Source: Actinomycetospora sp. NBRC 106375
GTDB taxonomy: Bacteria; Actinomycetota; Actinomycetes; Mycobacteriales; Pseudonocardiaceae
Direction: 5' to 3'
Length of the DNA: 64,000 bases
Assembly (NCBI RefSeq): GCF_030269665.1
Contig: NZ_BSTS01000023.1
Span: 1-64,000, forward strand
The notes under the pieces were generated by a model. The model saw only the letters and a list, made by a program, of their open reading frames with translations. It did not search any database and was not told the origin of the DNA. The position numbers and the translations under genes were made by a program. Below are positions 1 through 64,000 of this stretch, piece after piece (positions within the stretch are counted from its first letter, which is position 1; every line of letters starts with the position of its first letter).

Positions 1-309
1 TGTGGCCGATCACCCTCTCAGGCCGGCTATCCGTCGTCGCCTTGGTAGGCCATCACCCCACCAACAAGCTGATAGACCGCGGGCCCATCCCCCACCGAAA
101 AACTTTCCACCCACCGGCATGCACCAGTAGGTCCTATCCGGTATTAGACCCAGTTTCCCAGGCTTATCCCGAAGTGGAGGGCAGGTCACCCACGTGTTAC
201 TCACCCGTTCGCCGCTCGTGTACCCCGAAGGGCCTTACCGCTCGACTTGCATGTGTTAAGCACGCCGCCAGCGTTCGTCCTGAGCCAGGATCAAACTCTC
301 CAACAAAAA
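1..309 (-). rRNA. 16S ribosomal RNA, 5' part (cut by window edge)
   Basis: Read on the minus strand, the universal 5' primer sequence AGAGTTTGATCCTGGCTCAG begins at 299 and runs leftward, followed by the conserved first variable-region framework of actinobacterial 16S rRNA. The mature 5' end is placed at about 306-309 by analogy with other actinobacteria. Only about 300 nt are inside the window; the rest of the rRNA operon lies to the left. The sequence looks pseudonocardial, but the genus cannot be fixed without a database comparison. Confidence 0.97.
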
Positions 310-448
310 ACATTGGAACAAACAGTCCCAGCAAAAACACGCCCCCTCCCACTGGCAAACAAAAGGAGGCGCCACTCAAAGAAACCCCACGACACCACAC
401 ACCCACACAAGGGCACGCAGCGCCGACGAGGACAAACACACCAAACAT

Positions 449-478
449 CGGCACACTGTTGAGTTCTCAAAGGACAAC
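449..478 (-). promoter_or_regulatory. rRNA leader boxA-like / processing motif
   Basis: On the minus strand, about 150 nt before the mature 16S end, the leader reads TTGTCCTTTGAGAACTCAAC and continues into AGTGTGCC. This block is widely conserved in actinobacterial rRNA leaders, where it is linked to antitermination (boxA-like) and leader RNA processing. The exact role here is inferred from position and similarity. Confidence 0.6.
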
Positions 479-530
479 CACACGCGCATCTACCCGACCG
501 TTTCCGGCCCAGTTCCTCGCGGTGATGACC

Positions 531-724
531 ACTGTACCCGATCGTCTTCCGGCCCGTGACCGGGGGTCCCGGTCGGCCCGGCCCGTCTCGGGCGGGTGCG
601 ATCCCTTCCGCACCGGCGACGGTGCGGTGGATCGCTGTTCTTCGACTGTACCCGGGGCTCGCGGCCCCGGTCGGCTCCCGGCCGGCCGCGTCGGCGTCCG
701 TTCCCCGGGTGCCGATCTACTGTA
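531..724 (-). promoter_or_regulatory. Possible tandem rRNA promoters (three TACAGT boxes)
   Basis: The 310-757 stretch has no gene and is the rRNA leader and promoter zone. On the minus strand the hexamer TACAGT occurs three times, at 531-536, 645-650 and 719-724. Each is preceded by G/C-rich GGG or GCG and fits a TANNNT -10 box. Clear -35 boxes are not visible at the expected spacing. Tandem promoters are usual for rRNA operons, so these are plausible P1-P3 sites. Confidence 0.35.
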
Positions 725-757
725 CGCGCCGGCACGGAGTGCGTCCGCCACCCGGGG

Positions 758-2878
758 TCAGCCGCGGCGTTGCTCCAGGTCAGCGGGCCCTTCGGTGGCC
801 GCAGCCCCGCCCGTCTGGGCGGGCGGCTCGTCGGCGACCGCGGCCGGGCGTCCCGTGGCGGCGAGCGAGCGCAGCATCGCGTTGTACTCGGCGAGCTCGC
901 GGTCGCCGTCGCGGTCGGCGCGACGGTCGCCCTGGCGCGCGGCGCGCTCGTCGGCCCGTGACCACTGCACGAGCAGCGCGATCAGCACCAGCAGCATCGG
1001 GACCTCACCGGTGGCCCACGCGAGGCCGCCGCCCGCGGTCTGGTCGGCGAGGCGGTCGACCCACGGCATCTCGAGCTGTTGGTAGAAGCCGGAGCCGATC
1101 ACCGTGTCGGAGCTCATGACGGCGATGCCGAAGAAGGCGTGAAGGGGCACGGCGACGAAGAGCAGGCCGAGCCGTCCGATGTACGGGAGCTGCCGCGGGC
1201 TCGGATCGACCCCCACGATCGGCCAGAAGAAGAGCAGGCCGACGAGCAGGAAGTGGACGTTCATCGCGATGTGCGCCCAGTGCGACTCGAGCGCGACGTC
1301 GAAGAGCCCCGAGAAGTACAGGACGTAGAAGCTGCCGACGAACAGCGCCAGGGCGACGAGCGGCTGTGTGAGGAACCGCGCGAGGGGCGAGTGGACGGCG
1401 GCCAGCACCCACTCCCGCGGTCCGGGTGGCGCGCCGGCGCCGGCCGGGGGCAGGGCACGCAGGACGAGCGTGATGGGCGCGCCGAGGACGAGCAGGATCG
1501 GGACCAGCATGTTCAGCGTCATGTGCTGGGCCATGTGGACGCTGAACATCGTCGGCGCGTACCGGCCGATTCCCGAGGACGTCGCGACCAGCAGCGCGAG
1601 GCAGCCGAGGAGCCACGCCGTCGTCCGCCCCGGCGGCCACGCGTCCCCGCGGGTCCGCAGGCGTCGCACCCCCGCCAGGTAGAGCCCGGCGAGGACCAGG
1701 GCGAGGGTGCCGAAGACGAGGTCGAAGCGCGCCGCGCCGAGCACCGCGCCCGCCGTGAACGGCTCGTCGATCGCGTAGCCGAGCAGGGCCTCGATGCGGG
1801 TGGGTTCGGGCTGGGGCACCACCGGCGGCGGGGTGCGACCGAGGGCGACGGCGACGCCGACCGTCGCGGCCATGAGCAGGACCTCGAGCCCGCCGAACCG
1901 CACGAGCGCCCGGGAGTCCCCCGCGTCGAGGGCGGGCAGGGCGCGGCGGCGGTGCCACAGTCCGAAAGCGCCCAGGACGAGCAGGGCCGCGATCTTGACC
2001 AGGATGAGGACCCCGTACGTGCTGGTGACGAGATCGCCCGGGGTGACCCGCACGAGGGTGTTCAGCACGCCCGAGATCGCGAGCACGATCCAGCAGACCA
2101 GCGCCACCGCGGAGAAGCGGCGGGCGGCCAGCCCCGGGTGCCGGCCCCCGGCCACGAGGTGGGTGACCACCGCGACGAGCCCGCCCACCCAGACCGCAGC
2201 CGCCAGCACGTGCAGCAGCAGGCTGTTGGTCGCGACGTCGTGGTCGCTGCCCCCGGCCGAGTGACCGGTGAGCGCGAGCGGCAGCAGGCCCACGAGCGCC
2301 AGCCCGCAGCCCACGACCGTGCCGCCCCACCCGAGCACGGCGCGGGTGATGCCCAGGACGACCAGGGCGACGAGCGCGGTGAGCGCCCAGGCCGTCGTGG
2401 CCTCGATGCCCGGCACGGCGGTGGCGAGCACGCGCAGGTCGAGCATCTCGCCGACCGGACGTCCGTACGCGTCGGCGGTGCTGAGCGGGATCATCAGCAG
2501 CGCGGCGACCGACCACGCGCCCGCGCCCCACGTCGCGATCCGCACCGCGCGGTAGCCGTCGGCGGTCAGCGACCCCGACGAGGACGGCGGCGTGAAGAAC
2601 CCCGCGAACAGCAGGAACCCGATGGTCACGGCGGCCGCCGCCTGGCTCGCGGCCCGCACGACGGGCAGCGCGTAGACGGTCAGCGCCCCGGGGTCGGGCA
2701 GTCCGAGGCGGGCGAACGTCGCGGCGCCCGACAGCGTGCTCAGCGCCAGCGCCACGACCGCCGCCACGGCCAGCACCGGCGCCACCTGCGAGGCGAACAG
2801 CGCCCCGGTCGTGGCCGGTCGCGCCGACGGCGCGGCGGGCTCCGGCACGTCGGCCGGCGGCGGGGTCGTCGTGGCCAC
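758..2878 (-). CDS. Fused copper-resistance CopD / cytochrome oxidase assembly CtaG membrane protein
   Basis: A 706-residue polytopic membrane protein starting at GTG 2878. The N-terminal half has a CopD/YcnJ-like set of hydrophobic helices with a HSAGGSDHD histidine motif. The C-terminal half matches the caa3-type CtaG family, including HMAQHMTLNML and later histidine-containing helices. Actinobacteria commonly carry this fusion, and it is thought to handle copper for cytochrome oxidase or copper tolerance; substrate and direction of transport are inferred. The C-terminus is a charged cytoplasmic tail ending about 450 nt upstream of the rRNA gene. It is transcribed divergently from tRNA-Arg. 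Confidence 0.88.
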   Translation of the reverse strand: MATTTPPPADVPEPAAPSARPATTGALFASQVAPVLAVAAVVALALSTLSGAATFARLGLPDPGALTVYALPVVRAASQAAAAVTIGFLLFAGFFTPPSSSGSLTADGYRAVRIATWGAGAWSVAALLMIPLSTADAYGRPVGEMLDLRVLATAVPGIEATTAWALTALVALVVLGITRAVLGWGGTVVGCGLALVGLLPLALTGHSAGGSDHDVATNSLLLHVLAAAVWVGGLVAVVTHLVAGGRHPGLAARRFSAVALVCWIVLAISGVLNTLVRVTPGDLVTSTYGVLILVKIAALLVLGAFGLWHRRRALPALDAGDSRALVRFGGLEVLLMAATVGVAVALGRTPPPVVPQPEPTRIEALLGYAIDEPFTAGAVLGAARFDLVFGTLALVLAGLYLAGVRRLRTRGDAWPPGRTTAWLLGCLALLVATSSGIGRYAPTMFSVHMAQHMTLNMLVPILLVLGAPITLVLRALPPAGAGAPPGPREWVLAAVHSPLARFLTQPLVALALFVGSFYVLYFSGLFDVALESHWAHIAMNVHFLLVGLLFFWPIVGVDPSPRQLPYIGRLGLLFVAVPLHAFFGIAVMSSDTVIGSGFYQQLEMPWVDRLADQTAGGGLAWATGEVPMLLVLIALLVQWSRADERAARQGDRRADRDGDRELAEYNAMLRSLAATGRPAAVADEPPAQTGGAAATEGPADLEQRRG

Positions 2879-2940
2879 GCCACCAGGGTAGGTCGCCCGC
2901 GTCTCGTGCCCGTCGGCTCGGGCTACGCTCCCCGGGCGGA

Positions 2941-3013
2941 GCCCCCGTAGCGCAACGGATAGCGCATCGGCCTTCTAATCCGACGGTTGCAGGTTCGAGT
3001 CCTGCCGGGGGCA
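2941..3013 (+). tRNA. tRNA-Arg (anticodon TCT)
   Basis: A complete cloverleaf: acceptor strands GCCCCCG (2941-2947) and CGGGGGC (3006-3012) pair over 7 bp, discriminator A is at 3013, and the T-arm carries GGTTCGAGTCC. The anticodon loop CTTCTAA gives anticodon TCT, which reads AGA arginine codons. CCA is not encoded. Confidence 0.96.
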
Positions 3014-3065
3014 CTCGGACCGGACGCGGGCGGTGACGGCCCGCCGGCGACCGCCATCTGCCGAC

Positions 3066-3512
3066 CTACCAGGCCTGCGGCTCGAGCTCCGCGCTCATCT
3101 CCCGCCACGTCAACGGCTCGGCGCAGTGCCCGCAGGTCAGCCGCGGCGCGGCCGCGTGGCCGCAGCCGCGGTGGACGAGGCGGACCGGCGGGACGTCGTT
3201 CTCGTAGGTGTCGCCCCACGTCATCAGGGCGACGAGGACGGGATAGAGGTCGGCGCCCTTCGCCGTGAGCCGGTACTCGTGACGCGGCGGGGCGTCCTGG
3301 TAGAGCACCCGCTCGAGGACGCCCTCGGCGGTGAGCACGCGGAGCCGGTCGTTGAGGACGTTGGCGCCCAGGCCCAGCTTCGTGCGGAAGTGCTCGTAGC
3401 GCCGCTCCCCGCGGAAGCACTCGCGCAGGATCATCATCGTCCAGCGCTCGCCGATGACCGACCACGTGCGCGCCACCGAGCAGTAGACGTCGCCCAACTC
3501 GTCGTGCTTCAC
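3066..3512 (-). CDS. HxlR-family winged-helix transcriptional regulator
   Basis: A 148-residue protein from GTG 3512. The core, with VYCSVARTWSVIGERWTMM and the recognition-helix region FRTKLGLGANVLNDRLRVL, is characteristic of HxlR/DUF24 regulators, which bind DNA as dimers and often sense redox or electrophilic stress. An upstream in-frame ATG at 3617 would add 35 unstructured residues and overlap the divergent gene, so the GTG is preferred. The C-terminus has two CxxC-like pairs (RGCGH and CGHC), a possible metal or redox site. The gene is divergent from a tautomerase, and the intergenic region holds two palindromes of the spacing HxlR proteins bind. Confidence 0.88.
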   Translation of the reverse strand: MKHDELGDVYCSVARTWSVIGERWTMMILRECFRGERRYEHFRTKLGLGANVLNDRLRVLTAEGVLERVLYQDAPPRHEYRLTAKGADLYPVLVALMTWGDTYENDVPPVRLVHRGCGHAAAPRLTCGHCAEPLTWREMSAELEPQAW

Positions 3513-3525
3513 GGCCGCAGGATAA

Positions 3526-3540
3526 GACTCTTTTCGAGTC
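3526..3540. promoter_or_regulatory. Operator-like palindrome 1 (HxlR type)
   Basis: GACTCttttcGAGTC is a perfect inverted repeat with 5-bp arms, lying 14 bp upstream of the HxlR start codon. It contains ACT-N7-AGT, the spacing known for YodB/HxlR-family operators (TACT-N7-AGTA). Its position fits autoregulation. Binding is inferred. Confidence 0.6.
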
Positions 3541-3580
3541 CGTGCTGGTTGCTGGCTCGCGGCGGTCCCGTTACGGTCGC

Positions 3581-3593
3581 ACTCGATTCGAGT
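3581..3593. promoter_or_regulatory. Operator-like palindrome 2 (HxlR type)
   Basis: ACTCgattcGAGT repeats the same ACT-N7-AGT pattern as the 3526 site and shares 11 of 13 bases with its core. The two centres are 54 bp apart, close to five helical turns. The site is 22 bp before the tautomerase start and could control that gene. Confidence 0.6.
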
Positions 3594-3615
3594 CCGACCC
3601 GTCCCGGAGGCGAGC

Positions 3616-4005
3616 ATGCCCTTCTACCAGTTCACCGTCCCCACCGGCGGCGCGACGCTGCGGCACAAGGCCGAGGTGGCCGCGGCGATGACGAAGGTGC
3701 ACGCCGAGGTCACGGGCGCACCCGGTGCCTACGTCCACTGCTCCTTCGTCGAGGTCCCGGCGGAGAGCATCTTCGTGGCCGGCGAGCCGGTCAGCGGCCC
3801 GCGCATGGTGGGGCTGATCCGGGAGGGCCGGTCGCCCGAGGTGCGCGGCCGGCTGCTGCACGGTCTCGCCGACGCCTGGTGCGAGATCACCGGCGACCGC
3901 AAGGAGGACGTGGCGGTCTTCCTCACCGAGGTCCCCGGCGCGAACGTCCTCGAGGACGGCGCCGTCCTCCCCGAGGCCGCCGACGATCCCGGCGCCATCG
4001 CCTGA
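3616..4005 (+). CDS. 4-oxalocrotonate tautomerase / cis-CaaD-like family protein
   Basis: A 129-residue protein with MPFYQF at the N-terminus. Removal of Met exposes Pro1, the catalytic base of the tautomerase superfamily. The double-length form with an internal arginine-rich segment (LIREGRSPEVRGRLL) matches the tautomerase_3/cis-3-chloroacrylic acid dehalogenase-like group rather than the 60-residue 4-OT subunit. The natural substrate cannot be read from sequence. Ribosome site GGAGGCG precedes ATG 3616. The divergent HxlR gene and shared operators suggest control by that regulator, perhaps in response to a reactive carbonyl or quinone. Confidence 0.82.
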   Translation: MPFYQFTVPTGGATLRHKAEVAAAMTKVHAEVTGAPGAYVHCSFVEVPAESIFVAGEPVSGPRMVGLIREGRSPEVRGRLLHGLADAWCEITGDRKEDVAVFLTEVPGANVLEDGAVLPEAADDPGAIA

Positions 4006-4007
4006 CC

Positions 4008-4628
4008 TCACGCCCGCCGGCGCGCCTGCACCACGGCGTCGACACCGTCGTCGGCGGTGTCGCGCGGACGGTCCTCGGCGACGAGCACGTCCCAGCGGGC
4101 GGGGTCGAGCACCGACAGCGCCTCGTCGACCGACACCTGCGTCTGGCCCGCGGCGCGGGTCGGGGCGCCGGTGGCCGGGTCCACGGGGCGGTGGCCGGCG
4201 AGCAGCAGCGTCCCGCCGGGCGCGACGCCGGTGGCGAGCCGGGCCACCATGTCCGGCACCGACCCCGCCACGTGGACGTGCAGGCTGGTCACGAGGTCGA
4301 AATGAGCCGTCGGCGGCGTCCACACCCCGAGGTCGCCCTGGACCCATGTGACGCGTCCGGCCAGCCCGAGTCCCTCCGCACGGGACCGGGCGTGGGCGAG
4401 CGCGGTGGCCGCGAAGTCGACGGCCGTGACCCGCCAGCCCCGCCCGGCGAGCCAGAGCGTCTCGGCGCCGTGGCCCGCGCCGGCGTCCAGGGCGAGGCCC
4501 GCCCCGAGCTCCGCGGCCACCGCCGTCAGTCGGGGGTTCGGCGGGCGACGGGAGACCCCCGCCGCGTCGCGCTCGAGCACCTGCCCCCAGCGCCGTTCCC
4601 AGGAGCCCTGGTCGAACGCGTCGGTCAC
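4008..4628 (-). CDS. Class I SAM-dependent methyltransferase
   Basis: A 206-residue Rossmann-fold methyltransferase. Motif I (LALDAGAGHGAETLWLA) binds S-adenosylmethionine, the acidic residue after strand 2 is in VTAVDFA, and motif post-I is in VTWVQGDL. There is no substrate domain beyond the core, so the acceptor is unknown; small-molecule and tellurite/thiol-type methyltransferases share this size. The GTG start at 4628 overlaps the stop of a 41-residue ORF (GTGA), so translation is probably coupled. The 3' end converges on the tautomerase gene with a 2-bp gap. Confidence 0.85.
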   Translation of the reverse strand: MTDAFDQGSWERRWGQVLERDAAGVSRRPPNPRLTAVAAELGAGLALDAGAGHGAETLWLAGRGWRVTAVDFAATALAHARSRAEGLGLAGRVTWVQGDLGVWTPPTAHFDLVTSLHVHVAGSVPDMVARLATGVAPGGTLLLAGHRPVDPATGAPTRAAGQTQVSVDEALSVLDPARWDVLVAEDRPRDTADDGVDAVVQARRRA

Positions 4629-4750
4629 GCCGACACCTCCACGAGCCCGTCGAGCCCGTGCGCGCGGTCGCCGAGCACCCGCCGGCACACCGCCGCCTCC
4701 ACCTCGTGCGCGAACGGCCCGAGGGGGTCCGTCTCCTCCGTGTCGGTCAT
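4625..4750 (-). CDS. Small 41-residue protein coupled to the methyltransferase
   Basis: A short ORF from ATG 4750 with a textbook ribosome site GGAGGTGA eight bases upstream; it ends in TGA 4625-4627, overlapping the methyltransferase GTG by four bases. It begins MTDTEETDPLGPFAHEVEAA and continues with one cysteine (Cys22), a basic CRRVLGDRAH patch and an acidic tail. It has no signal peptide or membrane segment. It may be a leader that drives methyltransferase translation, a small partner protein or a modified peptide; no family is recognised. Confidence 0.55.
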   Translation of the reverse strand: MTDTEETDPLGPFAHEVEAAVCRRVLGDRAHGLDGLVEVSA

Positions 4751-4909
4751 CGTCGATCACCTCCGACCACACGGTGGTCCCGCCGGGGGCGAGCCGCCAG
4801 GATTCTTGCCGGAACAGCAAGTCCGCGACCCGAGGTCGCGCGGGCACCCTCGCACCGTCCGCCGACGACGCCCTTGTCCGGATCGTCCCGAGCGCGGTTG
4901 GCTCGCCGG

Positions 4910-5461
4910 GTGTTCTCCGAGCTCCCCGCCTTCGCGGCCTGGCGGTTCGTCGACGGTGTCGACGGCTTCGAGGTCCTCTACACCGCGCCGGGCCGGCTGC
5001 GCGGGCACACGTCCGCCGTCGAGGACGGGCTGCCCTACGCCGTGCGCTACGACATCACGCTCGACGAGCACTGGCGGACGCGTGGCGCCCGGGTCCGGAA
5101 CGACACGCTGGACGGCCCGCGCGAGGTCGTCCTCGCCTCCGACGGGGCCGGGACCTGGACCGTCGACGGCGCGCCCGCGCCGCACCTCGACGGGCTCGTC
5201 GACGTGGACGTCGAGGCGTCCGCCTGCACCAACACGCTGCCGGTGCACCGGCTGCCGCTGCCGACCGGCGAGATGACGACGGCGTCGGCGGTCTACGTGC
5301 GCGCCCTCGACCTCGCCGTCGTCCGGCTCGACCAGACCTACCGCCGGCTCGACGACCACCGGTTCGCGTACACGTCCGAGGGCGACTTCTCGTGCGTCAT
5401 CACCTATGACGACGGCGGCGTCGTCGTCGACTACCTCGGCGTCGCGCGGCGCTTCGCGTAG
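4910..5461 (+). CDS. Putative glycolipid-binding family protein
   Basis: A 183-residue soluble protein whose conserved stretches (AAWRFVDGVDGFEVLYT, VRYDITLDEHW, LDGLVDVDVEASACTNTLPV) match the putative glycolipid-binding family (PF06475). Members form a beta-rich single domain, and the glycolipid link is structural rather than biochemical. GTG 4910 is chosen because similarity starts there; in-frame TTG codons at 4898 and 4874 are possible, and no strong ribosome site is visible. It is followed by an ArsR-type regulator on the same strand. Confidence 0.72.
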   Translation: MFSELPAFAAWRFVDGVDGFEVLYTAPGRLRGHTSAVEDGLPYAVRYDITLDEHWRTRGARVRNDTLDGPREVVLASDGAGTWTVDGAPAPHLDGLVDVDVEASACTNTLPVHRLPLPTGEMTTASAVYVRALDLAVVRLDQTYRRLDDHRFAYTSEGDFSCVITYDDGGVVVDYLGVARRFA

Positions 5462-5469
5462 GGCTCCTG

Positions 5470-5487
5470 TATCAGTCGTCGCTGATA
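5470..5487. promoter_or_regulatory. Operator-like palindrome upstream of ArsR-type gene
   Basis: TATCAGtcgtcgCTGATA is a perfect 6-bp inverted repeat with a 6-bp spacer, 10 bp before the regulator's GTG start. This placement is typical for autorepression by an ArsR-fold dimer. Because it sits at the start codon, bound protein would block transcription initiation. Confidence 0.6.
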
Positions 5488-5497
5488 CCGTCGGGCG

Positions 5498-5836
5498 GTG
5501 CACGCCATGGACGTGCTCGGCGACCCCGTCCGGCGGCGGATCCTCGAGCTGCTCGCCGACGGGGAGCGGACGTCGGGGGCGGTGGTCGAGCGGATCCGCG
5601 AGGAGTTCGGCATCTCGCAGCCGGGCGTCTCGCAGCACCTGCGGGTGCTGCGGGAGCACGGGCTGGCGACGGTGCGCGCCGAGGGCACGCGGCGGCTCTA
5701 CGCCGTCGACGCGGACGGGCTGCGGGAGGTCGACGACTGGCTCGGCCCGTTCCGGCGGTTCTGGGAGCAGCGTCTCGACGCGCTGGGCACCGAGATCGCC
5801 CGCGGGCAGCGCGCCCGCCGGGGAGGAGACGCGTGA
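5498..5836 (+). CDS. ArsR-family winged-helix regulator
   Basis: A 112-residue winged-helix protein. ALGDP-type opening (VLGDPVRRRILELLADGE), a helix-turn-helix around FGISQPGVSQHLRVLREHGL and a wing (VRAEGTRRLYAV) are typical ArsR features. The metal-binding ELCVCDL-type motif is absent, so it is probably the non-metal class that often controls START/AHSA1 or metabolic genes. The start is GTG 5498 or ATG 5507. A perfect palindrome lies immediately upstream, and the next gene starts within the stop codon (GTGA), forming a two-gene operon. Confidence 0.88.
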   Translation: MHAMDVLGDPVRRRILELLADGERTSGAVVERIREEFGISQPGVSQHLRVLREHGLATVRAEGTRRLYAVDADGLREVDDWLGPFRRFWEQRLDALGTEIARGQRARRGGDA

Positions 5837-6291
5837 GGGCCTACGTCGCCAGCCCGTACGGCTTCGCCGAGTCGACCAGGACCTGGTACGAGACGACGCT
5901 GCTGCCGCGCCTGCGGGAGCACGTCGACGTCATCGACCCCTGGACCGTCCAGCCGGAGGCCGCCGGGCACGACCCCGCGGCGACGTGGCTCGCGCTCGGC
6001 GAGCGTCACCTGCGCACCATCGAGCACGAGGCGGACCTGGTCGTCGCCTGCCTCGACCAGGAGCCGCCCGACAACGGGACGGTCGTCGAGGTCGCGTGGG
6101 CCGCGGCGCACGGGAAGCCCGTGCTGGCCTACCGCGACGACCTGCGCCAGGGCGGCGAGGAGGGGCTGCGCTACAACCTCATGATCGGCGCGGCCGTCCG
6201 GCGCAGCGGGGGCGTCGAGGTCGCCGACCTGGACGCGCTGACGGCGGCGCTCCGTCGGTACACCGGCCCCGCGACAGTGACCGGCGAGTAG
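5833..6291 (+). CDS. Nucleoside 2-deoxyribosyltransferase-like protein
   Basis: A 152-residue protein with the fold signature of nucleoside 2-deoxyribosyltransferases: YVASPYGFAESTR at the N-terminus and ADLVVACLDQEPPDNGTVVEVAWAAAHGKPVLAYR, which includes the DxGTxxEVGxA-like catalytic region. Such enzymes swap or hydrolyse the base on deoxyribonucleosides or related N-glycosides. The real substrate is unknown, as many family members are sequence-divergent hydrolases. GTG 5833 overlaps the upstream regulator stop, so the two genes are probably co-expressed under the 5470-5487 operator. Confidence 0.8.
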   Translation: MRAYVASPYGFAESTRTWYETTLLPRLREHVDVIDPWTVQPEAAGHDPAATWLALGERHLRTIEHEADLVVACLDQEPPDNGTVVEVAWAAAHGKPVLAYRDDLRQGGEEGLRYNLMIGAAVRRSGGVEVADLDALTAALRRYTGPATVTGE

Positions 6292-6348
6292 GTCACACTG
6301 ACGGCGGACACGTCCGGCAGGGCGTGCCAGGGTCGGGAGGGGACCGAA

Positions 6349-7773
6349 TTGGCGACGATGTCGTTCCGGGACGCGATGTTCCTGCTGGCGGAGTCGCGGG
6401 AGCGACCCACCCACGTCGGCTCGCTGATGCTCTTCGACCGACCCGAGGGCGCGGGCCCGGACTTCCTCGCCGACCTGCACCGCCACCTCGTCTCCGGTGA
6501 CGTCGAGATCGCGCCGCTGTTCCGCAGGCGCGCGACGCGCGGGCTGTCGACGCTGGGCCAGTGGGCGTGGGCGACCGACGACGACGTCGACATCGAGTAC
6601 CACGTGCGGCTCTCCGCGCTCCCGCGTCCGGGACGCATCCGCGAGCTCCTCGAGCTCGTCTCGCGGCTGCACGGCAGCCTGCTCGACCGGCACCGGCCGC
6701 TCTGGGAGTTCCACCTCATCGAGGGCGTGGAGGGCGACCGCTTCGCCGTCTACGGCAAGATCCACCACGCGATGATGGACGGGGTGCGGTCCATCCGGCA
6801 CCTCGAGAAGGCGCTGAGCACCGACCCCGACCGCCGCGAGATGGCGCCGTTCTGGGCGGTCGACCCGCGGCCGGGCCGCGAGAGCCGGCCGGCGGGTGAG
6901 AAGGCGCCGGCGCCCTCGGGCATCCTCGGCGGGGCGCGGGAGTACCTCGGCGGCGCCCTGCGGACCGCGGGCACGCTCGCCGAGACCGTCGGGCAGACCC
7001 TCAACGTGGGGCCGGCGCTCGCGTCGTCGATCTACCGCGGCGTCGTCGAGCACGACCTGGCCCTGCCGTTCGAGGCGCCGCCCACCATGCTCAACGTCCC
7101 GATCACGGGGGCCCGGCGGTTCGCCGCGGAGTCCTGGCCGCTCAAGCGCATCCAGCGGGTCCGCGAACGGACCGGCACCACGGTCAACGACGTGATGCTC
7201 GCGATGAGCGCGGGCGCCCTGCGCCGCTACCTCGAGGCGCACGAGGGCCTGCCCGAGAAGCCGCTGGTGGCCGCGCTGCCCGTCGCGCTCGAGGACGCGG
7301 GCTCGGGCAACGCGCTCGGCGCCATCCTCGTCAACCTGGCCACGAACGAGCCCGACCCCGCCGCGCGGCTCGCGAAGATCCGGCAGTCGGGCCTCGCGGC
7401 CAAGGAGAACCTGCAGGGCCGCGACCCGATGACGATCGCCGCGCTCTCGGCGGCCGTCGCCGCACCCGTCGGGCTGGGGCTGGTCCCGGGCTCGTCGGCG
7501 GTGAACCAGGGCTTCAACCTGATCATCTCGAACGTGCCCGGGCCGAAGGACCCCCTGTACTGGGAGGGCGCGAAGCTCGAGGGCATCTACCCGATCTCGG
7601 TGCCGCTCGACGGGCAGGCGCTGAACATCACCGTGCTGTCCTACGCGGACGACATGGAGATCGGCGTGACCGGCGACCGCCGGGCCGTGCCGCACCTGCA
7701 GCACCTGCTGGGCTACCTCGAGGACGCGCTGGTGGAGCTGGAAGCGGTGGCGGACGCCGCCGACGACGACTAG
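6349..7773 (+). CDS. Wax ester synthase / diacylglycerol acyltransferase (WS/DGAT)
   Basis: A 474-residue WS/DGAT-family acyltransferase that joins acyl-CoA to long-chain alcohols or diacylglycerol for storage lipids. The catalytic motif HHAMMDG is at residues 139-145, and the family motif NVPGPKDPLYW is near residue 400. TTG 6349 is favoured because the GGGAGGGG ribosome site ends six bases upstream; ATG 6358 is the alternative. The end overlaps the convergent gluconokinase by four bases. An acyl-CoA reductase and acyl-CoA synthetase at 52-56 kb could supply alcohol and acyl-CoA, though they are not linked. Confidence 0.93.
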   Translation: MATMSFRDAMFLLAESRERPTHVGSLMLFDRPEGAGPDFLADLHRHLVSGDVEIAPLFRRRATRGLSTLGQWAWATDDDVDIEYHVRLSALPRPGRIRELLELVSRLHGSLLDRHRPLWEFHLIEGVEGDRFAVYGKIHHAMMDGVRSIRHLEKALSTDPDRREMAPFWAVDPRPGRESRPAGEKAPAPSGILGGAREYLGGALRTAGTLAETVGQTLNVGPALASSIYRGVVEHDLALPFEAPPTMLNVPITGARRFAAESWPLKRIQRVRERTGTTVNDVMLAMSAGALRRYLEAHEGLPEKPLVAALPVALEDAGSGNALGAILVNLATNEPDPAARLAKIRQSGLAAKENLQGRDPMTIAALSAAVAAPVGLGLVPGSSAVNQGFNLIISNVPGPKDPLYWEGAKLEGIYPISVPLDGQALNITVLSYADDMEIGVTGDRRAVPHLQHLLGYLEDALVELEAVADAADDD

Positions 7774-9242
7774 AGGTCCACGTCCTCGAGCAGGTCGTGG
7801 ACCTGCTCGAACACCGGGAGCCGGGCGGCGTGGACGGCGGCGTCGCCGCCCGGGAGCAGAGTCTCGGCGATCGGGATCCGCTCGGCCGCGTCGACGAGCG
7901 CGTCCGGCCCCGGCGCGAGCAGGCCGACGCCCTGCATCCCGAGCAGCGCCGCGCCGAAGGCGGAGCCCTGGTCGACGACCGGGAAGCCGACCGGCAGGTC
8001 GAGGGCGTCGGTGAGCAGCCGGCGCCAGAGCGCGCTGCGGGCGAAGCCGCCGGTGGCCCGGACCTCGTGCACGGCGAGCCCGGCCTCGCGCAGCGCGTCG
8101 AGGACCAGGCGCAGCTGCAGGCACACGCCCTCGAGCAGGGCCCGCGTGACGTGCCCGGGTCCGTGCCTGCGGTGGAGGCCGACGAGCGCCCCGGCGCCGC
8201 CGGCGTCCCAGTAGGGGGCGCGTTCGGGCAGCAGGTGAGGCAGGGCGAGCAGCCCGTCGGCACCCGCCGGCACGTCCGCCGCGGCGGCCAGGAGCGTGTC
8301 GACGTCGCGCCCGAGCGTCTCGTGCGCCCAGTCGAGCACGAGGCCGCCGTTCGTGATCGCCCCGCCGACGACCCAGCGCCCGTCGGCGAGGTCGTAACAG
8401 AACACGCGCCCGCGGGGGTCGACGGCGGGGCGCTCCACGGTGACGCGCAGGGCGCCGCTGGTGCCGATCGAGCACGCCGCGACGCCCGGGCGGACGGCCC
8501 CGACGCCGAGGTTGGCCAACGGTCCGTCGGCGCCGCCCGCGACGACGGGGACGCCGGCGGGCAGGCCCCAGTCGCGCTCACGGAGCCGTCCGACGACGGC
8601 GGTCGGGGCGACGAGCTCGCCGAGCCGTCCGGCGTCGATCCCCGCGATCTCGAGCGCCTCGGCGTCCCAGATACCGGTCGCGACGTCGAGCAGGCCCGTG
8701 GCGGAGGCGCACGAGGTGTCGGTGACGCGGGCGCCGGTCGCCCGCGCGAGCACGAACTCCTTGATCCCGCCCCAGGTGTGCGCGGCCGCCAGCAGGCTCG
8801 GGCGCTCGCGGCGCAGCCAGGCCAGCTTGACCAGCGGGCTCATCGGGTGGACGGGCGTGCCGGTGCGCCGGTGCAGGGCGAGCGCGTCCCGACCGTCACG
8901 GCGTCGCCGGAGCTCGCGGGCGACGTCGCCCGCGCGGCTGTCGGCCCACGTGATCAGCGGTCCGAGGGGGTCGCCGCTGGCGTCGGTGGCGAGGAGCCCG
9001 TGCATCGTCGCGCTGAACGAGATCGCGGCGACCCGCGCCGGGTCGAGGCCTGCGACGGCGTCGCGGACCGCATCACCCACCGCCTCGTACAGCGCCTCGG
9101 GGTCCTGCACGGCCGCGCCGGGCTCCGGTTCCTCCAGGCGGTGGGGCGCCTCGCCGTGCCCGTGGTCGGCCCCGTCGGCGGAGTACGCGACGGCCTTGGT
9201 GGCGGTGGTGCCGACGTCGACGCCGAGGACGAGATCACCCAC
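7770..9242 (-). CDS. FGGY-family gluconokinase
   Basis: A 490-residue sugar kinase of the FGGY family. The N-terminal ATPase motif is LGVDVGTTATKAVAYS, followed by MHGLLATDASGDPLGPLITWADSRA, the pattern of Bacillus-type gluconokinases, and the C-terminal FGGY-like segment VRATGGFARSALWRRLL. It probably phosphorylates gluconate to 6-phosphogluconate; xylulose or another polyol is possible. GTG 9242 has GGAG at suitable distance. It lies divergent from tRNA-Sec and converges on the WS/DGAT gene. Confidence 0.85.
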   Translation of the reverse strand: MGDLVLGVDVGTTATKAVAYSADGADHGHGEAPHRLEEPEPGAAVQDPEALYEAVGDAVRDAVAGLDPARVAAISFSATMHGLLATDASGDPLGPLITWADSRAGDVARELRRRRDGRDALALHRRTGTPVHPMSPLVKLAWLRRERPSLLAAAHTWGGIKEFVLARATGARVTDTSCASATGLLDVATGIWDAEALEIAGIDAGRLGELVAPTAVVGRLRERDWGLPAGVPVVAGGADGPLANLGVGAVRPGVAACSIGTSGALRVTVERPAVDPRGRVFCYDLADGRWVVGGAITNGGLVLDWAHETLGRDVDTLLAAAADVPAGADGLLALPHLLPERAPYWDAGGAGALVGLHRRHGPGHVTRALLEGVCLQLRLVLDALREAGLAVHEVRATGGFARSALWRRLLTDALDLPVGFPVVDQGSAFGAALLGMQGVGLLAPGPDALVDAAERIPIAETLLPGGDAAVHAARLPVFEQVHDLLEDVDL

Positions 9243-9324
9243 GAGGACTCCGTTCCCCGACCGGCGCCACCCCACCCACGGCCCCACCCTGCGTGCCCGC
9301 AAGGCCCCGCCTAGGCTCGCCCGC

Positions 9325-9420
9325 GGAGGCGTCAGGGTGCCTGGTGGCCCCCGCGGTCTTCAACACCGTAGTGGCCGGGTATCTCGGCCAGGCGGGTTCG
9401 ATTCCCGTCCGCCTCCGCCA
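9325..9420 (+). tRNA. selC: tRNA-Sec (anticodon TCA)
   Basis: A 96-nt tRNA with the unusual long acceptor and long variable arm of selenocysteine tRNA. GGAGGCG (9325-9331) pairs with CGCCTCC (9410-9416), the discriminator is G and CCA is encoded (9418-9420). The anticodon loop CTTCAAC gives anticodon TCA (9360-9362), which reads UGA. It lies 68 bp upstream of the formate dehydrogenase selenoprotein gene and on the same strand as selA and selB, giving a complete decoding locus except selD. Confidence 0.96.
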
Positions 9421-9488
9421 GCTTCCCGGGTCCAGCCGCGGTGCCCGCAGAGACCACCACAGCTCGACCACAGCGAGGAGATGCCTGT

Positions 9489-12400
9489 ATGGGTGTGCGC
9501 ACCTGGCTGGGCGAGTGGCCGATGTTCCGGCAGGCCACCGGGTCCGACCCGCTCGGGCGCGGCGCGGCGGTGCAGTCGCCGCGCACCCGGGCGCTCGAGC
9601 CGCGCACCCGCGAGGCCGACGAGGTCGTCAAGTCGGTGTGCCCCTACTGCGCGGTGGGCTGCGGGCAGAACATCTACGTGCGCGACGGGCGCGTGACCCA
9701 GATCGAGGGCGACCCCGACTCGCCGATCTCCCGCGGCCGCCTGTGCCCGAAGGGGTCCGCGTCGACGTCGCTGGTCACCTCTCCGACCCGCGTGACGACC
9801 GTGAAGTACCGGCGTCCGTACGGCACCGAGTGGGAGGACCTCGACCTCGACACGGCGCTCGACATGATCGCCGACCGCGTCCTCGACGCCCGCCGTCGCG
9901 GATGGCAGGACACCGACGACCAGGGCCGCGTCCTGCGGCGCACGCTGGGCTTCTCGAGCCTGGGCGGGGCGACGCTGGACAACGAGGAGAACTACCTCAT
10001 CAAGAAGCTGTTCATGGCGCTCGGCGCGATCCAGGTGGAGAACCAGGCGCGCATTTGACACAGCGCCACCGTCCCCGGTCTGGGGACCAGCTTCGGCCGC
10101 GGAGGGGCCTCGAACTTCCAGCAGGACCTGCAGCACTCGGACTGCATCGTCATCGAGGGCTCGAACATGGCGGAGGCCCACCCCGTGGGCTTCCAGTGGG
10201 TCATGGAGGCCAAGGCCCGCGGCGCGACGGTCATCCACGTCGACCCGCGGTTCACGCGCACCAGCGCGGTGGCCGACCTGCACGTGCCGTTCCGGGCGGG
10301 CGCGGACATCGCGTTCCTCGGCGGGCTGATCAACTACGTGCTCACCGAGGGCAAGGACTTCCGTGAGTACGTCACCGCGTTCACGAACGCGGCCGAGCTC
10401 GTCGGGGAGGACTTCGCCGACGCCGACGTCGAGGGCGTCTTCTCGGGCTACAACGCCGAGACCGGCCGCTACGACCCGATCTCGTGGCAGATGGACGGCG
10501 CGTACGAGGCGCCGGCGGCGGGCCAGCGCGACCACTGGGAGCCCGAGCTCCGCGAGGAGCACGCCGCGTTCACCTCGGACACCGCGGGCGGCGTCGGTGA
10601 CCAGGCCTACGCACCGTCGGACCCCGAGCGCGACGACACCCTGCAGCACCCGCGCTGCGTCTACCAGGTGCTCAAGCGGCACTACGCGCGCTACACGCCG
10701 GAGGCCGTCTCCCGCGTGTGCGGCATGGGTGTCGAGCAGTTCCTGGCGGTGGCGCGCGCCATCACCGAGAACTCCGGGCGCGAGCGGACCACGGCGTGGG
10801 TGTACTCCGTGGGCTGGACCCACCACACCGTCGGCGCGCAGTACATCCGCGCGGCGTCGATCCTGCAGACGCTGCTGGGCAACATGGGCCGTCCCGGCGG
10901 GGGCATCCTCGCGCTGCGCGGGCACGCCTCGATCCAGGGCTCGACGGACATCCCGACGCTCTACGACCTGCTGCCGGGCTACATCCCCATGCCGAACGCG
11001 CACCTGCACGAGGATCTGCAGAGCTTCCTCGACGCGGACGCGGCCAAGACCGGCTTCTGGGGTCACATGGACGCCTACCTCGTCAGCCTGCTCAAGGCGT
11101 GGTGGGGCGACGCGGCGACCCCGGAGAACGACTTCGCGTTCGACTACCTGCCGCGCCTGACCGGCAACCACGGCACGTACGGCATCGTGCGCGACCAGAT
11201 CGACCGCAAGACCTTCGGCTACTTCCTCGTCGGGGAGAACCCGGCGGTCGGGCACGCCAACGGCAAGATGCAGCGGCTCGGGATGGCGAACCTCGACTGG
11301 CTCGTCGTCCGGGACATGCAGATGATCGAGTCGGCGTCGTTCTGGAAGGACGGCCCCGAGATCGAGACCGGGGAGCTGCGCACCGAGGACATCGGCACCG
11401 AGGTCTTCTTCCTGCCGTGCGCGAACCACACCGAGAAGTCGGGGACGTTCACCAACACCCAGCGGCTGCTGCAGTGGCGGCGCGAGGCGGTGCACCCGCC
11501 GGGTGACGCGCGCTCGGAGCTGCACTTCTACTTCCACCTCGGGAAGAAGATCCGGGAGAAGCTGGCCGGGTCGACGGACGATCGTGACCGGCCTCTGCTG
11601 GACCTGACGTGGGACTACCCGACGTTCGGGGTGCACGAGGAGCCGGACCCGCAGTCGGTGCTGGCCGAGATCAACGGCTTTGACGCCGACGGGAACCACC
11701 TGGCGAGCTACACGCAGATGAAGGCCGACGGGACGACCTCGGGCGGCTGCTGGATCTACACCGGGGTCTTCAAGGACGGCGTCAACCAGGCCGACCGTCG
11801 CACGCCCGGCGCCGAGCAGACGTGGGTCGCGCCCGAGTGGGGCTGGGCGTGGCCGGCGAACCGCCGCACGCTCTACAACCGTGCCTCGGCCGACGCCGAC
11901 GGGAAGCCGTGGAGCGAGCGCAAGGCGTACGTGTGGTGGGACGAGGAGTCGGGATCGTGGACCGGGCACGACATCCCGGACTTCGAGGCCACCAAGGCGC
12001 CGTCGTACCGTCCGCCGGAGGGCGCGACGGTCGAGGACGCGCTGTCGGGCACCGACGCGTTCATCATGCAGGCGAACGGCAAGGCGTGGCTCTACGCGCC
12101 GACGGGTCTCGCGGACGGGCCGATGCCCACGCACTACGAGCCGGTCGAGTCGCCGGTGGCGAACCTGCTGCACGACCAGCAGGACAACCCGGCCCGCGAG
12201 GACATCGACCGGGCGTGGAACCGGCTCAACCCGGCGATGTCGGAGACCTATCCCTACGTCTTCCTCACCTACCGGCTCACCGAGCACCACACCGCGGGCG
12301 GCATGAGCCGGTTCCTCGGCTACCTCTCGGAGCTGCAGCCGGAGTTCTTCTGCGAGGTCTCCCCCGCGCTGGCCCGTGAGCGGAACCTCGAGCACCTCGG

Positions 12401-12719
12401 GTACGCCACGCTGATCTCGGCCCGGACCGCGATCGAGGCCCGCGTGCTCGTCACCGAGCGGATGAAGCCGCTGCGGATCGGCGATCAGCGCATCCACCAG
12501 ATCGGGCTGCCGTACCACTGGGGCTCGAACGGGCTGTCGGTCGGCGACCCGGCGAACGACCTGCTCGGCGTCGTCATGGACCCCAACGTGCACATCCAGG
12601 AGTCGAAGGTGGCGACCTGCGACATCCAGCCCGGGCGGCGTCCTCGCGGACCGGCGCTGCTGGAGTTCGTCGAGTCCTACCGACGGAAGGCCGGCGTGGA
12701 GCCGGGAGGGATCACCTAG
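9489..12719 (+). CDS. fdh: Formate dehydrogenase large subunit, selenocysteine-containing
   Basis: One reading frame of 1077 codons interrupted by TGA at 10056-10058, read as selenocysteine at residue 190, giving a 1076-residue molybdopterin formate dehydrogenase of the FdnG/FdoG type. The N-terminal [4Fe-4S] cysteines are C51, C54, C58 and C86 (VCPYCAVGCGQ then LCPKG). Sec190 is followed by His, as in known enzymes, and then TSFGRGGASN. There is no twin-arginine signal, so the enzyme is probably cytoplasmic-facing. It oxidises formate to CO2, passing electrons through the [4Fe-4S] subunit to the NrfD-like membrane subunit. ATG 9489 has GAGGAG eight bases upstream. Confidence 0.95.
10056..10087 (+). 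promoter_or_regulatory. Bacterial SECIS element for Sec190 of formate dehydrogenase
   Basis: Directly after the in-frame TGA (10056-10058) the mRNA folds into GUCCCC (10071-10076), loop GGUCU (10077-10081) and GGGGAC (10082-10087), a perfect 6-bp stem. The loop GGUCU is the SelB-binding loop of the Escherichia coli fdhF SECIS. It starts 19 nt after the UGA, the same distance I recall for fdhF. This marks the TGA as selenocysteine rather than a mutation. Confidence 0.92.
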
Positions 12720-13753
12720 TGACGCTCTTCGATGCGTTCTCCGGCGCCGCCTCGTCGCTGTCGGGCCCGTTGCCGGATCCGTCGGCCGACGCCGGGTGGT
12801 CGGCCGAGCACCCGAAGCGGGTCGGCTTCTTCACCGACACGTCGGTCTGCATCGGCTGCAAGGCCTGCGAGGTGGCGTGCAAGGAGTGGAACCTGGTGCC
12901 CGACGACGGCACCGACGCCTCCGACCTCTACCGCCTCACCGGGATGTCCTACGACAACACCGGTGACCTGGGCGCCTCGACGTGGCGGCACGTCGCGTTC
13001 ATCGAGGACGTCCGCCCGCACGGGACGGCGACGACGGGGCACATGCCGAGCGGCCTCCCGGCGCTGGGCGGCTCCCTCCCGCGGGACGCCGCTTCGGCCC
13101 CTCCCGACGGTGGCACGGTCGACCTTCTCGCGTTGCTCCCGGACACCGGCGCGCACGGCCAGCAGACCCCGGACGACGAGCGCGACGTGCGCTGGCTGAT
13201 GTCGTCGGACGTCTGCAAGCACTGCACCCACGCCGGGTGCCTGGACGTCTGCCCGACCGGGGCGCTCTTCCGGACCGAGTTCGGCACGGTCGTCGTGCAG
13301 GACGACATCTGCAACGGGTGCGGCTACTGCGTGCCGTCCTGCCCGTACGGCGTGATCGACGTGCGGGAGTCCGACGGCGGCGCCCACAAGTGCACGCTCT
13401 GCTACGACCGGCTCGGCGAGGGCCTCGAGCCGGCGTGCGCGAAGGCGTGCCCGACCAACTCCATCCAGTTCGGCGACCTGGACGAGCTCCAGGCGGCCGC
13501 GGACGCCCGGCTGGCGGAGCTCCACGGCCGCGGCGTCGAGGAGGCCCGGCTCTACGGGCGCGACCCCGACGACGGTGTCGGCGGCGACGGGGCGTTCTTC
13601 CTGCTGCTCGACGAGCCGGAGGTCTACGGCCTGCCGCCGGACCCGATCGTCACCACCCGCGACCTGCCGGAGATGTGGCGCAACGCGGCACTGACCGCGC
13701 TCGGGCTCGGCGCGGCCGCGGTGGCGGCGTTCTTCACAGGAGGTCGGCGGTGA
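12719..13753 (+). CDS. Formate dehydrogenase iron-sulfur (electron transfer) subunit
   Basis: A 344-residue ferredoxin-like subunit with four cysteine clusters: CIGCKACEVACKEWN, CKHCTHAGCLDVCP, CNGCGYCVPSCP and CTLCYDRLGEGLEPACAKACP, enough for four [4Fe-4S] centres. This matches FdnH/HybA-type subunits linking the catalytic subunit to the membrane. The C-terminus has one hydrophobic helix (ALTALGLGAAAVAAFF). GTG 12719 overlaps the upstream TAG by one base and has GGGAGGG upstream; the end overlaps the nrfD-like gene. Confidence 0.94.
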   Translation: MTLFDAFSGAASSLSGPLPDPSADAGWSAEHPKRVGFFTDTSVCIGCKACEVACKEWNLVPDDGTDASDLYRLTGMSYDNTGDLGASTWRHVAFIEDVRPHGTATTGHMPSGLPALGGSLPRDAASAPPDGGTVDLLALLPDTGAHGQQTPDDERDVRWLMSSDVCKHCTHAGCLDVCPTGALFRTEFGTVVVQDDICNGCGYCVPSCPYGVIDVRESDGGAHKCTLCYDRLGEGLEPACAKACPTNSIQFGDLDELQAAADARLAELHGRGVEEARLYGRDPDDGVGGDGAFFLLLDEPEVYGLPPDPIVTTRDLPEMWRNAALTALGLGAAAVAAFFTGGRR

Positions 13754-14763
13754 CGGACGCGAACCCGGCGGAGATGCCGGAGCGGTTCCGCGGCCGGGGT
13801 CGCGGGGGGAACCGCGAGGAGCTGCAGGTCCCCGAGGCCGAGTTCCGCTCGTACTACGGCCGACCGATCATCAAGGCGCCGGTGTGGAAGAACCCCGACG
13901 TGCCGCTCTACCTCTTCCTGGGTGGGCTCGCGGGGTCGTCGTCGGTGCTCGCGGCCATGGCCCGGGCGACCGGACGCCCCACGCTGCGGCGCGCGGGGCG
14001 TCTCGGCGCGGCGGCCGGCGCGGTGGGCGGGACGGTGTTCCTCGTCCACGACCTGCACCGCCCGCGGCGCTTCCTGCACATGCTGCGGGTGTTCAAGCCG
14101 ACGTCACCGCTCTCGGTGGGGACGTGGATCCTCTCCCCCTTCGCGACGTTCGCCGCGGCGACCGCCGCGACCGAGGTGACGGGGTGGTTCCGGCGGACGG
14201 GCGACGTCACCGGCGTCGCGGCCGCCGTCGTCGGGCCCGCGCTCGCCACCTACACGGCCGTACTGTTCTCCAACACCGCGGTGCCGACCTGGCACGAGGC
14301 GCACCGGCACCTGCCGATCCTGTTCGGGTCGAGCGCGGCCGCGGCCGGCGGCGGGTTCGGGCTGGTGTTCTCGTCGGTGCGCGACAACGAGCCGGCCGCG
14401 CGGCTCGCGATCGCAGGCGCCGCGACGGAGCTCGCGATCGACGAGAAGATGCAGCGCGACCTGGGGATGCTCGCCGACGTCTACTGCAAGGGTCGCGCGA
14501 AGACGCTGATGCGGGCGTCGAAGACGTGTCTCGTGGCCGGCGCGCTGGGCGCGCTGGTGGGGCGGCGCCGGCGCTGGTCGGCGGCCCTGTCGGGGCTGGC
14601 GCTCATGGCCGGCTCGGCGCTGACGCGGTTCGGGGTGTTCGACGCCGGCATCGCGTCGGCGAACGACCCGGCGCACATCGTCGTGCCGCAGCGGGAGCGC
14701 ATCCGGCAGCGGCAGGCCTCGACCGAGACCGCCACGACGCCCCCGGACCGGACCTTCGCCTGA
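13750..14763 (+). CDS. NrfD-family membrane subunit of formate dehydrogenase
   Basis: A 337-residue polytopic membrane protein of the NrfD/polysulfide reductase family. The N-terminal segment (SYYGRPIIKAPVW then VPLYLFLGGLAGSSSVLAA) and later helices (LSVGTWILSPFA, VLFSNTAVPTWHEAHRHLP) match subunits that anchor molybdenum enzymes and pass electrons to quinone. GTG 13750 overlaps the iron-sulfur subunit stop (GTGA). The operon ends at 14763, eight bases before a large palindrome that is likely to terminate transcription. Confidence 0.92.
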   Translation: MTDANPAEMPERFRGRGRGGNREELQVPEAEFRSYYGRPIIKAPVWKNPDVPLYLFLGGLAGSSSVLAAMARATGRPTLRRAGRLGAAAGAVGGTVFLVHDLHRPRRFLHMLRVFKPTSPLSVGTWILSPFATFAAATAATEVTGWFRRTGDVTGVAAAVVGPALATYTAVLFSNTAVPTWHEAHRHLPILFGSSAAAAGGGFGLVFSSVRDNEPAARLAIAGAATELAIDEKMQRDLGMLADVYCKGRAKTLMRASKTCLVAGALGALVGRRRRWSAALSGLALMAGSALTRFGVFDAGIASANDPAHIVVPQRERIRQRQASTETATTPPDRTFA

Positions 14764-14770
14764 CCTCGCT

Positions 14771-14820
14771 CGTACGTGAGCAGTTGGCGCCCCCATGAGG
14801 GCGCCAACTGCTCACATACG
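14771..14820. repeat. Dispersed palindrome type A, copy A1
   Basis: Left arm CGTACGTGAGCAGTTGGCGC plus CC and a right arm of the same length pair with one mismatch around the loop CCATGA. The outer arms (TGAGC/GCTCA) are shared with type B elements, and the inner stem AGTTGGCGCCC defines type A. This copy lies after the formate dehydrogenase operon and before the permease. Its strong hairpin could act as a terminator, but other copies sit inside genes. Confidence 0.85.
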
Positions 14821-14860
14821 GCCGGGCGGAGGTGCGGTCGGCGTGTGACGATCGGCGATC

Positions 14861-15934
14861 GTGACGGACGGAGCGATCGGTGCGCGGCGGGCCGGTCCGC
14901 CGGCGTGGGCGGTGGCGGTCGGGTTCGGGGCGCTCGTCGTCGCCGGCCTGCTGTGGGCGAAGTGGGCGCCGTACTGGGTGAAGGTGCCGTCCGTGGCGGG
15001 CTCCCACTCGCTCGGCTCGTCGATCCTCACCGGCGGTGCGTCCGCGCCGCCCGGGGTGTCGCTGTCGGCCGGCCTGCGGTTCGCGGGGACCTACTTCCTC
15101 GCGATCTGGCCGGCGCTCGTCGTCGCGCTCGTCCTGGCCGCGGCGGTGCAGACGGTCCTGCCCTCGGCGTGGCTGCGCCGGGTGCTCGGCCGGGGCGTGA
15201 GCGGCGGGGTGCGCGGGGGCGCGCTGGCGCTGCCGTCCCTGATGTGCACCTGCTGCGCGGCGCCGATCGCCGTCGGGCTGCGCCGTCGCGCGGCGGACCT
15301 GACCGCGACGCTCGCCTACTGGCTCGGGAACCCGGCGCTGAACCCGGTCGTGCTCGTGTTCTGCGCGTTCGTGCTGCCGTGGGAGTGGACGCTGCTGCGG
15401 GCGGTGGCCGGTGTCGCGGTCGTCGCGGCGGCGGTGGTGCTGGGCCGCCGGTGGGCTTCCCGGTCGCCCACGGGCTCCGTCGTCGAGGAGCCCGTCGTCG
15501 GGGACGCCGTTCCCGACGAGCGACCCCTGGTCGTGCGCTTCCTGGCCGCGCTGGGCGGGCTGTCGGTCCGGTTGCTGCCCGAGTACCTGCTGCTCGTCGT
15601 GGCGCTCGGGGCGTTCCGCGGTGTGCTGTTCCCGGTCGCGGCCCCGTGGCTCACGGGCACCGGGCTCGTGCTGGGCGTCCTGCTGCTGGCCGTGGCCGGG
15701 ACGCTGCTACCGATCCCGACGGGCGCCGAGATCGCCGTCGTGGCGGCGCTGCTGGCCGTCGGCGTGTCCGGCCCGCTCGCGGCCGCCCTGCTGATCACCC
15801 TGCCGGCGGTGAGCCTGCCGTCGCTGCTGATGGTCCGCCGCGCCTTTCCCCGCCGGCTGCTGGTGGCGGTCACGGGAGCCGTCGTCGGGATCGGGGTGCT
15901 GACGTCGGTGGTGGCGCTGGCTGTCGGCCTGTAG
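14861..15934 (+). CDS. Permease of the ArsP/DUF318 (PF03773-like) family
   Basis: A 357-residue membrane protein with two bundles of helices separated by a charged loop near residues 195-215. The motif LPSLMCTCCAAPIAVGLRRR and the later LPIPTGAEIAVVAALLAVG are typical of the permease family that includes ArsP; the adjacent cysteines may bind soft metalloids. It lies between the formate dehydrogenase operon and selA on the same strand, so a role in selenium or metalloid transport is plausible but inferred only from position. GTG 14861 is the start. Confidence 0.78.
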   Translation: MTDGAIGARRAGPPAWAVAVGFGALVVAGLLWAKWAPYWVKVPSVAGSHSLGSSILTGGASAPPGVSLSAGLRFAGTYFLAIWPALVVALVLAAAVQTVLPSAWLRRVLGRGVSGGVRGGALALPSLMCTCCAAPIAVGLRRRAADLTATLAYWLGNPALNPVVLVFCAFVLPWEWTLLRAVAGVAVVAAAVVLGRRWASRSPTGSVVEEPVVGDAVPDERPLVVRFLAALGGLSVRLLPEYLLLVVALGAFRGVLFPVAAPWLTGTGLVLGVLLLAVAGTLLPIPTGAEIAVVAALLAVGVSGPLAAALLITLPAVSLPSLLMVRRAFPRRLLVAVTGAVVGIGVLTSVVALAVGL

Positions 15935-15950
15935 CGCGCACAATGGGCCG

Positions 15951-17291
15951 GTGGACGACGATCACCGGCGGCGCGTCCCGCGGACCGACACGGTGCTGGC
16001 CGACGCGCGGCTGGGCCCGGCGCTGGCGACGCTCGGGCGCGCCCGGGTCAAGGAGGTCGTCGTCGCCACGCAGGAGCGGGCGCGGGCCGGGGAGATCGCG
16101 CCCGAGGCGGTCGCCGACGAGGTCGTCGCGGCCATGCCGCCGACCGCCGCGTCGCTGCGCCCGGTCGTCAACGCCACCGGCGTGCTGCTGCACACGAACC
16201 TGGGGCGCGCGCCGCTGTCGCCCGCCGCGCGGGACGCGCTGGACCTCGCCGCGGGCACGACGGACGTCGAGCTGGACCTGGCCACCGGCGGCCGGGGCCG
16301 TCGCGGGGCGGGGACGATGGCGGCGCTGGCGGCGGCCGTCCCCGACGCGGGCGGCGTGCACGTCACCAACAACGGCGCCGCGGCGCTGATCCTGGCGGCG
16401 ACGGCGCTGGCGGGGGGAGACAGTCAGGGGAGCACGCCGATAGGGGAGCGGAGCTCGACCGTTCGAGGGGGCCGCGAGATCGTCATCGCACGCGGCGAGA
16501 TGGTCGAGATCGGTGACGGGTTCCGGCTGCCCGACCTGCTGGAGTCGACCGGCGCGCGGCTGCGCGAGGTCGGGACCACGAACCGGGTGCACCGGTCGGA
16601 CTACGAGGACGCGGTTGGCCCGGAGACCGGGATGATCCTCAAGGTCCACCCGTCGAACTTCGTGGTCACGGGGTTCACGTCATCGGTGCCGGTGTCCGCG
16701 CTGAGCGATCTCGGCGTGCCCGTCGTGTCCGACATCGGGTCCGGCCTGCTCGCGCCGCACCCGCTCCTGCCCGACGAGCCGGACGCGGCGACCGAGCTGC
16801 GCGCGGGGGCGTCGCTCGTGACGGCGTCGGGCGACAAGCTGCTCGGGGGTCCGCAGGCCGGCCTCCTGCTCGGTGACGCCGACCTCGTGCACCGGCTGCG
16901 CCGCCACCCGCTGGCGCGGGCGCTGCGCGTCGACAAGCTGACCCTGGCCGCCCTCGAGGCGACGCTGCGCGGGCCGACGCCGCCGGTGCGGGCCCTGCTC
17001 GAGGCGTCGGTGGAGTCCCTGCACACGCGGGCCACGGAGCTGGCGGAACAGATCGGCACACCGGCCACCGTCGTCGAGTGCGTGGCCCAGGTCGGCGGGG
17101 GTGGCGCGCCCGGTGTGGAACTGGCGAGCGCCGGCGTCGCGCTGCCGGTCGATCTCGCCGTCCGTCTGCGGGACGGCGCCGACCCCGTCGTCGCCCATGT
17201 CGAGCAGGGCCGCTGCGTGCTCGACCTGCGCTCGGTGCCGCCGTCGGAGGACGCGCGGCTGGCGGCGGCGGCGCGGGCGGCGCTCGGGTGA
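15951..17291 (+). CDS. selA: L-seryl-tRNA(Sec) selenium transferase
   Basis: A 446-residue PLP enzyme that converts seryl-tRNA(Sec) to selenocysteyl-tRNA(Sec) using selenophosphate. Seen motifs include VVNATGVLLHTNLGRAPLS, HVTNNGAAALIL, GEMVEIGDGFRLPDLLE, VSDIGSGLL and the PLP lysine K296 in SGDKLLGGPQAG. About 18 residues (GGDSQGSTPIGERSSTVRGG) lie between the NNGAA strand and GREIVIARGE, where family members I recall have almost none. GTG 15951 lies 16 bp after the permease stop, and the stop overlaps selB by four bases. Confidence 0.95.
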   Translation: MDDDHRRRVPRTDTVLADARLGPALATLGRARVKEVVVATQERARAGEIAPEAVADEVVAAMPPTAASLRPVVNATGVLLHTNLGRAPLSPAARDALDLAAGTTDVELDLATGGRGRRGAGTMAALAAAVPDAGGVHVTNNGAAALILAATALAGGDSQGSTPIGERSSTVRGGREIVIARGEMVEIGDGFRLPDLLESTGARLREVGTTNRVHRSDYEDAVGPETGMILKVHPSNFVVTGFTSSVPVSALSDLGVPVVSDIGSGLLAPHPLLPDEPDAATELRAGASLVTASGDKLLGGPQAGLLLGDADLVHRLRRHPLARALRVDKLTLAALEATLRGPTPPVRALLEASVESLHTRATELAEQIGTPATVVECVAQVGGGGAPGVELASAGVALPVDLAVRLRDGADPVVAHVEQGRCVLDLRSVPPSEDARLAAAARAALG

Positions 17292-19078
17292 GGGTCGTCG
17301 CGACCGCCGGGCACGTCGACCACGGGAAGTCGACGCTGGTCCGCGCGCTCACCGGGATGGAGCCCGACCGCTGGGCCGAGGAGCGGCGGCGGGGCATGAC
17401 GATCGACCTCGGGTTCGCGTGGACGACGTTGCCCGGTGACGACGAGCCCGTCGCCTTCGTCGACGTCCCGGGCCACGAGCGGTTCGTGACGCAGATGCTC
17501 GCCGGGGTCGGGCCCGTGCCGGCGACGATGTTCGTGGTCGCGGCGGACTCGGGGTGGATGCCGCAGTCGACCGAGCACCTCGACGCCCTGGACGCGCTCG
17601 GGGTGCGCGACGGGCTGCTTGTCGTGACGCGCAGCGACCTCGCCGACCCGGAGCTGGCGCGGGACGAGGCGCTGGAGCACCTCGCGGAGTCGTCGCTGGG
17701 GCGGTTGCCGGCGGTGTGCGTGTCGGGGGCGTCCGGGATCGGTCTGCCGGATCTGCGTGCTGCGCTGTCGTCCCTGGTCGGCGGGCTGCCCGCGCCGGAC
17801 GTCGACGCGGACGTGCGCCTGTGGGTCGACCGCGCGTTCACAGTGCGGGGGGCGGGCACCGTCGTCACGGGGACGCTCGGGGCCGGCACCGTCCGGGTGG
17901 GCGACGAGCTGGCGCTGGGCTCGCGCTCGGTCACCGTCCGCGGGATCCAGGCCCTCGGCGAGACCGTCGACCCGGTCCGGGCCGTGGCGCGCGTGGCGCT
18001 GAACCTGCGGGGCGTCGGGCTCGACGAGGTCGGCCGCGGCGACGCCCTGACCACCCCCGGGCGATGGCTGCGCAGCGACGTCGTCGACGTGCGGGTCGGT
18101 CCGCCCCGGGGGGCCTCGACCGCCGTCGATCTCCCGCGGCAGGTGATGCTCCACGTCGGCTCGGCGGCGGTGGCCGCGCGGGTGCGGCCGTTGTCCCTCG
18201 AGCCGGGGGCCACGCGGACCGTCCGACTGACGTTGCGGGAGCCGTTGCCACTGCGACCCGGCGACCACGCGCTGCTGCGCGACCCCGGCGCGCACCGGGT
18301 GCTCGGCGGGGTGACCGTGCTCGACGTGCGGCCGCCCGCCCTGCGGCGGCGCGGGGCCGCCCGCGCCCGGGCCGGGGAGCTGGCGGCGACCGCGGGCGTC
18401 CCGGACGCGCGTGACGAGCTGGCGCGCCGGCGGCTGATGCGCCGTGACGACCTCGTGGCGCTCGGGGCCTCCGTCCCCGCGGACGTGCCCGCGGCGGGCG
18501 GCTGGTTGGTGGACGCCTCGTGGTTGTCGTCGCTGGCCGATCGGCTCGTGGCGGCCGTCGCCCGGCACACCGAGGAGCAGCCGCTCGACGCCGGCCTGCC
18601 CGCGAAGGCCGCCGCGCAGGCCCTCGACCTGCCCGAGCCCCGGCTGCTCGACCTCGTGCTCGCCGAGCCCGGCGCGTCGTCGCTGATCGCGGCCGGGGGG
18701 CGCGTGCGTCCGCGTGACGCCGGCGGTCTGCCCGACGCCGTGCGCGCGGCGGTGGCAACCGTGCGCTCCGACCTCGCCGAGGCACCGTTCGCCGCGCCCG
18801 AGGCCGGGCGGCTCGCCGAGCTGGGGCTGCGGACCCGCGAGCTCGGCGCGGCCGTGAAGGCCGGGGCGCTGCTGAAGGTCGGCGACGGGATCTACCTCGC
18901 GCCCGACGCCGCGGACGTCGCTCTTGCCCGCCTCGCCGACCTGCCCTCGCCGTTCACGCTCTCCGAAGCGCGCCAGGCGCTCGGCACCACCCGCCGCGTC
19001 GCCGTCCCGCTCCTGGAGTACCTGGCGAAACACGGCCGCACCCGCCGCGACGAAGAGGGCCGCCATTCACTGCGATGA
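17288..19078 (+). CDS. selB: Selenocysteine-specific translation elongation factor SelB
   Basis: A 596-residue GTPase that carries Sec-tRNA(Sec) to UGA codons marked by a SECIS. The GTP-binding motifs are GHVDHGKST (residues 8-16), DVPGHERF and VVTRSDL (in place of NKxD). After the EF-Tu-like beta domains, the C-terminal third consists of winged-helix repeats that bind the SECIS hairpin; this end is basic (YLAKHGRTRRDEEGRHSLR). It overlaps selA by four bases. The target is the upstream formate dehydrogenase mRNA. selD is not in the window. Confidence 0.95.
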   Translation: MRVVATAGHVDHGKSTLVRALTGMEPDRWAEERRRGMTIDLGFAWTTLPGDDEPVAFVDVPGHERFVTQMLAGVGPVPATMFVVAADSGWMPQSTEHLDALDALGVRDGLLVVTRSDLADPELARDEALEHLAESSLGRLPAVCVSGASGIGLPDLRAALSSLVGGLPAPDVDADVRLWVDRAFTVRGAGTVVTGTLGAGTVRVGDELALGSRSVTVRGIQALGETVDPVRAVARVALNLRGVGLDEVGRGDALTTPGRWLRSDVVDVRVGPPRGASTAVDLPRQVMLHVGSAAVAARVRPLSLEPGATRTVRLTLREPLPLRPGDHALLRDPGAHRVLGGVTVLDVRPPALRRRGAARARAGELAATAGVPDARDELARRRLMRRDDLVALGASVPADVPAAGGWLVDASWLSSLADRLVAAVARHTEEQPLDAGLPAKAAAQALDLPEPRLLDLVLAEPGASSLIAAGGRVRPRDAGGLPDAVRAAVATVRSDLAEAPFAAPEAGRLAELGLRTRELGAAVKAGALLKVGDGIYLAPDAADVALARLADLPSPFTLSEARQALGTTRRVAVPLLEYLAKHGRTRRDEEGRHSLR

Positions 19079-19080
19079 CG

Positions 19081-19152
19081 GTGTTCGAGCAATGCGGCTT
19101 TCCTGGCGTCTGACGCCAGGATCGCCACATCCTCGGTGTCGCGACACGCCGG
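19081..19152. repeat. Dispersed element type C, copy C1
   Basis: A roughly 70-bp element beginning GTGTTCGAGCAATGCGGCTT, with hairpins CCTGGCGTC/GACGCCAGG (19102-19120) and the perfect palindrome GTGTCGCGACAC (19136-19147). It recurs inverted at 20601-20675 and again at 51856-51922. The spacer up to the P450 start contains a further hairpin (CTGACG/CGTCAG, 19200-19216) and no gene. Confidence 0.8.
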
Positions 19153-19275
19153 TAGGGGCGCCTGAGGTCCGGTCGGCTGTTGTCAGCCCGGCGTCCCTGC
19201 TGACGTTCAGCGTCAGGAGATCCACCACGACCACGCGGGCTTCCTCGGGGACCCGACGCGCGCCAGGATCGCGTC

Positions 19276-20532
19276 ATGGACCTGCGCCGCGACGTCACGC
19301 TCGGCGCGCGGCTGGCCGTGATGCGCACCGGCGGGCTGGCGATGGCGCTGGCCGGCGACCCCGTGCTGCGCCTGCTCTACCGGCCCTGGATCGACGACCC
19401 CACGCCTGTCCAGCGTCGTCTCCGGGACGCCACGCAGCCCTACGCGAGCCGCAGCGGCGTCCTCGTCGTCGCCACCCACGCGCTGTGCCGCGACCTCGTC
19501 CGCGACCGGCGCTTCCTGGTCCGGACGCGGTCCGGCGGCTCGCTGGGCGGATCCGTCGAGGGCGGGCGGGATCCGCTGCTCGAGCCCGTCGACCTGTCGT
19601 TCCTCGGTATGGATCCACCGGAGCACACGCGGCTGCGGCGGCTGGTCGGCACGTGGTTCACGCCGGCGCGGGTGAACGCCTACGAGCCGCTGGTGACTGC
19701 GCTCGCCGCGCGGCTGGCCGACGAGGCGGCGCGGCGAGAGCGCTTCGACCTCGTCGCCGACGTCGCGACGCCCCTGCCGGTCGCGGTGATCGCGGAGATC
19801 CTGGGTGTCCCGGACGACGACGCGGCCGCGTTCGCGCGATGGGGGCGGGCGGTCGCCGCCGGGCTGGGCGGGGTGCGGTCGCTGCGCGCGCTGCGCCGGC
19901 TCGAGTCCGCGGTGGTCGAGCTGCGCGGGCTGATGGGCGCCCTGCTCGAGAAGCGCCGCCACGATCCCGCCGACGACCTCATCAGCCACCTCGCCGCTCA
20001 GGACGCCGACACCGACGAGGTCGTCAGTCTCGCCGCGCTGTTGCTGCTGGCCGGTTTCGAGACGACGAGCACGCTGCTGTCGAACGCGGTCGCGGCGATG
20101 ACCGACGCCCGTGGGCCCTGGGCGCAGCTGGCCGCCGATCCCGCGCGCAGCGGCGACGCCGTCGAGGAGACCCTGCGGTTCGACGCGCCCATCCAGTTCA
20201 CCGCGCGGACCCCGCACGAGACCACGCGGATCGGCGACCGCGACGTCGCCCCGGACACCGTCGTCATGGCGATGCTCGGCGCGGCCGGACGCGATCCGGC
20301 GGTGCACACCGACCCGGACGTGTTCGACCTCGACCGCCCGACCAAGGGCGAGCACTTGGCGTTCTCCGGCGGCATCCACTACTGCCTCGGCGCGCCGCTG
20401 GCCCGGCTCGAGGGACGCGTCGCGCTGACGGCGCTGGCGGCGCGGATGCCGGGGCTGCACCGGGAGGACGGGGCGGTGCGGCGGCGTTCGCTGCTGCTGC
20501 GGAGCTACCAGAGCCTGCCCGTCGCTGTGTGA
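19276..20532 (+). CDS. Cytochrome P450
   Basis: A 418-residue soluble bacterial P450. The heme-binding signature is FSGGIHYCLGAPLARLEG with Cys370 as axial ligand. The I-helix oxygen-activation motif is LAGFETT, and the ExxR motif is in EETLRFDAP. It uses an external ferredoxin/reductase pair, and no redox partner is adjacent. The substrate is unknown; many actinobacterial relatives act on terpenoids, fatty acids or sterols. The gene sits alone between inverted copies of the type C element, suggesting it may have moved or been bracketed by mobile repeats. Confidence 0.94.
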   Translation: MDLRRDVTLGARLAVMRTGGLAMALAGDPVLRLLYRPWIDDPTPVQRRLRDATQPYASRSGVLVVATHALCRDLVRDRRFLVRTRSGGSLGGSVEGGRDPLLEPVDLSFLGMDPPEHTRLRRLVGTWFTPARVNAYEPLVTALAARLADEAARRERFDLVADVATPLPVAVIAEILGVPDDDAAAFARWGRAVAAGLGGVRSLRALRRLESAVVELRGLMGALLEKRRHDPADDLISHLAAQDADTDEVVSLAALLLLAGFETTSTLLSNAVAAMTDARGPWAQLAADPARSGDAVEETLRFDAPIQFTARTPHETTRIGDRDVAPDTVVMAMLGAAGRDPAVHTDPDVFDLDRPTKGEHLAFSGGIHYCLGAPLARLEGRVALTALAARMPGLHREDGAVRRRSLLLRSYQSLPVAV

Positions 20533-20600
20533 TCGTGGCGGCTTTCCTGACGTTGGGCGCCAGCCTCGACGCCAGGCTGGCACACCCCGCACCTCGCACC

Positions 20601-20675
20601 CGTCGGCGTGTCGCGCGACCGAGGATGTGGCGATCCTGGCGTCAGATGCCAGCAAAGCCGCATTGCTCGAACACC
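20601..20675. repeat. Dispersed element type C, copy C2 (inverted relative to C1)
   Basis: The reverse complement of this stretch matches C1 over about 70 bp with a few differences. It contains AGGATGTGGCGATCCTGGCG and CCGCATTGCTCGAACACC. Together with C1 it forms an inverted pair around the P450. A further hairpin-rich block (20541-20581) is part of the same intergenic region, which holds no gene. Confidence 0.8.
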
Positions 20676-20683
20676 AGGGCGCC

Positions 20684-21520
20684 TCAGGACGTCGGCGGGT
20701 CCGAGAGGTCGGCGCGCAGGGCGGCGAGGGTGCGGGTGAGCAGGCGGGAGACGTGCATCTGCGAGACGCCGACGCGTTCCGCGATCTGCGTCTGGGTCAT
20801 GCCGCCGAAGAACCGGAGCATGACGATCGTGCGCTCGCGCTCGGGGAGCTTGCGCAGGGCGGGCTGCACGGTCTCGCGGTGCTCGACCTGCTCGAGCTCG
20901 GCGTCCGCGGACCCCAGGACGTCGGCGAGCCGCCCGGACGACGGGTCGTCGACGAGCATGTCGTCCAGCGAGCTGGACCGGTAGGCGTTCGCGGCCTCGA
21001 GGGCCTCGAGCACCTCCTCGCGGGTGCGCTGCAGGTGCTCGGCCAGCTCGCCGGCGGTGGGCGCGCGGTTGAGCTCCTGGGACAGGTGCGGCATCGCCGA
21101 CCCGATCGCCAGGCGCAGGTCCTTGAGGCGGCGGGGTACGCGCGTCGACCACGCCTTGTCGCGGAAGTAGCGACGCACCTCGCCGGTGATGGTGGGGACC
21201 GCGTAGGACAGGAAGTCCGAGCCCCGCTCCGGCGAGAAGCGGTCGACGGCGTGGATCAGCCCCACGGTCGCGACCTGCTCGAGGTCCTCCTGCGGCTCGC
21301 CGCGCTGCGCGAAGCGGCGGGCGATGTGCCGCGCGAGCGGCAGGTAGCCCTCGACGAGGCGGTCGCGCAGGACCTCGCGGCGGGGATCGTCGGCGTCGAG
21401 GCCCGCGTGCTCCACGAGCATGGGGACGAGGTGCTCGTACGAGTCCTCGGTGCGGGACCTGCCCCCTGCCTGCGACGAGCCCTCCGCGTCGCTCGCGAGG
21501 GCGCGCGCCGGCTCGCTCAC
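20684..21520 (-). CDS. RNA polymerase sigma factor, SigB/SigF family
   Basis: A 278-residue group 3 sigma factor with region 2 (HIARRFAQRGEPQEDLEQVA then VGLIHAVDRFSPERGSDFLSYA), region 3 and region 4 (RTIVMLRFFGGMTQTQIAERVGVSQMHVSRLL). The type is that of general stress/sporulation sigma factors controlled by RsbW-like kinases. GTG 21520 overlaps the stop of the RsbW-like gene (GTGA), and a STAS gene lies further upstream, the classic anti-anti-sigma, anti-sigma, sigma order. A paralogous pair is at 40.1-41.6 kb. Confidence 0.93.
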   Translation of the reverse strand: MSEPARALASDAEGSSQAGGRSRTEDSYEHLVPMLVEHAGLDADDPRREVLRDRLVEGYLPLARHIARRFAQRGEPQEDLEQVATVGLIHAVDRFSPERGSDFLSYAVPTITGEVRRYFRDKAWSTRVPRRLKDLRLAIGSAMPHLSQELNRAPTAGELAEHLQRTREEVLEALEAANAYRSSSLDDMLVDDPSSGRLADVLGSADAELEQVEHRETVQPALRKLPERERTIVMLRFFGGMTQTQIAERVGVSQMHVSRLLTRTLAALRADLSDPPTS

Positions 21521-22023
21521 GGGGTGAGCCGTTGCTTGCGCAGGTGGATGCCGAGCCACTCGGGGTCGGCGTCGAGGACCTGGGCGTCGTCGGTCAGCGT
21601 CGTGAGCACCCGCCAGCCGAAGGTGTCCTGGCGGAGCGAGGCCTGGCCGGTGACCGGCACGCGGCAGATCACGTCGATGCGCCCCTCGGCCATGGCGAAC
21701 CCGCAGCGCAGCTGCCCGCCCTCGCGCGCCAGCGGCACCAGCGCGGAGCACGCCTCGTCGACCGCCATCCGCAGGTCGGAGACGGCGTCGAGGTCGAAGT
21801 CGGCCCGCGCGGCGAGGTCGGCGGCGACGGCGCGCACCGACGGGATCAGGGCGGGGTCGGCGTGCACGCGGACCTCGACCGGGGTCGGGGTCTCGGCCAG
21901 CCCGCCCGTGGCGTCCAGGCCCGTCGTGGCGGTGGACGAGCGATCACGCTGCTGCGGTTCCGGCGTCTGCACGGCTGCTGATCTCCGTTTCGCGGCAGGT
22001 GAGGAGGTCGATGGCGGGGTCAC
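21517..22023 (-). CDS. RsbW-like anti-sigma factor (HATPase domain)
   Basis: A 168-residue protein whose C-terminal two thirds match the GHKL ATPase domain of anti-sigma kinases: VRAVAADLAARADFDLDAVSDLRMAVDEACSALV contains the N-box-like region. The G-boxes are degenerate (DTFGWRVLTTLTDD), as in related actinobacterial anti-sigma factors. It probably holds the neighbouring sigma factor inactive. The first about 45 residues are low-complexity, so the GTG start at 22023 is uncertain. Translation is coupled to the sigma gene. Confidence 0.85.
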   Translation of the reverse strand: MTPPSTSSPAAKRRSAAVQTPEPQQRDRSSTATTGLDATGGLAETPTPVEVRVHADPALIPSVRAVAADLAARADFDLDAVSDLRMAVDEACSALVPLAREGGQLRCGFAMAEGRIDVICRVPVTGQASLRQDTFGWRVLTTLTDDAQVLDADPEWLGIHLRKQRLTP

Positions 22024-22066
22024 CGTATCGGCGCATCCGTCGTGGACGGCAGGCGCCCGGCACCGG

Positions 22067-22432
22067 TCATCCGGCGAGGGCGGCCTCGACCGACGGGTAG
22101 AGCGCGAACAGGTCGGTGAGGCCCGTCGCCTGCAGCGGCCGGCTCACCGGGCGCGAGTTCGCGACGAGGCGCAGCGCCACGTCGCGGTTGCGGGACTCGT
22201 CGAGGGCCTCGACGAGCAGTGCCAGCCCGCTCGAGCCGAGGAACTCGACCGAGAGCATGTCCAGCACGAGCACCGTGGGCTTGCCCTGGAGCTCCTCGTT
22301 CACCTTCGCCCGCAACGCCGGCGTCGTCAGCATGTCGATCTCTCCGGCCAGCCGGATCACCGACGCGCCGTTCGACCGCTGGACGTCGACGCCGAGCGGG
22401 TCCTCCGCAGTGAGGTCGTCATCTCCTGCCAC
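22067..22432 (-). CDS. STAS-domain anti-anti-sigma factor
   Basis: A 121-residue STAS protein. The phosphorylation-site region VEFLGSSGLALLVEALDE carries the conserved serine that an RsbW-type kinase would modify, and SVIRLAGEIDMLTTPALR is the usual first strand/helix. Unphosphorylated protein would bind the RsbW-like product encoded downstream and free the sigma factor. GTG 22432 is selected because GGAGGGGG lies ten bases upstream; an earlier in-frame ATG at 22540 lacks a ribosome site. It is separated from the anti-sigma gene by 43 bp. Confidence 0.9.
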   Translation of the reverse strand: MAGDDDLTAEDPLGVDVQRSNGASVIRLAGEIDMLTTPALRAKVNEELQGKPTVLVLDMLSVEFLGSSGLALLVEALDESRNRDVALRLVANSRPVSRPLQATGLTDLFALYPSVEAALAG

Positions 22433-22637
22433 GGCGCCTGGTCCCCCTCCGGTCCTGTCGGATGTGCACCGGGTCCGCGACCCGGTGGCGGCAACGTACT
22501 TGCCGTGCTCGGCAGCGTACTCGTCACCCCCCGTGGGCACCCCTTCACGACGCGGCCGGTGACGTCACACCACAACCCCGCCCTCTCCTGCGGATCCGGA
22601 ACCCACGATCGGGGTGGTCACTGGGCCGTTCAGGGGT

Positions 22638-22664
22638 GTTTGCGGCCGCGGAGGGAGGGGGATA
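22638..22664 (+). promoter_or_regulatory. Possible SigF-type promoter for the WhiB gene
   Basis: In the 300-bp divergent gap between the STAS and WhiB genes, GTTT (22638-22641) and GGGATA (22659-22664) are separated by 17 bp. The mycobacterial SigF consensus is roughly GGTTT-N15-17-GGGTAT, so this is a partial match about 70 bp before the WhiB ATG. I see no equally good site for the sigma operon itself on the other strand. Confidence 0.3.
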
Positions 22665-22732
22665 CCGCCGCTGCACCTGCCGTGCCGGGGGACACCGCCT
22701 TCGACCGGCCGCCCCCGACTGGGAGGACCGCG

Positions 22733-23053
22733 ATGGCCGACATCCGACTTCTGCCGGGTCCCATCATCGACGAGTGGGACTGGCAGCTCCACGGAGCGTG
22801 CCGTGGGATGGACTCGAGCTTCTTCTTCCACCCCGACGGCGAGCGCGGCCCGCGCCGTGAGCACCGTGCCGCCGAGGCCAAGAAGGTCTGCGCGTCCTGC
22901 CCGGTCATCGAGCCGTGCCGTCGGCACGCCCTCGCCACCCGCGAGCCGTACGGCGTGTGGGGCGGCCTGACCGAGGACGAGCGCCGGTCGGCCCTGCGCG
23001 GCGCCCGCAGCTTCACCCCGCCCGAGGGCGCCGTCGTCTACGAAGCGCGCTGA
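22733..23053 (+). CDS. WhiB-family iron-sulfur transcriptional regulator (WhiB3-like)
   Basis: A 106-residue WhiB protein with the four cluster-ligating cysteines C23, C53, C56 and C62 (GACRGM then CASCPVIEPC) and the GVWGG turn at residues 74-78. The N-terminal WQLHGACRGMDSS and FFHPDGERG resemble mycobacterial WhiB3, which senses redox/NO through a [4Fe-4S] cluster and binds the principal sigma factor. GGGAGGA precedes ATG 22733. It lies divergent from the partner-switching operon. Confidence 0.93.
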   Translation: MADIRLLPGPIIDEWDWQLHGACRGMDSSFFFHPDGERGPRREHRAAEAKKVCASCPVIEPCRRHALATREPYGVWGGLTEDERRSALRGARSFTPPEGAVVYEAR

Positions 23054-23065
23054 CCGCGCCACCCG

Positions 23066-23566
23066 TCAGAGGTACTGCCCACCGCCCATTCCCCCGCCGT
23101 CCCCACCGGTGACGACGCGCCCCCGTCCCTGACGCATCTGCTCGAGCTGGCCGCGCGCGGCCATCTGCTGGGCGAGCACGGCGCTCTGGATGCCGTGGAA
23201 CAGCCCCTCCAGCCATCCCAGGAGCTGGGCCTGCGCGATGCGCAGCTCGGCCTGGGACGGCGTGGCGTCGCCGGAGAACGGCAGGGTGATCCGGTGGAGC
23301 TCGTCGCGCAGCTCCGGCGCGAGCCCCTGCTCGAGCTCGCGGATCGAGCGCTCGTGGATGTCGGCCAGCCGCGAGCGCCCCGCCTCGTCGAGCGGGGCGG
23401 CCCGGACCTCCTCCACGAGCTTGCCGACCATCCCGGCCACGCGCATGACCGCGCCCGGTGAGGACACCAGGTCGCCGGTCCCCGCCCCGTCCCCCGCGCC
23501 CGACGCGGCGGCCGCCGCCAACGCGGACGAGGGTGCTTCGTCCTGCTCGCTCATGACCTCCATCAT
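23066..23566 (-). CDS. bpa: Bacterial proteasome activator Bpa
   Basis: A 166-residue helical protein matching Bpa/PafE (Mycobacterium Rv3780): EVRAAPLDEAGRSRLADIHE, SIRELEQGLAPELRDEL and AELRIAQAQLLGWLEGLFHG are family hallmarks. The C-terminal GQYL is the motif that docks on the 20S proteasome ring and opens it without ATP. The protein forms a dodecameric ring and feeds unfolded substrates to the proteasome. Start choices are ATG 23566, 23563 or 23554; the ribosome site does not decide. The proteasome genes are not in the window. Confidence 0.94.
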   Translation of the reverse strand: MMEVMSEQDEAPSSALAAAAASGAGDGAGTGDLVSSPGAVMRVAGMVGKLVEEVRAAPLDEAGRSRLADIHERSIRELEQGLAPELRDELHRITLPFSGDATPSQAELRIAQAQLLGWLEGLFHGIQSAVLAQQMAARGQLEQMRQGRGRVVTGGDGGGMGGGQYL

Positions 23567-23683
23567 GGCGCCCCGGCCGCCGCTCGGCGCGTCGGTACCG
23601 CCCGCCGGCCCGCCCGGCGCAGCGCGGCGATCGGACGCGCATGGGCGTCCGGAGGGCGGGGTACCAGGGCCCCGAGGTGAGTC

Positions 23684-24505
23684 GTGAGCACAAGGATCGA
23701 GCTGGCCCTCGAGCAGACGGGGGACGGCGAGACGACCGCGAGGGCGGCCGACACGCCGGGCCACGACGGCCCGGGAGTCGGGCGCACCGCCGTCGCCGAC
23801 GGATTCCGCGCCCCGGTCGTCGTGGCGCTGTCCGGGCCCCTCTCCGAGATCACCGCGCACCTGCTGGTGTCACGGCTGTGCGAGGCCCTGCGCGACCACG
23901 GTGCGGTCGTCGTCGACCTCTCCGGGGTCCGGCTCACGCACTCCGGCGCCGTCTACGCCTTCGCCGAGGCCGCGTCCCGCGCCGGCGAGTGGCCCGAGAT
24001 CCGGCTGGCGCTGGCCGCCCCGGACGCGACGATGGCCACGCTGCTCGTCAGCTCCCGCGTCGCTCAGCGCGTGCCCGTGCACCCCGACGTCGCCTCCGCC
24101 GCGGCCCACCTCGACGAGCGTCCGGAGCTGGTGCGCTCGTTCTGGCACTTCCAGGTCGACCCGCGCGCTCCCGGTGAGGCCCGCGGCCACGTGCGGCGTG
24201 TCTGCGCCCGCTGGACGGTGGACGAGGAGGCCCGCGAGGCCGCGGAGATCGTCGTGACGGAGCTGGTGACGAACGCGGTCGAGCACGCGGCGAGCACGTC
24301 GGTCGTGGAGGTCGAGCGCCGCGAGCACATCTTCCGGCTCACGGTGCGCGACTTCGACCTCGCCCCGCTGCCCGCGGTGCACCTGCCCGCCCCGAGCTCG
24401 CCCCGGGGGCGCGGGCTGGCCATGGTCGCCGCGGTCGCCAGCGCCTGGGGCGTCGAGGCGCACCGCGACGGCAAGACCGTCTGGGCGGAGATGCGGACGG
24501 ACTAG
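23684..24505 (+). CDS. STAS-HATPase fusion regulator
   Basis: A 273-residue protein joining two partner-switching modules. Residues about 45-140 form a STAS domain (VVVALSGPLSEITAHLL and VVVDLSGVRLTHSGAVYAFAEA, where the phospho-serine loop is preserved as THSGA). Residues about 155-270 form a GHKL ATPase domain with the N-box EIVVTELVTNAVEHA and a G-box at SPRGRGLAMVAAV. It thus looks like an anti-anti-sigma factor and an anti-sigma kinase in one chain. GTG 23684 is the start, and its end overlaps the convergent topoisomerase gene by four bases. Confidence 0.85.
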   Translation: MSTRIELALEQTGDGETTARAADTPGHDGPGVGRTAVADGFRAPVVVALSGPLSEITAHLLVSRLCEALRDHGAVVVDLSGVRLTHSGAVYAFAEAASRAGEWPEIRLALAAPDATMATLLVSSRVAQRVPVHPDVASAAAHLDERPELVRSFWHFQVDPRAPGEARGHVRRVCARWTVDEEAREAAEIVVTELVTNAVEHAASTSVVEVERREHIFRLTVRDFDLAPLPAVHLPAPSSPRGRGLAMVAAVASAWGVEAHRDGKTVWAEMRTD

Positions 24506-25587
24506 GCGGCCAGTGCCGGGGCCGGCGTCCCCCGCTGGTCGAGCAGCGCGAGGACGGCCCGCTCGACGTGGCCGCGCAGCGCGTGGTCGTCGAGCCCCGT
24601 GCCGTCGCGCACGGCCTCGGCGATCGTGCGGCCGGACTCGAAGTGGCTGACGAGCACCGGGTCGATGTAGGAGCGCTTGCAGACCGCCGGGGTGTTGCCG
24701 AGCGTCTCGGCGACGGCCTTCATCGTGCGGGTCACCGCGCTCTGCTGCCGGCGCTGGGCGCGCGGGGGCGCACCGCCGTCGTCGCACTCCCCCGCGAGCG
24801 CCACCGCGGCCTGGACGCCGGCGTTCCACGTCCGCAGGTCCTTCGCGGTGAACTCGTCGCCGATGAGCTCCCGGACGGCGTCGTTGACGTCCTGGGCGGA
24901 GACGTCGTGCCACGGCCCGCGGTCGCCGCCGCGCCCGCCGCGCCGGTAGGCGAGCAGGTCCTCGCCGCCGCCGCGACGGCGCTTGAGCGAGCTGACCAGC
25001 CCGTGGACGTGCTCGTCGTGCAGCGTCACGCGCCGCAGCACGCCCGACTTGGCGGTGTAGCTGAACACGACGCCGCCGTCGCGGCGGGCGATCGCGTGCT
25101 CCCGGCGCAGCGTGGCGAGCCCGAAGGAGGCGTCGCCGGGCGAGTCCTCGCTCGCGTACTCCTCGCCGCCGACGCGGAAGACGCCGAGGTCGAGCATCCA
25201 CACCGCGCCCGCCAGCACCCGGTCACGGCCCAGGCCACGGCTGCGGCCCAGGCGGGCGCCGATCTCGGTGCGGGCCTCGCCGATGACGTGACCGAGACGC
25301 AGGACGCGGTCGAACTTCTCGGTGTCGCGCCGGCGCGTCCACTCCTCGTGGTAGCGGTACTGGCGGCGTCCCGCGGCGTCGGTGCCGACGGCCTGGATGT
25401 GGCCCGCGGGGTCGGCGCAGATCCACACGTCCTGCCACGCGGGCGGGATCACGATCTTCCGGATCCGGTCGAGGTGCGCCGGATCCGTGACGGTCTCGGA
25501 GGTCTCGCGGTCGAAGTAGCTCCAGCCCTTGCCGCGTCGCCGACGTCCGAGGCCGGGACCGTAGGGCTCGACGTGCACCAGTTCCAC
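24502..25587 (-). CDS. DNA topoisomerase IB
   Basis: A 361-residue type IB topoisomerase of the poxvirus/bacterial class, which relaxes positive and negative supercoils by a 3'-phosphotyrosyl intermediate. The N-terminal domain contains DRIRKIVIPPAWQDVWICADP and GRRQYRYH; the catalytic domain includes the arginine/lysine segments and the nucleophile Tyr307 in CKRSYIDP. Size and motif order match functional enzymes such as those of Deinococcus and mycobacteria. It lies divergent from the RecQ-like helicase, 73 bp away. Confidence 0.93.
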   Translation of the reverse strand: MELVHVEPYGPGLGRRRRGKGWSYFDRETSETVTDPAHLDRIRKIVIPPAWQDVWICADPAGHIQAVGTDAAGRRQYRYHEEWTRRRDTEKFDRVLRLGHVIGEARTEIGARLGRSRGLGRDRVLAGAVWMLDLGVFRVGGEEYASEDSPGDASFGLATLRREHAIARRDGGVVFSYTAKSGVLRRVTLHDEHVHGLVSSLKRRRGGGEDLLAYRRGGRGGDRGPWHDVSAQDVNDAVRELIGDEFTAKDLRTWNAGVQAAVALAGECDDGGAPPRAQRRQQSAVTRTMKAVAETLGNTPAVCKRSYIDPVLVSHFESGRTIAEAVRDGTGLDDHALRGHVERAVLALLDQRGTPAPALAA

Positions 25588-25660
25588 CGGTCGGGCGTAC
25601 CCGGGTCCCGGCGCCCACGAACGCCGTTTCCTGCGCGACGCCGTCGGCTACCACCGGCCG

Positions 25661-27343
25661 GTGACCCACGCCCCCGAGGACCTCCTCGGCCCCTGCGGCC
25701 CCGTCGACCGCGCCACCGCAGATGCCGTCGACGCGGCCGTCGCCCGCGTCCTCGGCGACGGCGCCGCGCTGGGCGACGGCCAGCGCGAGGCCGTGCTCGG
25801 CGCGCTCGGCGACGACTGCCTCGCCGTCCTGCCCCCGGCCGCCGGCAAGACCGCGGTGTACGCGGTGACCGGTCTCGTCCTGGGCGGGCCGACGGTCGTG
25901 GTGTCGCCGACGCTGTCGCTGCACCACGACCAGGTCGCGCACCTCGTCGACGCCGGCCTGCGTGCGGCGGCGCTGAACTCCACGGTCGCCGACCGCGACG
26001 CGGTGCTGACGCGGTTCGGCGACGGCGGGCTCGACGTGCTCGTCACCTCGCCCGAGCAGCTCGCTCGTCCCGACGTCCTCGACGCGCTCGCCGCGGGCGG
26101 GCCCACGCTGCTCGCGGTGGACGAGGCGCACTGCGTGTGCGACTGGGGCCCGGACTGCCGCCCCGACTACCTGGGGCTCGCCGTCGCCCGGCGGCGCCTC
26201 GGGCGCCCGCGCGTGCTCGCGCTGACCGCGACCGCGTCGGTGCCGGCCCGCCAGGAGATCCTCGAGCTGCTCGGGGTGCCGGACGCGTGCGTCGTCGTCC
26301 GCGACACCGACCGGCCCAACATCCACCTCGCGGGCCACCTCGTCCACGACGAGGGCGCGAAGTGGGAGCGCGTCGTGCGCGAGGTGGTCGACCTCGGCGA
26401 CAGCGGCATCGTCTACGTCACCACCCGGGCGCACACGACGCTCGTGCGGGACCGCCTGCGGGCCGCGGGGATCACCGCCGAGGCCTACGACGGCGGCATG
26501 AAGGCCGCCGAGCGCGCCCGCGTGCAGGACGCCTTCATGGCGGGCGAGGTCCCCGTCGTCGTCGCGACCAGCGCGTTCGGCATGGGCATCGACAAGCCCG
26601 ACGTGCGCTGGGTCGTCCACGGCGACACCCCCACGTCGATCGACGCCTATCACCAGGAGAGCGGCCGGGCCGGGCGTGACGGCGGGCCCGCCCGCGCGGT
26701 CCTGTTCCACCGGCCCCAGGACCTCGGGCGGCCGAAGCTCTTCGCGTCCGGCCGGGACGCCCGGCCCCGCGCCCTGCGGACCGTGCTCGCCGCGATCGCG
26801 CAGAACCCCGAGGGCGTCGCCCAGGACGAGCTGGCGCGCCCGGCGGGCCTGTCGAAGGCCGCGCTCGCCCGGGCGGTGCCCGCGCTGGTGGCGCTGGGGG
26901 CGGTGCGCTCGCTGCCCGGGCGCCGTCTCGCGGCTGGGGACGCGCTGGCCGACGGCGACCTGGGCGAGCTGGCCGCGGGCGCGGCCGCGCTCGTCGTGCG
27001 CCGCCGGGAGCGCGAGCAGAGCAAGGTCGAGCTGGTGCGCCGCTTCGCGGAGGGCACCGGGTGCCGGCGGCGGACGCTGCTGGAGGTGCTCGGCGACGTG
27101 CGCGACACGGCGTGCGGCCACTGCGACCACTGCGACGCCGGGCTCCCGGGCGACCCGGGACGCCGGGCCGGATCCCGCGACGGCGACCCGGCGCCGGGCG
27201 AGGCCGTCCGCCACGACGAGTGGGGCCGCGGGACCGTGACGACGGTCGCCGAGGACTCGGTCGTGGTCCTCTTCGACGAAGGCGGGTACCGCACGCTGTC
27301 GCTGCCGCTGGTGCGCGAGAAGCAGTTGCTCGCCCCGGCGTGA
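25661..27343 (+). CDS. RecQ-family ATP-dependent DNA helicase
   Basis: A 560-residue superfamily 2 helicase. Motif I reads LPPAAGKTAVY (RecQ usual LPTGGGKS), motif II is DEAHCVCDWG, motif III ALTATA and motif VI YHQESGRAGRDG. The RecQ zinc-binding cysteines are reduced to CGHCDHCDAGLPG near residue 490. The C-terminal 70 residues carry a short beta-rich segment (HDEWGRGTVTTVAEDSVVVLFDE) resembling the UvrD/RecG-type Tudor-like end, not an HRDC domain. It unwinds DNA in recombination/repair; this short actinobacterial form is distinct from canonical RecQ. GTG 25661 is the start. Confidence 0.9.
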   Translation: MTHAPEDLLGPCGPVDRATADAVDAAVARVLGDGAALGDGQREAVLGALGDDCLAVLPPAAGKTAVYAVTGLVLGGPTVVVSPTLSLHHDQVAHLVDAGLRAAALNSTVADRDAVLTRFGDGGLDVLVTSPEQLARPDVLDALAAGGPTLLAVDEAHCVCDWGPDCRPDYLGLAVARRRLGRPRVLALTATASVPARQEILELLGVPDACVVVRDTDRPNIHLAGHLVHDEGAKWERVVREVVDLGDSGIVYVTTRAHTTLVRDRLRAAGITAEAYDGGMKAAERARVQDAFMAGEVPVVVATSAFGMGIDKPDVRWVVHGDTPTSIDAYHQESGRAGRDGGPARAVLFHRPQDLGRPKLFASGRDARPRALRTVLAAIAQNPEGVAQDELARPAGLSKAALARAVPALVALGAVRSLPGRRLAAGDALADGDLGELAAGAAALVVRRREREQSKVELVRRFAEGTGCRRRTLLEVLGDVRDTACGHCDHCDAGLPGDPGRRAGSRDGDPAPGEAVRHDEWGRGTVTTVAEDSVVVLFDEGGYRTLSLPLVREKQLLAPA

Positions 27344-27406
27344 TCGTCACGTTTCGCGCCGGGCCCACGCGGCCCATCCCCGGGGTGACACAGACGACGA
27401 CAGAAG

Positions 27407-27835
27407 GTGACCGTGCTCCACGAGCCCACCACGCCCACCATGGCCCCGCCGGCCGCCGCCCCCGAGACCCTGCCCACGCCCCGCAGCACCGAGCCGCCCC
27501 CCGAGCCGCTCCCCGAGTCGCGCGCCGTCACCGTCGTGACCGACCCGGCGCGTCCGAACCCGCCGTCGGATCTGCGCCACCTCGCGCGCCGCGCCCGCCG
27601 CGACACCGTTGCCGCGCGGGAGCTCGCCGCCGCCCTGCTGGCCCGGGGGTGGAGCGTGCGCCGTGCCGCCGCCCTCGCCGGGCTCGCCGAGAGCGCGGTC
27701 GCCGCGCTCGCGCACGTCCGCCGACCCGGGACCGCCGCGCGCTCGGTCGCCGACGACGTCGCCGCCCGCGCCCGGCGCCGCTCCGCCGGGGCCGAGGAAC
27801 TGCCGCCCGCCCCGCGGCGCCGGCCCTCGGCCTGA
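27407..27835 (+). CDS. Small proline-rich protein with putative helix-turn-helix
   Basis: A 142-residue protein with a Pro/Thr/Glu-rich first third (residues 1-50) and a helical second half in which AAALLARGWSVRRAAALAGLAESAVAALAHV reads like a simple helix-turn-helix of the homeodomain/resolvase type. It has no signal peptide or cysteines. Codon use is typical of the genome, supporting real coding. GTG 27407 has a weak AGAAGG site. No family is recognised; DNA binding is inferred only from the helical pattern. Confidence 0.55.
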   Translation: MTVLHEPTTPTMAPPAAAPETLPTPRSTEPPPEPLPESRAVTVVTDPARPNPPSDLRHLARRARRDTVAARELAAALLARGWSVRRAAALAGLAESAVAALAHVRRPGTAARSVADDVAARARRRSAGAEELPPAPRRRPSA

Positions 27836-27882
27836 CATCCTCCGCACCTGATCCCGTCGACCCGTTCTCTGGGGGAAATCCG

Positions 27883-29826
27883 GTGCCCGAGCCCGTCGAG
27901 CCGGAGCTCGCCGAGCTCGCCACCGCCCACGGCATCGCCGTGCGCTACCGCGACAGCAGTGAGCAGGAGGTCGAGGTCGACCGCGGCGTCGTCGTCGACG
28001 TCCTCTCTGCGCTCGACGTCGACGCCACCACGCCGCCGGCGCTCGCCGCGGCCCTGGCGGCGGTGCGCTCCGCGGACCCCGGGCGTCTCCCGCCGACGTT
28101 GGTCGTCGACACCGCTCGGTCGCTGCCCTTCGCCGGGACCGTCGTGCTCGAGGACGGCGGGGAGCGCGCGGTGGGCACGACCCTGCCCGCGGACCTGCCC
28201 GTCGGCTACCACCGCCTGACCGGCGGCGACCGGGACGTCACCGTGATCGTGCCCCCGCCGCGCCTGGAGCCACCTCCACCGACGTGGGGGTGGATGGTGC
28301 AGCTCTACGCGCTGCGCTCGCCGGGGTCGTGGGGGTGCGGGGACTACGCCGACCTCGCCTCGCTGCTCGCCCGGACCGCGGACGAGCAGGGCGCGGGGGC
28401 GCTGCTGGTCAACCCGCTGCACGCCCTCGCGCTGGCGCCGCGCGTGGAACCGTCGCCGTACTCGCCGTCGAGCCGGCGGTTCCTGCACCCGCTCTACGTG
28501 CGCGTGGAGGACACGGCGGCCTACGCGGCGGCGCCCTCGTCGGTGCGCTCCTCGGTCGCGGGGCTGCGGCCGGCGTCGGCGGACCTGGTGGACCACGACG
28601 CGGTGTGGGCGGCCAAGCGGACGGCGCTGGAGCTGCTGGCGCCGTACGCGTCGTCCTTCCCCCGCGACCTCGACGCGCTCGACCCCGAGCAGCGGGACGT
28701 CGCCACGTGGTACGCGCTGGCCGAGCGCCACGGCAGCGACCTGCATGAGTGGTCGGCCGACCTGCAGCACGTCGACGACACCGGCGTGGCCGCGGCCCGG
28801 GCCGAGCTGGCCGACCGCGTGCTGTTCCACGCGTGGTGCCTCGACCTCGCCGACGCGCAGCTCGCCACGGCGCACGAGGCCGCCGGCGGCATGGCCGTCG
28901 GGCTGATCGCCGACCTCGCGGTCGGGTGCTCGGCGGGCGGCGCGGACGCGTGGACGCTGGCCGGGGCGCTGGCCCGCGGGGTGACCGTCGGCGCCCCGCC
29001 CGACGACTTCAACCAGCAGGGCCAGGACTGGGCGCTCCCGCCCTGGCGGCCGGACGCGCTCGCGGCCTCGGGGTACGCCCCGCTGCGCTCCATGATCCGC
29101 GGGGTGCTGCGCCACGCCGACGGCCTGCGCGTCGACCACGTCGCAGGGCTGTGGCGGCTGTGGTGGATCCCGCCGGGCCGGGGGGCGCGCGAAGGCGCCT
29201 ACGTGCACTACGACGCGCGGGCGATGCTCGCGGTGGTGGCGATCGAGGCGTCGCGGGCCGGGGCCGTGGTGGTGGGCGAGGACCTGGGAACCGTGGAGCG
29301 GGAGGTCACGTCCGGGTTGGCGGACCACGGCATGCTCGGGTGCGCGGTGATGTGGTTCCAGCGCTCCGACGACGGCGCACTGCTGCCGCCGCGGCACTGG
29401 CACCCGGAGACGCTGGCGTCGGTGTCCACGCACGACCTGCCCACGGCGGCCGGGTTCCTGCGCGACGAGCACGTGCGCGCCCGCGCCGAGGCCGGCGTGC
29501 TGACCGACGTCGACGCGGCCTACGCCGATGCGGCACGGGATCGCGCCGAGCTGCTGGAGCTGCTGCGCGCCGAGGGGTTCGCGGTGGACCCGTCCGATCC
29601 CGACGCCGTCGTCCTGGCGATGCACCGGCTGCTGGCGACGGCGCGCTCGCGGATCGTGCTCGCGGCGTTCACCGACGTCCTCGGCGACGTCCGGCAGCCG
29701 AACCTGCCGGGCACGATCGACGCCTACCCGAACTGGCGCATCCCCCTCTCCACACCCCTCCCGGACCTCCTCGCCGACCCCCGCGTCCGCGCGGTCGCCG
29801 CGGCCCTCGGTGACCGACCCATGTGA
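27883..29826 (+). CDS. malQ: 4-alpha-glucanotransferase (amylomaltase)
   Basis: A 647-residue GH77 enzyme that transfers alpha-1,4-glucan segments in glycogen and maltodextrin metabolism. The catalytic nucleophile region is LRVDHVAGLWRLWWIP, the acid/base region is VVVGEDLGTVEREV, and the third carboxylate is in SVSTHDLPTAAGF. About 130 N-terminal residues form the beta-sandwich domain typical of actinobacterial MalQ. GTG 27883 follows GGGGGA. The last two codons, ATG TGA, lie in the left arm of palindrome B1, so the element provides the stop codon. Confidence 0.94.
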   Translation: MPEPVEPELAELATAHGIAVRYRDSSEQEVEVDRGVVVDVLSALDVDATTPPALAAALAAVRSADPGRLPPTLVVDTARSLPFAGTVVLEDGGERAVGTTLPADLPVGYHRLTGGDRDVTVIVPPPRLEPPPPTWGWMVQLYALRSPGSWGCGDYADLASLLARTADEQGAGALLVNPLHALALAPRVEPSPYSPSSRRFLHPLYVRVEDTAAYAAAPSSVRSSVAGLRPASADLVDHDAVWAAKRTALELLAPYASSFPRDLDALDPEQRDVATWYALAERHGSDLHEWSADLQHVDDTGVAAARAELADRVLFHAWCLDLADAQLATAHEAAGGMAVGLIADLAVGCSAGGADAWTLAGALARGVTVGAPPDDFNQQGQDWALPPWRPDALAASGYAPLRSMIRGVLRHADGLRVDHVAGLWRLWWIPPGRGAREGAYVHYDARAMLAVVAIEASRAGAVVVGEDLGTVEREVTSGLADHGMLGCAVMWFQRSDDGALLPPRHWHPETLASVSTHDLPTAAGFLRDEHVRARAEAGVLTDVDAAYADAARDRAELLELLRAEGFAVDPSDPDAVVLAMHRLLATARSRIVLAAFTDVLGDVRQPNLPGTIDAYPNWRIPLSTPLPDLLADPRVRAVAAALGDRPM

Positions 29827-29864
29827 GCGAAATTCCCGGCTATGGCCGGGAATTTCGCTCACAT
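29821..29864. repeat. Dispersed palindrome type B, copy B1
   Basis: A perfect inverted repeat with 20-bp arms: ATGTGAGCGAAATTCCCGGC (29821-29840), loop TATG, and the exact complement (29845-29864). The outer arm TGTGAGC is shared with type A, and the inner stem GAAATTCCCGGC defines type B. It overlaps the malQ stop codon and would form a very stable hairpin, a likely terminator in this position. Confidence 0.9.
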
Positions 29865-29912
29865 ACCTCGAGTGGCGGATCCGTGGGCGCTCCTGCTGCG
29901 TCGAACCCGGAC

Positions 29913-30485
29913 ATGGACGATCTCGACGACTGGCAACGCCTTCTCCGCGACCAGCACGGCGTGGTGACGCGTGCCCAGCTGCGTGCTCGCGGCATCACCG
30001 ACCACGCCATCCAGGCCCAGCTCGACGCCGAGCGGTGGCAGCGGCTGCACGACGGCGTCTACGTCACCTACTCCGGTCCACCGACTCCTGAGGCGCGGTG
30101 GACGGGTGCACTGCTCGCATGCCGGAGCGGCGCCGTGCTCAGCCACGAGACCGCAGGCGAGCTGCACGGTTTCGTGAAGCCTGAGCGCGGGCGACCCGTC
30201 CACGTCACGGTGCGGTACGGCTGCTCGGCGACACGACTCGACGGTGTCAGGGTCCATCGCTCTCGGGCGTTCGCCCACATCGGTGTCGAGGGGAGCGATC
30301 CGCCCGTCACCAGTCGGGTGCACACCGTGCTGGATCTCGCTGCGGCGGCGCCGGACGGCAAGGAGGCCCTGCGCCGCGCCCATCAGTACGCGCTCGACGC
30401 CGGCGTCCACCCGCTCGCCCTCGCGCGGGCCGTGGAGCTGCGTCGCCCGACCCGTCATCGCCGGGCGATCTGGTACGGCACGTAG
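29913..30485 (+). CDS. AbiEi-type N-terminal domain protein, C-terminally truncated
   Basis: A 190-residue protein with the winged-helix AbiEi_4-like N-terminal domain: LLRDQHGVVTRAQLRARGITDHAIQ, WQRLHDGVYVTYSG and AVLSHETAGELHGF. In intact relatives I recall, this domain is followed by about 100 more residues including a DUF559/endonuclease-like part. Here the frame ends right after ELRRPTRHRRAIWYGT, where it runs into the 3' end of a convergent truncated glycosyltransferase. The end is therefore probably a deletion junction. Activity, if any, would be DNA-binding/antitoxin-like; toxin partner not seen. Confidence 0.75.
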   Translation: MDDLDDWQRLLRDQHGVVTRAQLRARGITDHAIQAQLDAERWQRLHDGVYVTYSGPPTPEARWTGALLACRSGAVLSHETAGELHGFVKPERGRPVHVTVRYGCSATRLDGVRVHRSRAFAHIGVEGSDPPVTSRVHTVLDLAAAAPDGKEALRRAHQYALDAGVHPLALARAVELRRPTRHRRAIWYGT

Positions 30486-31057
30486 CGCTCGGGGGACGGC
30501 ACGGGCTCGCCCGGCCCGTCGAGACCCAACGACTCCGCCAGGTGCAGCGCGTTCGCCGCGTTGTGCAGACGCCAGCGGTCCCAGCCCGGGCCGTCCTTCA
30601 CCAGGGTCTCCGGCTCCACGGGCCCGGACCAGCGCTCGAAGGACGTGACCTCGTCGGGCCGCCGGTCCTCCGCGTGGCTCAGCGCCTGCATCGCCGCGCC
30701 GACCACGCCGCAGCGCAGCTCCCCCCATGCCTGGTGCAACCGGTCCAGGGCGCCGGGCTCGAGCCACACGTCGTCGTCGAGGTAGAGCACCGCGGGCGCG
30801 GAGGCGCACGACAGCAGGAACGCCCGCTGCTCGGCCATCCCGCGCCGCGACTCCCGACGGTGCAGCGCGACCGACGTCCCGCGCCGGCGCAGCCAGCGGA
30901 TCACCGTCCACGCCGGCGGGGTGTCCCAGGAGGGCTCGTCGTCGGACTGGTCGGAGATCGTCACCGAGAACTGGACCCCGGTCTGCGCGGCGAGTCCGGC
31001 GAGGGTGGTGGCGAGCTCGACGGGGCGCCCGCGCGTCGGGATCAGGACGTCGATCAC
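30455..31057 (-). CDS. Glycosyltransferase family 2-like, C-terminally truncated
   Basis: A 200-residue GT-A-type fragment: VIDVLIPTRGRPVELATTLAGL at the N-terminus, VLYLDDDVWLEPGALDRL with the DDD metal motif, and LHNAANALHLAE. Family members I recall continue after YxPYKIA with a WVGGCVLYDR acceptor-binding segment, but here the protein stops at YVPYQIARR. About one third is therefore missing, and catalysis is doubtful. GTG 31057 overlaps the stop of the HldE-like gene upstream (GTGA), so it was the last gene of the heptose operon. Confidence 0.78.
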   Translation of the reverse strand: MIDVLIPTRGRPVELATTLAGLAAQTGVQFSVTISDQSDDEPSWDTPPAWTVIRWLRRRGTSVALHRRESRRGMAEQRAFLLSCASAPAVLYLDDDVWLEPGALDRLHQAWGELRCGVVGAAMQALSHAEDRRPDEVTSFERWSGPVEPETLVKDGPGWDRWRLHNAANALHLAESLGLDGPGEPVPSPERYVPYQIARR

Positions 31058-32583
31058 GGCGTCCCCCGGATCCGTTCCACGATCGCGCTCGTCGAGCGGT
31101 CGGGCAGGTAGTCGAGGATGACCACGCGCCCGCCGTAGGAGGTGACCGTCGCGGTCTCGCGCAGCATCTCCGGGGTGTAGTCGCCGCCCTTGGCGTAGAC
31201 GTCGGGGTGCAGCAGCTCGAGCAGCTCGGCGGGGGTGTCGTCGTCGAACACCGTGACGTGGTCGACGCAGCTCAGCGCGCCGATCACGGCCGCGCGGTCG
31301 GCCAGCGGGTTCACCGGCCGCGACGGGCCCTTGAGGCGCGCCACCGAGTCGTCGGAGTTCAGCGCCACGACGAGCACGTCGCCGAGGCGCTTGGCCTGGT
31401 TCAGCGACGCCACGTGCCCGCGGTGCACGACGTCGAAGCACCCGTTGGTGAACACCACCCGCCGGCCCGCGACCCGCTGCTCGTCGACGACCGCCGCCAG
31501 CGACGCCGCGTCCAGCAGCGGGCCCTCGGCGGCGGCGACGCGCTCGGCGAGCTCGCCGGTGCCGCACACCGACGTCCCGGGCCGCCCGACGACGACGTCG
31601 GCGGCGGCCTGCGCCAGCTCGACGGCCGTCGGCGCCGGGGTGCCGGCCGCGAGCGCGAGCGACAGCGCGGCGGTGAACGTGTCCCCCGCCCCGCAGGTGT
31701 TGGCGTCCGGCGCGGGCCGGGAGAACGTGCGGTGGGACGGCGCGGCCGTGTCGGGCAGCAGCAGTGCCCCGTCGCGGTCGAGGGTGACGACGACGGCGCC
31801 CGCCCCCGACCGTGCGCGCAGCTCGGGGCCCGCGGCCTCGGCGGCCGCCACGCGATCGCCGTTCGTGCCCAGCGAGCGGCCGAGCAGCAGCGCCGCCTCC
31901 CCCGCGTTCGGGGTGACGACGTCGGGGCGCGCCGGCGCCCACCGCGCGGGGTCGTGGGCGTCGACGACCAGCCGGCACGCCCGGCCGTCGGGCGGGCCCA
32001 CCAACGAGCCCACGAGGGCGACGGCGTCCTCGCCGAGCAGCCCGCCCTCGTAGTCGCAGACGACCACCGCGTCGGCACCGTCGACCGCGGCGCGCAGCGC
32101 GTCGTGCACCGCGGCGCGGACCGCCGCGTCGGGAGAGGCCCCGGGCGTCGTGTCGAACCGCGCCACCAGCGCGTCATCGGCGAGCACCCGGCGCTTGGCC
32201 GCGGTCGGGCGCGCCGGGTCGGTGACGACGCCGGCCAGATCCACGCCGTGGTCCGCGAGCAGGTCCCGCAGCGTCGCCGCGTCCGCGTCGTCCCCGAGCA
32301 CCGTCACCAGTTCGGTCCGCGCGCCGAGCGCGGCGAGGTTGGCGGCGGTGTTGGCGGCGGCGCCCGGCGAGCCGCGGGTGTGGTCGACCTCCACGACCGG
32401 CACCGGGGCCTCGCGGGACAGGCGCCGCGACGGGCCGGTGAGCCACTGGTCGAGCACCGTGTCGCCGAGCACCACGACGCGCGGTGCCGCTGCCGCGAGA
32501 CGGGCGGGCAGGTCGGCCGCCAGTGGCGCCGCCGCCAGCGGCGGCACCGTGCCGACGGTGCGCGTGACCTCGGGCGCGGCCAT
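31054..32583 (-). CDS. hldE: Bifunctional heptose-7-phosphate kinase / heptose-1-phosphate adenylyltransferase (HldE type), copy 1
   Basis: A 509-residue protein with a ribokinase-fold domain (LGDTVLDQWLTGPSRRLSRE at residues about 38-57; catalytic DANTCGAGDTFTAAL) and a C-terminal nucleotidyltransferase domain (TNGCFDVVHRGHVASL with the HxGH motif; LKGPSRPVNPLADR). It would make ADP-D-glycero-manno-heptose from heptose 7-phosphate together with GmhB. ATG 32583 has AAGGAGG eight bases upstream, which rejects the earlier in-frame ATG 32685. A second such gene is at 33820-35217. Confidence 0.92.
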   Translation of the reverse strand: MAAPEVTRTVGTVPPLAAAPLAADLPARLAAAAPRVVVLGDTVLDQWLTGPSRRLSREAPVPVVEVDHTRGSPGAAANTAANLAALGARTELVTVLGDDADAATLRDLLADHGVDLAGVVTDPARPTAAKRRVLADDALVARFDTTPGASPDAAVRAAVHDALRAAVDGADAVVVCDYEGGLLGEDAVALVGSLVGPPDGRACRLVVDAHDPARWAPARPDVVTPNAGEAALLLGRSLGTNGDRVAAAEAAGPELRARSGAGAVVVTLDRDGALLLPDTAAPSHRTFSRPAPDANTCGAGDTFTAALSLALAAGTPAPTAVELAQAAADVVVGRPGTSVCGTGELAERVAAAEGPLLDAASLAAVVDEQRVAGRRVVFTNGCFDVVHRGHVASLNQAKRLGDVLVVALNSDDSVARLKGPSRPVNPLADRAAVIGALSCVDHVTVFDDDTPAELLELLHPDVYAKGGDYTPEMLRETATVTSYGGRVVILDYLPDRSTSAIVERIRGTP

Positions 32584-32726
32584 CAGCCGTACCTCCTTCC
32601 GGGGGAACCCGCACGAGTGCGGTCGGCGGGTGTCGTTCCCGCCGTCCGGCGCCGCCGGGAGGGGCTCGGTACTGTCGCCCTCCACCTCGACCCCGACGGG
32701 GTGACCCGCCAGTCCTGGGAGTACCG

Positions 32727-33122
32727 ATGGCCAGTGACGCGCCTCGACCCGACACCTCGCTCGAAACCGCGGGCGACCAGACGGACACCATCACCGCTCG
32801 TTTCCTCGGCCCGGCCGTGGTCGTCGTCAGCCCCGTGGGCGACATCGACACCGCCACGGCGGCGCCGCTGCGCTCCGCGATCGCCGAGCAGGTCGACGCG
32901 GGCGCGACGCACGTCGTGCTCGACCTCGCCGGCGTCGACTTCCTGGGCTCGGCCGGCCTGGCACTGCTCATCGCCGAGCGCGAGGCCGCGATCGCCCGCG
33001 AGGGCCAGCTGCGCCTCGCGGGCGTGCCGCGCACGGCGGGCCGCGCCCTGTCCCTGACCGGGCTCACCGAGCTGTTCGACACCTACCCGGACGCGGAGGC
33101 GGCCGCCGCCGACCTGCCCTGA
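32727..33122 (+). CDS. STAS-domain anti-sigma factor antagonist
   Basis: A 131-residue single STAS domain. VVVVSPVGDIDTATAAPLR forms the first strand, and LAGVDFLGSAGLALLIAERE carries the conserved serine (GSAG) for phosphorylation by an anti-sigma kinase. The C-terminus LTGLTELFDTYPDAEAAAA is family-typical. ATG 32727 follows a GGGAG site. It sits on the plus strand inside the otherwise minus-strand heptose cluster, and could control the second RsbW/sigma pair at 40.1 kb. Confidence 0.9.
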   Translation: MASDAPRPDTSLETAGDQTDTITARFLGPAVVVVSPVGDIDTATAAPLRSAIAEQVDAGATHVVLDLAGVDFLGSAGLALLIAEREAAIAREGQLRLAGVPRTAGRALSLTGLTELFDTYPDAEAAAADLP

Positions 33123-33133
33123 ACGCGGGCCCG

Positions 33134-33823
33134 TCACGGGTACGAGCCCTCCTCCGACGAGGTGACGACGAGCTCGCGGACCTCGCTGCCCGCCGGCCGC
33201 GACAGCGCGTAGAGCACGGCGTCGGCGGTCTGGGCGGGGTCGTTGAGCTTGGCGTCGGCGCCGGGCTTGTACTGGTCGGGGCGGTCGTCGAAGAAGTGGG
33301 TCCACATGCCGCCGGGGACGAGCAGCGTCACCCCGACCCGGCCCGCGGTCTCGGCGGCGAGCGCGCGGGTGAAGCCGACGACGCCGAACTTCGACGCGCA
33401 GTAGGCGGTCGCGTCGGACACGGCCTTGACCCCGAGCGTCGAGGAGACGGTGACGACCTTGCCGCGGCGGGCCTCGAGCTCGGGCAGCGCGGCGCGGACG
33501 ACGGCGGCGGTGCCGAGCAGGTTCACCGCGACGACGCGGTCCCACTCGCCCGGGTCGACGTCGACGAGGCGCCCGCAGCGGTCGATGCCCGCGGCGGTGA
33601 CGACGGCGTCGAGCCCGCCGACCTGCTCGCTCGCGCGGGCCACGGCGGACTCGGCGGCGCGGGTGTCGGCGAGGTCGACCTCGACGAAGGCGTGCCCCGC
33701 GTCGGGGGCCTTGAGGTCGAGCACGACGGGGGTGCCGCCCTGCACGGCGACGGCGTCGGCCACCGCGGCGCCGAGGCCGGACGAGCCGCCGGTGACGAGG
33801 ACGGTGCCGGGGTTGCTGGTCAT
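33134..33823 (-). CDS. Short-chain dehydrogenase/reductase
   Basis: A 229-residue classical SDR. The cofactor motif TGGSSGLG is at residues 11-18, the NAG-type loop appears as TAAGIDRCG, and the catalytic Ser/Tyr/Lys are in VSSTLG and AYCASKFG. This size and motif set is that of NAD(P)-dependent alcohol/keto reductases, not the larger extended SDR HldD that epimerises ADP-heptose. ATG 33823 overlaps the second HldE-like gene's stop, so it is part of the glycan operon and may act on a nucleotide sugar intermediate. Confidence 0.87.
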   Translation of the reverse strand: MTSNPGTVLVTGGSSGLGAAVADAVAVQGGTPVVLDLKAPDAGHAFVEVDLADTRAAESAVARASEQVGGLDAVVTAAGIDRCGRLVDVDPGEWDRVVAVNLLGTAAVVRAALPELEARRGKVVTVSSTLGVKAVSDATAYCASKFGVVGFTRALAAETAGRVGVTLLVPGGMWTHFFDDRPDQYKPGADAKLNDPAQTADAVLYALSRPAGSEVRELVVTSSEEGSYP

Positions 33824-35217
33824 GGGGTTCCTCCAGAAGTGACGGGGTCGGTCTCCAGGCGCGCCAACAGCCGCGTCGACGACCGACCGGCGTGGTACGG
33901 GACGGCGACGACCTCCCCGCCCCAGCTGTGCACCAGCGGGGTCTCGAGCAGCTCGTCGGTCGCGTAGTCGCCGCCCTTGACCCAGACGTCGGGTCGCAGG
34001 CGGTCGAGCACCGCGCGCGGGTCGTCCTCGTCGAACACCTCGACGGCGTCGACGGCGGCGAGCGCGCGGAGCATCTCGGCGCGGTCGGCCTCGCTGACCA
34101 CGGGCCGGTCGGGGCCCTTGAGCCTTCGCACCGAGGCGTCGGAGTTGAGGCAGACGACGAGCGCGCCGTCCTCGCCGGCGAGCGCTCGCGCGGCGGCGAG
34201 GGTGCGGGCGTGCCCGGCGTGCAGCAGGTCGAAGCAGCCGCCGGTGGCGACGACCGTGGCGCCGCGGGCGCGGGCGGCGGCGACGGGGTCGGGCGCCTCG
34301 TCGGTCCCGGGTGCGTCGAGCGCCCCGGCACCTCCGGCGGCCACGAACGCCGCCGCGGCGGCGACCGCCTCCCCCACCGCGTCGTCGACCGCCGAGCCCT
34401 CGGCCAGCGCGACCGCGACGCTCGCCGCGAAGCGGTCGCCGGCGCCGCAGGGGTCGCCGCCGCGGGCGGGCGCGGCGGGCACGACGGACGTGCCCGTGGC
34501 CGCGCGCAGCACCGCGCCCTCGGCGCCCGCGGTCACGGCGACGGCGTCCACGCCCCAGTGCTCGCGCAGCGCCTCCCCGAGCGCGGCGGGCTCGGCCGGG
34601 AAGGTATGTGAGCGGAATTCCCGGCCATAGCCGGGAGTTCCGCTCACATACCCACGGGCCTCGGACAGGTTCGGGGTCACGAGGGTGGCGCCGGGGACGG
34701 GCGGGGCGCCGTGGGGGTGCGGGTCCCAGACGACGGGCACGCGCGTCGCGGCCTCGCTCAGCGCCGCGCGGACCGCCGGGTCCGCGGTCATCCCGCGCCC
34801 GTAGTCCGAGACCAGCACGACGCCCGCGCCGGCGATGGCCTCGACCATCGCCGACGACATCGCGAACGGGCCCAGCCCGCCGTCGTCGACCCGCAGGAGC
34901 ACGCGGTCGTCGGCGATCATCCGGGTCTTGGTCGGGACGGTGCCCTCAGCGGTCGCGGCGACCACGTCGACCCCGGGCAGCAGGGCACCGACGGGATCGC
35001 CGGGACCCAGCACCGTCACCAGCCGCACCGGCCGCTCGGTGCTCCGGGCCGCGAGCAGCGCCGTGAGCCCGGCGCCGCCGGGGCGTTCGCGACGCTCCGC
35101 GGCGCCGAGCACCGGGGCGGGCGCGTCGGGACAGAGCTTCTCCACGTCCCCGACCACGTCGACGTCGCGCAGGCAGTCGCCGACGACCACGATCGAGCCG
35201 CGGGTCCGCGGGCTCAC
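33820..35217 (-). CDS. Bifunctional HldE-type heptose kinase / adenylyltransferase, copy 2, with in-frame palindrome insert
   Basis: A 465-residue paralogue of the 31054-32583 protein. The kinase domain runs SIVVVGDCLRDVDVVGDVE to RGGDPCGAGDRFAASVAVAL, and the adenylyltransferase domain has ATGGCFDLLHAGHARTL and LKGPDRPVVSEADR. Between LVTPNLSEA and PAEPAALG, where the kinase fold has a surface connection, residues YVSGTPGYGREFRSHT are encoded exactly by palindrome B2 (34604-34651, 48 bp). The reading frame is kept, so the protein may tolerate the insert. GTG 35217 overlaps the gmhA stop, and both catalytic domains look intact. Confidence 0.9.
   Translation of the reverse strand: MSPRTRGSIVVVGDCLRDVDVVGDVEKLCPDAPAPVLGAAERRERPGGAGLTALLAARSTERPVRLVTVLGPGDPVGALLPGVDVVAATAEGTVPTKTRMIADDRVLLRVDDGGLGPFAMSSAMVEAIAGAGVVLVSDYGRGMTADPAVRAALSEAATRVPVVWDPHPHGAPPVPGATLVTPNLSEARGYVSGTPGYGREFRSHTFPAEPAALGEALREHWGVDAVAVTAGAEGAVLRAATGTSVVPAAPARGGDPCGAGDRFAASVAVALAEGSAVDDAVGEAVAAAAAFVAAGGAGALDAPGTDEAPDPVAAARARGATVVATGGCFDLLHAGHARTLAAARALAGEDGALVVCLNSDASVRRLKGPDRPVVSEADRAEMLRALAAVDAVEVFDEDDPRAVLDRLRPDVWVKGGDYATDELLETPLVHSWGGEVVAVPYHAGRSSTRLLARLETDPVTSGGTP
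34604..34651. repeat. Dispersed palindrome type B, copy B2, inside coding sequence
   Basis: Arms GTATGTGAGCGGAATTCCCG plus GC (34604-34625) and a 22-base right arm (34630-34651) pair with a single mismatch around loop CATA. Total length is 48 bp, exactly 16 codons, and it lies in the open frame of the second HldE-type gene. This makes it an insert within a protein-coding gene rather than a terminator. Confidence 0.9.
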
Positions 35218-35813
35218 GGGACGAGCTCCTCGGCGGCGACCCGCGGCGCACGGGTCAGCGCCTTGTCGACCATCTCGCACAGCAGGTGCACCGTGACGAG
35301 GTGCGCCTCCTGCACCGAGGGGGTCGCGCCGGGCAGGCACAGCGCCTCGGTGGCGGCGGCCGCGAGCGGGTTGGGGCCCGGCCCGGTCAGCGCCCAGACG
35401 GTCAGCCCGAGCGCGCGGGCGGCCTCGGCGGCCGCGACGAGATTGGGGCTCGACCCGCTCGTCGAGAGCAGGACGAGGAGGTCGCCCGGCCGCCCGTGCG
35501 CGCGGACCTGACGGGCGAAGACCTCCTCGTAGCCGTAGTCGTTGCCCAGCGCGGTGACCGTCGACGTGTCGGCGTGCAGCGCGATCGCCGAGAGCGGCTC
35601 GCGCTCGCCGCGGTAGCGCCCGACGAGCTCGGCGGTGAGGTGCTGGGCCTCGGCGGCGCTGCCGCCGTTGCCCGCGGCGAGCAGACGCGCGCCGCGGCGC
35701 AGGCGGTCGGCGATCTCGCCGCCCCACCGCTCGATGCGCCCGGACTCGCCGGCGAGCCCGTCGAGCGTGGCGCGCAGCCCGCCGAGGTGCTGGTGGACGA
35801 TCTCGACGCTCAT
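35214..35813 (-). CDS. gmhA: Sedoheptulose-7-phosphate isomerase
   Basis: A 199-residue SIS-domain isomerase. The sugar-phosphate motif LLAAGNGGSAAEAQHL, TALGNDYGYEEVF and LVLLSTSGSSPNLVAAAE are hallmarks of GmhA, which makes D-glycero-D-manno-heptose 7-phosphate from sedoheptulose 7-phosphate, the first step of ADP-heptose synthesis. The catalytic Glu/His pair is in EAHLVTVHLLCE. ATG 35813 overlaps the glycosyltransferase stop (ATGA), and the end overlaps the second HldE-like gene. The order of steps is therefore gmhA, hldE, with gmhB at 39.4 kb. Confidence 0.94.
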   Translation of the reverse strand: MSVEIVHQHLGGLRATLDGLAGESGRIERWGGEIADRLRRGARLLAAGNGGSAAEAQHLTAELVGRYRGEREPLSAIALHADTSTVTALGNDYGYEEVFARQVRAHGRPGDLLVLLSTSGSSPNLVAAAEAARALGLTVWALTGPGPNPLAAAATEALCLPGATPSVQEAHLVTVHLLCEMVDKALTRAPRVAAEELVP

Positions 35814-37042
35814 GCGGGGCTCCCGGTGGTCAGCGCGGTCCTCAGCGCGGGAACGGTGGCGGCGACCTCGCGGTACACCCGGGCGGCGGCCGCGGCGACG
35901 CGGTCCCAGCCGTACTCGGTCTCGGTCCGGCGGCGCCCGGCGCGGCCGAGGGCGCGGGCCCGCGCCGGGTCGGCCCGCAGCGCCGAGAGCGCGGAGGCCA
36001 CCGCGGCGGGGTCGCCGGGACGGACGTGGTGGCCGGTGACGCCGTCGACGACGGTGTCGGCGAGCCCGCCGACCCGGGCCGCGACGACGGGCCGCCCGCA
36101 CGCCATCGCCTCGAGCGGCACGAGACCGAACGGCTCGTAGGCCGGCACGCAGGCCACGGCGTCGGCGGAGCGGTACAGCTGCGGCAGCGCGTCGTGGCCG
36201 ACCGCGCCGGCGAACCGGACGCGGTCGGCGACCCCGGCCGCACGTGCCAGGTCCCGCAGCCGCGCCACCTCGGGGTCGCTGTCGAGCTCCGGGAGCCGCG
36301 GCCCGCCGGCGACCACGAGCGAGACGTCGTCGGGCAGCCGCGCCAGCGCGGCGATCACGGTGTCGACGCCCTTGCGCGGGACCAGCCGGCTGACGGTCAA
36401 CACGCGGAAGTCGTCGCCGGCGACCGCGTCGCCCGGCGTGAAGTGGCCGACGTCCACGCCGCACGGCACGACCGTCGCGCGGTCGGCGGGCACGCCGAGC
36501 GCCACGAGCTCGTCGACCTCGTCGCGGCACGTCGCGAGCACCCGGTCGACCGACGCCCCCAGGTCGCTCTCGACCGCGACGCGGCGCGGCGGGCTCGTGT
36601 CGTCGGCGCCCTGGTGGCGGCGCTTGACCGACCCGAGCGCGTGGAACGTCTGCACCACCGGCACCCCGAGCGCGCGGGCCGCGGGCAGCGCCGCCAGCCC
36701 CGACATCCAGAAGTGCGCGTGCACGACGTCGGGGACCTCGTCGCGCCAGCAGGCGGCGAGCTCCGCCGAGAAGGCGTCCATGTGGTGGACGAGGTCGTCC
36801 TTGGGCAGCTCGTGCGGCGGGCCGGCGTCGACGTGGTCGACGACCGCGCGCAGAGCGATCGGCACCCGCCGCGGCGACGTCCGGTCGGTCCGGCGGGTGT
36901 GGACGACGACCTCGTGGCCGGCGTCGGCCAGCGCCAGCGCCAGCGCGCGCACGGCGACGTTCTGGCCGCCGGCGTCGACCCCGCCGAGCCCGCGCGAGGC
37001 CGCGAGCGGACTGGCGTGCTCGGACACCATCGCGATCCGCAT
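35810..37042 (-). CDS. Family 4 (GT-B) glycosyltransferase
   Basis: A 410-residue retaining glycosyltransferase. The N-terminal Rossmann half has SEHASPLAASRGLGGVDAGGQNVAVRALALAL, like sucrose-phosphate synthase/MshA-type enzymes. The C-terminal donor-binding half has LVPRKGVDTVIAALA and the E-x7-E motif YEPFGLVPLEAMACGRPVVA. Donor and acceptor are not set by sequence; the heptose operon suggests glycan assembly. ATG 37042 follows GAGGGAGGAG; overlaps gmhA by four bases. Confidence 0.92.
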   Translation of the reverse strand: MRIAMVSEHASPLAASRGLGGVDAGGQNVAVRALALALADAGHEVVVHTRRTDRTSPRRVPIALRAVVDHVDAGPPHELPKDDLVHHMDAFSAELAACWRDEVPDVVHAHFWMSGLAALPAARALGVPVVQTFHALGSVKRRHQGADDTSPPRRVAVESDLGASVDRVLATCRDEVDELVALGVPADRATVVPCGVDVGHFTPGDAVAGDDFRVLTVSRLVPRKGVDTVIAALARLPDDVSLVVAGGPRLPELDSDPEVARLRDLARAAGVADRVRFAGAVGHDALPQLYRSADAVACVPAYEPFGLVPLEAMACGRPVVAARVGGLADTVVDGVTGHHVRPGDPAAVASALSALRADPARARALGRAGRRRTETEYGWDRVAAAAARVYREVAATVPALRTALTTGSPA

Positions 37043-37170
37043 GCGCACTCCTCCCTCGGCCCGCGCAGGGGCCGGGACATGAATCACCGAGCGGCGCGCG
37101 TGGGCGCCGAGGGGACAGGAGGGACCGGGCCGGCCCGTGGTCTGGACCGGTCCTCGTGTCCCGCGAAGAT

Positions 37171-37250
37171 CAGGACGCGGGGGGCAGGACGCCGGGGGCG
37201 GGGGCGCCGCGAGTCAGGACGCCGCAGGTCAGGACGTGCTGGTCAGGACG
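37171..37250. repeat. Degenerate CAGGACG array
   Basis: CAGGACG occurs five times, at 37171, 37185, 37215, 37230 and 37244, with spacings of 14, 30, 15 and 14, i.e. a decayed 14-15 bp tandem unit. It overlaps the last codons and stop of the neighbouring glycosyltransferase and fills the gap to the GT4 gene. No gene is seen in 37043-37242. Confidence 0.5.
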
Positions 37251-38289
37251 CCGTCGTCAGCGCGTGGCGAGCGGAGGCCCGGTGCTCGACCACCTCGTCG
37301 AGCAGCCGGTCCCAGTCGTCGAGGAAGCGGCCGACGCCGTGTCTGGCGAGCGCCGCGGCGCGGGCGGCGCTGCCCGCCGCGCGGGCGAGCCCGGGGTCGT
37401 CGCGGAAGGTGCGCAGGCCCTCGTGCAGGGTCCGCAGGTCGGTGGCGACGACGCCGGCGTCGGGCGGGACGTCGACCGCCGCCTCGGTGGTGGCCAGCGC
37501 CACCACCGGCATCCCGAGCATCATCGCCTCGATCAGCGACAGGCCCAGCGACGTCCACCGCACCGGGTGCAGGTAGGCGCGGTGCCGGGCGATCTCGGTG
37601 TGCAGCCGGTCCTGCGGCAGGTCGCCGCCGATCGCGACGCCGGGGTGGCGCACGGCCTCGCCCAGGCGCTCGCTGCCGATCCCGTAGACGTCGAGACCGA
37701 TGGTGTCGGCGAACTCCGCGAGCAGGTCGGTGCCGGTGACGCGCCCGCGGCGCACCGGCTCGTTGACGACGACCGCCGCCCGGTCGAGCTCGCCGGTGTA
37801 GCGCTCGCCGGGGTCGAGCACGCCGTGCTCGATCACGTGGACCGGTGCGCGGCCGGTGTCCCACATGAGGGCGTTGAAGTGCGTGACGTGCACGACGGGG
37901 ATGTCGTCGCGGTCGGCCAGCGGGTGCCGGGACGACGGGACGTCGCCCTTGGGCGTGTTGTGCTCGACGAAGACGGCGGGCAGGTCGCGTCCCGGTCGCC
38001 GTCCGGTCCAGCGCTCGGTCAGCTCGATCTCCTCGGGCCGCTGCAGCACGACGGCGTCGATGTCGTCGGCGCGGTCGCGCAGCTGCTCCGGGGTGGCCTC
38101 CTCGGCCCGCGCGGGCCAGTCCCAGGCCGCGGGCCGGCCGCCGCCCCAGGGCCCGCCCTCGGGCAGGACCGGCAGCAGGCACGTGTGCCGGCCCTGCACG
38201 AAGGCGGTCGTCCACGAGCCGTGGACGTGCCAGTGCAGGACGGTGCGCGCCGTCTGCGAGGTCCGCGAGGCGGAGGGCGGGAAGGTCAC
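37243..38289 (-). CDS. GT-B glycosyltransferase
   Basis: A 348-residue GT4-like enzyme. The N-terminal TVLHWHVHGSWTTAFVQGRH and VVLQRPEEIELTERWTGRRPG, VFVEHNTPKGD and the C-terminal RWTSLGLSLIEAMMLGMPVVALATTE are seen; the last is the donor-site E-x7-E region. Substrate unknown; the context suggests extracellular polysaccharide or teichuronic-like glycan. The start is uncertain: GTG 38289 lacks a ribosome site, while an ATG at 38320 with GGAGGGAG upstream opens a different frame. Either a leaderless start or a frameshift is possible. Confidence 0.82.
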   Translation of the reverse strand: MTFPPSASRTSQTARTVLHWHVHGSWTTAFVQGRHTCLLPVLPEGGPWGGGRPAAWDWPARAEEATPEQLRDRADDIDAVVLQRPEEIELTERWTGRRPGRDLPAVFVEHNTPKGDVPSSRHPLADRDDIPVVHVTHFNALMWDTGRAPVHVIEHGVLDPGERYTGELDRAAVVVNEPVRRGRVTGTDLLAEFADTIGLDVYGIGSERLGEAVRHPGVAIGGDLPQDRLHTEIARHRAYLHPVRWTSLGLSLIEAMMLGMPVVALATTEAAVDVPPDAGVVATDLRTLHEGLRTFRDDPGLARAAGSAARAAALARHGVGRFLDDWDRLLDEVVEHRASARHALTTAS

Positions 38290-38303
38290 CGGCGAGGTAT
38301 TGG

Positions 38304-38337
38304 TTCCGGGCGGAGCCCATAAACTCTCCCTCCGGAA
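38304..38337. promoter_or_regulatory. Imperfect hairpin between two glycosyltransferase genes
   Basis: TTCCGGGCGGAG and CTCCCTCCGGAA form a 12-bp stem with two mismatches around loop CCCATAAA in the 51-bp gap between the GT9 stop and the next gene. On the minus strand the stem includes GGAGGGAG followed by ATG. It may attenuate or terminate transcription or hide a ribosome site; no T-tract is seen. Confidence 0.35.
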
Positions 38338-38340
38338 CTA

Positions 38341-39411
38341 CTACTCTCCGTGGAGGATCTCGCCGACCGCGGTGACGACGTCCGCGCCGCGCACGGAGTC
38401 GAGGCACGGGTGACCAGGCACGGGACAGGTCCGGGCCCGTGTGCCCCGGCACGGCGCGCCCTGATCGCCGAGAAGAATTCGTCGCACTCCGTAAGGAGCC
38501 CACCGTTCCGGGGGAACGACCGGGGCGAACAACGAGACGACCGGCACACCCACGGCGGCGGCCAGGTGGGCGGGTCCTGTGTTGCCGACCACGACCGCCC
38601 GCGCCCCGGCGAGCACGGCCGCGAGCGACCCGAACCCGGTGCACCCGCCGAGATCGACACCGTGCTCGCCGGCGACCCGGGCGGTGAGCGCGGCCTCGCC
38701 CGGCGCGCCCGTGACGACGACCCGGTACCCGGCCGCGGTGAGCGCGGCGACGCCCTCGGCGGCGCGGTGCGGCGACCATGCCCGGGCCGGCACCGACGCG
38801 CCCGGGTGCAGCACGACGTAGTCGCCGGTCCCGGGGAGCAGCTCCGCGGCCTCGCGGCGCGCGGCGTCGTCGACGGTCACCGCGAGGCGGCCGTCGTCGC
38901 CCGGTGGCAGCGCGTAGCCCGCGCGGTCCGCGATCGCCAGGGCGCGCTCGGGCTCGGGGAGGTCCTCCGGGAGGTCCTCGCCGGGGCGCAGTCGGACGTC
39001 GAGGAGGCTGCCGGGGTAGTCGACCGAGGCGGCGGTGATCCGCGGGACGCCGGCGAGGCGCAGCACCAGGGCGGTCGGCAGCGGCGACTGGTGGAACGAG
39101 GTCAGGATCACCGCCTCGTCGGCGTCCAGCGCGGCGAGCGTGTCGACGAGCGCCGCGGTGTCCTCCCGCGTCACCGGCGGCGGCTCGGCGTCCACCCACG
39201 CGCACCGCCAGACGACGACGTCGTCGACACCGGGCAGCAGCCCGGCGGCCTGCCGCCCGCGGGGGCCGACGACGGCCACCACCTCGTCGGCGCCGGCGGC
39301 CACGGCGCGCACGGCGGGGCCGGACAGGAGGACGTCGCCGTCGCTGTCGAGGCGCACGATGAGGACGCGGGTCCCGGGAGACGGAGCCTGCGGAGCTCGA
39401 CCCGTGGTCAC
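38341..39411 (-). CDS. Family 9 glycosyltransferase (ADP-heptosyltransferase-like)
   Basis: A 356-residue GT9 enzyme. The N-terminal VLIVRLDSDGDVLLSGPAVRAVA, YVVLHPGASVPARAWSPHRAAE and VVVGNTGPAHLAAAVGVPVVSLFAP match the heptosyltransferase (WaaC/WaaF) signature, including the DTGxxH-like NTGPAH donor loop. In Gram-negative bacteria these transfer heptose from ADP-heptose. Near the C-terminus are PCRGTRARTCPVPGHPCL cysteines as in many GT9 proteins. GTG 39411 overlaps the gmhB stop, linking it directly to ADP-heptose synthesis. Confidence 0.92.
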   Translation of the reverse strand: MTTGRAPQAPSPGTRVLIVRLDSDGDVLLSGPAVRAVAAGADEVVAVVGPRGRQAAGLLPGVDDVVVWRCAWVDAEPPPVTREDTAALVDTLAALDADEAVILTSFHQSPLPTALVLRLAGVPRITAASVDYPGSLLDVRLRPGEDLPEDLPEPERALAIADRAGYALPPGDDGRLAVTVDDAARREAAELLPGTGDYVVLHPGASVPARAWSPHRAAEGVAALTAAGYRVVVTGAPGEAALTARVAGEHGVDLGGCTGFGSLAAVLAGARAVVVGNTGPAHLAAAVGVPVVSLFAPVVPPERWAPYGVRRILLGDQGAPCRGTRARTCPVPGHPCLDSVRGADVVTAVGEILHGE

Positions 39412-39959
39412 GGCCCGAACCCCAGCAGCTCGACCGCCGCGAGGAGGTCGTCGGCGACGATCCCGCGCGCCGCGGCGTCGACGACCTCCTCGGCGCGCGT
39501 CGCGGCGGTGGGCACGAGCACGGCCCGGGCACCGGCGGCGTCGGCGGCCCCGACGTCGGCGGCGATGTCCCCGACGACGGCGACGTCGCGCGGCGCCAGA
39601 CCGAGCGTCGCGGCCGCGTCCAGCACCATCCCGGGGGCGGGCTTGCGGCAGGCGCAGCCGTCCGACGCGCCGTGCGGGCACCACCGGATCACGGCGAACG
39701 GGCCCAGCAGCTCGTCGAGGCGCGCGTTGACCGCCGTCACCTGCTCGGTGGTGAGCAGCCCGCGCGCGATCCCGGACTGGTTGCTCACCACCCCGACGGG
39801 CACGCCCGCGGCGCGGACCCGGGCCAGCGCCGGGGCGGCGGCCGCGACCGGCCGGACGGCGGCGGGGTCGCCGTTGTAGGGGACGTCCACGACGAGGGTG
39901 CCGTCGCGGTCGAACAGCACCGCACGCGGTCGGTCGCTCACGGACGCGCAGCTCACCAC
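39408..39959 (-). CDS. gmhB: Heptose 1,7-bisphosphate phosphatase-like (GmhB) HAD enzyme
   Basis: A 183-residue HAD-IIIA phosphatase. Motif I is LFDRDGTLV with nucleophile D17 and acid D19, motif II VVSNQSGIARG, and the GmhB zinc-binding cysteines are represented in WCPHGASDGCACRKPAPGM. It removes the 7-phosphate of D-glycero-manno-heptose 1,7-bisphosphate so the adenylyltransferase can act. GTG 39959 or GTG 39941 is possible as start. It is the first gene of the minus-strand run gmhB to GT9. Confidence 0.92.
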   Translation of the reverse strand: MVSCASVSDRPRAVLFDRDGTLVVDVPYNGDPAAVRPVAAAAPALARVRAAGVPVGVVSNQSGIARGLLTTEQVTAVNARLDELLGPFAVIRWCPHGASDGCACRKPAPGMVLDAAATLGLAPRDVAVVGDIAADVGAADAAGARAVLVPTAATRAEEVVDAAARGIVADDLLAAVELLGFGP

Positions 39960-40112
39960 GGGTGCCGGTGCTCCGCAGCGCCGTGAGCCCGCCGTGTGGT
40001 GCCGACCGGGCTCGGTTTGTGGTCAGGGGCCCCGGGTACACGCCGGGAGACCGGAGCCTCGCCGGTTCGTCCTCGGCCCCGAGCGGGCGTGACCGACCTG
40101 GAGGAAGCCCTC

Positions 40113-40634
40113 GTGATCCGCCCCCTGCCACCCGAGAACCGGGGACCGGTGGCGTTGCGTGACGTCGAGGTGCGGGTGCTGGCGGTCCCCGAGGCGCTGG
40201 TCACCGTGCGCACCGTCGCCGGCGATCTCGCCGCGCGCGCCGAGTTCCCCCTCGACACGGTCGACGACCTCAAGCTCGCCGTGGACGAGGCGTGCACCTG
40301 CCTCGCCGACATCGCCCGGCCCGACACCCGGCTCACCGGCACGTTCAGCGTCGACGAGGACGGCATCACGATGACGGTGTCGGTCTCGACGCTCGGCCCG
40401 ATCTCGCTGCCCACCGACACGTTCGCGTGGCGCGTGCTGACGGTGCTCGCCGACGACGTCCGCGTCCTCGCCGAGGCCCCCACCGAGCCCGGCGGCGCGC
40501 ACCGGCTCGCGCTGCGGATGACCCTCGACCGGCCCGCGCTGGTGCCGCGCGGGGACACCGGGATCGCCGACGACGCCGAGGAGCTCGCCGCCGTCGCCTC
40601 CTTCCCCGCACGCCCCGGGGCCCCGGCTCCGTGA
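40113..40634 (+). CDS. RsbW-like anti-sigma factor, second copy
   Basis: A 173-residue GHKL-type anti-sigma factor, a paralogue of the 21517-22023 protein: VRVLAVPEALVTVRTVAGDLAARAEFPLDTVDDLKLAVDEACT and PTDTFAWRVLTVLADDVRVL align well. GTG 40113 is chosen because GGAGGAA lies six bases upstream; an earlier GTG at 40089 lacks a site. The stop overlaps the sigma factor start (GTGA), so it probably inhibits that sigma factor. A STAS protein at 32727-33122 is the nearest antagonist candidate. Confidence 0.87.
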   Translation: MIRPLPPENRGPVALRDVEVRVLAVPEALVTVRTVAGDLAARAEFPLDTVDDLKLAVDEACTCLADIARPDTRLTGTFSVDEDGITMTVSVSTLGPISLPTDTFAWRVLTVLADDVRVLAEAPTEPGGAHRLALRMTLDRPALVPRGDTGIADDAEELAAVASFPARPGAPAP

Positions 40635-41608
40635 CACCGGCCGGCTCGCCCGACCCCACCGACCCGCGCGCCCTGGCGCGACCCGCCGATCCCACGGATG
40701 TGAGCTCGATCGACGCCATGACCGACACCGCCGGCGTGACCGGTACGCCGACCGCCGACGGTGCTGCCCCGGAGCGCGACGGCACCCCCGCCACGACACG
40801 CGAGACGACGCGCGAGACCACCGGCAGCACCGGGCGCCGCAGCGGCTCGCGGGGCGAGTACGACCACCTGATGCCGAAGCTCGCCGAGCACGCCGCGCTC
40901 GAGAAGGGCACCGCCGAGCGCCGGCGCCTGCGCGACGAGCTGGTGCGCGGGCACCTGCCGGTCGCCCAGCACATCGCGCGGCGGTTCTCCCGGCGTGGCG
41001 AGCCGGAGGAGGACCTCGAGCAGGTCGCCACCCTCGGCCTGATCAACGCCGTCGACCGCTACGACCCGGCCCGCGGCACCGACTTCCTGTCGTACGCGGT
41101 GCCGACGATCACCGGCGAGGTCCGCCGGCACTTCCGCGACCAGGCCTGGTCGATGCGCGTACCGCGCCGGCTCAAGGACCTCAACGTCACGCTGTCCTCG
41201 GCGATGTCGCAGATGTCGCAGACGCTGGGCCGCGCGCCCAACGCCGCCGAGCTCGCCGAGCACCTCGGGATCGCGAAGGAGGAGGTGCTCGAGGCCCTCG
41301 AGGCGTCGAACGCCTACCGCAGCGGGTCGCTCGACGAGATGCTCGTCGACGACCCGGACTCGGGCACCGTGTCCGACCTGCTCGGCGAGGCCGACGCGGC
41401 GCTCGACCAGGTCGAGTACCAGCAGTCGCTGGCCCCGTTGCTCGAGAAGCTCCCCCAGCGCGAGCGCACGATCATCAAGCTTCGCTTCTTCGGGAACCTG
41501 ACGCAGTCGCAGATCGCCGAGCAGGTCGGGATCTCGCAGATGCACGTCTCGCGGCTGCTCGCCAAGACCCTCGCCCAGCTGCGCGAAGGACTCGGCGACG
41601 CCCGGTGA
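40631..41608 (+). CDS. SigB/SigF-family sigma factor, second copy
   Basis: A 325-residue sigma factor. The first about 75 residues are Thr/Arg-rich and low-complexity; the rest closely parallels the 20684-21520 protein: HIARRFSRRGEPEEDLEQVA, LINAVDRYDPARGTDFLSYA, VPTITGEVRRHFRDQAW and RTIIKLRFFGNLTQSQIAEQVGISQMHVSRLLA. GTG 40631 is used; ATG 40718 would drop the low-complexity leader. Its end overlaps the heptosyltransferase-like gene by four bases, so sigma factor and glycosyltransferase are co-translated, an unusual arrangement. Confidence 0.92.
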   Translation: MTPAGSPDPTDPRALARPADPTDVSSIDAMTDTAGVTGTPTADGAAPERDGTPATTRETTRETTGSTGRRSGSRGEYDHLMPKLAEHAALEKGTAERRRLRDELVRGHLPVAQHIARRFSRRGEPEEDLEQVATLGLINAVDRYDPARGTDFLSYAVPTITGEVRRHFRDQAWSMRVPRRLKDLNVTLSSAMSQMSQTLGRAPNAAELAEHLGIAKEEVLEALEASNAYRSGSLDEMLVDDPDSGTVSDLLGEADAALDQVEYQQSLAPLLEKLPQRERTIIKLRFFGNLTQSQIAEQVGISQMHVSRLLAKTLAQLREGLGDAR

Positions 41609-42540
41609 GAGCCGTCGTCCTGCGCGACCTCGGCCTCGGTGACCTGCTCGTCGCCGTCCCCGCGCTGCGCCTGCTGCGCCGCGCCCTCCCCGATCACGAG
41701 ATCACCCTCGTCGCCCCGGCCGCCCTGTCCCCGGTGGTGGCGCGCATCGAGGCCGTCGACTCCCACGTGAGCAGTTGCGGGCCCTCTAGGGGCGCCAACT
41801 GCTCACATACGGCGGTCAACCTCCACGGCAAGGGGCCGGAGAGCCACGCGCGGTTGGAGGCCCTGGAGCCGGCGGTCCGGATCGGGCACGCCGCACCGGG
41901 CTGGGACGGGCCGTCGTGGGTCGACGACCCGACCGTGCCCGAGCGCCGGCGCTGGACCGACCTGCTCGCCGCGACCGGGCTCGTCTCCCCCGGGGACGCC
42001 CGCGACGGCGCCGACGACCTCGCCCTGCCCGGCCGCCGCGCCGTCCCCGGCGGGCCGGTCGTCGTGCACCCCGGCGCCGCGTACGGGTCCAAACGCTGGC
42101 CGCCCGAACGCTTCGCCGCGTGCGCGGCGGCGCTGCACCGGCGGGGCCGGGCGGTCGTCGTCACCGGCGGCACCGACGAGCGCCGGCTGACCGCCGAGGT
42201 CGTGGCCCGTGCCGGCCTGCCCGCCGACGCCGACCTCGGCGGGCGCACCGACCTCGCCGGCCTGCTCGACCTCGTCGCCGCCGCCTCGCTCGTCCTCGCC
42301 GGCGACACGGGCGTCAGCCACGTCGCCACGGCCTTCGGCACGCCGTCGGTGACGCTCTTCGGCCCGGTGCCCGCGACGCAGTGGGGCCCGCCGCCCGGCG
42401 GCCCGCACGTCGTCCTCGGTGACGACACCGCCCGGCGCGGCGAGCGCTTCGCCGCTGACCCCGACCCCGCCCTGCTCGCCGTCACGCCCGACCAGGTGCT
42501 CGCCGCGATCCCCTCCCCGGCCCGCGCCGTTCCCGCCTAG
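41605..42540 (+). CDS. Family 9 glycosyltransferase with in-frame palindrome insert
   Basis: A 311-residue GT9 heptosyltransferase-like protein: VVLRDLGLGDLLVAVPALRLLRR at the N-terminus, AVNLHGKGPESHARLEAL, VVVHPGAAYGSKRWPPERFA and LVLAGDTGVSHVATAFGTPSVTLFGP at the donor site. Between RIEAVDS and AVNLHGKG the residues HVSSCGPSRGANCSHT are encoded by palindrome A2 (41764-41811, 48 bp). In relatives I recall, a short loop leads directly to xVNLHG, so the 16 residues are an addition. GTG 41605 overlaps the sigma factor stop. Catalytic motifs are preserved. Confidence 0.9.
   Translation: MRAVVLRDLGLGDLLVAVPALRLLRRALPDHEITLVAPAALSPVVARIEAVDSHVSSCGPSRGANCSHTAVNLHGKGPESHARLEALEPAVRIGHAAPGWDGPSWVDDPTVPERRRWTDLLAATGLVSPGDARDGADDLALPGRRAVPGGPVVVHPGAAYGSKRWPPERFAACAAALHRRGRAVVVTGGTDERRLTAEVVARAGLPADADLGGRTDLAGLLDLVAAASLVLAGDTGVSHVATAFGTPSVTLFGPVPATQWGPPPGGPHVVLGDDTARRGERFAADPDPALLAVTPDQVLAAIPSPARAVPA
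41764..41811. repeat. Dispersed palindrome type A, copy A2, inside coding sequence
   Basis: CGTGAGCAGTTG on the left pairs with CAACTGCTCACA on the right with one mismatch. The inner part (CGGGCCCTCTAGGGGCGC) has drifted from the perfect type A stem. The 48-bp unit is in frame in the GT9 gene (16 codons) and contains no stop in that frame. Confidence 0.82.
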
Positions 42541-42551
42541 CATCACCCTCC

Positions 42552-43370
42552 GTGAAGCTGCGCTACGAGCTGCTGGGCTGTGCGCTGCACGGGCACGCGC
42601 TCGTCGGCACCGACGCGGCCACCGTGCGTGCCCAGGACGCGCCGCTGGTCCGCGAGGACGCCGAGAACCCGGCCGGGCTGCGCTGGTACCGGTGCCTGCG
42701 CTGCGACGCCTGGGAACCGCGGCCGGCGCCCGCCGACGCCGCCCGCGACACCGTGCCCGGCCCCGACGAGATCGAGGTGCCGCTGCGCGGCCGCCCGCTG
42801 CGCGACCGCTTCGTGCTGCGCCTCATCGCGCTCGACCGGGCGGTGCACGTCGTCGGGCTCGGGCTCCTCGGCGTCGCGGTGCTGGCGTTCGCCACCTACC
42901 GCGAGGCGTGGGGTCCCACCGTCGGCCAGATCATCGGCATCCTGCAGGCGACGCTCGGCGGCCCGGTCGGGCACGGCGGGCCGACGCTGCTCGTCGAGGT
43001 CGAGCGCGCCTTCGACGTCGCGAGCGCCACCCTGTACTGGCTCGCGGCGGCCCTGCTCGCCTACGCGGTGCTCGAGGCCGTCGAGGCCGTCGGCCTCTGG
43101 TACGCCCGGCGCTGGGCGGAGTACCTGACGTTCGTCGCCACCACGGTCCTGCTCGCCCCCGAGATCTGGGAGATCAGCCACGGCCCGACCGTGACGAAGG
43201 TGATCGCGCTGGTGATCAACCTCGCGGTCGTCGCCTACCTGCTGGTCGCCAAGCGGCTGTTCGGGCTGCGCGGCGGCGGGCGCGCCGAGGCCGCCGAGCG
43301 CGCGCACGACACCGGGTGGCCGGCGGTCGAGCGGACCACGCCGGGCCACATCACCCTGACGGTGCGCTGA
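42552..43370 (+). CDS. DUF2127-like membrane protein
   Basis: A 272-residue membrane protein with four predicted helices. After an N-terminal segment with a CxxC-containing stretch (YRCLRCDAW) come RFVLRLIALDRAVHVVGLG, a central helix near residues 155-180, AVEAVGLWYARRWAEYLTFVATT and VTKVIALVINLAVVAYLLV. The pattern LRLIALxR...ExxGLWxxxRWAEYLT is the DUF2127 signature. Function unknown. The CxxC motif (residues 52-55) suggests a small metal or redox site. GTG 42552 lies 11 bp after the GT9 gene and may share its operon. Confidence 0.78.
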   Translation: MKLRYELLGCALHGHALVGTDAATVRAQDAPLVREDAENPAGLRWYRCLRCDAWEPRPAPADAARDTVPGPDEIEVPLRGRPLRDRFVLRLIALDRAVHVVGLGLLGVAVLAFATYREAWGPTVGQIIGILQATLGGPVGHGGPTLLVEVERAFDVASATLYWLAAALLAYAVLEAVEAVGLWYARRWAEYLTFVATTVLLAPEIWEISHGPTVTKVIALVINLAVVAYLLVAKRLFGLRGGGRAEAAERAHDTGWPAVERTTPGHITLTVR

Positions 43371-43422
43371 AATCACGTCACACCACGCTGCCGAGACCTC
43401 CGGCACGGGGTAGGCAGGACCC

Positions 43423-44301
43423 GTGAGGCTGCTGCCGGGGACCGCCCCGGTCAGGGACGACGCGACACGTGGCCTTCCCGGCGCTCCCGACCCCGACTGG
43501 CACCGCGACGAGCACGACGCCCCCGGCCACTGGTCGGAGGTGCTCGGCCGCGTCGGCCTCGGCGCCTACGGCGTCGTCCACCTGCTGCTGGGCTGGCTCG
43601 CGGTCGCCATCGCGATGTCCGGCGAGCGGTCGCCGGTCGACCAGCGCGGCGCCGTCGCGATCGTCGCCCACGGCGGTCTCGTCGGACGGTTCCTGCTCGC
43701 GCTGGCGACCGTGTGCCTGGTGACGTTCGCGGTGTGGCAGCTGCGCGCCTGCGCGGTCGGCTTCCGCTGGGTCGACGAGCCGAACCTGCGGTGGCGCAAG
43801 CGCATCGGGGCGTTCGCCAAGGCCCTCGGCGTCGGCGGCGTCGCCTACTTCGCCGTGCGTGTGACGGTCGCGCCCAGCGAGAACGCCTCCGAGCTCCAGG
43901 TCGTCGCCCACGAGACCTTCGCGCTGCCCGGCGGGCGCCTGCTCGTGCTCCTCGCGGCGGTGGTCGTCCTCGTCACCGCGGTGTCCACGGCGTTCACCGG
44001 CATCGCGGCGACGTTCCTCGGCGACCTCGTCCCCGAGAAGCTCACCCCGCGCCTGCGCCACGCCGCCCGCTTCCTCGGCGGGATCGGCAACCTGACCCGC
44101 GCCGTGGTGTTCGGTGCGGTCGGCGTGCTGGCGCTCGAGGCCGTCGTCGACGACGACCCGGACGAGGTGGGCGGTCTCGACGTGGCGCTGCGCGCCCTCG
44201 CCGACCACACCCTCGGCACCTGCGTCCTGGTCATCGCCGGCGTCGGCTTCGCCGCCTACGGGCTGTACTGCCTCGTCGACGCCTACGCCCGGCACCCCTG
44301 A
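43423..44301 (+). CDS. DUF1206 membrane protein
   Basis: A 292-residue membrane protein built of three repeats of two helices: WSEVLGRVGLGAYGVVHLLLGWLA, RWRKRIGAFAKALGVGGVAYFAV and RHAARFLGGIGNLTRAVVFGAVGVLALEA. The GRxGxxAxGVVxLLLG-type repeat is the DUF1206 hallmark, common in actinobacteria. No function is established. The first 38 residues are polar and probably cytoplasmic. GTG 43423 is the start, and the 3' end overlaps the convergent MFS gene by 19 bp. Confidence 0.85.
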   Translation: MRLLPGTAPVRDDATRGLPGAPDPDWHRDEHDAPGHWSEVLGRVGLGAYGVVHLLLGWLAVAIAMSGERSPVDQRGAVAIVAHGGLVGRFLLALATVCLVTFAVWQLRACAVGFRWVDEPNLRWRKRIGAFAKALGVGGVAYFAVRVTVAPSENASELQVVAHETFALPGGRLLVLLAAVVVLVTAVSTAFTGIAATFLGDLVPEKLTPRLRHAARFLGGIGNLTRAVVFGAVGVLALEAVVDDDPDEVGGLDVALRALADHTLGTCVLVIAGVGFAAYGLYCLVDAYARHP

Positions 44302-45671
44302 ACCTCCGGCTCACGCACCCGGCCGGGCACGCACGCCCCCGCCACCGCGCCCGCCGCGACGATGGCCGCGCAGGCCGCCATCGCGGGCACGAACCCGGCG
44401 AGGAACTCCGCGGGGCTCCCGTAGCCGCCGCGCGGCGCGAACACCGCCACGAGCACGGCGAGCCCGAGGACGCCGCCGAGCTCGCGCAGCGTGCTGTTGA
44501 CGCCGACGGCCTTCCCGACGTCGTCCGGCCCGAGCCCACCGAGCACCGCGTTGGCGGCGGCCGGCATGGCCAGCGAGCCGCCGATGCTGGCCACGACGAA
44601 GCCCGGGACGAGGTCGCCGTAGGACAGGGCCGGCGCCGCGACCGCCACCCACGCCAGCCCCAGCGCCGTGAGGGCGAGGCCGACGGTCAGCGGCAGGCGG
44701 TTGCCGATCCGGTCGGCGAGCATCCCGCCGACCGGCCCGAGCACGAACAGCGACGACGTCCACGCCATGAGCCCGAGACCGGTCTGCAGCGGCGAGAAGC
44801 CCAGGCCCACCGACAGCAGCTGGCTGAAGAAGAACAGGCCCCCGAACACGGACACGAACAGGCCGACCGTGGCGAGGTTGCCGGCGACGAAGCCGGGCGC
44901 GCGCACGAGGCGCCCGGGCAGCAGGGGCAGGTCCGCGCTGCGCTGGCGGACCACGAACGCGCCGGCCAGGACGACCGCGGCGGCGAGGGCCGCCAGCACC
45001 TCGGCGGACATCCAGCCCGCGACGTTGCCGCGGGTCAGGGCCCAGACGACGCCGAGCGCGGCGCCCGCGAGCAGCACCACGCCGGGCGCGTCCATCGTCG
45101 CGTCGCCGCCGCGCGACTCCGGGACGACCGCGAGCACGAGCGGCACGACGACGAGCCCGATCGGCACGCCCGGCCAGAACACGAACTCCCAGCCCACGAG
45201 GTCGGTGACCACGCCGCCGAGCCCGGGGCCCGCCAGCACCGCGAGCCCGGTGACGCCCTGGAGCACGCCGAGCGCGCGGCCGCGGTGCTCGGGCGGGTAG
45301 GCGGCGCCCACGATCGTCATCCCGAGCGCGGTGCCCGCCGCGGCCCCGGCGCCCTGGACGGCCCGCGCGACGACGAGCGTGCCGACGTCGGGGGCGAGCG
45401 CGCACGCCGCCGACGCGACGGTGAACAGCACGAGCCCCGCGGTGAAGACCCGCCGGCGCCCGAAGCGGTCGCCGAGCGCGGCGGCGGGCACGAGCAGCAC
45501 GGCGAGGGTGAGGTTGTAGGCGTTCACCGTCCACTCGAGCGACTCGACGCCCGCACCGAGGTCGTGGCGGATGGTGGTCAGCGCGGTGGACACGACGAGC
45601 GTGTCCAGCGCACACATCAGCGAGGTCACCGACACGAGCAGGAGCACCGTGGTGCGCTGTCGCGGGGTCAT
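44283..45671 (-). CDS. MFS transporter, DHA2-type drug exporter
   Basis: A 462-residue transporter with 14 hydrophobic helices. The motif LDTLVVSTALTTIRHDLGAGVESLEWTVNAYNLTLAV and the loop 2-3 motif A (LGDRFGRRRVF) are typical of DHA2 exporters of the EmrB/QacA type, proton antiporters with broad drug/metabolite specificity. ATG 45671 follows GGAGGAGG. It is divergent from the YihY/BrkB-like gene, and palindrome B3 lies in the shared promoter region. Confidence 0.9.
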   Translation of the reverse strand: MTPRQRTTVLLLVSVTSLMCALDTLVVSTALTTIRHDLGAGVESLEWTVNAYNLTLAVLLVPAAALGDRFGRRRVFTAGLVLFTVASAACALAPDVGTLVVARAVQGAGAAAGTALGMTIVGAAYPPEHRGRALGVLQGVTGLAVLAGPGLGGVVTDLVGWEFVFWPGVPIGLVVVPLVLAVVPESRGGDATMDAPGVVLLAGAALGVVWALTRGNVAGWMSAEVLAALAAAVVLAGAFVVRQRSADLPLLPGRLVRAPGFVAGNLATVGLFVSVFGGLFFFSQLLSVGLGFSPLQTGLGLMAWTSSLFVLGPVGGMLADRIGNRLPLTVGLALTALGLAWVAVAAPALSYGDLVPGFVVASIGGSLAMPAAANAVLGGLGPDDVGKAVGVNSTLRELGGVLGLAVLVAVFAPRGGYGSPAEFLAGFVPAMAACAAIVAAGAVAGACVPGRVREPEVQGCRA

Positions 45672-45777
45672 GACCCGTCCTCCTCCGGGAGCGGGCGGGG
45701 TCTCTTCCCCGCCCTGTCCTCGGTGGTGACTCGGTACGATCTCAGGACTCATCGGTCCGTCGGCGATACTTTCGTGG

Positions 45778-45823
45778 TATGTGAGCGAAATTCCCGGCCA
45801 GAGGCGGGAATTCCGCTCACATA
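45778..45823. repeat. Dispersed palindrome type B, copy B3
   Basis: TATGTGAGCGAAATTCCCGG on the left and a matching right arm to 45823 pair with one mismatch and a one-base bulge around loop AGA. This copy lies between two divergent genes (MFS exporter start 45671, next gene start 45886), where a terminator would not be expected. It argues that the family is a dispersed element rather than a terminator class. Confidence 0.88.
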
Positions 45824-45885
45824 GGTCCGGCTGTGACGCCCGCCGGGACCGGTTGTGGGCGCTCGGGTCGGGGTACGCCCGGCCG

Positions 45886-46755
45886 GTGCCCGGAGCCTCC
45901 CTCACCCGCGTGCCCGTGGCCCTCGCCCGGGACGTGGCGTCGACCCTGCGGGGCCGGGACCTCGCCGCCGTCGCGGCCGGGCTGACGTACTTCGCCGGCC
46001 TGGGCGTCGTGCCGTGGCTGCTGCTGGCGGTGTCGGGCGCGGCGCTGATCGGCTCGCCGGAGACCGTCGCCGCCCACCTCGCCGACCTGCGCCTGCTCGT
46101 CCCGCCCGGGATGGGGGCGCGGCCGGTGTACGACGCGCTCGTGCGCGCCGGGCTCGACCTCGGCTCCTGGGGCGCGCTCGTCACGATCTTCCCCGCCACG
46201 TTCTACGGCGAGGGTCTGCGTCGCGCGTGCCTGCGCCTGTCCCCGCGCCGCGACCGCTTCACCGGCTGGCGCGCCCGGCTGGCCCTGCTGCCGCTGGTGC
46301 TCGCCGTCCCCGTCCTCGCGCTCGGCGTGTTCGCCGCCGGGCCGTGGCTCGCCGACCTCGCCGGGACCGGCGGCGTCGCGGGGACCGCCGGCCAGGTCGT
46401 CGTCGCCTTCCACCTCTCGTGGCTCGCGATCGGCGCGGTGCTGGCGTGGGGGTTCCGCGTCGTCGCGCCGGGCGGGCCCGGGTGGGTCGCCACGCTGGTC
46501 GGGGCGTACGGGACGTCGGCGGTGCTCGCCGGCTTCCTGCAGGGGTTCCTGCTCTTCCTCGCCCTGCCCATCGACCTCGGCATCCCGTTCGGCGGGCTGG
46601 ACGTCGTCGGCGCGACCGTCGCCGTCGCGCTGTGGCTGTTCGTGCTGCACGTGCTGCTGCTCGTGGGCTGGGCGACGACCGACGCCCTGGACCGTCGCCT
46701 GCGGGGGCGGCAGGAGACGCGGCAGGCCTGGGAGCTGGCCGGGGCGGCGCGGTGA
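45886..46755 (+). CDS. YihY/BrkB-family membrane protein
   Basis: A 289-residue membrane protein with six helices: DLAAVAAGLTYFAGLGVVPWLLLAVSG at the N-terminus matches the YihY/UPF0761 signature, and GSWGALVTIFPATFYGEGLRRA follows. Function is unsettled; family members have been called ribonuclease BN in error or virulence/transport factors. GTG 45886 is preferred over GTG 45910. Stop overlaps the CruF-like gene (GTGA), placing it first in the carotenoid operon. Confidence 0.82.
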   Translation: MPGASLTRVPVALARDVASTLRGRDLAAVAAGLTYFAGLGVVPWLLLAVSGAALIGSPETVAAHLADLRLLVPPGMGARPVYDALVRAGLDLGSWGALVTIFPATFYGEGLRRACLRLSPRRDRFTGWRARLALLPLVLAVPVLALGVFAAGPWLADLAGTGGVAGTAGQVVVAFHLSWLAIGAVLAWGFRVVAPGGPGWVATLVGAYGTSAVLAGFLQGFLLFLALPIDLGIPFGGLDVVGATVAVALWLFVLHVLLLVGWATTDALDRRLRGRQETRQAWELAGAAR

Positions 46756-47600
46756 GCCGGGCGACGCTCACGGCCTCACGCACGCCCCAGCGCCACACGG
46801 GGCGGGCCGCGGAGATCGTGCCCTGGCTGCTCGGCGCCGGGGTGATCGGCGTGCAGATCGCCTTCCCGCTGACCGGGGGCGGGACGCCGGCGATGACGAT
46901 CGCGGCGGTCGTGCTGTTCGCGCTGGCGTCGGTGGGGCACGCGCTGCTCACGCGCGGGCCGGCGGCCGCGGCCGGTCTCGTCGCCGTCGCCGGGGGCGGC
47001 GGGCTGCTCGTCGAGGCCGTCGGGCTCGCGACCGGCCTGCCGTTCGGCGAGTACCGCTACTCCGGCTCGCTCGGCGCCGCGGTGCTCGGCGTGCCACTGG
47101 TGGTGCCCGCGGCGTGGACGATGATGGCGTACCCGGCACTGCTCGTCGGGCGTCGCCTCGGACGGGCGCTCCCGCTGCGCTGGGGGCACCTGACCGCGAC
47201 CGTCCTCGGCGCCTGGGCGCTCGCGACGTGGGACGTCTTCCTGGACCCGCAGATGGTCGAGGCGGGGCACTGGACGTGGCTCGACCCCACCCCCGCCCTG
47301 CCCGGGGTGCCGGGGATCCCGGTGTCGAACTTCGCCGGCTGGCTGCTCGTCGCCGTCGTGATGATCGCCGTGCTGGACCGGCTCCTGCCCGAGCGCCCCC
47401 TCGTCGACGACGGGCTGCCGCTCGTGATGTGGCTGTGGACCTTCCTGTCCTCGACGATGGCCGCGGCCGTGTTCTTCGGGCGGCCCTCGGTGGCGCTGGT
47501 CGGCGGCGTGCTCATGGGCCTCGTGGGCGTCCCCCTGATCGTGCTCCTGCGCCGCCACGGACCGGACCTGCGCCCGCGCGTCCTGCGCCACCGCACGTGA
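46752..47600 (+). CDS. cruF: Carotenoid biosynthesis protein, CruF/DUF422-type
   Basis: A 282-residue polytopic membrane protein of the DUF422 family, to which the gamma-carotene 1',2'-hydratase CruF belongs. Seen features are LPFGEYRYSGSLG, the acidic segment TWDVFLDPQMVEAGHWTW with the conserved DxxLDP, and PGIPVSNFAGWLLVA. It probably hydrates the end of an acyclic carotenoid before glycosylation. Genes overlap on both sides by four bases: the YihY-like gene upstream and a GT2 gene downstream. Synteny with the GT2 and CrtI genes supports a glycosylated carotenoid pathway. Confidence 0.87.
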   Translation: MSRATLTASRTPQRHTGRAAEIVPWLLGAGVIGVQIAFPLTGGGTPAMTIAAVVLFALASVGHALLTRGPAAAAGLVAVAGGGGLLVEAVGLATGLPFGEYRYSGSLGAAVLGVPLVVPAAWTMMAYPALLVGRRLGRALPLRWGHLTATVLGAWALATWDVFLDPQMVEAGHWTWLDPTPALPGVPGIPVSNFAGWLLVAVVMIAVLDRLLPERPLVDDGLPLVMWLWTFLSSTMAAAVFFGRPSVALVGGVLMGLVGVPLIVLLRRHGPDLRPRVLRHRT

Positions 47601-48694
47601 GGGCCGCGGTCGCCGTCGGCACCGCGCTCGCCTGCGCGTCGCTCGGCCTCACCGTCGACAACCTGCGGCGGCTGCGCGTCCCCGACCCGCACACGGCGCC
47701 GCCCCGCGAGCGGGTGGCGGTGCTCGTGCCCGCCCGCGACGAGGAGGACCACATCGGCGCCTGCGTGCGGGCGCTGCGCGCCGCCGTGGACCGGTGGACG
47801 GTGCCGGCCGAGATCGTCGTACTCGACGACGGGTCCCGCGACGCCACGGCCGCCCGGGCCCGCGAGCTCGGCGTCCGCGTGCTCGACGGCGTCCCCCCAC
47901 CACCCGGCTGGCTGGCGAAGCCCTGGGCCTGCCACCAGCTCGCCCTCGCCACCGACGCCGACGTGCTCGTGTTCGTCGACGCCGACGTCGTCGTCGCCCC
48001 GCACGGGCTCGCCGCCACCGTGGACCTGCTGCGCCGCAGCGGGCTCGACCTCGTCTCCCCGCACCCGCGCCAGCACGCCGAGGGCGTCGCGGAGCGCCTG
48101 GTGCAGCCGCTGCTGGCGTGGTCGTGGCTCTCGACGCTGCCGCTCGGGGTCGCCGAACGCTCGGCGCGGCCGTCCCTGACGGCAGCCAACGGCCAGCTGC
48201 TCGCCGTCGACGCCCGCGCCTACCGGTCCGCCGGCGGCCACCCGCCCGGCGACGTGCTCGACGACATCGCCCTGCTGCGGGCGATCAAGCGTGCCGGTGG
48301 CCACGGGGTGATCGCCGACGGCACGGTGGTCGCGTCGTGCCGGATGTACCTGGGCGCGGCGGAGGTGCGCGAGGGGTACGCCAAGTCGCTGTGGGCGGCC
48401 TTCGGGTCGCCGGGGAACGCGGCGGTGGTGCTCGGCCTGCTCCTGGTGACCCACGTCGTGCCCGCGCTCGCGGCCCTGGCCGGCTCGCGGGTCGGGCTGG
48501 TCGGCTACCTCGCGGGCGTCGCGAGCCGGGCGCTGGCCGCGCGGCGCACCGGCTCCCCGGTCGCTGACGCCCTCGCGCACCCGGTGTCGGTGCTCGCGGT
48601 CGGCGCCCTCACCGTCGACTCCTTCCGGCGCCGCCGCGCCGGCACGCTGCGGTGGCGGGGCCGGCGCGTCGAACCCGTCGCGGCGGCCGCGTGA
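47597..48694 (+). CDS. Family 2 glycosyltransferase, CruG-like
   Basis: A 365-residue GT2 enzyme with an N-terminal hydrophobic helix, the donor motif LVPARDEEDHIGACVRAL, VLDDGSRDATAARARELG, the DxD VFVDADVVVA, GHPPGDVLDDIALLRAIKRAG with the acidic catalytic motif, and hydrophobic C-terminal helices. CruG-type enzymes glycosylate the hydroxyl that CruF adds to acyclic carotenoids. Overlaps cruF upstream and crtI downstream by four bases each, so the three genes are co-translated. Confidence 0.87.
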   Translation: MRAAVAVGTALACASLGLTVDNLRRLRVPDPHTAPPRERVAVLVPARDEEDHIGACVRALRAAVDRWTVPAEIVVLDDGSRDATAARARELGVRVLDGVPPPPGWLAKPWACHQLALATDADVLVFVDADVVVAPHGLAATVDLLRRSGLDLVSPHPRQHAEGVAERLVQPLLAWSWLSTLPLGVAERSARPSLTAANGQLLAVDARAYRSAGGHPPGDVLDDIALLRAIKRAGGHGVIADGTVVASCRMYLGAAEVREGYAKSLWAAFGSPGNAAVVLGLLLVTHVVPALAALAGSRVGLVGYLAGVASRALAARRTGSPVADALAHPVSVLAVGALTVDSFRRRRAGTLRWRGRRVEPVAAAA

Positions 48695-50187
48695 CCAGCA
48701 CCGTCGTCGTCGGCGCCGGCCTCGGCGGGCTGGCCGTGGCGGCCCGTCTCGCCGCGGGCGGGCACCACGTGACCGTGCTCGAGGCGTCCTCGTGGGTCGG
48801 CGGCAAGCTCGGCACGGTCGAGGTCGACGGGTTCCGCTTCGACACCGGGCCGTCGCTGGTCACGATGCCCGCGGTGTTCGAGAGCCTGTTCGCCGACACC
48901 GGGGCACCGCTGCGCGACGTCCTCGACCTGCAGCCCCTCGACGTCGCGGCCCGCTACCGCTTCGGCGACGGCGTCGAGCTCGATCTGCCCGGGCGTCGCG
49001 ACGCGATCGGGCCGGCCCTGGACGCCGCGCTCGGCGACGGGGCCGGCGCGCAGTGGGCCTCGTTCCTGCGGCACGCCGAGCGGCTCTGGGAGGTGACGCA
49101 CGAGCCGTTCCTCGAGCGTCCGGTCACCCCCGCGGCCCTCGCCCGGCTGGCGTTGCGGGTGCGTGACCTCGTGACCGTCGCCCCGTGGCGCAGCCTGCGC
49201 GGCGTCGGCGCGCGGCACCTGCGCGACGAGCGCCTCGGGATGCTGCTCGACCGGTACGCGACGTACTCGGGGTCCGACCCGCGCCGGGCGCCGGCTGCGC
49301 TCGCGGTCGTGCCGTACGTCGAGCAACAGTTCGGGTCCTGGTATGTCCACGGGGGCCTGCGGCGGCTCGCGGACGCCGTCGCCGCACGCTGCCGGGCTCT
49401 CGGGGTGGCCCTGCGGACCGGCGAGCGCGTCGTCGGGATCGAGACCGACGACGGACGGGCGTCCGGGGTGCGCCTCGCCTCCGGGGAGCGGGTGGGCGCC
49501 GACGTCGTCGTCGCCAACGCCGACGCGGCCACCGTGTACGGCCCCGGCGGGCTGCTGCCGCACCGCGCGTCGGCCCGCCGCTTGGCCCGGACGACGCCGT
49601 CGTCCTCGGGGTTCGTGCTGCTGCTCGGGCTCGCCGGGCGCGACCCGTCCACCCCGCACCACCGGGTGCTGTTCCCCCCGACGCGGGCGACGTACGACGC
49701 GGAGTTCGACGCGTACCGGGGCGCGTCCCCGGCGGCGGCGCCCGCGGTCTACGTCCACGCGCCCGACGACCCCGCGCTGCGCCCCGACGACGACGCCGAG
49801 GCGTGGTTCGTGCTGGTCACCGCGCCACGCCACGCGCCCGGCCGCGGTGTCGACTGGGACGCGCCGGGACTCGCGCAGCGCTACGCCGACCGGATCCTCG
49901 CGGTGATGGCACGGCGCGGGCTCGACGTGCGCCACCGGATCCGCAGCTGCACGGTCCGCACCCCCGCCGACCTCGAACGCGAGACCCTCTCCCCCGGCGG
50001 CGCGATCTACGGGACGTCGTCCGACGGCGCGCTCGCGGCGTTCCTGCGCCCCGCCAACCGCTCCCCCGTCGACGGCCTCTACCTCGTCGGCGGCTCCGCC
50101 CACCCCGGCGGCGGCCTCCCCCTCGTCACCCTGTCCGCGGAGATCACCGCGCGCCTCGTCCTCTGTCAGCAGTTGGCGCCCCGATGA
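48691..50187 (+). CDS. crtI: Phytoene desaturase family FAD enzyme
   Basis: A 498-residue CrtI-type oxidoreductase. The FAD-binding site is VVVGAGLGGLAVAARLAAGGHHVTVLEAS, followed by GGKLGTVEVDGFRFDTGPSLVTMP and the C-terminal GLYLVGGSAHPGGGLPLVTLSAEITARL. Members desaturate phytoene or oxidise later carotenoid ends. Phytoene synthase is not in the window. GTG 48691 overlaps the GT2 stop. The last eight codons and stop (CCC CGA TGA) lie within palindrome A3, so the C-terminus QQLAPR is not native family sequence. Confidence 0.93.
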   Translation: MTSTVVVGAGLGGLAVAARLAAGGHHVTVLEASSWVGGKLGTVEVDGFRFDTGPSLVTMPAVFESLFADTGAPLRDVLDLQPLDVAARYRFGDGVELDLPGRRDAIGPALDAALGDGAGAQWASFLRHAERLWEVTHEPFLERPVTPAALARLALRVRDLVTVAPWRSLRGVGARHLRDERLGMLLDRYATYSGSDPRRAPAALAVVPYVEQQFGSWYVHGGLRRLADAVAARCRALGVALRTGERVVGIETDDGRASGVRLASGERVGADVVVANADAATVYGPGGLLPHRASARRLARTTPSSSGFVLLLGLAGRDPSTPHHRVLFPPTRATYDAEFDAYRGASPAAAPAVYVHAPDDPALRPDDDAEAWFVLVTAPRHAPGRGVDWDAPGLAQRYADRILAVMARRGLDVRHRIRSCTVRTPADLERETLSPGGAIYGTSSDGALAAFLRPANRSPVDGLYLVGGSAHPGGGLPLVTLSAEITARLVLCQQLAPR

Positions 50188-50205
50188 GGGCGCCAACTGC
50201 TCACA
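50164..50205. repeat. Dispersed palindrome type A, copy A3
   Basis: TGTCAGCAGTTGGCGCCC (50164-50181) and GGGCGCCAACTGCTCACA (50188-50205) pair with one mismatch around loop CGATGA. It lies at the meeting point of the convergent crtI and phosphatidyltransferase genes and holds both stop codons: TGA 50185-50187 on plus and the stop at 50201-50203 on minus. Here it could act as a bidirectional terminator. Confidence 0.9.
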
Positions 50206-50824
50206 TGAGGCGGCGGTACACCGTCACCAGGACCTGGACGAAGCCGACGACCGCGAGGACCGCGGCGAGCACCATCGCGATCGCCGCCCCCGGCACCGTC
50301 GGGCTCACCGCGGCGCCGAGCAGGCCCAGCGACGTCGCGATGACCCGCGACGGCCGCTCCCAGACGCTGACCACGCCGACGTCGGGCAGGCGTGCCGACG
50401 CGCGCACCGACTCCTGGAGGAGCGTGAGGACGCCGACGACCACCGCCAGCCAGCCCGGCGCCCCGGCCAGGACCAGGGCCACGAGGAACGCCACGTCACC
50501 GACCCGGTCCACCAGCGGGTCGAGCACGCGGCCCCACGCCGTCGCCGTGTCTGTGAGCCGGGCGACGGCGCCGTCGAGCCCGTCGAGCAGCGCGCACACC
50601 ACCGCGAGCACGGCGCCGAGCAGGAACCACCAGCGTCCGAACAGCGCCGCCACCGGCACCGCGACGCCGCACACCAGCGACGCGACGGTCAGCGCCGTCG
50701 GCGGCACGCCGCGGCGGGCGAACGGCCGCGCCGCCACGCCCACCAGACGCAGCCAGCCGAGCACCAGCCCCCGCGGCTCGATCCCGCCGTGCGCCGCCGA
50801 CCAGCGACCCAGGGAGTCGTTCAC
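50201..50824 (-). CDS. CDP-alcohol phosphatidyltransferase family protein
   Basis: A 207-residue membrane enzyme. The family motif D-G-x2-A-R-x8-G-x3-D-x3-D is complete (D84, G85, A88, R89, G98, D102, D106). Six hydrophobic helices are predicted. Members condense CDP-diacylglycerol (or CDP-alcohol) with an alcohol such as inositol phosphate or glycerol phosphate; the acceptor is not set by the motif. The stop codon comes from palindrome A3, so the final YRRLM may be altered. Overlaps the ligase gene by four bases. Confidence 0.9.
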   Translation of the reverse strand: MNDSLGRWSAAHGGIEPRGLVLGWLRLVGVAARPFARRGVPPTALTVASLVCGVAVPVAALFGRWWFLLGAVLAVVCALLDGLDGAVARLTDTATAWGRVLDPLVDRVGDVAFLVALVLAGAPGWLAVVVGVLTLLQESVRASARLPDVGVVSVWERPSRVIATSLGLLGAAVSPTVPGAAIAMVLAAVLAVVGFVQVLVTVYRRLM

Positions 50825-51816
50825 TGCTCCCGCACGACGTCGGCCGGGTCCTTGTCGATGCGCAGCCCCTGGTAGCGGGGGTGGCGCAGCCGGCCGTCAC
50901 CGGTCCACTCGCTGAACCCCACCGCGCACACCAGCTCCGGGAGCACCCAGTGCTGCCCCTTCTCGCGGACGGCGTCGACGAACGGGGCCTCGTCGGCCGC
51001 GAGGTCGTCGAGGCGGTCCCGCAGCATCGCGAGCGTCGCCGCGTCGTAGCCGGTGCCGACCTTGCCGGCGTAGCGCAGCTGCCGAGACCCGTCGTAGTAC
51101 CCCACCAGCAGCGCCCCGAGCCCGCGCCGCGACCCGCTCGGGTCGGTCCAGCCGCCGATGACGAACTCCTGGTCGCGGACGCACTTGAGCTTGAGCCAGT
51201 CGCGGCTGCGCCCGCCGAGGACATAGGGGGCGTCGCTGCGCTTGGCGATCAGCCCTTCCCAGCCGTCGCCGCAGGCCTCGGCGAGGAGCTCGCTCGGGTC
51301 CCCCTCCAGCGCCGGGCTGCGGTACAGCGGCTTCCGGAACGTCACGACGGCGTCGAGGATCCGGTGCCGTGTCGACTGCGGCAGCCGGGTCACGTCGATG
51401 TCGTCGAGCACGAGCAGGTCGAACAGGTGCGCCTCGACCTCGACGCCCGTGCGCCGGGCGCGATTCGGATCCTGGAGGTGCATACGTGCCTGGAGGCTCG
51501 AGAACGTCCCGTCGGTCGCGGTGATCTCGCCGTCGAGGACGAACCGGTCCGGGCCCTGCTCCGCGAGGGCCTCCACGATCTCGGGGTAGCTGCCGTCCAT
51601 CGACTTCTGGTTGCGCGACCACAGCTGCGGCGTCCCAGCTTTGTCGCGGGTGGCGATGACCCGCACGCCGTCGAGCTTGCGCTCGAACACCCACCCTGCG
51701 CCGGGCGGGTGCTCCTTCGACAGCGTGGCCAGCATCGGCGCCCGGAACCCCGACCCGTCCGCCCGGCGCAGCGCGCGCTGCTGCTCGGGCGGGAGGTCCC
51801 ACACGTCGTCGGCCAC
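50821..51816 (-). CDS. ATP-dependent DNA ligase (LigC/LigD ligase-domain type)
   Basis: A 331-residue ligase. The nucleotidyl motif I is ERKLDGVR with catalytic Lys47, motif III is VEAHLFDLLVLDD, motif IV WEGLIAKR, motif V DWLKLKC, and the OB-fold domain begins with QEFVIGGWTDPSGSRRGLGALLVG. This is the ligase module seen in LigD of bacterial non-homologous end joining or as stand-alone LigC. Polymerase and nuclease modules and a Ku gene are absent here. GTG 51816 starts the gene; it overlaps the phosphatidyltransferase. Confidence 0.93.
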   Translation of the reverse strand: MADDVWDLPPEQQRALRRADGSGFRAPMLATLSKEHPPGAGWVFERKLDGVRVIATRDKAGTPQLWSRNQKSMDGSYPEIVEALAEQGPDRFVLDGEITATDGTFSSLQARMHLQDPNRARRTGVEVEAHLFDLLVLDDIDVTRLPQSTRHRILDAVVTFRKPLYRSPALEGDPSELLAEACGDGWEGLIAKRSDAPYVLGGRSRDWLKLKCVRDQEFVIGGWTDPSGSRRGLGALLVGYYDGSRQLRYAGKVGTGYDAATLAMLRDRLDDLAADEAPFVDAVREKGQHWVLPELVCAVGFSEWTGDGRLRHPRYQGLRIDKDPADVVREQ

Positions 51817-51855
51817 GTCGACCTCCCTACCCGACCCCGGTCGCCGGGATGCGCG

Positions 51856-51922
51856 CCGGCGTGTCGCTCACCTGAGGATGTGGCGATCCTGGCGTCAGAC
51901 GCCAGCAATGCCGCATTGCTCG
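51856..51922. repeat. Dispersed element type C, copy C3
   Basis: This 67-bp copy has the same orientation as C2: AGGATGTGGCGATCCTGGCG then CGCCAGCAATGCCGCATTGC. Hairpins CTGGCGTC/GACGCCAG and AGCAATG-CCG-CATTGCT are perfect. It sits between the divergent ligase gene and the small 62-residue ORF, so it is not a terminator for either. Confidence 0.82.
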
Positions 51923-51944
51923 TACTCCCCTACCGTTCTGGACC

Positions 51945-52133
51945 ATGAGCGAGCAGCGCAACGAGGCGGCGAACATCGAGCAGCGCTACGTCGCCGAGCA
52001 GAACGACGAGGAGGCGCTCGTCGAGGGTCTCGACCCGGACAAGCCACGTGAGCAGAAGACCACCGACAAGATCAAGGCGGCCGGGGACGACGTCGAGGAG
52101 CACGTCGAGGAGATGACGGACCCCGAGAGGTGA
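51945..52133 (+). CDS. Small acidic hydrophilic protein
   Basis: A 62-residue protein, MSEQRNEAANIEQRYVAEQN followed by DEEALVEGLDPDKPREQKTTDKIKAAGD and an acidic tail. It is almost entirely charged and polar and has no hydrophobic core, so it may be disordered. Codon use matches the genome and the ATG is not preceded by a clear ribosome site, so it may be leaderless. No family recognised. It lies between type C element C3 and the acyl-CoA reductase gene and could be a separate transcript. Confidence 0.5.
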   Translation: MSEQRNEAANIEQRYVAEQNDEEALVEGLDPDKPREQKTTDKIKAAGDDVEEHVEEMTDPER

Positions 52134-52190
52134 CCCGCCGGTAACCCGATGCGTGGCGGTCGTCGGTGGCCTGTGCCACGATCCTCCGCC

Positions 52191-54212
52191 ATGCGGTATC
52201 TGGTGACCGGCGGTACCGGGTTTCTCGGGCGGATGGTCCTCGCCCGTCTGCTCGCACGTGACGACTGCGAAGCGGTGTACGCGTTGGTCCGGGAGGGCTC
52301 ACGCGACCGACTGCTGCGCCGGTTCGCCGACGTCGAGGGCCACGACAAGATCGTGCCGGTCGTCGGCGACCTGACCGCGCCGCGGCTGGGCCTGCACGAC
52401 GCGGAGATCGACGGGCTCGGTGGGCGCGTCGACCACGTCCTGCACCTCGGCGCGATCTACGACATCACCGCCGACGACGACACCAACCACGCGGCGAACG
52501 TCGACGGTACGCGCGGCGTCGTCGAGCTGGCCGCGAGGATCGACGCCGGCTGCGTCCACCACGTCTCCTCGGTCGCCGTCGCCGGCGAGTACGAGGGCAC
52601 GTTCACCGAGGACGACCTCGACGTCGGACAGCGCTTCGGCAACCCGTACCACCGCACCAAGTACGAGGCCGAGCGCATCGTCCGTGAGGAGTCGACCACC
52701 CCCTGGCGCGTCTACCGCCCCGCGGTCGTCGTCGGCGACTCGCAGACCGGCGAGATGGACAAGATCGACGGGCCGTACTACCTGCTCACCGCGATCTCCC
52801 TGCTCGGGCGCCTGCCGGCCGCCCTGCGGTTCGCCATCCCCGAGCTCGGCGCCACCAACGTCGTCCCGGTCGACTTCGTCGCCGACGCGATGGTCCACCT
52901 CGCGCACCAGCCCGGTCTCGACGGGCGCGCGTTCCACCTGGTGCACCCGCGCCCGCAGCCGGTCTCCGAGGTCTACAACGCCCTCGCCGGCCCGCTCGGC
53001 GCCCCGAAGGTGCAGGCCACGATCCCGGACGCGGTCGGGAACCTCCTCCAGCGGGCCGCCGGCGCCGCGTCGACCGTCCCCGCCCTCGCCGCCGCCCGCG
53101 ACATCGTCCTCGCCGAGCTCGACATCCCGCCCGAGGTGCTCCCCCACCTGACCTTCCCGACGCACTTCACCGCCGAGAAGACGGCCGCGGCGCTCGCCGG
53201 GTCGGGCATCGCGAGCCCGGAGTTCGGCGACTACGCGCCGGTCCTCGTCGAGTGGTGGCGCGAGCACCTCGACCCCAATCGTCACCGGCGCCCACGGCCC
53301 GGCGGCCCGCTGCAGGGCCGCCGGGTCGTGATCACGGGCGCGTCGTCGGGCATCGGCCGGGAGACCGCGTTCAAGGTCGCCCGCTCCGGCGGCGTGCCGC
53401 TGCTGGTGGCGCGGCGCACCGAGGAGCTCGAGGAGGTCAAGGCCGAGATCGAGCGCGACGGCGGCCAGGCCTGGGTCTACTCGTGCGACATCACCGACGG
53501 GGAGTCGGTACAGGCGCTGGTCAAGACGATGATCAACGACCACGCCGGCCCGGACACCGGCATCGACATGCTCGTGAACAACGCCGGGCGCTCGATCCGC
53601 CGCGGGGTGCGCCTCGAGCTGGAGCGCTTCCACGACTTCGAGCGCACGATGGCGATCAACTACTTCGGCGCGGTCCGGCTGACGCTCGCGCTGCTGCCGC
53701 ACATGCTCGAGCGACGGTTCGGGCACATCGTGGACATCTCCTCCATCGGTGTGCAGACGGGCCCGCCGCGGTTCTCGGCGTACGTGGCGAGCAAGGCCGC
53801 GCTGGACGCGTGGGCCTCGATCGTCGCCACCGAGGTGCTCGGCGAGGGCGTCACGTTCACGACGGTGCACATGCCGCTCGTGCGCACCCCGATGATCGCG
53901 CCGACCCGGATCTACGACGCCTTCCCCACCGACTCCCCCGAGGAGGCGGCGGACAAGGTCATGCGCGCGCTGGTCGACCGCCCCAAGCACGTCGGCACGG
54001 CGCTGGGCACCCTCGGCGCGGTGGCGGGCGCACTGACGCCGCGGATCAAGGACGGTGTCATGCACATCGCCTACCGCGTGTTCCCCGAGTCGGCGGCGGC
54101 GCGTGAGGGTAGTGACCTCGACAGGCACGACGACGCCCGCACCCTCGACACGGGCCCGCTCTCGCGCGGCGCCCAGGCCATGGCCCGACTTCTCCCTGGA
54201 GTGCACTGGTGA
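52191..54212 (+). CDS. Long-chain acyl-CoA reductase-like fused double SDR
   Basis: A 673-residue protein joining two dehydrogenase domains. Residues 1-370 form an extended SDR (cofactor motif VTGGTGFLG, YHRTKYEAE); residues 380-673 a classical SDR (VITGASSGIGRE, NNAGRSIRRG, AYVASKAALDAW). This layout matches mycobacterial Acr/AcrA1 (Rv3391 type), which reduces fatty acyl-CoA to alcohol for wax or glycolipid synthesis. ATG 52191 is the start, and its stop overlaps the acyl-CoA synthetase start. With the WS/DGAT at 6.3 kb it could complete wax-ester formation. Confidence 0.9.
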   Translation: MRYLVTGGTGFLGRMVLARLLARDDCEAVYALVREGSRDRLLRRFADVEGHDKIVPVVGDLTAPRLGLHDAEIDGLGGRVDHVLHLGAIYDITADDDTNHAANVDGTRGVVELAARIDAGCVHHVSSVAVAGEYEGTFTEDDLDVGQRFGNPYHRTKYEAERIVREESTTPWRVYRPAVVVGDSQTGEMDKIDGPYYLLTAISLLGRLPAALRFAIPELGATNVVPVDFVADAMVHLAHQPGLDGRAFHLVHPRPQPVSEVYNALAGPLGAPKVQATIPDAVGNLLQRAAGAASTVPALAAARDIVLAELDIPPEVLPHLTFPTHFTAEKTAAALAGSGIASPEFGDYAPVLVEWWREHLDPNRHRRPRPGGPLQGRRVVITGASSGIGRETAFKVARSGGVPLLVARRTEELEEVKAEIERDGGQAWVYSCDITDGESVQALVKTMINDHAGPDTGIDMLVNNAGRSIRRGVRLELERFHDFERTMAINYFGAVRLTLALLPHMLERRFGHIVDISSIGVQTGPPRFSAYVASKAALDAWASIVATEVLGEGVTFTTVHMPLVRTPMIAPTRIYDAFPTDSPEEAADKVMRALVDRPKHVGTALGTLGAVAGALTPRIKDGVMHIAYRVFPESAAAREGSDLDRHDDARTLDTGPLSRGAQAMARLLPGVHW

Positions 54213-55834
54213 AGACCCCGTTCGGCACCCCCACCGAGCTCGCGACCGGGCTGCGGCTGCTGACCGGAGCAGGCGTCATCGCCCCCGTCGCCCCCCATCG
54301 CGCGGCGCTGTTCCCGACCGCGCTCTACCGCTACGGGTTCACCCCGACCACCGCGTTCGTCGTCGGGCGCTGGCGCCACCCCGACCGCGTCGCCATCGTC
54401 GACGACCGCGGCACCGTCACCTTCCGCGAGATCCACGACCGCACCGACCGGCTCGCCCGCGCCCTCGCCGACCGCCGCGTCGGGCCGGGCAGCCGTGTCG
54501 CCGTGCTCTGCCGCAACCACCGCGGGCCGATCGAGACGATCCTCGCGGTCAGCAAGGTCGGCGCCGACGTCGTCCTGCTCAACACCGGCCTCTCCCCCGC
54601 GCAGATGAAGGCCGTGGCCGAGGAGCAGGACATCACGACGATCGTCGTCGACTCCGACCTCGCCGACCGGCTCGAGCAGGTCCCCGACGACGTCAAGCGC
54701 ATCCACGCCTGGACCGAGGGCACCGGCTGCTGGGGCGACGACACCCTCGAGGGCCTCATCGGCGCCGACGGGTCGCAGCCGCTGCCGACCAAGCCGCCGG
54801 TGGGCAAGACGATCGTGCTGACCTCGGGCACCACCGGCACCCCGAAGGGCGCCGAGCGCCCGTCGCCGAACGGGATCGGCGTGGTCAACGCGATCCTCTC
54901 GCGCATCCCGCTGACCGCGCAGGAGCCGGCGCTGGTCTGCGCGCCGCTGTTCCACACGTGGGGCTTCGCGGCGTTCCAGATCGGCGCGCTGATGGGCTCG
55001 ACGCTGATCCTGCGCCGCAAGTTCGACCCCGAGGACGCGCTGGCCCAGCTCGCGCAGCACCGGTGCACCGCGATGTTCGCGGTGCCGGTGATGCTCCAGC
55101 GCATGCTCGAGCTCGACGACGAGGTCAAGGCGCGCTACGACACCTCGGCGCTGGTGACCGTCACCGCCACCGGCTCGGCGATGCCGCCGGCGAAGGTCAC
55201 CGAGTTCCTCGAGACCTTCGGCGACAAGCTCTACATGCTCTACGGCTCCACCGAGGTGTCCTGGGCGTCCATCGCGAAACCCGAGGAGCTGCGGTCCCAG
55301 CCCGGCACCGCGGGCCGCCCGCCGGTCGGCACCACGGTGAAGATCCTCGGCGACGACGACCGCGAGCTCCCGACCGGCGAGACCGGGCGCATCTTCGTCG
55401 GCAACGACATGCTCTTCACCGGCTACACCGGCGGCCGCGGCGAGACCGAGGTCGTCGACGACATGCTCGGCACCGGCGACCTCGGGCACTACGACCGCGA
55501 CGGCCTGCTGTTCATCTCCGGCCGCGCCGACGACATGATCGTCTCGGGTGGGGAGAACATCCACGCGGGCGAGGTCGAGGGCCTGCTCGCCGACATGGAC
55601 GGGGTCAAGGAGGCCGCGGTCGTCGGCGTCGACGACGAGGAGTACGGCCAGCGCCTGGCCGCCTACCTCGTGCTCGAGTCCGGGGCGAAGGTCGACGCGG
55701 ACGGGGTGCGCGACCACGTCAAGAACCACCTCGCCCGCTTCGCTGCGCCGCGCGACGTCGAGTTCCTCGACGAGCTGCCCCGCAACAACACCGGCAAGGT
55801 GCTGAAGAAGGAGCTGGGGACCTCGTCGTCCTGA
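54209..55834 (+). CDS. AMP-binding long-chain acyl-CoA synthetase
   Basis: A 541-residue ANL-family enzyme. The ATP-binding P-loop IVLTSGTTGTPKGAER, LYGSTEVSWASI, TGDLGHYDRDGLLFISGRADDMI and the C-terminal NNTGKVLKKEL with the catalytic lysine are all present. It activates fatty acids to acyl-CoA via acyl-AMP. GTG 54209 overlaps the reductase gene stop by four bases; the two products could act in series, activating then reducing acyl chains. Chain-length specificity is not visible. Confidence 0.93.
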   Translation: MKTPFGTPTELATGLRLLTGAGVIAPVAPHRAALFPTALYRYGFTPTTAFVVGRWRHPDRVAIVDDRGTVTFREIHDRTDRLARALADRRVGPGSRVAVLCRNHRGPIETILAVSKVGADVVLLNTGLSPAQMKAVAEEQDITTIVVDSDLADRLEQVPDDVKRIHAWTEGTGCWGDDTLEGLIGADGSQPLPTKPPVGKTIVLTSGTTGTPKGAERPSPNGIGVVNAILSRIPLTAQEPALVCAPLFHTWGFAAFQIGALMGSTLILRRKFDPEDALAQLAQHRCTAMFAVPVMLQRMLELDDEVKARYDTSALVTVTATGSAMPPAKVTEFLETFGDKLYMLYGSTEVSWASIAKPEELRSQPGTAGRPPVGTTVKILGDDDRELPTGETGRIFVGNDMLFTGYTGGRGETEVVDDMLGTGDLGHYDRDGLLFISGRADDMIVSGGENIHAGEVEGLLADMDGVKEAAVVGVDDEEYGQRLAAYLVLESGAKVDADGVRDHVKNHLARFAAPRDVEFLDELPRNNTGKVLKKELGTSSS

Positions 55835-55850
55835 CCCGCAAGATGGACAC

Positions 55851-56348
55851 GTGACGGAGCCCGGGCAGCACCTGCGCGCTCCCGCGCAGCGCGTCAGCCC
55901 GCGCGCCCGGCACTGGTGGGCCCTGCGCTCCGGGCTGGGCACGCTCGCGGTGCTGGTGCCGCAGGTCGGCGTCGCGCTCTTCCTGCCCGCGTACGCGGAC
56001 CTCATGCTGCTCACGGGCGCGGTGACCGTCCTCGTCGGGCTCACGCACCTGCTGGTCGTGCCGCGGATGCGCTACGCCCTGCACCGCTGGGAGATCACCG
56101 ACGACGCCGTGCACACCCTGACCGGCTGGCTGCGCCTGGAGTGGCGGATCGCGCCGATCACCCGCGTGCAGACCGTCGACACCGACCGCGGCCCGCTGCA
56201 GCGCGCGCTGGGGCTGTCGTCGGTGACGGTCACGACGGCCTCGTCGAGCGGGGCGCTGTCGATCGACGGGCTCGACGCCGACGACGCCCGCACCCTCGCC
56301 GACCGCCTCACCCGGGCGACCGAGCACGCGGGCGGGGACGCGACGTGA
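55851..56348 (+). CDS. Bacterial PH-domain membrane protein (YdbS-like)
   Basis: A 165-residue protein with two N-terminal helices (LRSGLGTLAVLVPQVGVALFL and LMLLTGAVTVLVGLTHLLVV) and a bPH_2/DUF304 domain: YALHRWEITDDAVHTLTGWLRLEWRIAPITRVQTVDTDRGPL. YdbS/YdbT pairs occur in Bacillus and actinobacteria and are thought to act in membrane or antimicrobial stress; molecular function unknown. GTG 55851 is the start; overlaps the YdbT-like gene by four bases. Confidence 0.85.
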   Translation: MTEPGQHLRAPAQRVSPRARHWWALRSGLGTLAVLVPQVGVALFLPAYADLMLLTGAVTVLVGLTHLLVVPRMRYALHRWEITDDAVHTLTGWLRLEWRIAPITRVQTVDTDRGPLQRALGLSSVTVTTASSSGALSIDGLDADDARTLADRLTRATEHAGGDAT

Positions 56349-57817
56349 GCGCGCCGGCCGGCCCGGAGTGGCAGCGCCTCGACCGCCGGATGCTCGTCGT
56401 CCACCCCGCCGTCGACCTGATCAAGCTCGTGCCGGTCCTGCTCATCATCGCGATCACGGGCGGGTCCAGCGACGACCGCTGGCGCCTCGGCGGCGGCATG
56501 CTGCTGGCGGTCGCGGTGCTGGTGCTCGGGGTGTCGCGGTGGTTCACCACCAGCTACCGGATCGGCGACGACCGCGTGGAGCTGCGCCACGGCCTGCTGC
56601 GCCGCCACCACCGCAGCGTGCACCGCGACCGCATCCGCACGGCCGACCTCACCGCCAACCCGGCGCACCGCCTGTTCGGGCTCGCCGTGGTGCGCGTCGG
56701 GACGGGACGCCGCGAGGGCGGGGAGGACGCCGAGCTGACCCTCGACGCGGTGCGCCGCGGCGAGGCCGAGCGGCTGCGCGCCCTGCTCCTCGGCGAGCCC
56801 GACCCGGCCGCGGACGCGCCCCCGGTGCTCGCCCGCCTCCGCTGGGGCTGGGTGCGCTTCGCGCCCCTGACGTTCTCGGCGCTCGCCGTCGTCGGCGCGG
56901 TGTGGGTGGGGCTCATCCGGCTGGCCGACGAGTTCTCGGTGCGGCCCGGCGCCGTCGTGCTGGAGCAGACCGCCGGCCGCGCGCCGGTGTGGCTCGGTGC
57001 GGCGGCACTGGTCGTCACCGCGGTGTTCGGGGCGGCCGTCGTGTTCGTCGAGAACTGGTGGGGCTACCGCCTCACGCGCGCCGACGACGGCGGGCTCGTG
57101 CTGCGCCGCGGCCTGCTGACTCGCCGCACGCTCTCGCTCGAGGGGCGGCGCCTCCGCGGCGTCGAGCTCGACGAGCCCCTGCTCGTGCGTCTCGGCCGCG
57201 GTGCGCGTCCGCTCGCGCTGACCACCGGGCTGCGCGCCGACGGGTCGGGCGAGCACGTCGGCGGCGTCGGCCCCGCGATGCCCCGCCGCGAGGCGCACCG
57301 CGTGGCGGCCGGGGTGCTGGGCGTCGGCGCGCAGCAGGCGACGCGAACGCCCCTGGAGCGCCACCCGCGCGCGGCGGTGGTCCGGCGGCTGACGCGCGGC
57401 GTCGGCCCCGCGCTCGTCGTCGCCGTCGTGCTGCTCGCCCTGCCCCAGGCACCGGCCGACGGGATCGTCGTGCCGGTCCTGCTCGTCGTGGCGTTGCTGT
57501 TCGCGCTGGACCGCGTGCGCTCGCTCGGGCACGCGCTGACCGGCCAGCACCTCGTCACGCGCCAGGGCTCCTGGGTGCGCCGTACGGTCGTGCTGCGCCG
57601 CGGCGGGGTGATCGGCTGGCGGCTCACGCAGTCGTTCACCCAGCGCCGCGCCGGGCTGGTCACGCTGCACGCGGTCACCGCGGCCGGGCGCGGGCGCTAC
57701 GAGGTGCTCGACGTCGGCGCCGGCCGGGCGCTGGAGCTCGTCGACGACGTCACGCCCGGGCTGCTGGCGCCGTTCGTGATCGACGGTCGGGCAGCCGGGC
57801 GCTTCGTGCGCCGTTAG
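56345..57817 (+). CDS. Multi-domain bacterial PH membrane protein (YdbT-like)
   Basis: A 490-residue protein with three repeats of paired helices followed by bPH_2 domains: [69 protein letters not shown] and [33 protein letters not shown]. It is a typical partner of the preceding YdbS-like protein and probably forms a complex in the membrane. GTG 56345 overlaps the upstream stop by four bases. Confidence 0.86.
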
Positions 57818-57827
57818 GGTCGGTCGT

Positions 57828-58502
57828 GTGAGTGCCCGTCTGGTGTGGATCGACTGCGAGATGACCGGCCTCGATCTGAAGAACGACGCGCTGATCGAGA
57901 TCGCCGCCCTGGTGACCGACGCCGACCTCGTGCCCTTCGGCGAGGGCGTCGACGTCGTCATCCACGCGCCGGACGCCGCGCTCGACGCGATGCCCGACGT
58001 CGTGCGCGACATGCACGCGAAGTCCGGGCTCACCGACGAGGTGCGGCAGTCGACGGTGACGATGGCCGAGGCCGAGAAGCTCGTGCTCGACTACATCCGC
58101 GAGCACGTCCCCGAGGGCCGCTCGGCGCCGCTGTGCGGCAACTCGATCGCCACCGACCGCGGCTTCCTCGCCCGCGACATGCCCGAGCTCGACGGCTACC
58201 TGCACTACCGCATGGTCGACGTCAGCTCGATCAAGGAGCTGTGCCGGCGCTGGTACCCGCGCATCTACTACGCGCAGCCCGAGAAGGGCCTCGCGCACCG
58301 CGCGCTCGCCGACGTCCGCGAGTCGATCCGCGAGCTCGAGTACTACCGGCGCACGGCCTTCGTGCCCCTGCCGGGCCCGAGCACCGAGGAGGCCCAGACC
58401 GCGGCCTCGTCGGTGGTGGCCGAGGACCGCGCCGGCGTCGTCGCGGCGTCGTCGGAGCAGGCGGGCCCGGCCGGGGGCCAGGCACCGCCGCCGGAGGGCT
58501 GA
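57828..58502 (+). CDS. orn: Oligoribonuclease
   Basis: A 224-residue DEDDh 3'-5' exonuclease that degrades 2-5 nt RNA and pGpG. The motifs are [13 protein letters not shown] (D9, E11), [21 protein letters not shown] and [18 protein letters not shown] with the catalytic His/Asp. The usual protein is about 180-200 residues; here about 45 extra Ala/Gly/Glu-rich residues form a C-terminal tail. GTG 57828 starts 10 bp after the YdbT-like stop. Confidence 0.95.
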
Positions 58503-58588
58503 TCCGGCGCCGGGCCGGTCGCGAGCGGCTCGTGCCCGGCTTGTAGGCTTGTCGAGGCTCGCCGGGGAGACCCGGAGGGCCTGCCATG

Positions 58589-58661
58589 GTGGGTGTAGCT
58601 CAGTTGGCAGAGCACTGGGTTGTGATCCCAGGTGTCGCGGGTTCAAGTCCCGTCACTCACC
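58589..58661 (+). tRNA. tRNA-His (anticodon GTG)
   Basis: Acceptor GTGGGTG (58589-58595) pairs with CACTCAC (58654-58660) with one G-T pair, and the discriminator C58661 faces an encoded G at 58588, the G-1 required for histidine tRNA. Anticodon stem CTGGG/CCCAG closes loop TTGTGAT with anticodon GTG (58622-58624). The T-arm contains GGTTCAAGTCC. Confidence 0.95.
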
Positions 58662-58724
58662 CGGACGGCAGAGGGGCCACCCGCTGCCGGATCGGTCCCG
58701 AAGCTTTGCTAGGGTTCTGATCAC

Positions 58725-58797
58725 GCGCCGTTAGCTCAATGGGCAGAGCAAGTGACTCTTAATCACTGGGTTCGGGGTTCGAGTCCCTGACGGCGCA
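58725..58797 (+). tRNA. tRNA-Lys (anticodon CTT)
   Basis: Acceptor GCGCCGT (58725-58731) pairs with ACGGCGC (58790-58796), discriminator A58797. Anticodon stem AGTGA/TCACT closes loop CTCTTAA with CTT at 58758-58760. CCA is not encoded. Its 3' end faces an integrase gene 100 bp downstream in the same direction, so its T-arm/acceptor end is the probable attachment site. Confidence 0.95.
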
Positions 58798-58846
58798 CCC
58801 ATCGTTGCAGGTGTCGGGCCTGCGCTGCTTTCCTCCCGGAGATCGA

Positions 58847-58865
58847 CCGGCCGTTTACCGGCCGG
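58847..58865 (+). terminator. Possible terminator after tRNA-Lys
   Basis: CCGGCC (58847-58852) and GGCCGG (58860-58865) form a hairpin with loop GTTTACC, followed by AAAC rather than a T-tract. It lies between tRNA-Lys and the integrase. Weak as an intrinsic terminator but well placed. Confidence 0.3.
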
Positions 58866-58898
58866 AAACTCCTCCGAGCTTCGTCCGGGAGACCCTCG

Positions 58899-60122
58899 AT
58901 GGCCCGTCCGCCACTCCCCCTCGGCACACCCGGCGCGATCACCGCCAAGGAAGAATCGCCGGGGGTGTGGGTGGCCCGCTGCCGCTTCCGCGATCACGAC
59001 GGAGTGACCCGTCGACTGTGGAAGCAGGGTCCCTCGAAGACAGCCGCACGGGGCGCGCTGCACCAGACGATCCAGGACCGCCAGCGCGGCTCCGGTGGTG
59101 GTCGCACGCTCACCCCCGCGTCACGGTTCGGCGAAGCAGCCGAGCTCTACCTCGCGAAGATCGACCGGAAGCGCGAGGACTCGACGCATGCTCTCTACGC
59201 CTACCACCTCGAGCGCACGGTCCTCCCTGCCCTCGGGGCGCTCCAGCTGCGCGAGTGCACCGTCGCGCGGCTCGACGCCTTCCTGGAGGCCCTCGAGCCC
59301 CGCTACGCGCCGGCTACCCGTCGAACGCTGCGCTCCATCGTCAGCGGCGTCCTCCAGGTCGGCGTGCTCCACGAGGCCCTTCCGGCCAACCCGGTCCGCG
59401 AGCTGGACCGCATCGAGCAGCCCAAGGGCCAAGCCAAGAGGAAGCCGCGTGGTCTGACCGTCGACGAGCGCCAAGCGCTACTGGGCTGGTTCGACGGCAC
59501 CTCGGACGACGCCCGAGTTCGGCGTCTCCAACGGGTCGCTCGAGCCGCTGAACTGCCAGAGCTCGTCCGGCTCTGCCTCGGTACCGGCCTGCGGATCGGA
59601 GAAGCGCTCGCCGTCCGTCGGCTCGACGTGAACCTCAACGGCGTGCTGGTCCGCGGCGATCACGGACCGGTGCGGGTGCCCGTGGTCACCATCGCCGGGA
59701 ACGTGACGTGGGTGAAGGGCAAGGGCCTCGTACGGCACGACGGCAAGAGCGAGGCCGCCCTACGAGTGATTCCGCTCCCCCAGTTCGCCGCCGATCTCCT
59801 CCGCGAACGCCTGACGCAGCCCGGAGACGAGACCTGGCCTCTCTTTCCGGCCGCCGGCCGGGACGGGCGGATCACCTATCGCTACCCGTCCAACGTGAGG
59901 AGGACCCTGCGGTCGGTCCGCGAGGAAGTCAGCCTCGGCTGGATGACGCCGCACACCTGGCGTCGCACCTACGCCACGATCCTCGACGACGAACTCACCT
60001 TCACCGACCGCATGAAGGCCGACCTGATGGGCCAGGCCGACTTCCTGAAGAACACCTACGTCAGCCGTGGCGAGCTCCACGCCGGCGCCGCTGTCCTTCT
60101 CGATGCGGCCCTCGCTGCGTAG
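58899..60122 (+). CDS. Tyrosine site-specific integrase
   Basis: A 407-residue phage-type integrase. The N-terminal SAM-like domain (residues 75-175) precedes the catalytic domain with Arg232 (GTGLRIGEALAV), H352-x-x-R355 (HTWRRT) and nucleophile Tyr387 (LKNTYVSRG). Such enzymes integrate mobile elements at tRNA 3' ends. The gene is co-directional with tRNA-Lys, 101 bp away, so this is likely the left boundary of an integrative element. No excisionase or second attachment site is seen in the window. Confidence 0.95.
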   Translation: MARPPLPLGTPGAITAKEESPGVWVARCRFRDHDGVTRRLWKQGPSKTAARGALHQTIQDRQRGSGGGRTLTPASRFGEAAELYLAKIDRKREDSTHALYAYHLERTVLPALGALQLRECTVARLDAFLEALEPRYAPATRRTLRSIVSGVLQVGVLHEALPANPVRELDRIEQPKGQAKRKPRGLTVDERQALLGWFDGTSDDARVRRLQRVARAAELPELVRLCLGTGLRIGEALAVRRLDVNLNGVLVRGDHGPVRVPVVTIAGNVTWVKGKGLVRHDGKSEAALRVIPLPQFAADLLRERLTQPGDETWPLFPAAGRDGRITYRYPSNVRRTLRSVREEVSLGWMTPHTWRRTYATILDDELTFTDRMKADLMGQADFLKNTYVSRGELHAGAAVLLDAALAA

Positions 60123-60588
60123 GAACGAGGTCGAGCTGGAGATCAAATCGACTCAGATTTCGACGCATCACGTAGGAGACCCCAGACTCGCGGATGACGC
60201 TCGAGGGCATTACCAGGAGCTATTGTTCTCACCCGCGTGTCCCTGAGCATCTCCAGGAGCCCCCGGTGGCGGGGGTTCGCAACACGTTTGGCACTACGGT
60301 GCCGCCAGAGCTGAGGTGGATCACGGCTCGCAACCTCACCGAGGCCGCCACAAGACGCGGTCCCCTTCGCGAATCTGATGTGGCGCCGCGCCCAACAGCA
60401 AGCACCAGGAAGCACCAGGAGGCGTCTCCTTCGCCGTTGACCGAGGCGGCAGGGGGCGCGCTCGATGGGCCATCGGCACGCGACAACCCTGTATGACTAC
60501 CTATCCGTAAGGTGACCCGGGCGCCCGACGCATCCGCCACAATGTGCATCACCCGTCGCGCGCACAATCGACACTAGTTCGCGGACCA
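60123..60588. other. Gene-poor stretch with imperfect repeat copy 1
   Basis: No convincing gene is seen. The stretch holds copy 1 of an imperfect direct repeat (60211-60343) that recurs at 63277-63403, and a perfect 10-bp tandem AGCACCAGGA at 60401-60420. Its composition falls from GC-rich toward AT-rich at about 60480, where the unknown cassette begins. Confidence 0.5.
60211..60343. repeat. Imperfect direct repeat, copy 1
   Basis: Beginning TACCAGGAGC, with shared blocks TTGTTCTC, GCGTGTC, CTGAG, GTTCGCA-CACG and CCTCACCGAG, this stretch aligns with 63277-63403 at roughly 70 percent by eye. The two copies bracket the two-gene cassette. Confidence 0.5.
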
Positions 60589-62397
60589 CTATTCGCGGCT
60601 CGTTCCGTCTCGATCGCCAAACAAGTCCTCAATAGACGGCAAGTCGGACACGTAAGTGTGTGTGTCAGTCCAACGCTTGTGCCACCGCCTGGCAACTTCG
60701 TCAGGTGCGATATGCAACCGCACGGAAGCAACTGTGTAGTGACAAAAGTCCGCTAACTCATACTGCTCTCGTCTCGCCCGTTCCTGATCGGTTAGACCCT
60801 TGCCCGGACAGCCCAATGATATAGACGTATAGAAGCAAGATGCTACGCCGGTAGACCGATCAATGAGACCGCATTGACTGTGGTCGACACGTCCCGGCTC
60901 CCGGGGTTCCGCAATGGGAGACAGAACCGCAAGACGCAGGGCGTCTGTCCCGACGTCCATCGGAGTCGCATCGATCGGGTGATCAAAGTGGAGCGACTTC
61001 CCAGGTACGGGTGTGTCGGGGAAATATTCGTCGCCCAGCTTGATGAGCGGCAACCGAAATCTGTGGGCGAGATCTCTAGGCCGACTGACTAGATCAGGGT
61101 ACCACCTGGACTCTCCAACACGGCTCGCAAGCGCATTGATCATCATGGAAATGGAGCGAAAGCCAACAAATCCAAAGCGCCATTCGCGCAGGCCAGCGTT
61201 CAACGATGCCCACACGCGACCGATATCCTCCATGTGACCAAGCCAGTCGCGCACGTCGACTCTCAGCAAACGGCCGTGCGCTGAGCGAGCTTCGACGACA
61301 TCTTCTCTCTCATCGTGAAGGCTGCCCAGATAGGCACCAACGATCCGCGTCAGTCGGAGCATCTGCCGGCCAGCGACCTCCGTCGGCGGGGGCCAGCCAA
61401 GCTGTCGACTGACATACCATTGGTATCCACCGAGCCACTCGTCGTCTCTCACTTGATTTTGCACCTCCGGAGGAGGCCCCAAATCCACCAGGAGCTTGAA
61501 GCGTGCCCCTACAGACACCTCGCGAAAGTATTGCTCGAGCGAGTCGCTGGATTCGCGGTGGTCATGAACCATTGCGCAGTCACCCATCAGCGCACAATCC
61601 AGAATCGCGAGAAAGAGTCTCATAAGCTCGCGCACCGTGTACTCTTCCTGCGCAAAGAAGCGCCTGAAGTACAGCCAAGCTCCCCAGTACAGGAGGTCCT
61701 CTGACGAGTTAGCCTCTACGAGGGGCTGGTGGTCGGAGCTCAGCGCTTCGGTCACGGACGCCATCGCCTCCGTGAGGTGACGCACGTCGAAGTGCACACG
61801 GCCTACAAATCCACTGGAGGAGTGATAGGTCCACCCTACGTAGTGCGTCTCACTGCCGGGACCTCCCCCGGATACGATTCCGTAATGAAGTTCTTGCTCG
61901 GCGAGCCCGTCCTCGTCCGATTGCTCTAATTCGACCTCGCCTCTACTTGCGTCCAGTTGCCCGAGAAGCCTTGCGCGCAAGATGTCGACGTAAGCGGAGG
62001 GCGCTACAGCGCCACCCGTTGTAAGTCCAGCTAGGAGGCTCGGGTCGCCCCCAGGCACCTCGGCGACTTCACAGCGCACCTTCTCCATCTTATATAGAAG
62101 GTTGAGCTGGAGAATTGGGTACGTCAGCAGTTGCCAGTAATGAAGCCTTTCATGATCAAGCTCGCCCAAGGCGCTCACGAAGAACTCAGGCTGATTAACC
62201 AGGTGCACGCTATCGTCGGCCGAGTCCGCGGTCAGCCTCGCAGACAGAAGCGCGAAATCACGTGCGGACTCGATCTCGACGGGATCGCGCAACGTGTCGA
62301 GCCGACTTCGAAGCGCCTTGGAATCAGGTTCATCGCTGAGCATGTGGCACATGAACGTCGAGAGCTCCAGATACCCACTAAGGTCGAGCATCGTCAT
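60589..62397 (-). CDS. Unrecognised 602-residue island protein
   Basis: A soluble protein of unknown family with no signal peptide and no clear membrane helices. Notable parts: an N-terminal third with ELDHERLHYWQLLTYPILQL, whose Glu/His spacing (ExxHE-like around residues 77-86) resembles metal sites of ferritin-like or hydrolase folds; a central leucine-rich helical part with LLYWGAWLYFRRFFAQEEYT; and a C-terminal third with several cysteines (HSQCGLID, CFYTSISLGCPG). Codon use and GC content are lower than in flanking genes. It is coupled to the 144-residue gene by a 20-bp overlap. I do not recognise a function; a defence or mobile-element role is inference from location. Confidence 0.75.
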   Translation of the reverse strand: MTMLDLSGYLELSTFMCHMLSDEPDSKALRSRLDTLRDPVEIESARDFALLSARLTADSADDSVHLVNQPEFFVSALGELDHERLHYWQLLTYPILQLNLLYKMEKVRCEVAEVPGGDPSLLAGLTTGGAVAPSAYVDILRARLLGQLDASRGEVELEQSDEDGLAEQELHYGIVSGGGPGSETHYVGWTYHSSSGFVGRVHFDVRHLTEAMASVTEALSSDHQPLVEANSSEDLLYWGAWLYFRRFFAQEEYTVRELMRLFLAILDCALMGDCAMVHDHRESSDSLEQYFREVSVGARFKLLVDLGPPPEVQNQVRDDEWLGGYQWYVSRQLGWPPPTEVAGRQMLRLTRIVGAYLGSLHDEREDVVEARSAHGRLLRVDVRDWLGHMEDIGRVWASLNAGLREWRFGFVGFRSISMMINALASRVGESRWYPDLVSRPRDLAHRFRLPLIKLGDEYFPDTPVPGKSLHFDHPIDATPMDVGTDALRLAVLSPIAEPREPGRVDHSQCGLIDRSTGVASCFYTSISLGCPGKGLTDQERARREQYELADFCHYTVASVRLHIAPDEVARRWHKRWTDTHTYVSDLPSIEDLFGDRDGTSRE

Positions 62398-62812
62398 CCC
62401 CAGAGCACAGCTTATCAAGCCCGTGTCGAGTCGCGAGAACGCTAAAGGCGGCCACCGGCACCTTGTCGAAGGCCGGATTGTCAAGCAGGCCGATAGTCAG
62501 CGCGCACGCAATGTCGACGTACTCGGCCGTATCATCGCGCACTTTAGCGTAAATCTCGCAGATCTCTTTCCGAACCGTTTGCAACTTCGCGTTGAAAAGC
62601 TGCCTGCCTCGTCGCGCTCTGCCCGATGGGCTGTATAAGGCGACATCCTCGCTCTCGACCAGGAGGAGCCGCAAATCGTCGTCGGACAACCCGCTAAGCT
62701 TATCGACGGTGGCTCGGATAGCTTCGGGACTGCTGGTAGACACAACCTCTTCCCTCATTTCTTCCGCCTTCGCTTCGATGTGTATACGTGCAGGCTCGGA
62801 GTACTTAGCCAT
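62378..62812 (-). CDS. Unrecognised 144-residue partner protein
   Basis: A small helical protein. The N-terminus (AKYSEPARIHIEAKAEEMREEV) is charged, the middle (RATVDKLSGLSDDDLRLLLVES) is a helical pair, and the end (IGLLDNPAFDKVPVAAFSVL then LATRHGLDKLC) resembles small C-terminal modules found beside effector proteins. Start ATG 62812; the ribosome site is weak. The 20-bp overlap with the downstream 602-residue gene shows they form one operon. No known family was recognised. Confidence 0.65.
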   Translation of the reverse strand: MAKYSEPARIHIEAKAEEMREEVVSTSSPEAIRATVDKLSGLSDDDLRLLLVESEDVALYSPSGRARRGRQLFNAKLQTVRKEICEIYAKVRDDTAEYVDIACALTIGLLDNPAFDKVPVAAFSVLATRHGLDKLCSGDDDARP

Positions 62813-63029
62813 CACCAAAGACGTGTGCCTTGAGCCCTCTTGCCAGACCTGGCTCGAGCATGCGGTCACATCTCTCGAGGACCGAGGAATGCTGAAAGAT
62901 TCAGTACGGTGGCAAAGTCCAGGATTACATCCCCCTACCGTCAAAACTACGTGTCTTGATGGCGCTACAGGCGCAGCCAACATTGCCTGTCGTACCGACC
63001 ACAGGGCCGACTGGGGAGGTTTGCTGCGT
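62813..63029. other. Intergenic region upstream of the unknown operon
   Basis: A 217-bp AT-richer stretch between the two-gene cassette and an IS remnant. It should hold the cassette promoter on the minus strand, but no clear -35/-10 pair could be assigned. No gene is seen. Confidence 0.4.
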
Positions 63030-63190
63030 CCGTTCGAGTGACGACCAGCCCACGAGCCGCCGCGAGTACATGTCGAGCACGACCGCGCACAACACCTTGC
63101 CCTCGCGGGTGGGGTCGGTGACCCACAGCTGGTTGGGTCTCTCGCGGGCGAAGTCGCGCGGGCGAAGTCGCGCGGACGGGGCGCCGGCGA
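63030..63190 (-). pseudogene. IS3-type transposase (rve) remnant
   Basis: On the minus strand DFARERPNQLWVTD, PTREGKVLCAVVLDMYSRRLVGW matches the start of the rve integrase core of IS3-family OrfB proteins, containing the first catalytic Asp. The usual ITEH-like residues between WVTD and PTREG are missing, and both ends are cut. A 14-bp tandem duplication lies in the segment. Clearly a decayed fragment. Confidence 0.8.
63143..63175. repeat. 14-bp tandem duplication in IS remnant
   Basis: CGCGGGCGAAGTCG occurs at 63143-63156 and 63157-63170, with a partial third unit to 63175. It lies inside the transposase remnant and duplicates the codons for the RDFA segment. Confidence 0.8.
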
Positions 63191-63530
63191 CCGACTGGCC
63201 GCTGGTGCCTTGGGTTAGCACTTCTAGCCTGCGACCGACGGCTTGTAAGAAGGCGGGAGGTGCTTCTCAAGGCTCCTACCAGGGCCTTTGTTCTCGCTGG
63301 CGTGTCTCTGAGGGCTCCACGAGCCTCTGGTAGACCCCAGTTCGCACCACGACCCGCACCACGCGGAGCGATCTCGAGGACAGTCGCTCTCGACCTCACC
63401 GAGCAAGGGCGCTCTGCTCCCTGTCCAGGTGAACGACCCGTCAGCGCGCTGCGGCCCACGCCTACAGACGTTCTGCCGCCAGATGGGTGGCTCACCTATG
63501 GGCTTCGCGCAGCGTGGGTAGGAACGACAC
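63191..63530. other. Gene-poor stretch with imperfect repeat copy 2
   Basis: No gene is supported here. It holds copy 2 of the imperfect repeat (63277-63403) and leads to the start of the last partial gene at 63531. Confidence 0.45.
63277..63403. repeat. Imperfect direct repeat, copy 2
   Basis: Begins TACCAGGGCCTTTGTTCTCG and shares ordered blocks (GCGTGTC, CTGAG, GTTCGCA-CACG, CCTCACCGAG) with 60211-60343. On the minus strand both give related peptides (LRDTRVRTIAPGNAL versus LRDTPARTKALVGAL), so they may be remnants of one coding or regulatory sequence. Confidence 0.5.
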
Positions 63531-64000
63531 ATGGCCTCGCGCTGGACCGCACCGCCGAACTGGCCTCAACCACCGCGCGGCTGGGAACCGGCCGCAGGGT
63601 GGCGACCCGATCCCGCCTGGGGCCCGCCGCCGACGGGGTGGGTGTTCTACCAGGACGATGATGACCGGCCCGGCGCTGACGGCGATCTCGTATGCGGGCA
63701 GGGGACCAGTCGCAAAGCGGCCAAGCTTGCCTCGCGGCTCGAGCCCCACCTGGGCGAGGCAGAAGAGCTTCGTGGCCTGTTCCTCGTCAACTCGTTGCGA
63801 CCACTGCTCAACATCTTGGCCGTCACGTCCGCACGCCTGATCTTCGGTACTGACGATCTTCATCGCCGCCCACCGAAGCTTGTCCTGAACCCTGAGGACC
63901 TGGTCGGCTTTGCCTTACCGAAGGGCAGGATGGGAGTCCGCCTGGTTCGCGACGACGAGCACGGGCAGCCGATAGCCATCACGACGCTGGTACACGAGCG
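63531..64000 (+). CDS. Partial protein with WxPPxGW-type N-terminus, possible PH-like domain
   Basis: An open frame from ATG 63531 to the window edge (156 codons, no stop). The N-terminus is Pro/Trp-rich (NWPQPPRGWEP, GWRPDPAWGPPPTGW), a pattern common in actinobacterial membrane-associated or stress proteins. It is followed by EELRGLFLVNSLRPLLNILAVTSARLIFGTDD and VLNPEDLVGF, resembling the strand pattern of short bacterial PH-like domains. The start and the 3' part are uncertain. Confidence 0.6.
   Translation, partial: MASRWTAPPNWPQPPRGWEPAAGWRPDPAWGPPPTGWVFYQDDDDRPGADGDLVCGQGTSRKAAKLASRLEPHLGEAEELRGLFLVNSLRPLLNILAVTSARLIFGTDDLHRRPPKLVLNPEDLVGFALPKGRMGVRLVRDDEHGQPIAITTLVHE

Follow-up and report, generated by a model that had tools for sequence, protein, structure and literature searches.

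REP-like 40-bp hairpins at gene ends in Actinomycetospora, with stems that may evolve in concert

Introduction

REP-like palindromes are usually explained by a RAYT enzyme that copies them to new places. In the portion of Di Nocera 2013 (PMC3733652) used here, REPs tagged with GTAG or CGTC are described as short multicopy hairpins that lie mostly at gene 3' ends, with some inside genes. The same portion states that REP termini often supply the stop codon, that a genome holds several families, that the CGTC type is said to lack a cognate RAYT while the GTAG type has one, and that two Xanthomonas recB genes differ in the REP found at much the same position. The orthoswitch of REPs, as outlined in the part of Nunvar 2013 (PMC3686654) drawn on here, is a change of the REPs flanking a RAYT, after which new copies spread and old ones decay. 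GC42, a GC cluster of yeast mitochondria, appears in the relevant part of PMC4478555 as a 42-nt palindromic element that proliferates rapidly and is tied to recombination, merger, and shuffling.

We analyzed a 64-kb stretch of DNA, here called the window, on contig C23 of an Actinomycetospora genome (code G000; 6.79 Mb in 104 contigs). Actinomycetospora is a genus of soil bacteria, and no earlier description of its hairpins was found in the titles and abstract openings of the open-licence literature. As far as the consulted parts of the sources above extend, the hairpins of this genus resemble REPs in having many dispersed copies, a 3'-end placement, a stop codon in the arm, and several families. 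In contrast to REPs, whose GTAG or CGTC tag is unpaired and whose stems measure 5-13 bp, their outer pairing is perfect, their stem is at least 18 bp, the RAYT-type domain PF01797 was not found, and orthologous sites carry different stems in many species. Since neither the tag nor a RAYT was found though the lifestyle is shared, we call the hairpins REP-like. A previous examination of the window without database searches (the sequence-only reading) had likened them to Rickettsia RPEs or ERIC-like repeats, and a likeness to REP- and RPE-type palindromes is supported.

The other systems were compared from equally partial sources. The orthoswitch is similar in that one REP class is supplanted by another within a lineage; in Actinomycetospora, however, it is the same chromosomal site that holds another hairpin, and RAYT was not found. 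GC42 differs in being mitochondrial and inserting beside an AG target, and the consulted part describes no fixed arm with a swapped stem at fixed sites. Rickettsia palindromic elements also lie in frame within genes of varied function (PMC3733652), but intragenic copies are exceptional in Actinomycetospora (two orthologous sites within the DNA analyzed), where gene ends dominate. Integron attC sites have conserved outer arms and a variable self-complementary center, and the Actinomycetospora hairpins share both; in contrast to attC sites, their arms are GTGAGC, and no cassette arrangement was noticed.

A family of 40-bp hairpins

The six palindromes that the sequence-only reading had described were all located in the window (Table 1), and in RNA folding each outperformed all 200 of its own shuffles (z, -5.9 to -12). 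The unit that they share is 40 bp long and consists of GTGAGC, 12 bases, a 4-base center, 12 bases, and GCTCAC; the left arm of A3, GTCAGC, is mutated from GTGAGC. Across 40 elements of the host genome, the flank consensus is CCYAY 5' of the left arm and its complement 3' of the right arm, with A at position -2 in 76 of 80 arms and T (50) or C (30) at position -1. The same flank table showed no unpaired GTAG or CGTC tetranucleotide tag, GTGAGC being paired. Rfam gave five matches in the window, none of them at the hairpins.

Table 1. Hairpins and associated features of the window
Feature	Coordinates	Strand	Description
A1	14776..14815	.	40-bp hairpin between co-directional genes, with stem AGTTGGCGCCCC; outer pairing reaches 14771-14820
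B1	29823..29862	.	40-bp hairpin, stem GAAATTCCCGGC, at gene 3' end
Segment beside B1	29865..30470	.	Remaining part of ~1-kb segment; between two hairpins in six congeners, inverted in three
PfkB/cytidylyltransferase-like coding sequence	33820..35727	-	Contains B2 in frame
B2	34608..34647	.	40-bp hairpin, stem GGAATTCCCGGC, in frame within coding sequence
Glycosyltransferase family 9 coding sequence	41605..42540	+	Contains A2 in frame
A2	41767..41806	.	40-bp hairpin, unlike arms AGTTGCGGGCCC and AGTTGGCGCCCC, in frame within coding sequence
B3	45781..45820	.	40-bp hairpin, arms slightly mismatched, upstream of MFS transporter
A3	50165..50204	.	40-bp hairpin, between two convergent gene ends

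The pattern GTGAGCN28GCTCAC has 123 exact matches in the host genome and 0 for the reversed pattern, which bears out the proposal of one family with shared outer arms; the A half-site was found 89 times and the B half-site 35 times (0 in each control). The six palindromes are a small share of this larger family, whose number is beyond chance. Two inner stems, as originally proposed, are too few: of the 42 distinct 40-mers of the host genome, 24 are asymmetric, and 11 different inner stems are seen among the symmetric ones.

The other 17 Actinomycetospora genomes hold 31-192 matches to the pattern (reversed-pattern control, 0-3), with different stems in those read. Outside the genus, at least 10 matches (12 to 92) occur in 9 of 241 family genomes, belonging to genera g3, g5, g14, and g48, and the remaining 232 have 0-9 (reversed pattern, 0-4). 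Where the nongenus copies were read, the 40-bp frame is the same but the stems differ (GTGAGCCTTTTTGGTGGC in G030 and GTGAGCGGCGATGGTCGC in G203, for example); G189, with 12 matches, is doubtful, some of its matches not being palindromic. A wider finder, applied to 1.96 Mb from 11 genomes, returned 70 GTG...CAC palindromes, with 6 in the complement control, and their outer arms include GTGAGC, GTGAGT, GTGCGT, and others. There is also a second, long-armed form with the additional outer arms GGTGCGC...GCGCACC. Outer palindromes lacking an inner hairpin were looked for, and none was clear. A 200-kb stretch of G009 showed no elements and no long synteny. GTGAGC was considered as a DNA uptake sequence and rejected because it is not over-represented beyond the hairpins (897 observed and 886 expected outside elements in 1.96 Mb).

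The glycosyltransferase encoded in the window has its best relatives in Actinomycetospora records. Congeners are referred to below by code: A. chibensis (G002), A. straminea (G005), A. cinnamomea (G006), A. lemnae (G009), A. succinea (G011), A. lutea (G012), A. chiangmaiensis (G014), A. callitridis (G017), strain TBRC 11914 (G010), and a metagenome-assembled genome (G008). Hairpins kept from individual genomes were 35 among the 50 matches listed for G000 (15 left out as not 40 bp long, including two 41-bp A-type and three 37-bp hairpins), 32 among the 33 listed for G017 (70 in all), 23 among the 23 listed for G014 (97 in all), and 49 among the 51 listed for G030 (72 in all), where two were left out as not palindromic.

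Placement relative to genes

The absence of any dominant placement had been implied, and this is not what was found: 43 of the 70 elements touch gene 3' ends, compared with 4.1% of 38,000 random 40-mers, and 17 of those 43 lie between two convergent ends (random draws, 0.32%). These counts were made with a simple GC3 gene caller, whose gene calls are approximate. Gene ends are the main location and not the only one, with 16 elements falling within coding sequences as called (A2 accounting for 8, B2 for 7, and B3 for the last one) and 11 belonging to no placement class. In a separate count of 106 elements, the TGA at offset 1 of the arm is the stop codon of 52 gene ends. Within the window, the TGA of B1 (29824-29826) ends a 4-alpha-glucanotransferase gene on the + strand, and that of A3 ends the gene on the - strand.

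The individual placements given for A1, B1, A3, A2, and B2 stand, including the in-frame location of the last two inside coding sequences. B3 lies upstream of an MFS transporter, and because the MFS domain begins downstream of it, at residue 191 of the 638-residue open reading frame covering B3, this frame is probably over-extended. The genes that contain A2 and B2 are conserved. Their reading frame stays open through A2 in all nine species read there and through B2 in all eight, and the hairpins encode peptides of about 13 residues that diverge strongly among species (e.g., VSGTPGYGREFRS and VRDLLSYSSEDHA).

Their position at gene ends suggests that the hairpins probably serve at the ends of transcripts from either strand, with no U-tract involved. 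A scan for intrinsic terminators (hairpin plus T-run) gave 0 sites in 29001-49000, the span that holds four of the six hairpins, and as no U-tract terminators were found there, the transcript-end role is one that we infer.

Orthologous sites and their occupants

The main comparison comprised six short-armed sites of one region, namely, A2, A3, B1, B2, B3, and B1', in 9, 9, 7, 8, 2, and 6 species, respectively, B1' being a second hairpin about 1 kb from B1 that was not found in the window. It is a comparison between species in which sites, and not events, are the unit. A2 and A3 are each occupied by a hairpin in 9/9 related species with data, and B2 is occupied in 8/8, by exactly 40 bp in each (the G008 contig ends before B2; the hairpin is imperfect in G009). 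A hairpin is present at B1 in seven species, with differing stems. In the more distant G010 and G014, no hairpin was found at A2 or B2. Comparison of relatives had been suggested as a check for presence and absence, and differences do occur at A1, which is absent from the five congeners alignable there, and at B3, which is present in G011 with another stem and absent from G017; no clean empty site proving insertion was found. The best empty-site pairs were rejected as proof of insertion because they resemble deletions between short repeats. The same check had allowed for one palindrome being retained in all relatives, and its outcome is mixed: A2, A3, and B2 are occupied in every related species with data, yet not by the same palindrome. 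The ideas of exchangeable centers and of an exchange rule thus gain support, the same site holding different hairpins in different species.

One explanation for shared positions is that these are hot target sites, at which each species has gained a hairpin independently. The common CCYAY flank could be such a target, and the sites are located where insertion is tolerated. Against this, no related species with data is hairpin free at A2, A3, or B2; at B2, moreover, all eight species have exactly 40 bp at one and the same base within a coding sequence. Repeated excision followed by re-insertion at the same base may accommodate this, but on balance we find hot targets an unlikely account.

The contents of the sites are a different matter from their positions. 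Median inner identity of orthologous hairpins is 0.61 with flanks at 0.84 (137 pairs); it is also 0.61 for hairpins of different sites and species (604 pairs) and 0.75 for hairpins within one genome (79 pairs). When species were permuted within sites, 0 of 2,000 permutations reached the within-genome mean. In 13 comparisons from the three closest species pairs, the flanks are 0.80-0.96 identical and the inner parts 0.29-0.89. The clearest case is G005, in which A2, B1, and B2 share one identical 40-mer and B1' is one base off; in the sister species G009, A2, B1, and B1' hold a stem unrelated to it (inner identity, 0.29-0.39). At the six short-armed sites, then, the position is inherited across species, and the stem differs between them and is closer to hairpins found elsewhere in its own genome. 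The outer arm also varies at some orthologous sites (GTGAGC, GTGAGT, or GTGCGT).

On a species tree built from the flanks of A2, B2, and A3, the number of family switches required by parsimony fell from 23 through 22 and 19 to 8 as the family definition was coarsened; an earlier tree, biased by an inverted segment in the flanks, gave 8, 20, 22, and 23 from coarse to fine. The coarse count of 8, in which linked families are pooled, can be taken as a safe bound. Families were defined by average linkage because chaining under single linkage reduced them to 4 and then to 1. Families GAAATTCCCGGC, GAACTTCGGGGC, and GATCTTCTGAGC, among others, are joined by intermediates, so that fast substitution may explain part of the difference. 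As even the closest species pairs differ by about 7-12%, the order of events is beyond the reach of this comparison.

Long-armed sites

Five further orthologous sites, mostly long armed, were added later and stand outside the six-site statistic. There, the same stem is kept in four of four close-pair comparisons (0.82-0.96), and three comparisons of more distant species differ (0.29-0.36). Over all 11 sites, identity is 0.61 for orthologous pairs, 0.46 for pairs from different sites and species, and 0.50 for same-genome pairs, from which it follows that the short-armed and long-armed forms do not mix. The stems kept at the long-armed sites imply that exchange is confined to the short-armed form or is much slower elsewhere. 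Fast exchange is thus shown for the short-armed form in the region examined only, and the five further sites weaken the general claim. No transfer from a donor to a recipient hairpin was observed directly.

Inversion and possible intermediates

Compared with G000, G012, G005, and G009, three species (G011, G017, and G006) carry the segment of about 1 kb that separates B1 from B1' in inverted orientation, and the ends of the alignments fall at hairpins. At least two inversions are required on the tree. DNA between two hairpins has therefore inverted at the hairpins. At A3 in G009, a distance of 59 bp separates two hairpins that belong to different families. Hairpins with two different arms that are both present elsewhere in the same genome number 1 of 42 in G000, where the hairpin is A2, 3 of 33 in G017, and 1 of 24 in G014. 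The adjacent pair and the mixed-arm hairpins are possible exchange intermediates.

In G000, G017, and G014, the two arms of one hairpin match each other far better than random pairs do; G030 is contrary, with identical arms in 2 of 49 hairpins and 5.7 expected. Such internal matching would be produced by fast local evolution, in which point mutation and arm-to-arm template switching keep a hairpin symmetric and nothing is copied between loci. Small steps do connect several stems under single linkage, and close pairs do keep their family at long-armed sites. Independent mutation, however, cannot yield the one 40-mer found at three G005 sites or the one found at three G006 sites, and the within-genome likeness lies above every permutation. 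A purely local process is accordingly improbable.

Enzymes and mobile elements

PF01797 was found in 0 of 18 genus genomes and in 5 of 14 control genomes. This result bears on the proposal that a RAYT (a Y1/HUH transposase) moves the hairpins as REP elements, new copies arising at gene ends while old ones decay. The likeness to REPs in size, hairpin shape, location at 3' ends, and supply of stop codons speaks for a RAYT, as do the species-specific stems, and an ancient RAYT may since have been lost. Neither the domain nor the GTAG/CGTC tag was seen, though, and insertion elsewhere with decay would not by itself account for a different stem appearing where a hairpin already stood; we consider a RAYT origin improbable as well, to about the same degree as local evolution.

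The reverse transcriptase domain RVT_1 was not found in 14 of 18 genus genomes and was found in the other 4, in one of them below the cutoff; reverse transcription is an unlikely driver of the hairpins. Searches of viral contigs gave 0 matches for the A half-stem and 0 for the GTGCGT half-stem, A1 had no match in plasmids, and B1 had none in phages. That the hairpins are species-specific binding sites, tracking the changing specificity of a protein that recognizes the stem, would agree with the dominant stems peculiar to each genome read and with the nearly constant unit length but is very improbable, since a single genome holds several unrelated stems (11 symmetric types) and the hairpins lie at gene ends and within genes, not at promoters.

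Discussion

We put the probability that these are REP-like 40-bp hairpins of gene ends which evolve in concert in Actinomycetospora at roughly 0.5. Recombination or template switching at the hairpins is the favored driver. Under this mechanism, hairpins would cause forks to stall or DNA to break, and a repair event or template switch would enter and leave via the short shared arm, so that the inside of a resident hairpin would be overwritten with a copy of the inside of another. Each genome would consequently drift toward its own set of stems, and whole hairpin copies would occasionally be gained or lost. It is from sequence comparison that we infer the copying itself, its direction, and the use of the arms as entry points.

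More tentatively, an unrecognized exchange process of Actinomycetospora, carried out by a dedicated enzyme or by template switching at forks, might overwrite the insides of 40-bp hairpins via arms of 5-8 bp. Such a process would keep the hairpins largely symmetric and would rewrite, in each species, many gene ends and the in-frame peptides of at least two enzymes.

The differing stems at orthologous sites in many species set these hairpins apart from known REPs, insofar as the latter are covered by the parts of the literature cited above. At short-armed sites, position and content are apparently inherited separately, and no RAYT was found. This makes concerted evolution testable in very short repeats, 40 bp long with shared edges of 5-8 bp, and offers a natural system for the study of hairpin-driven template switching. 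The finding also carries a caution, as the stems of gene-end hairpins can outpace their surroundings in change while their structure is retained. In the organisms themselves, the loops of two enzymes are rewritten together with the hairpins.

Hairpin forms and their apparent turnover

In the window's genome, contig C3 opens (stretch L020, 1-150) with a sequence that is followed directly by the right-hand half of a type A hairpin, type A being one of the inner-stem types of the 40-bp palindrome GTGAGC-N28-GCTCAC; it looks as if this sequence had been inserted close to the hairpin's centre. The sequence was found at six places, the majority of them contig ends, and is probably an unassembled insertion sequence.

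In a long-armed form, the 40-bp hairpin is flanked by GGTGCGC...GCGCACC, and the stem is conserved between close species, namely, A. chibensis and A. callitridis (stretches L219-L228 and L275-L284) and A. straminea and A. lemnae (L285-L294). Where, at loci of these two pairs, a hairpin is present in one species and absent from its sister, it looks to have been lost via deletion between short repeats.

In the g14 genome G030, from outside Actinomycetospora, arm differences close to the loop were commoner than expected from random pairing, the reverse of the Actinomycetospora pattern; the comparison covered 49 hairpins among the 51 matches listed.

Features of the window and 37-bp hairpin variants elsewhere in the genome
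Feature	Location	Strand	Remark
16S rRNA gene, start portion	window 1-306	-	at left edge
Selenocysteine tRNA	window 9325-9416		upstream of iron-sulphur protein gene
Iron-sulphur protein gene	window 12719-13753		selenocysteine tRNA upstream
37-bp hairpin variant	contig C1, 184289, 488366, 553476		GTGAGC arms as in 40-bp form; stems close to GATCGCTCCGCT
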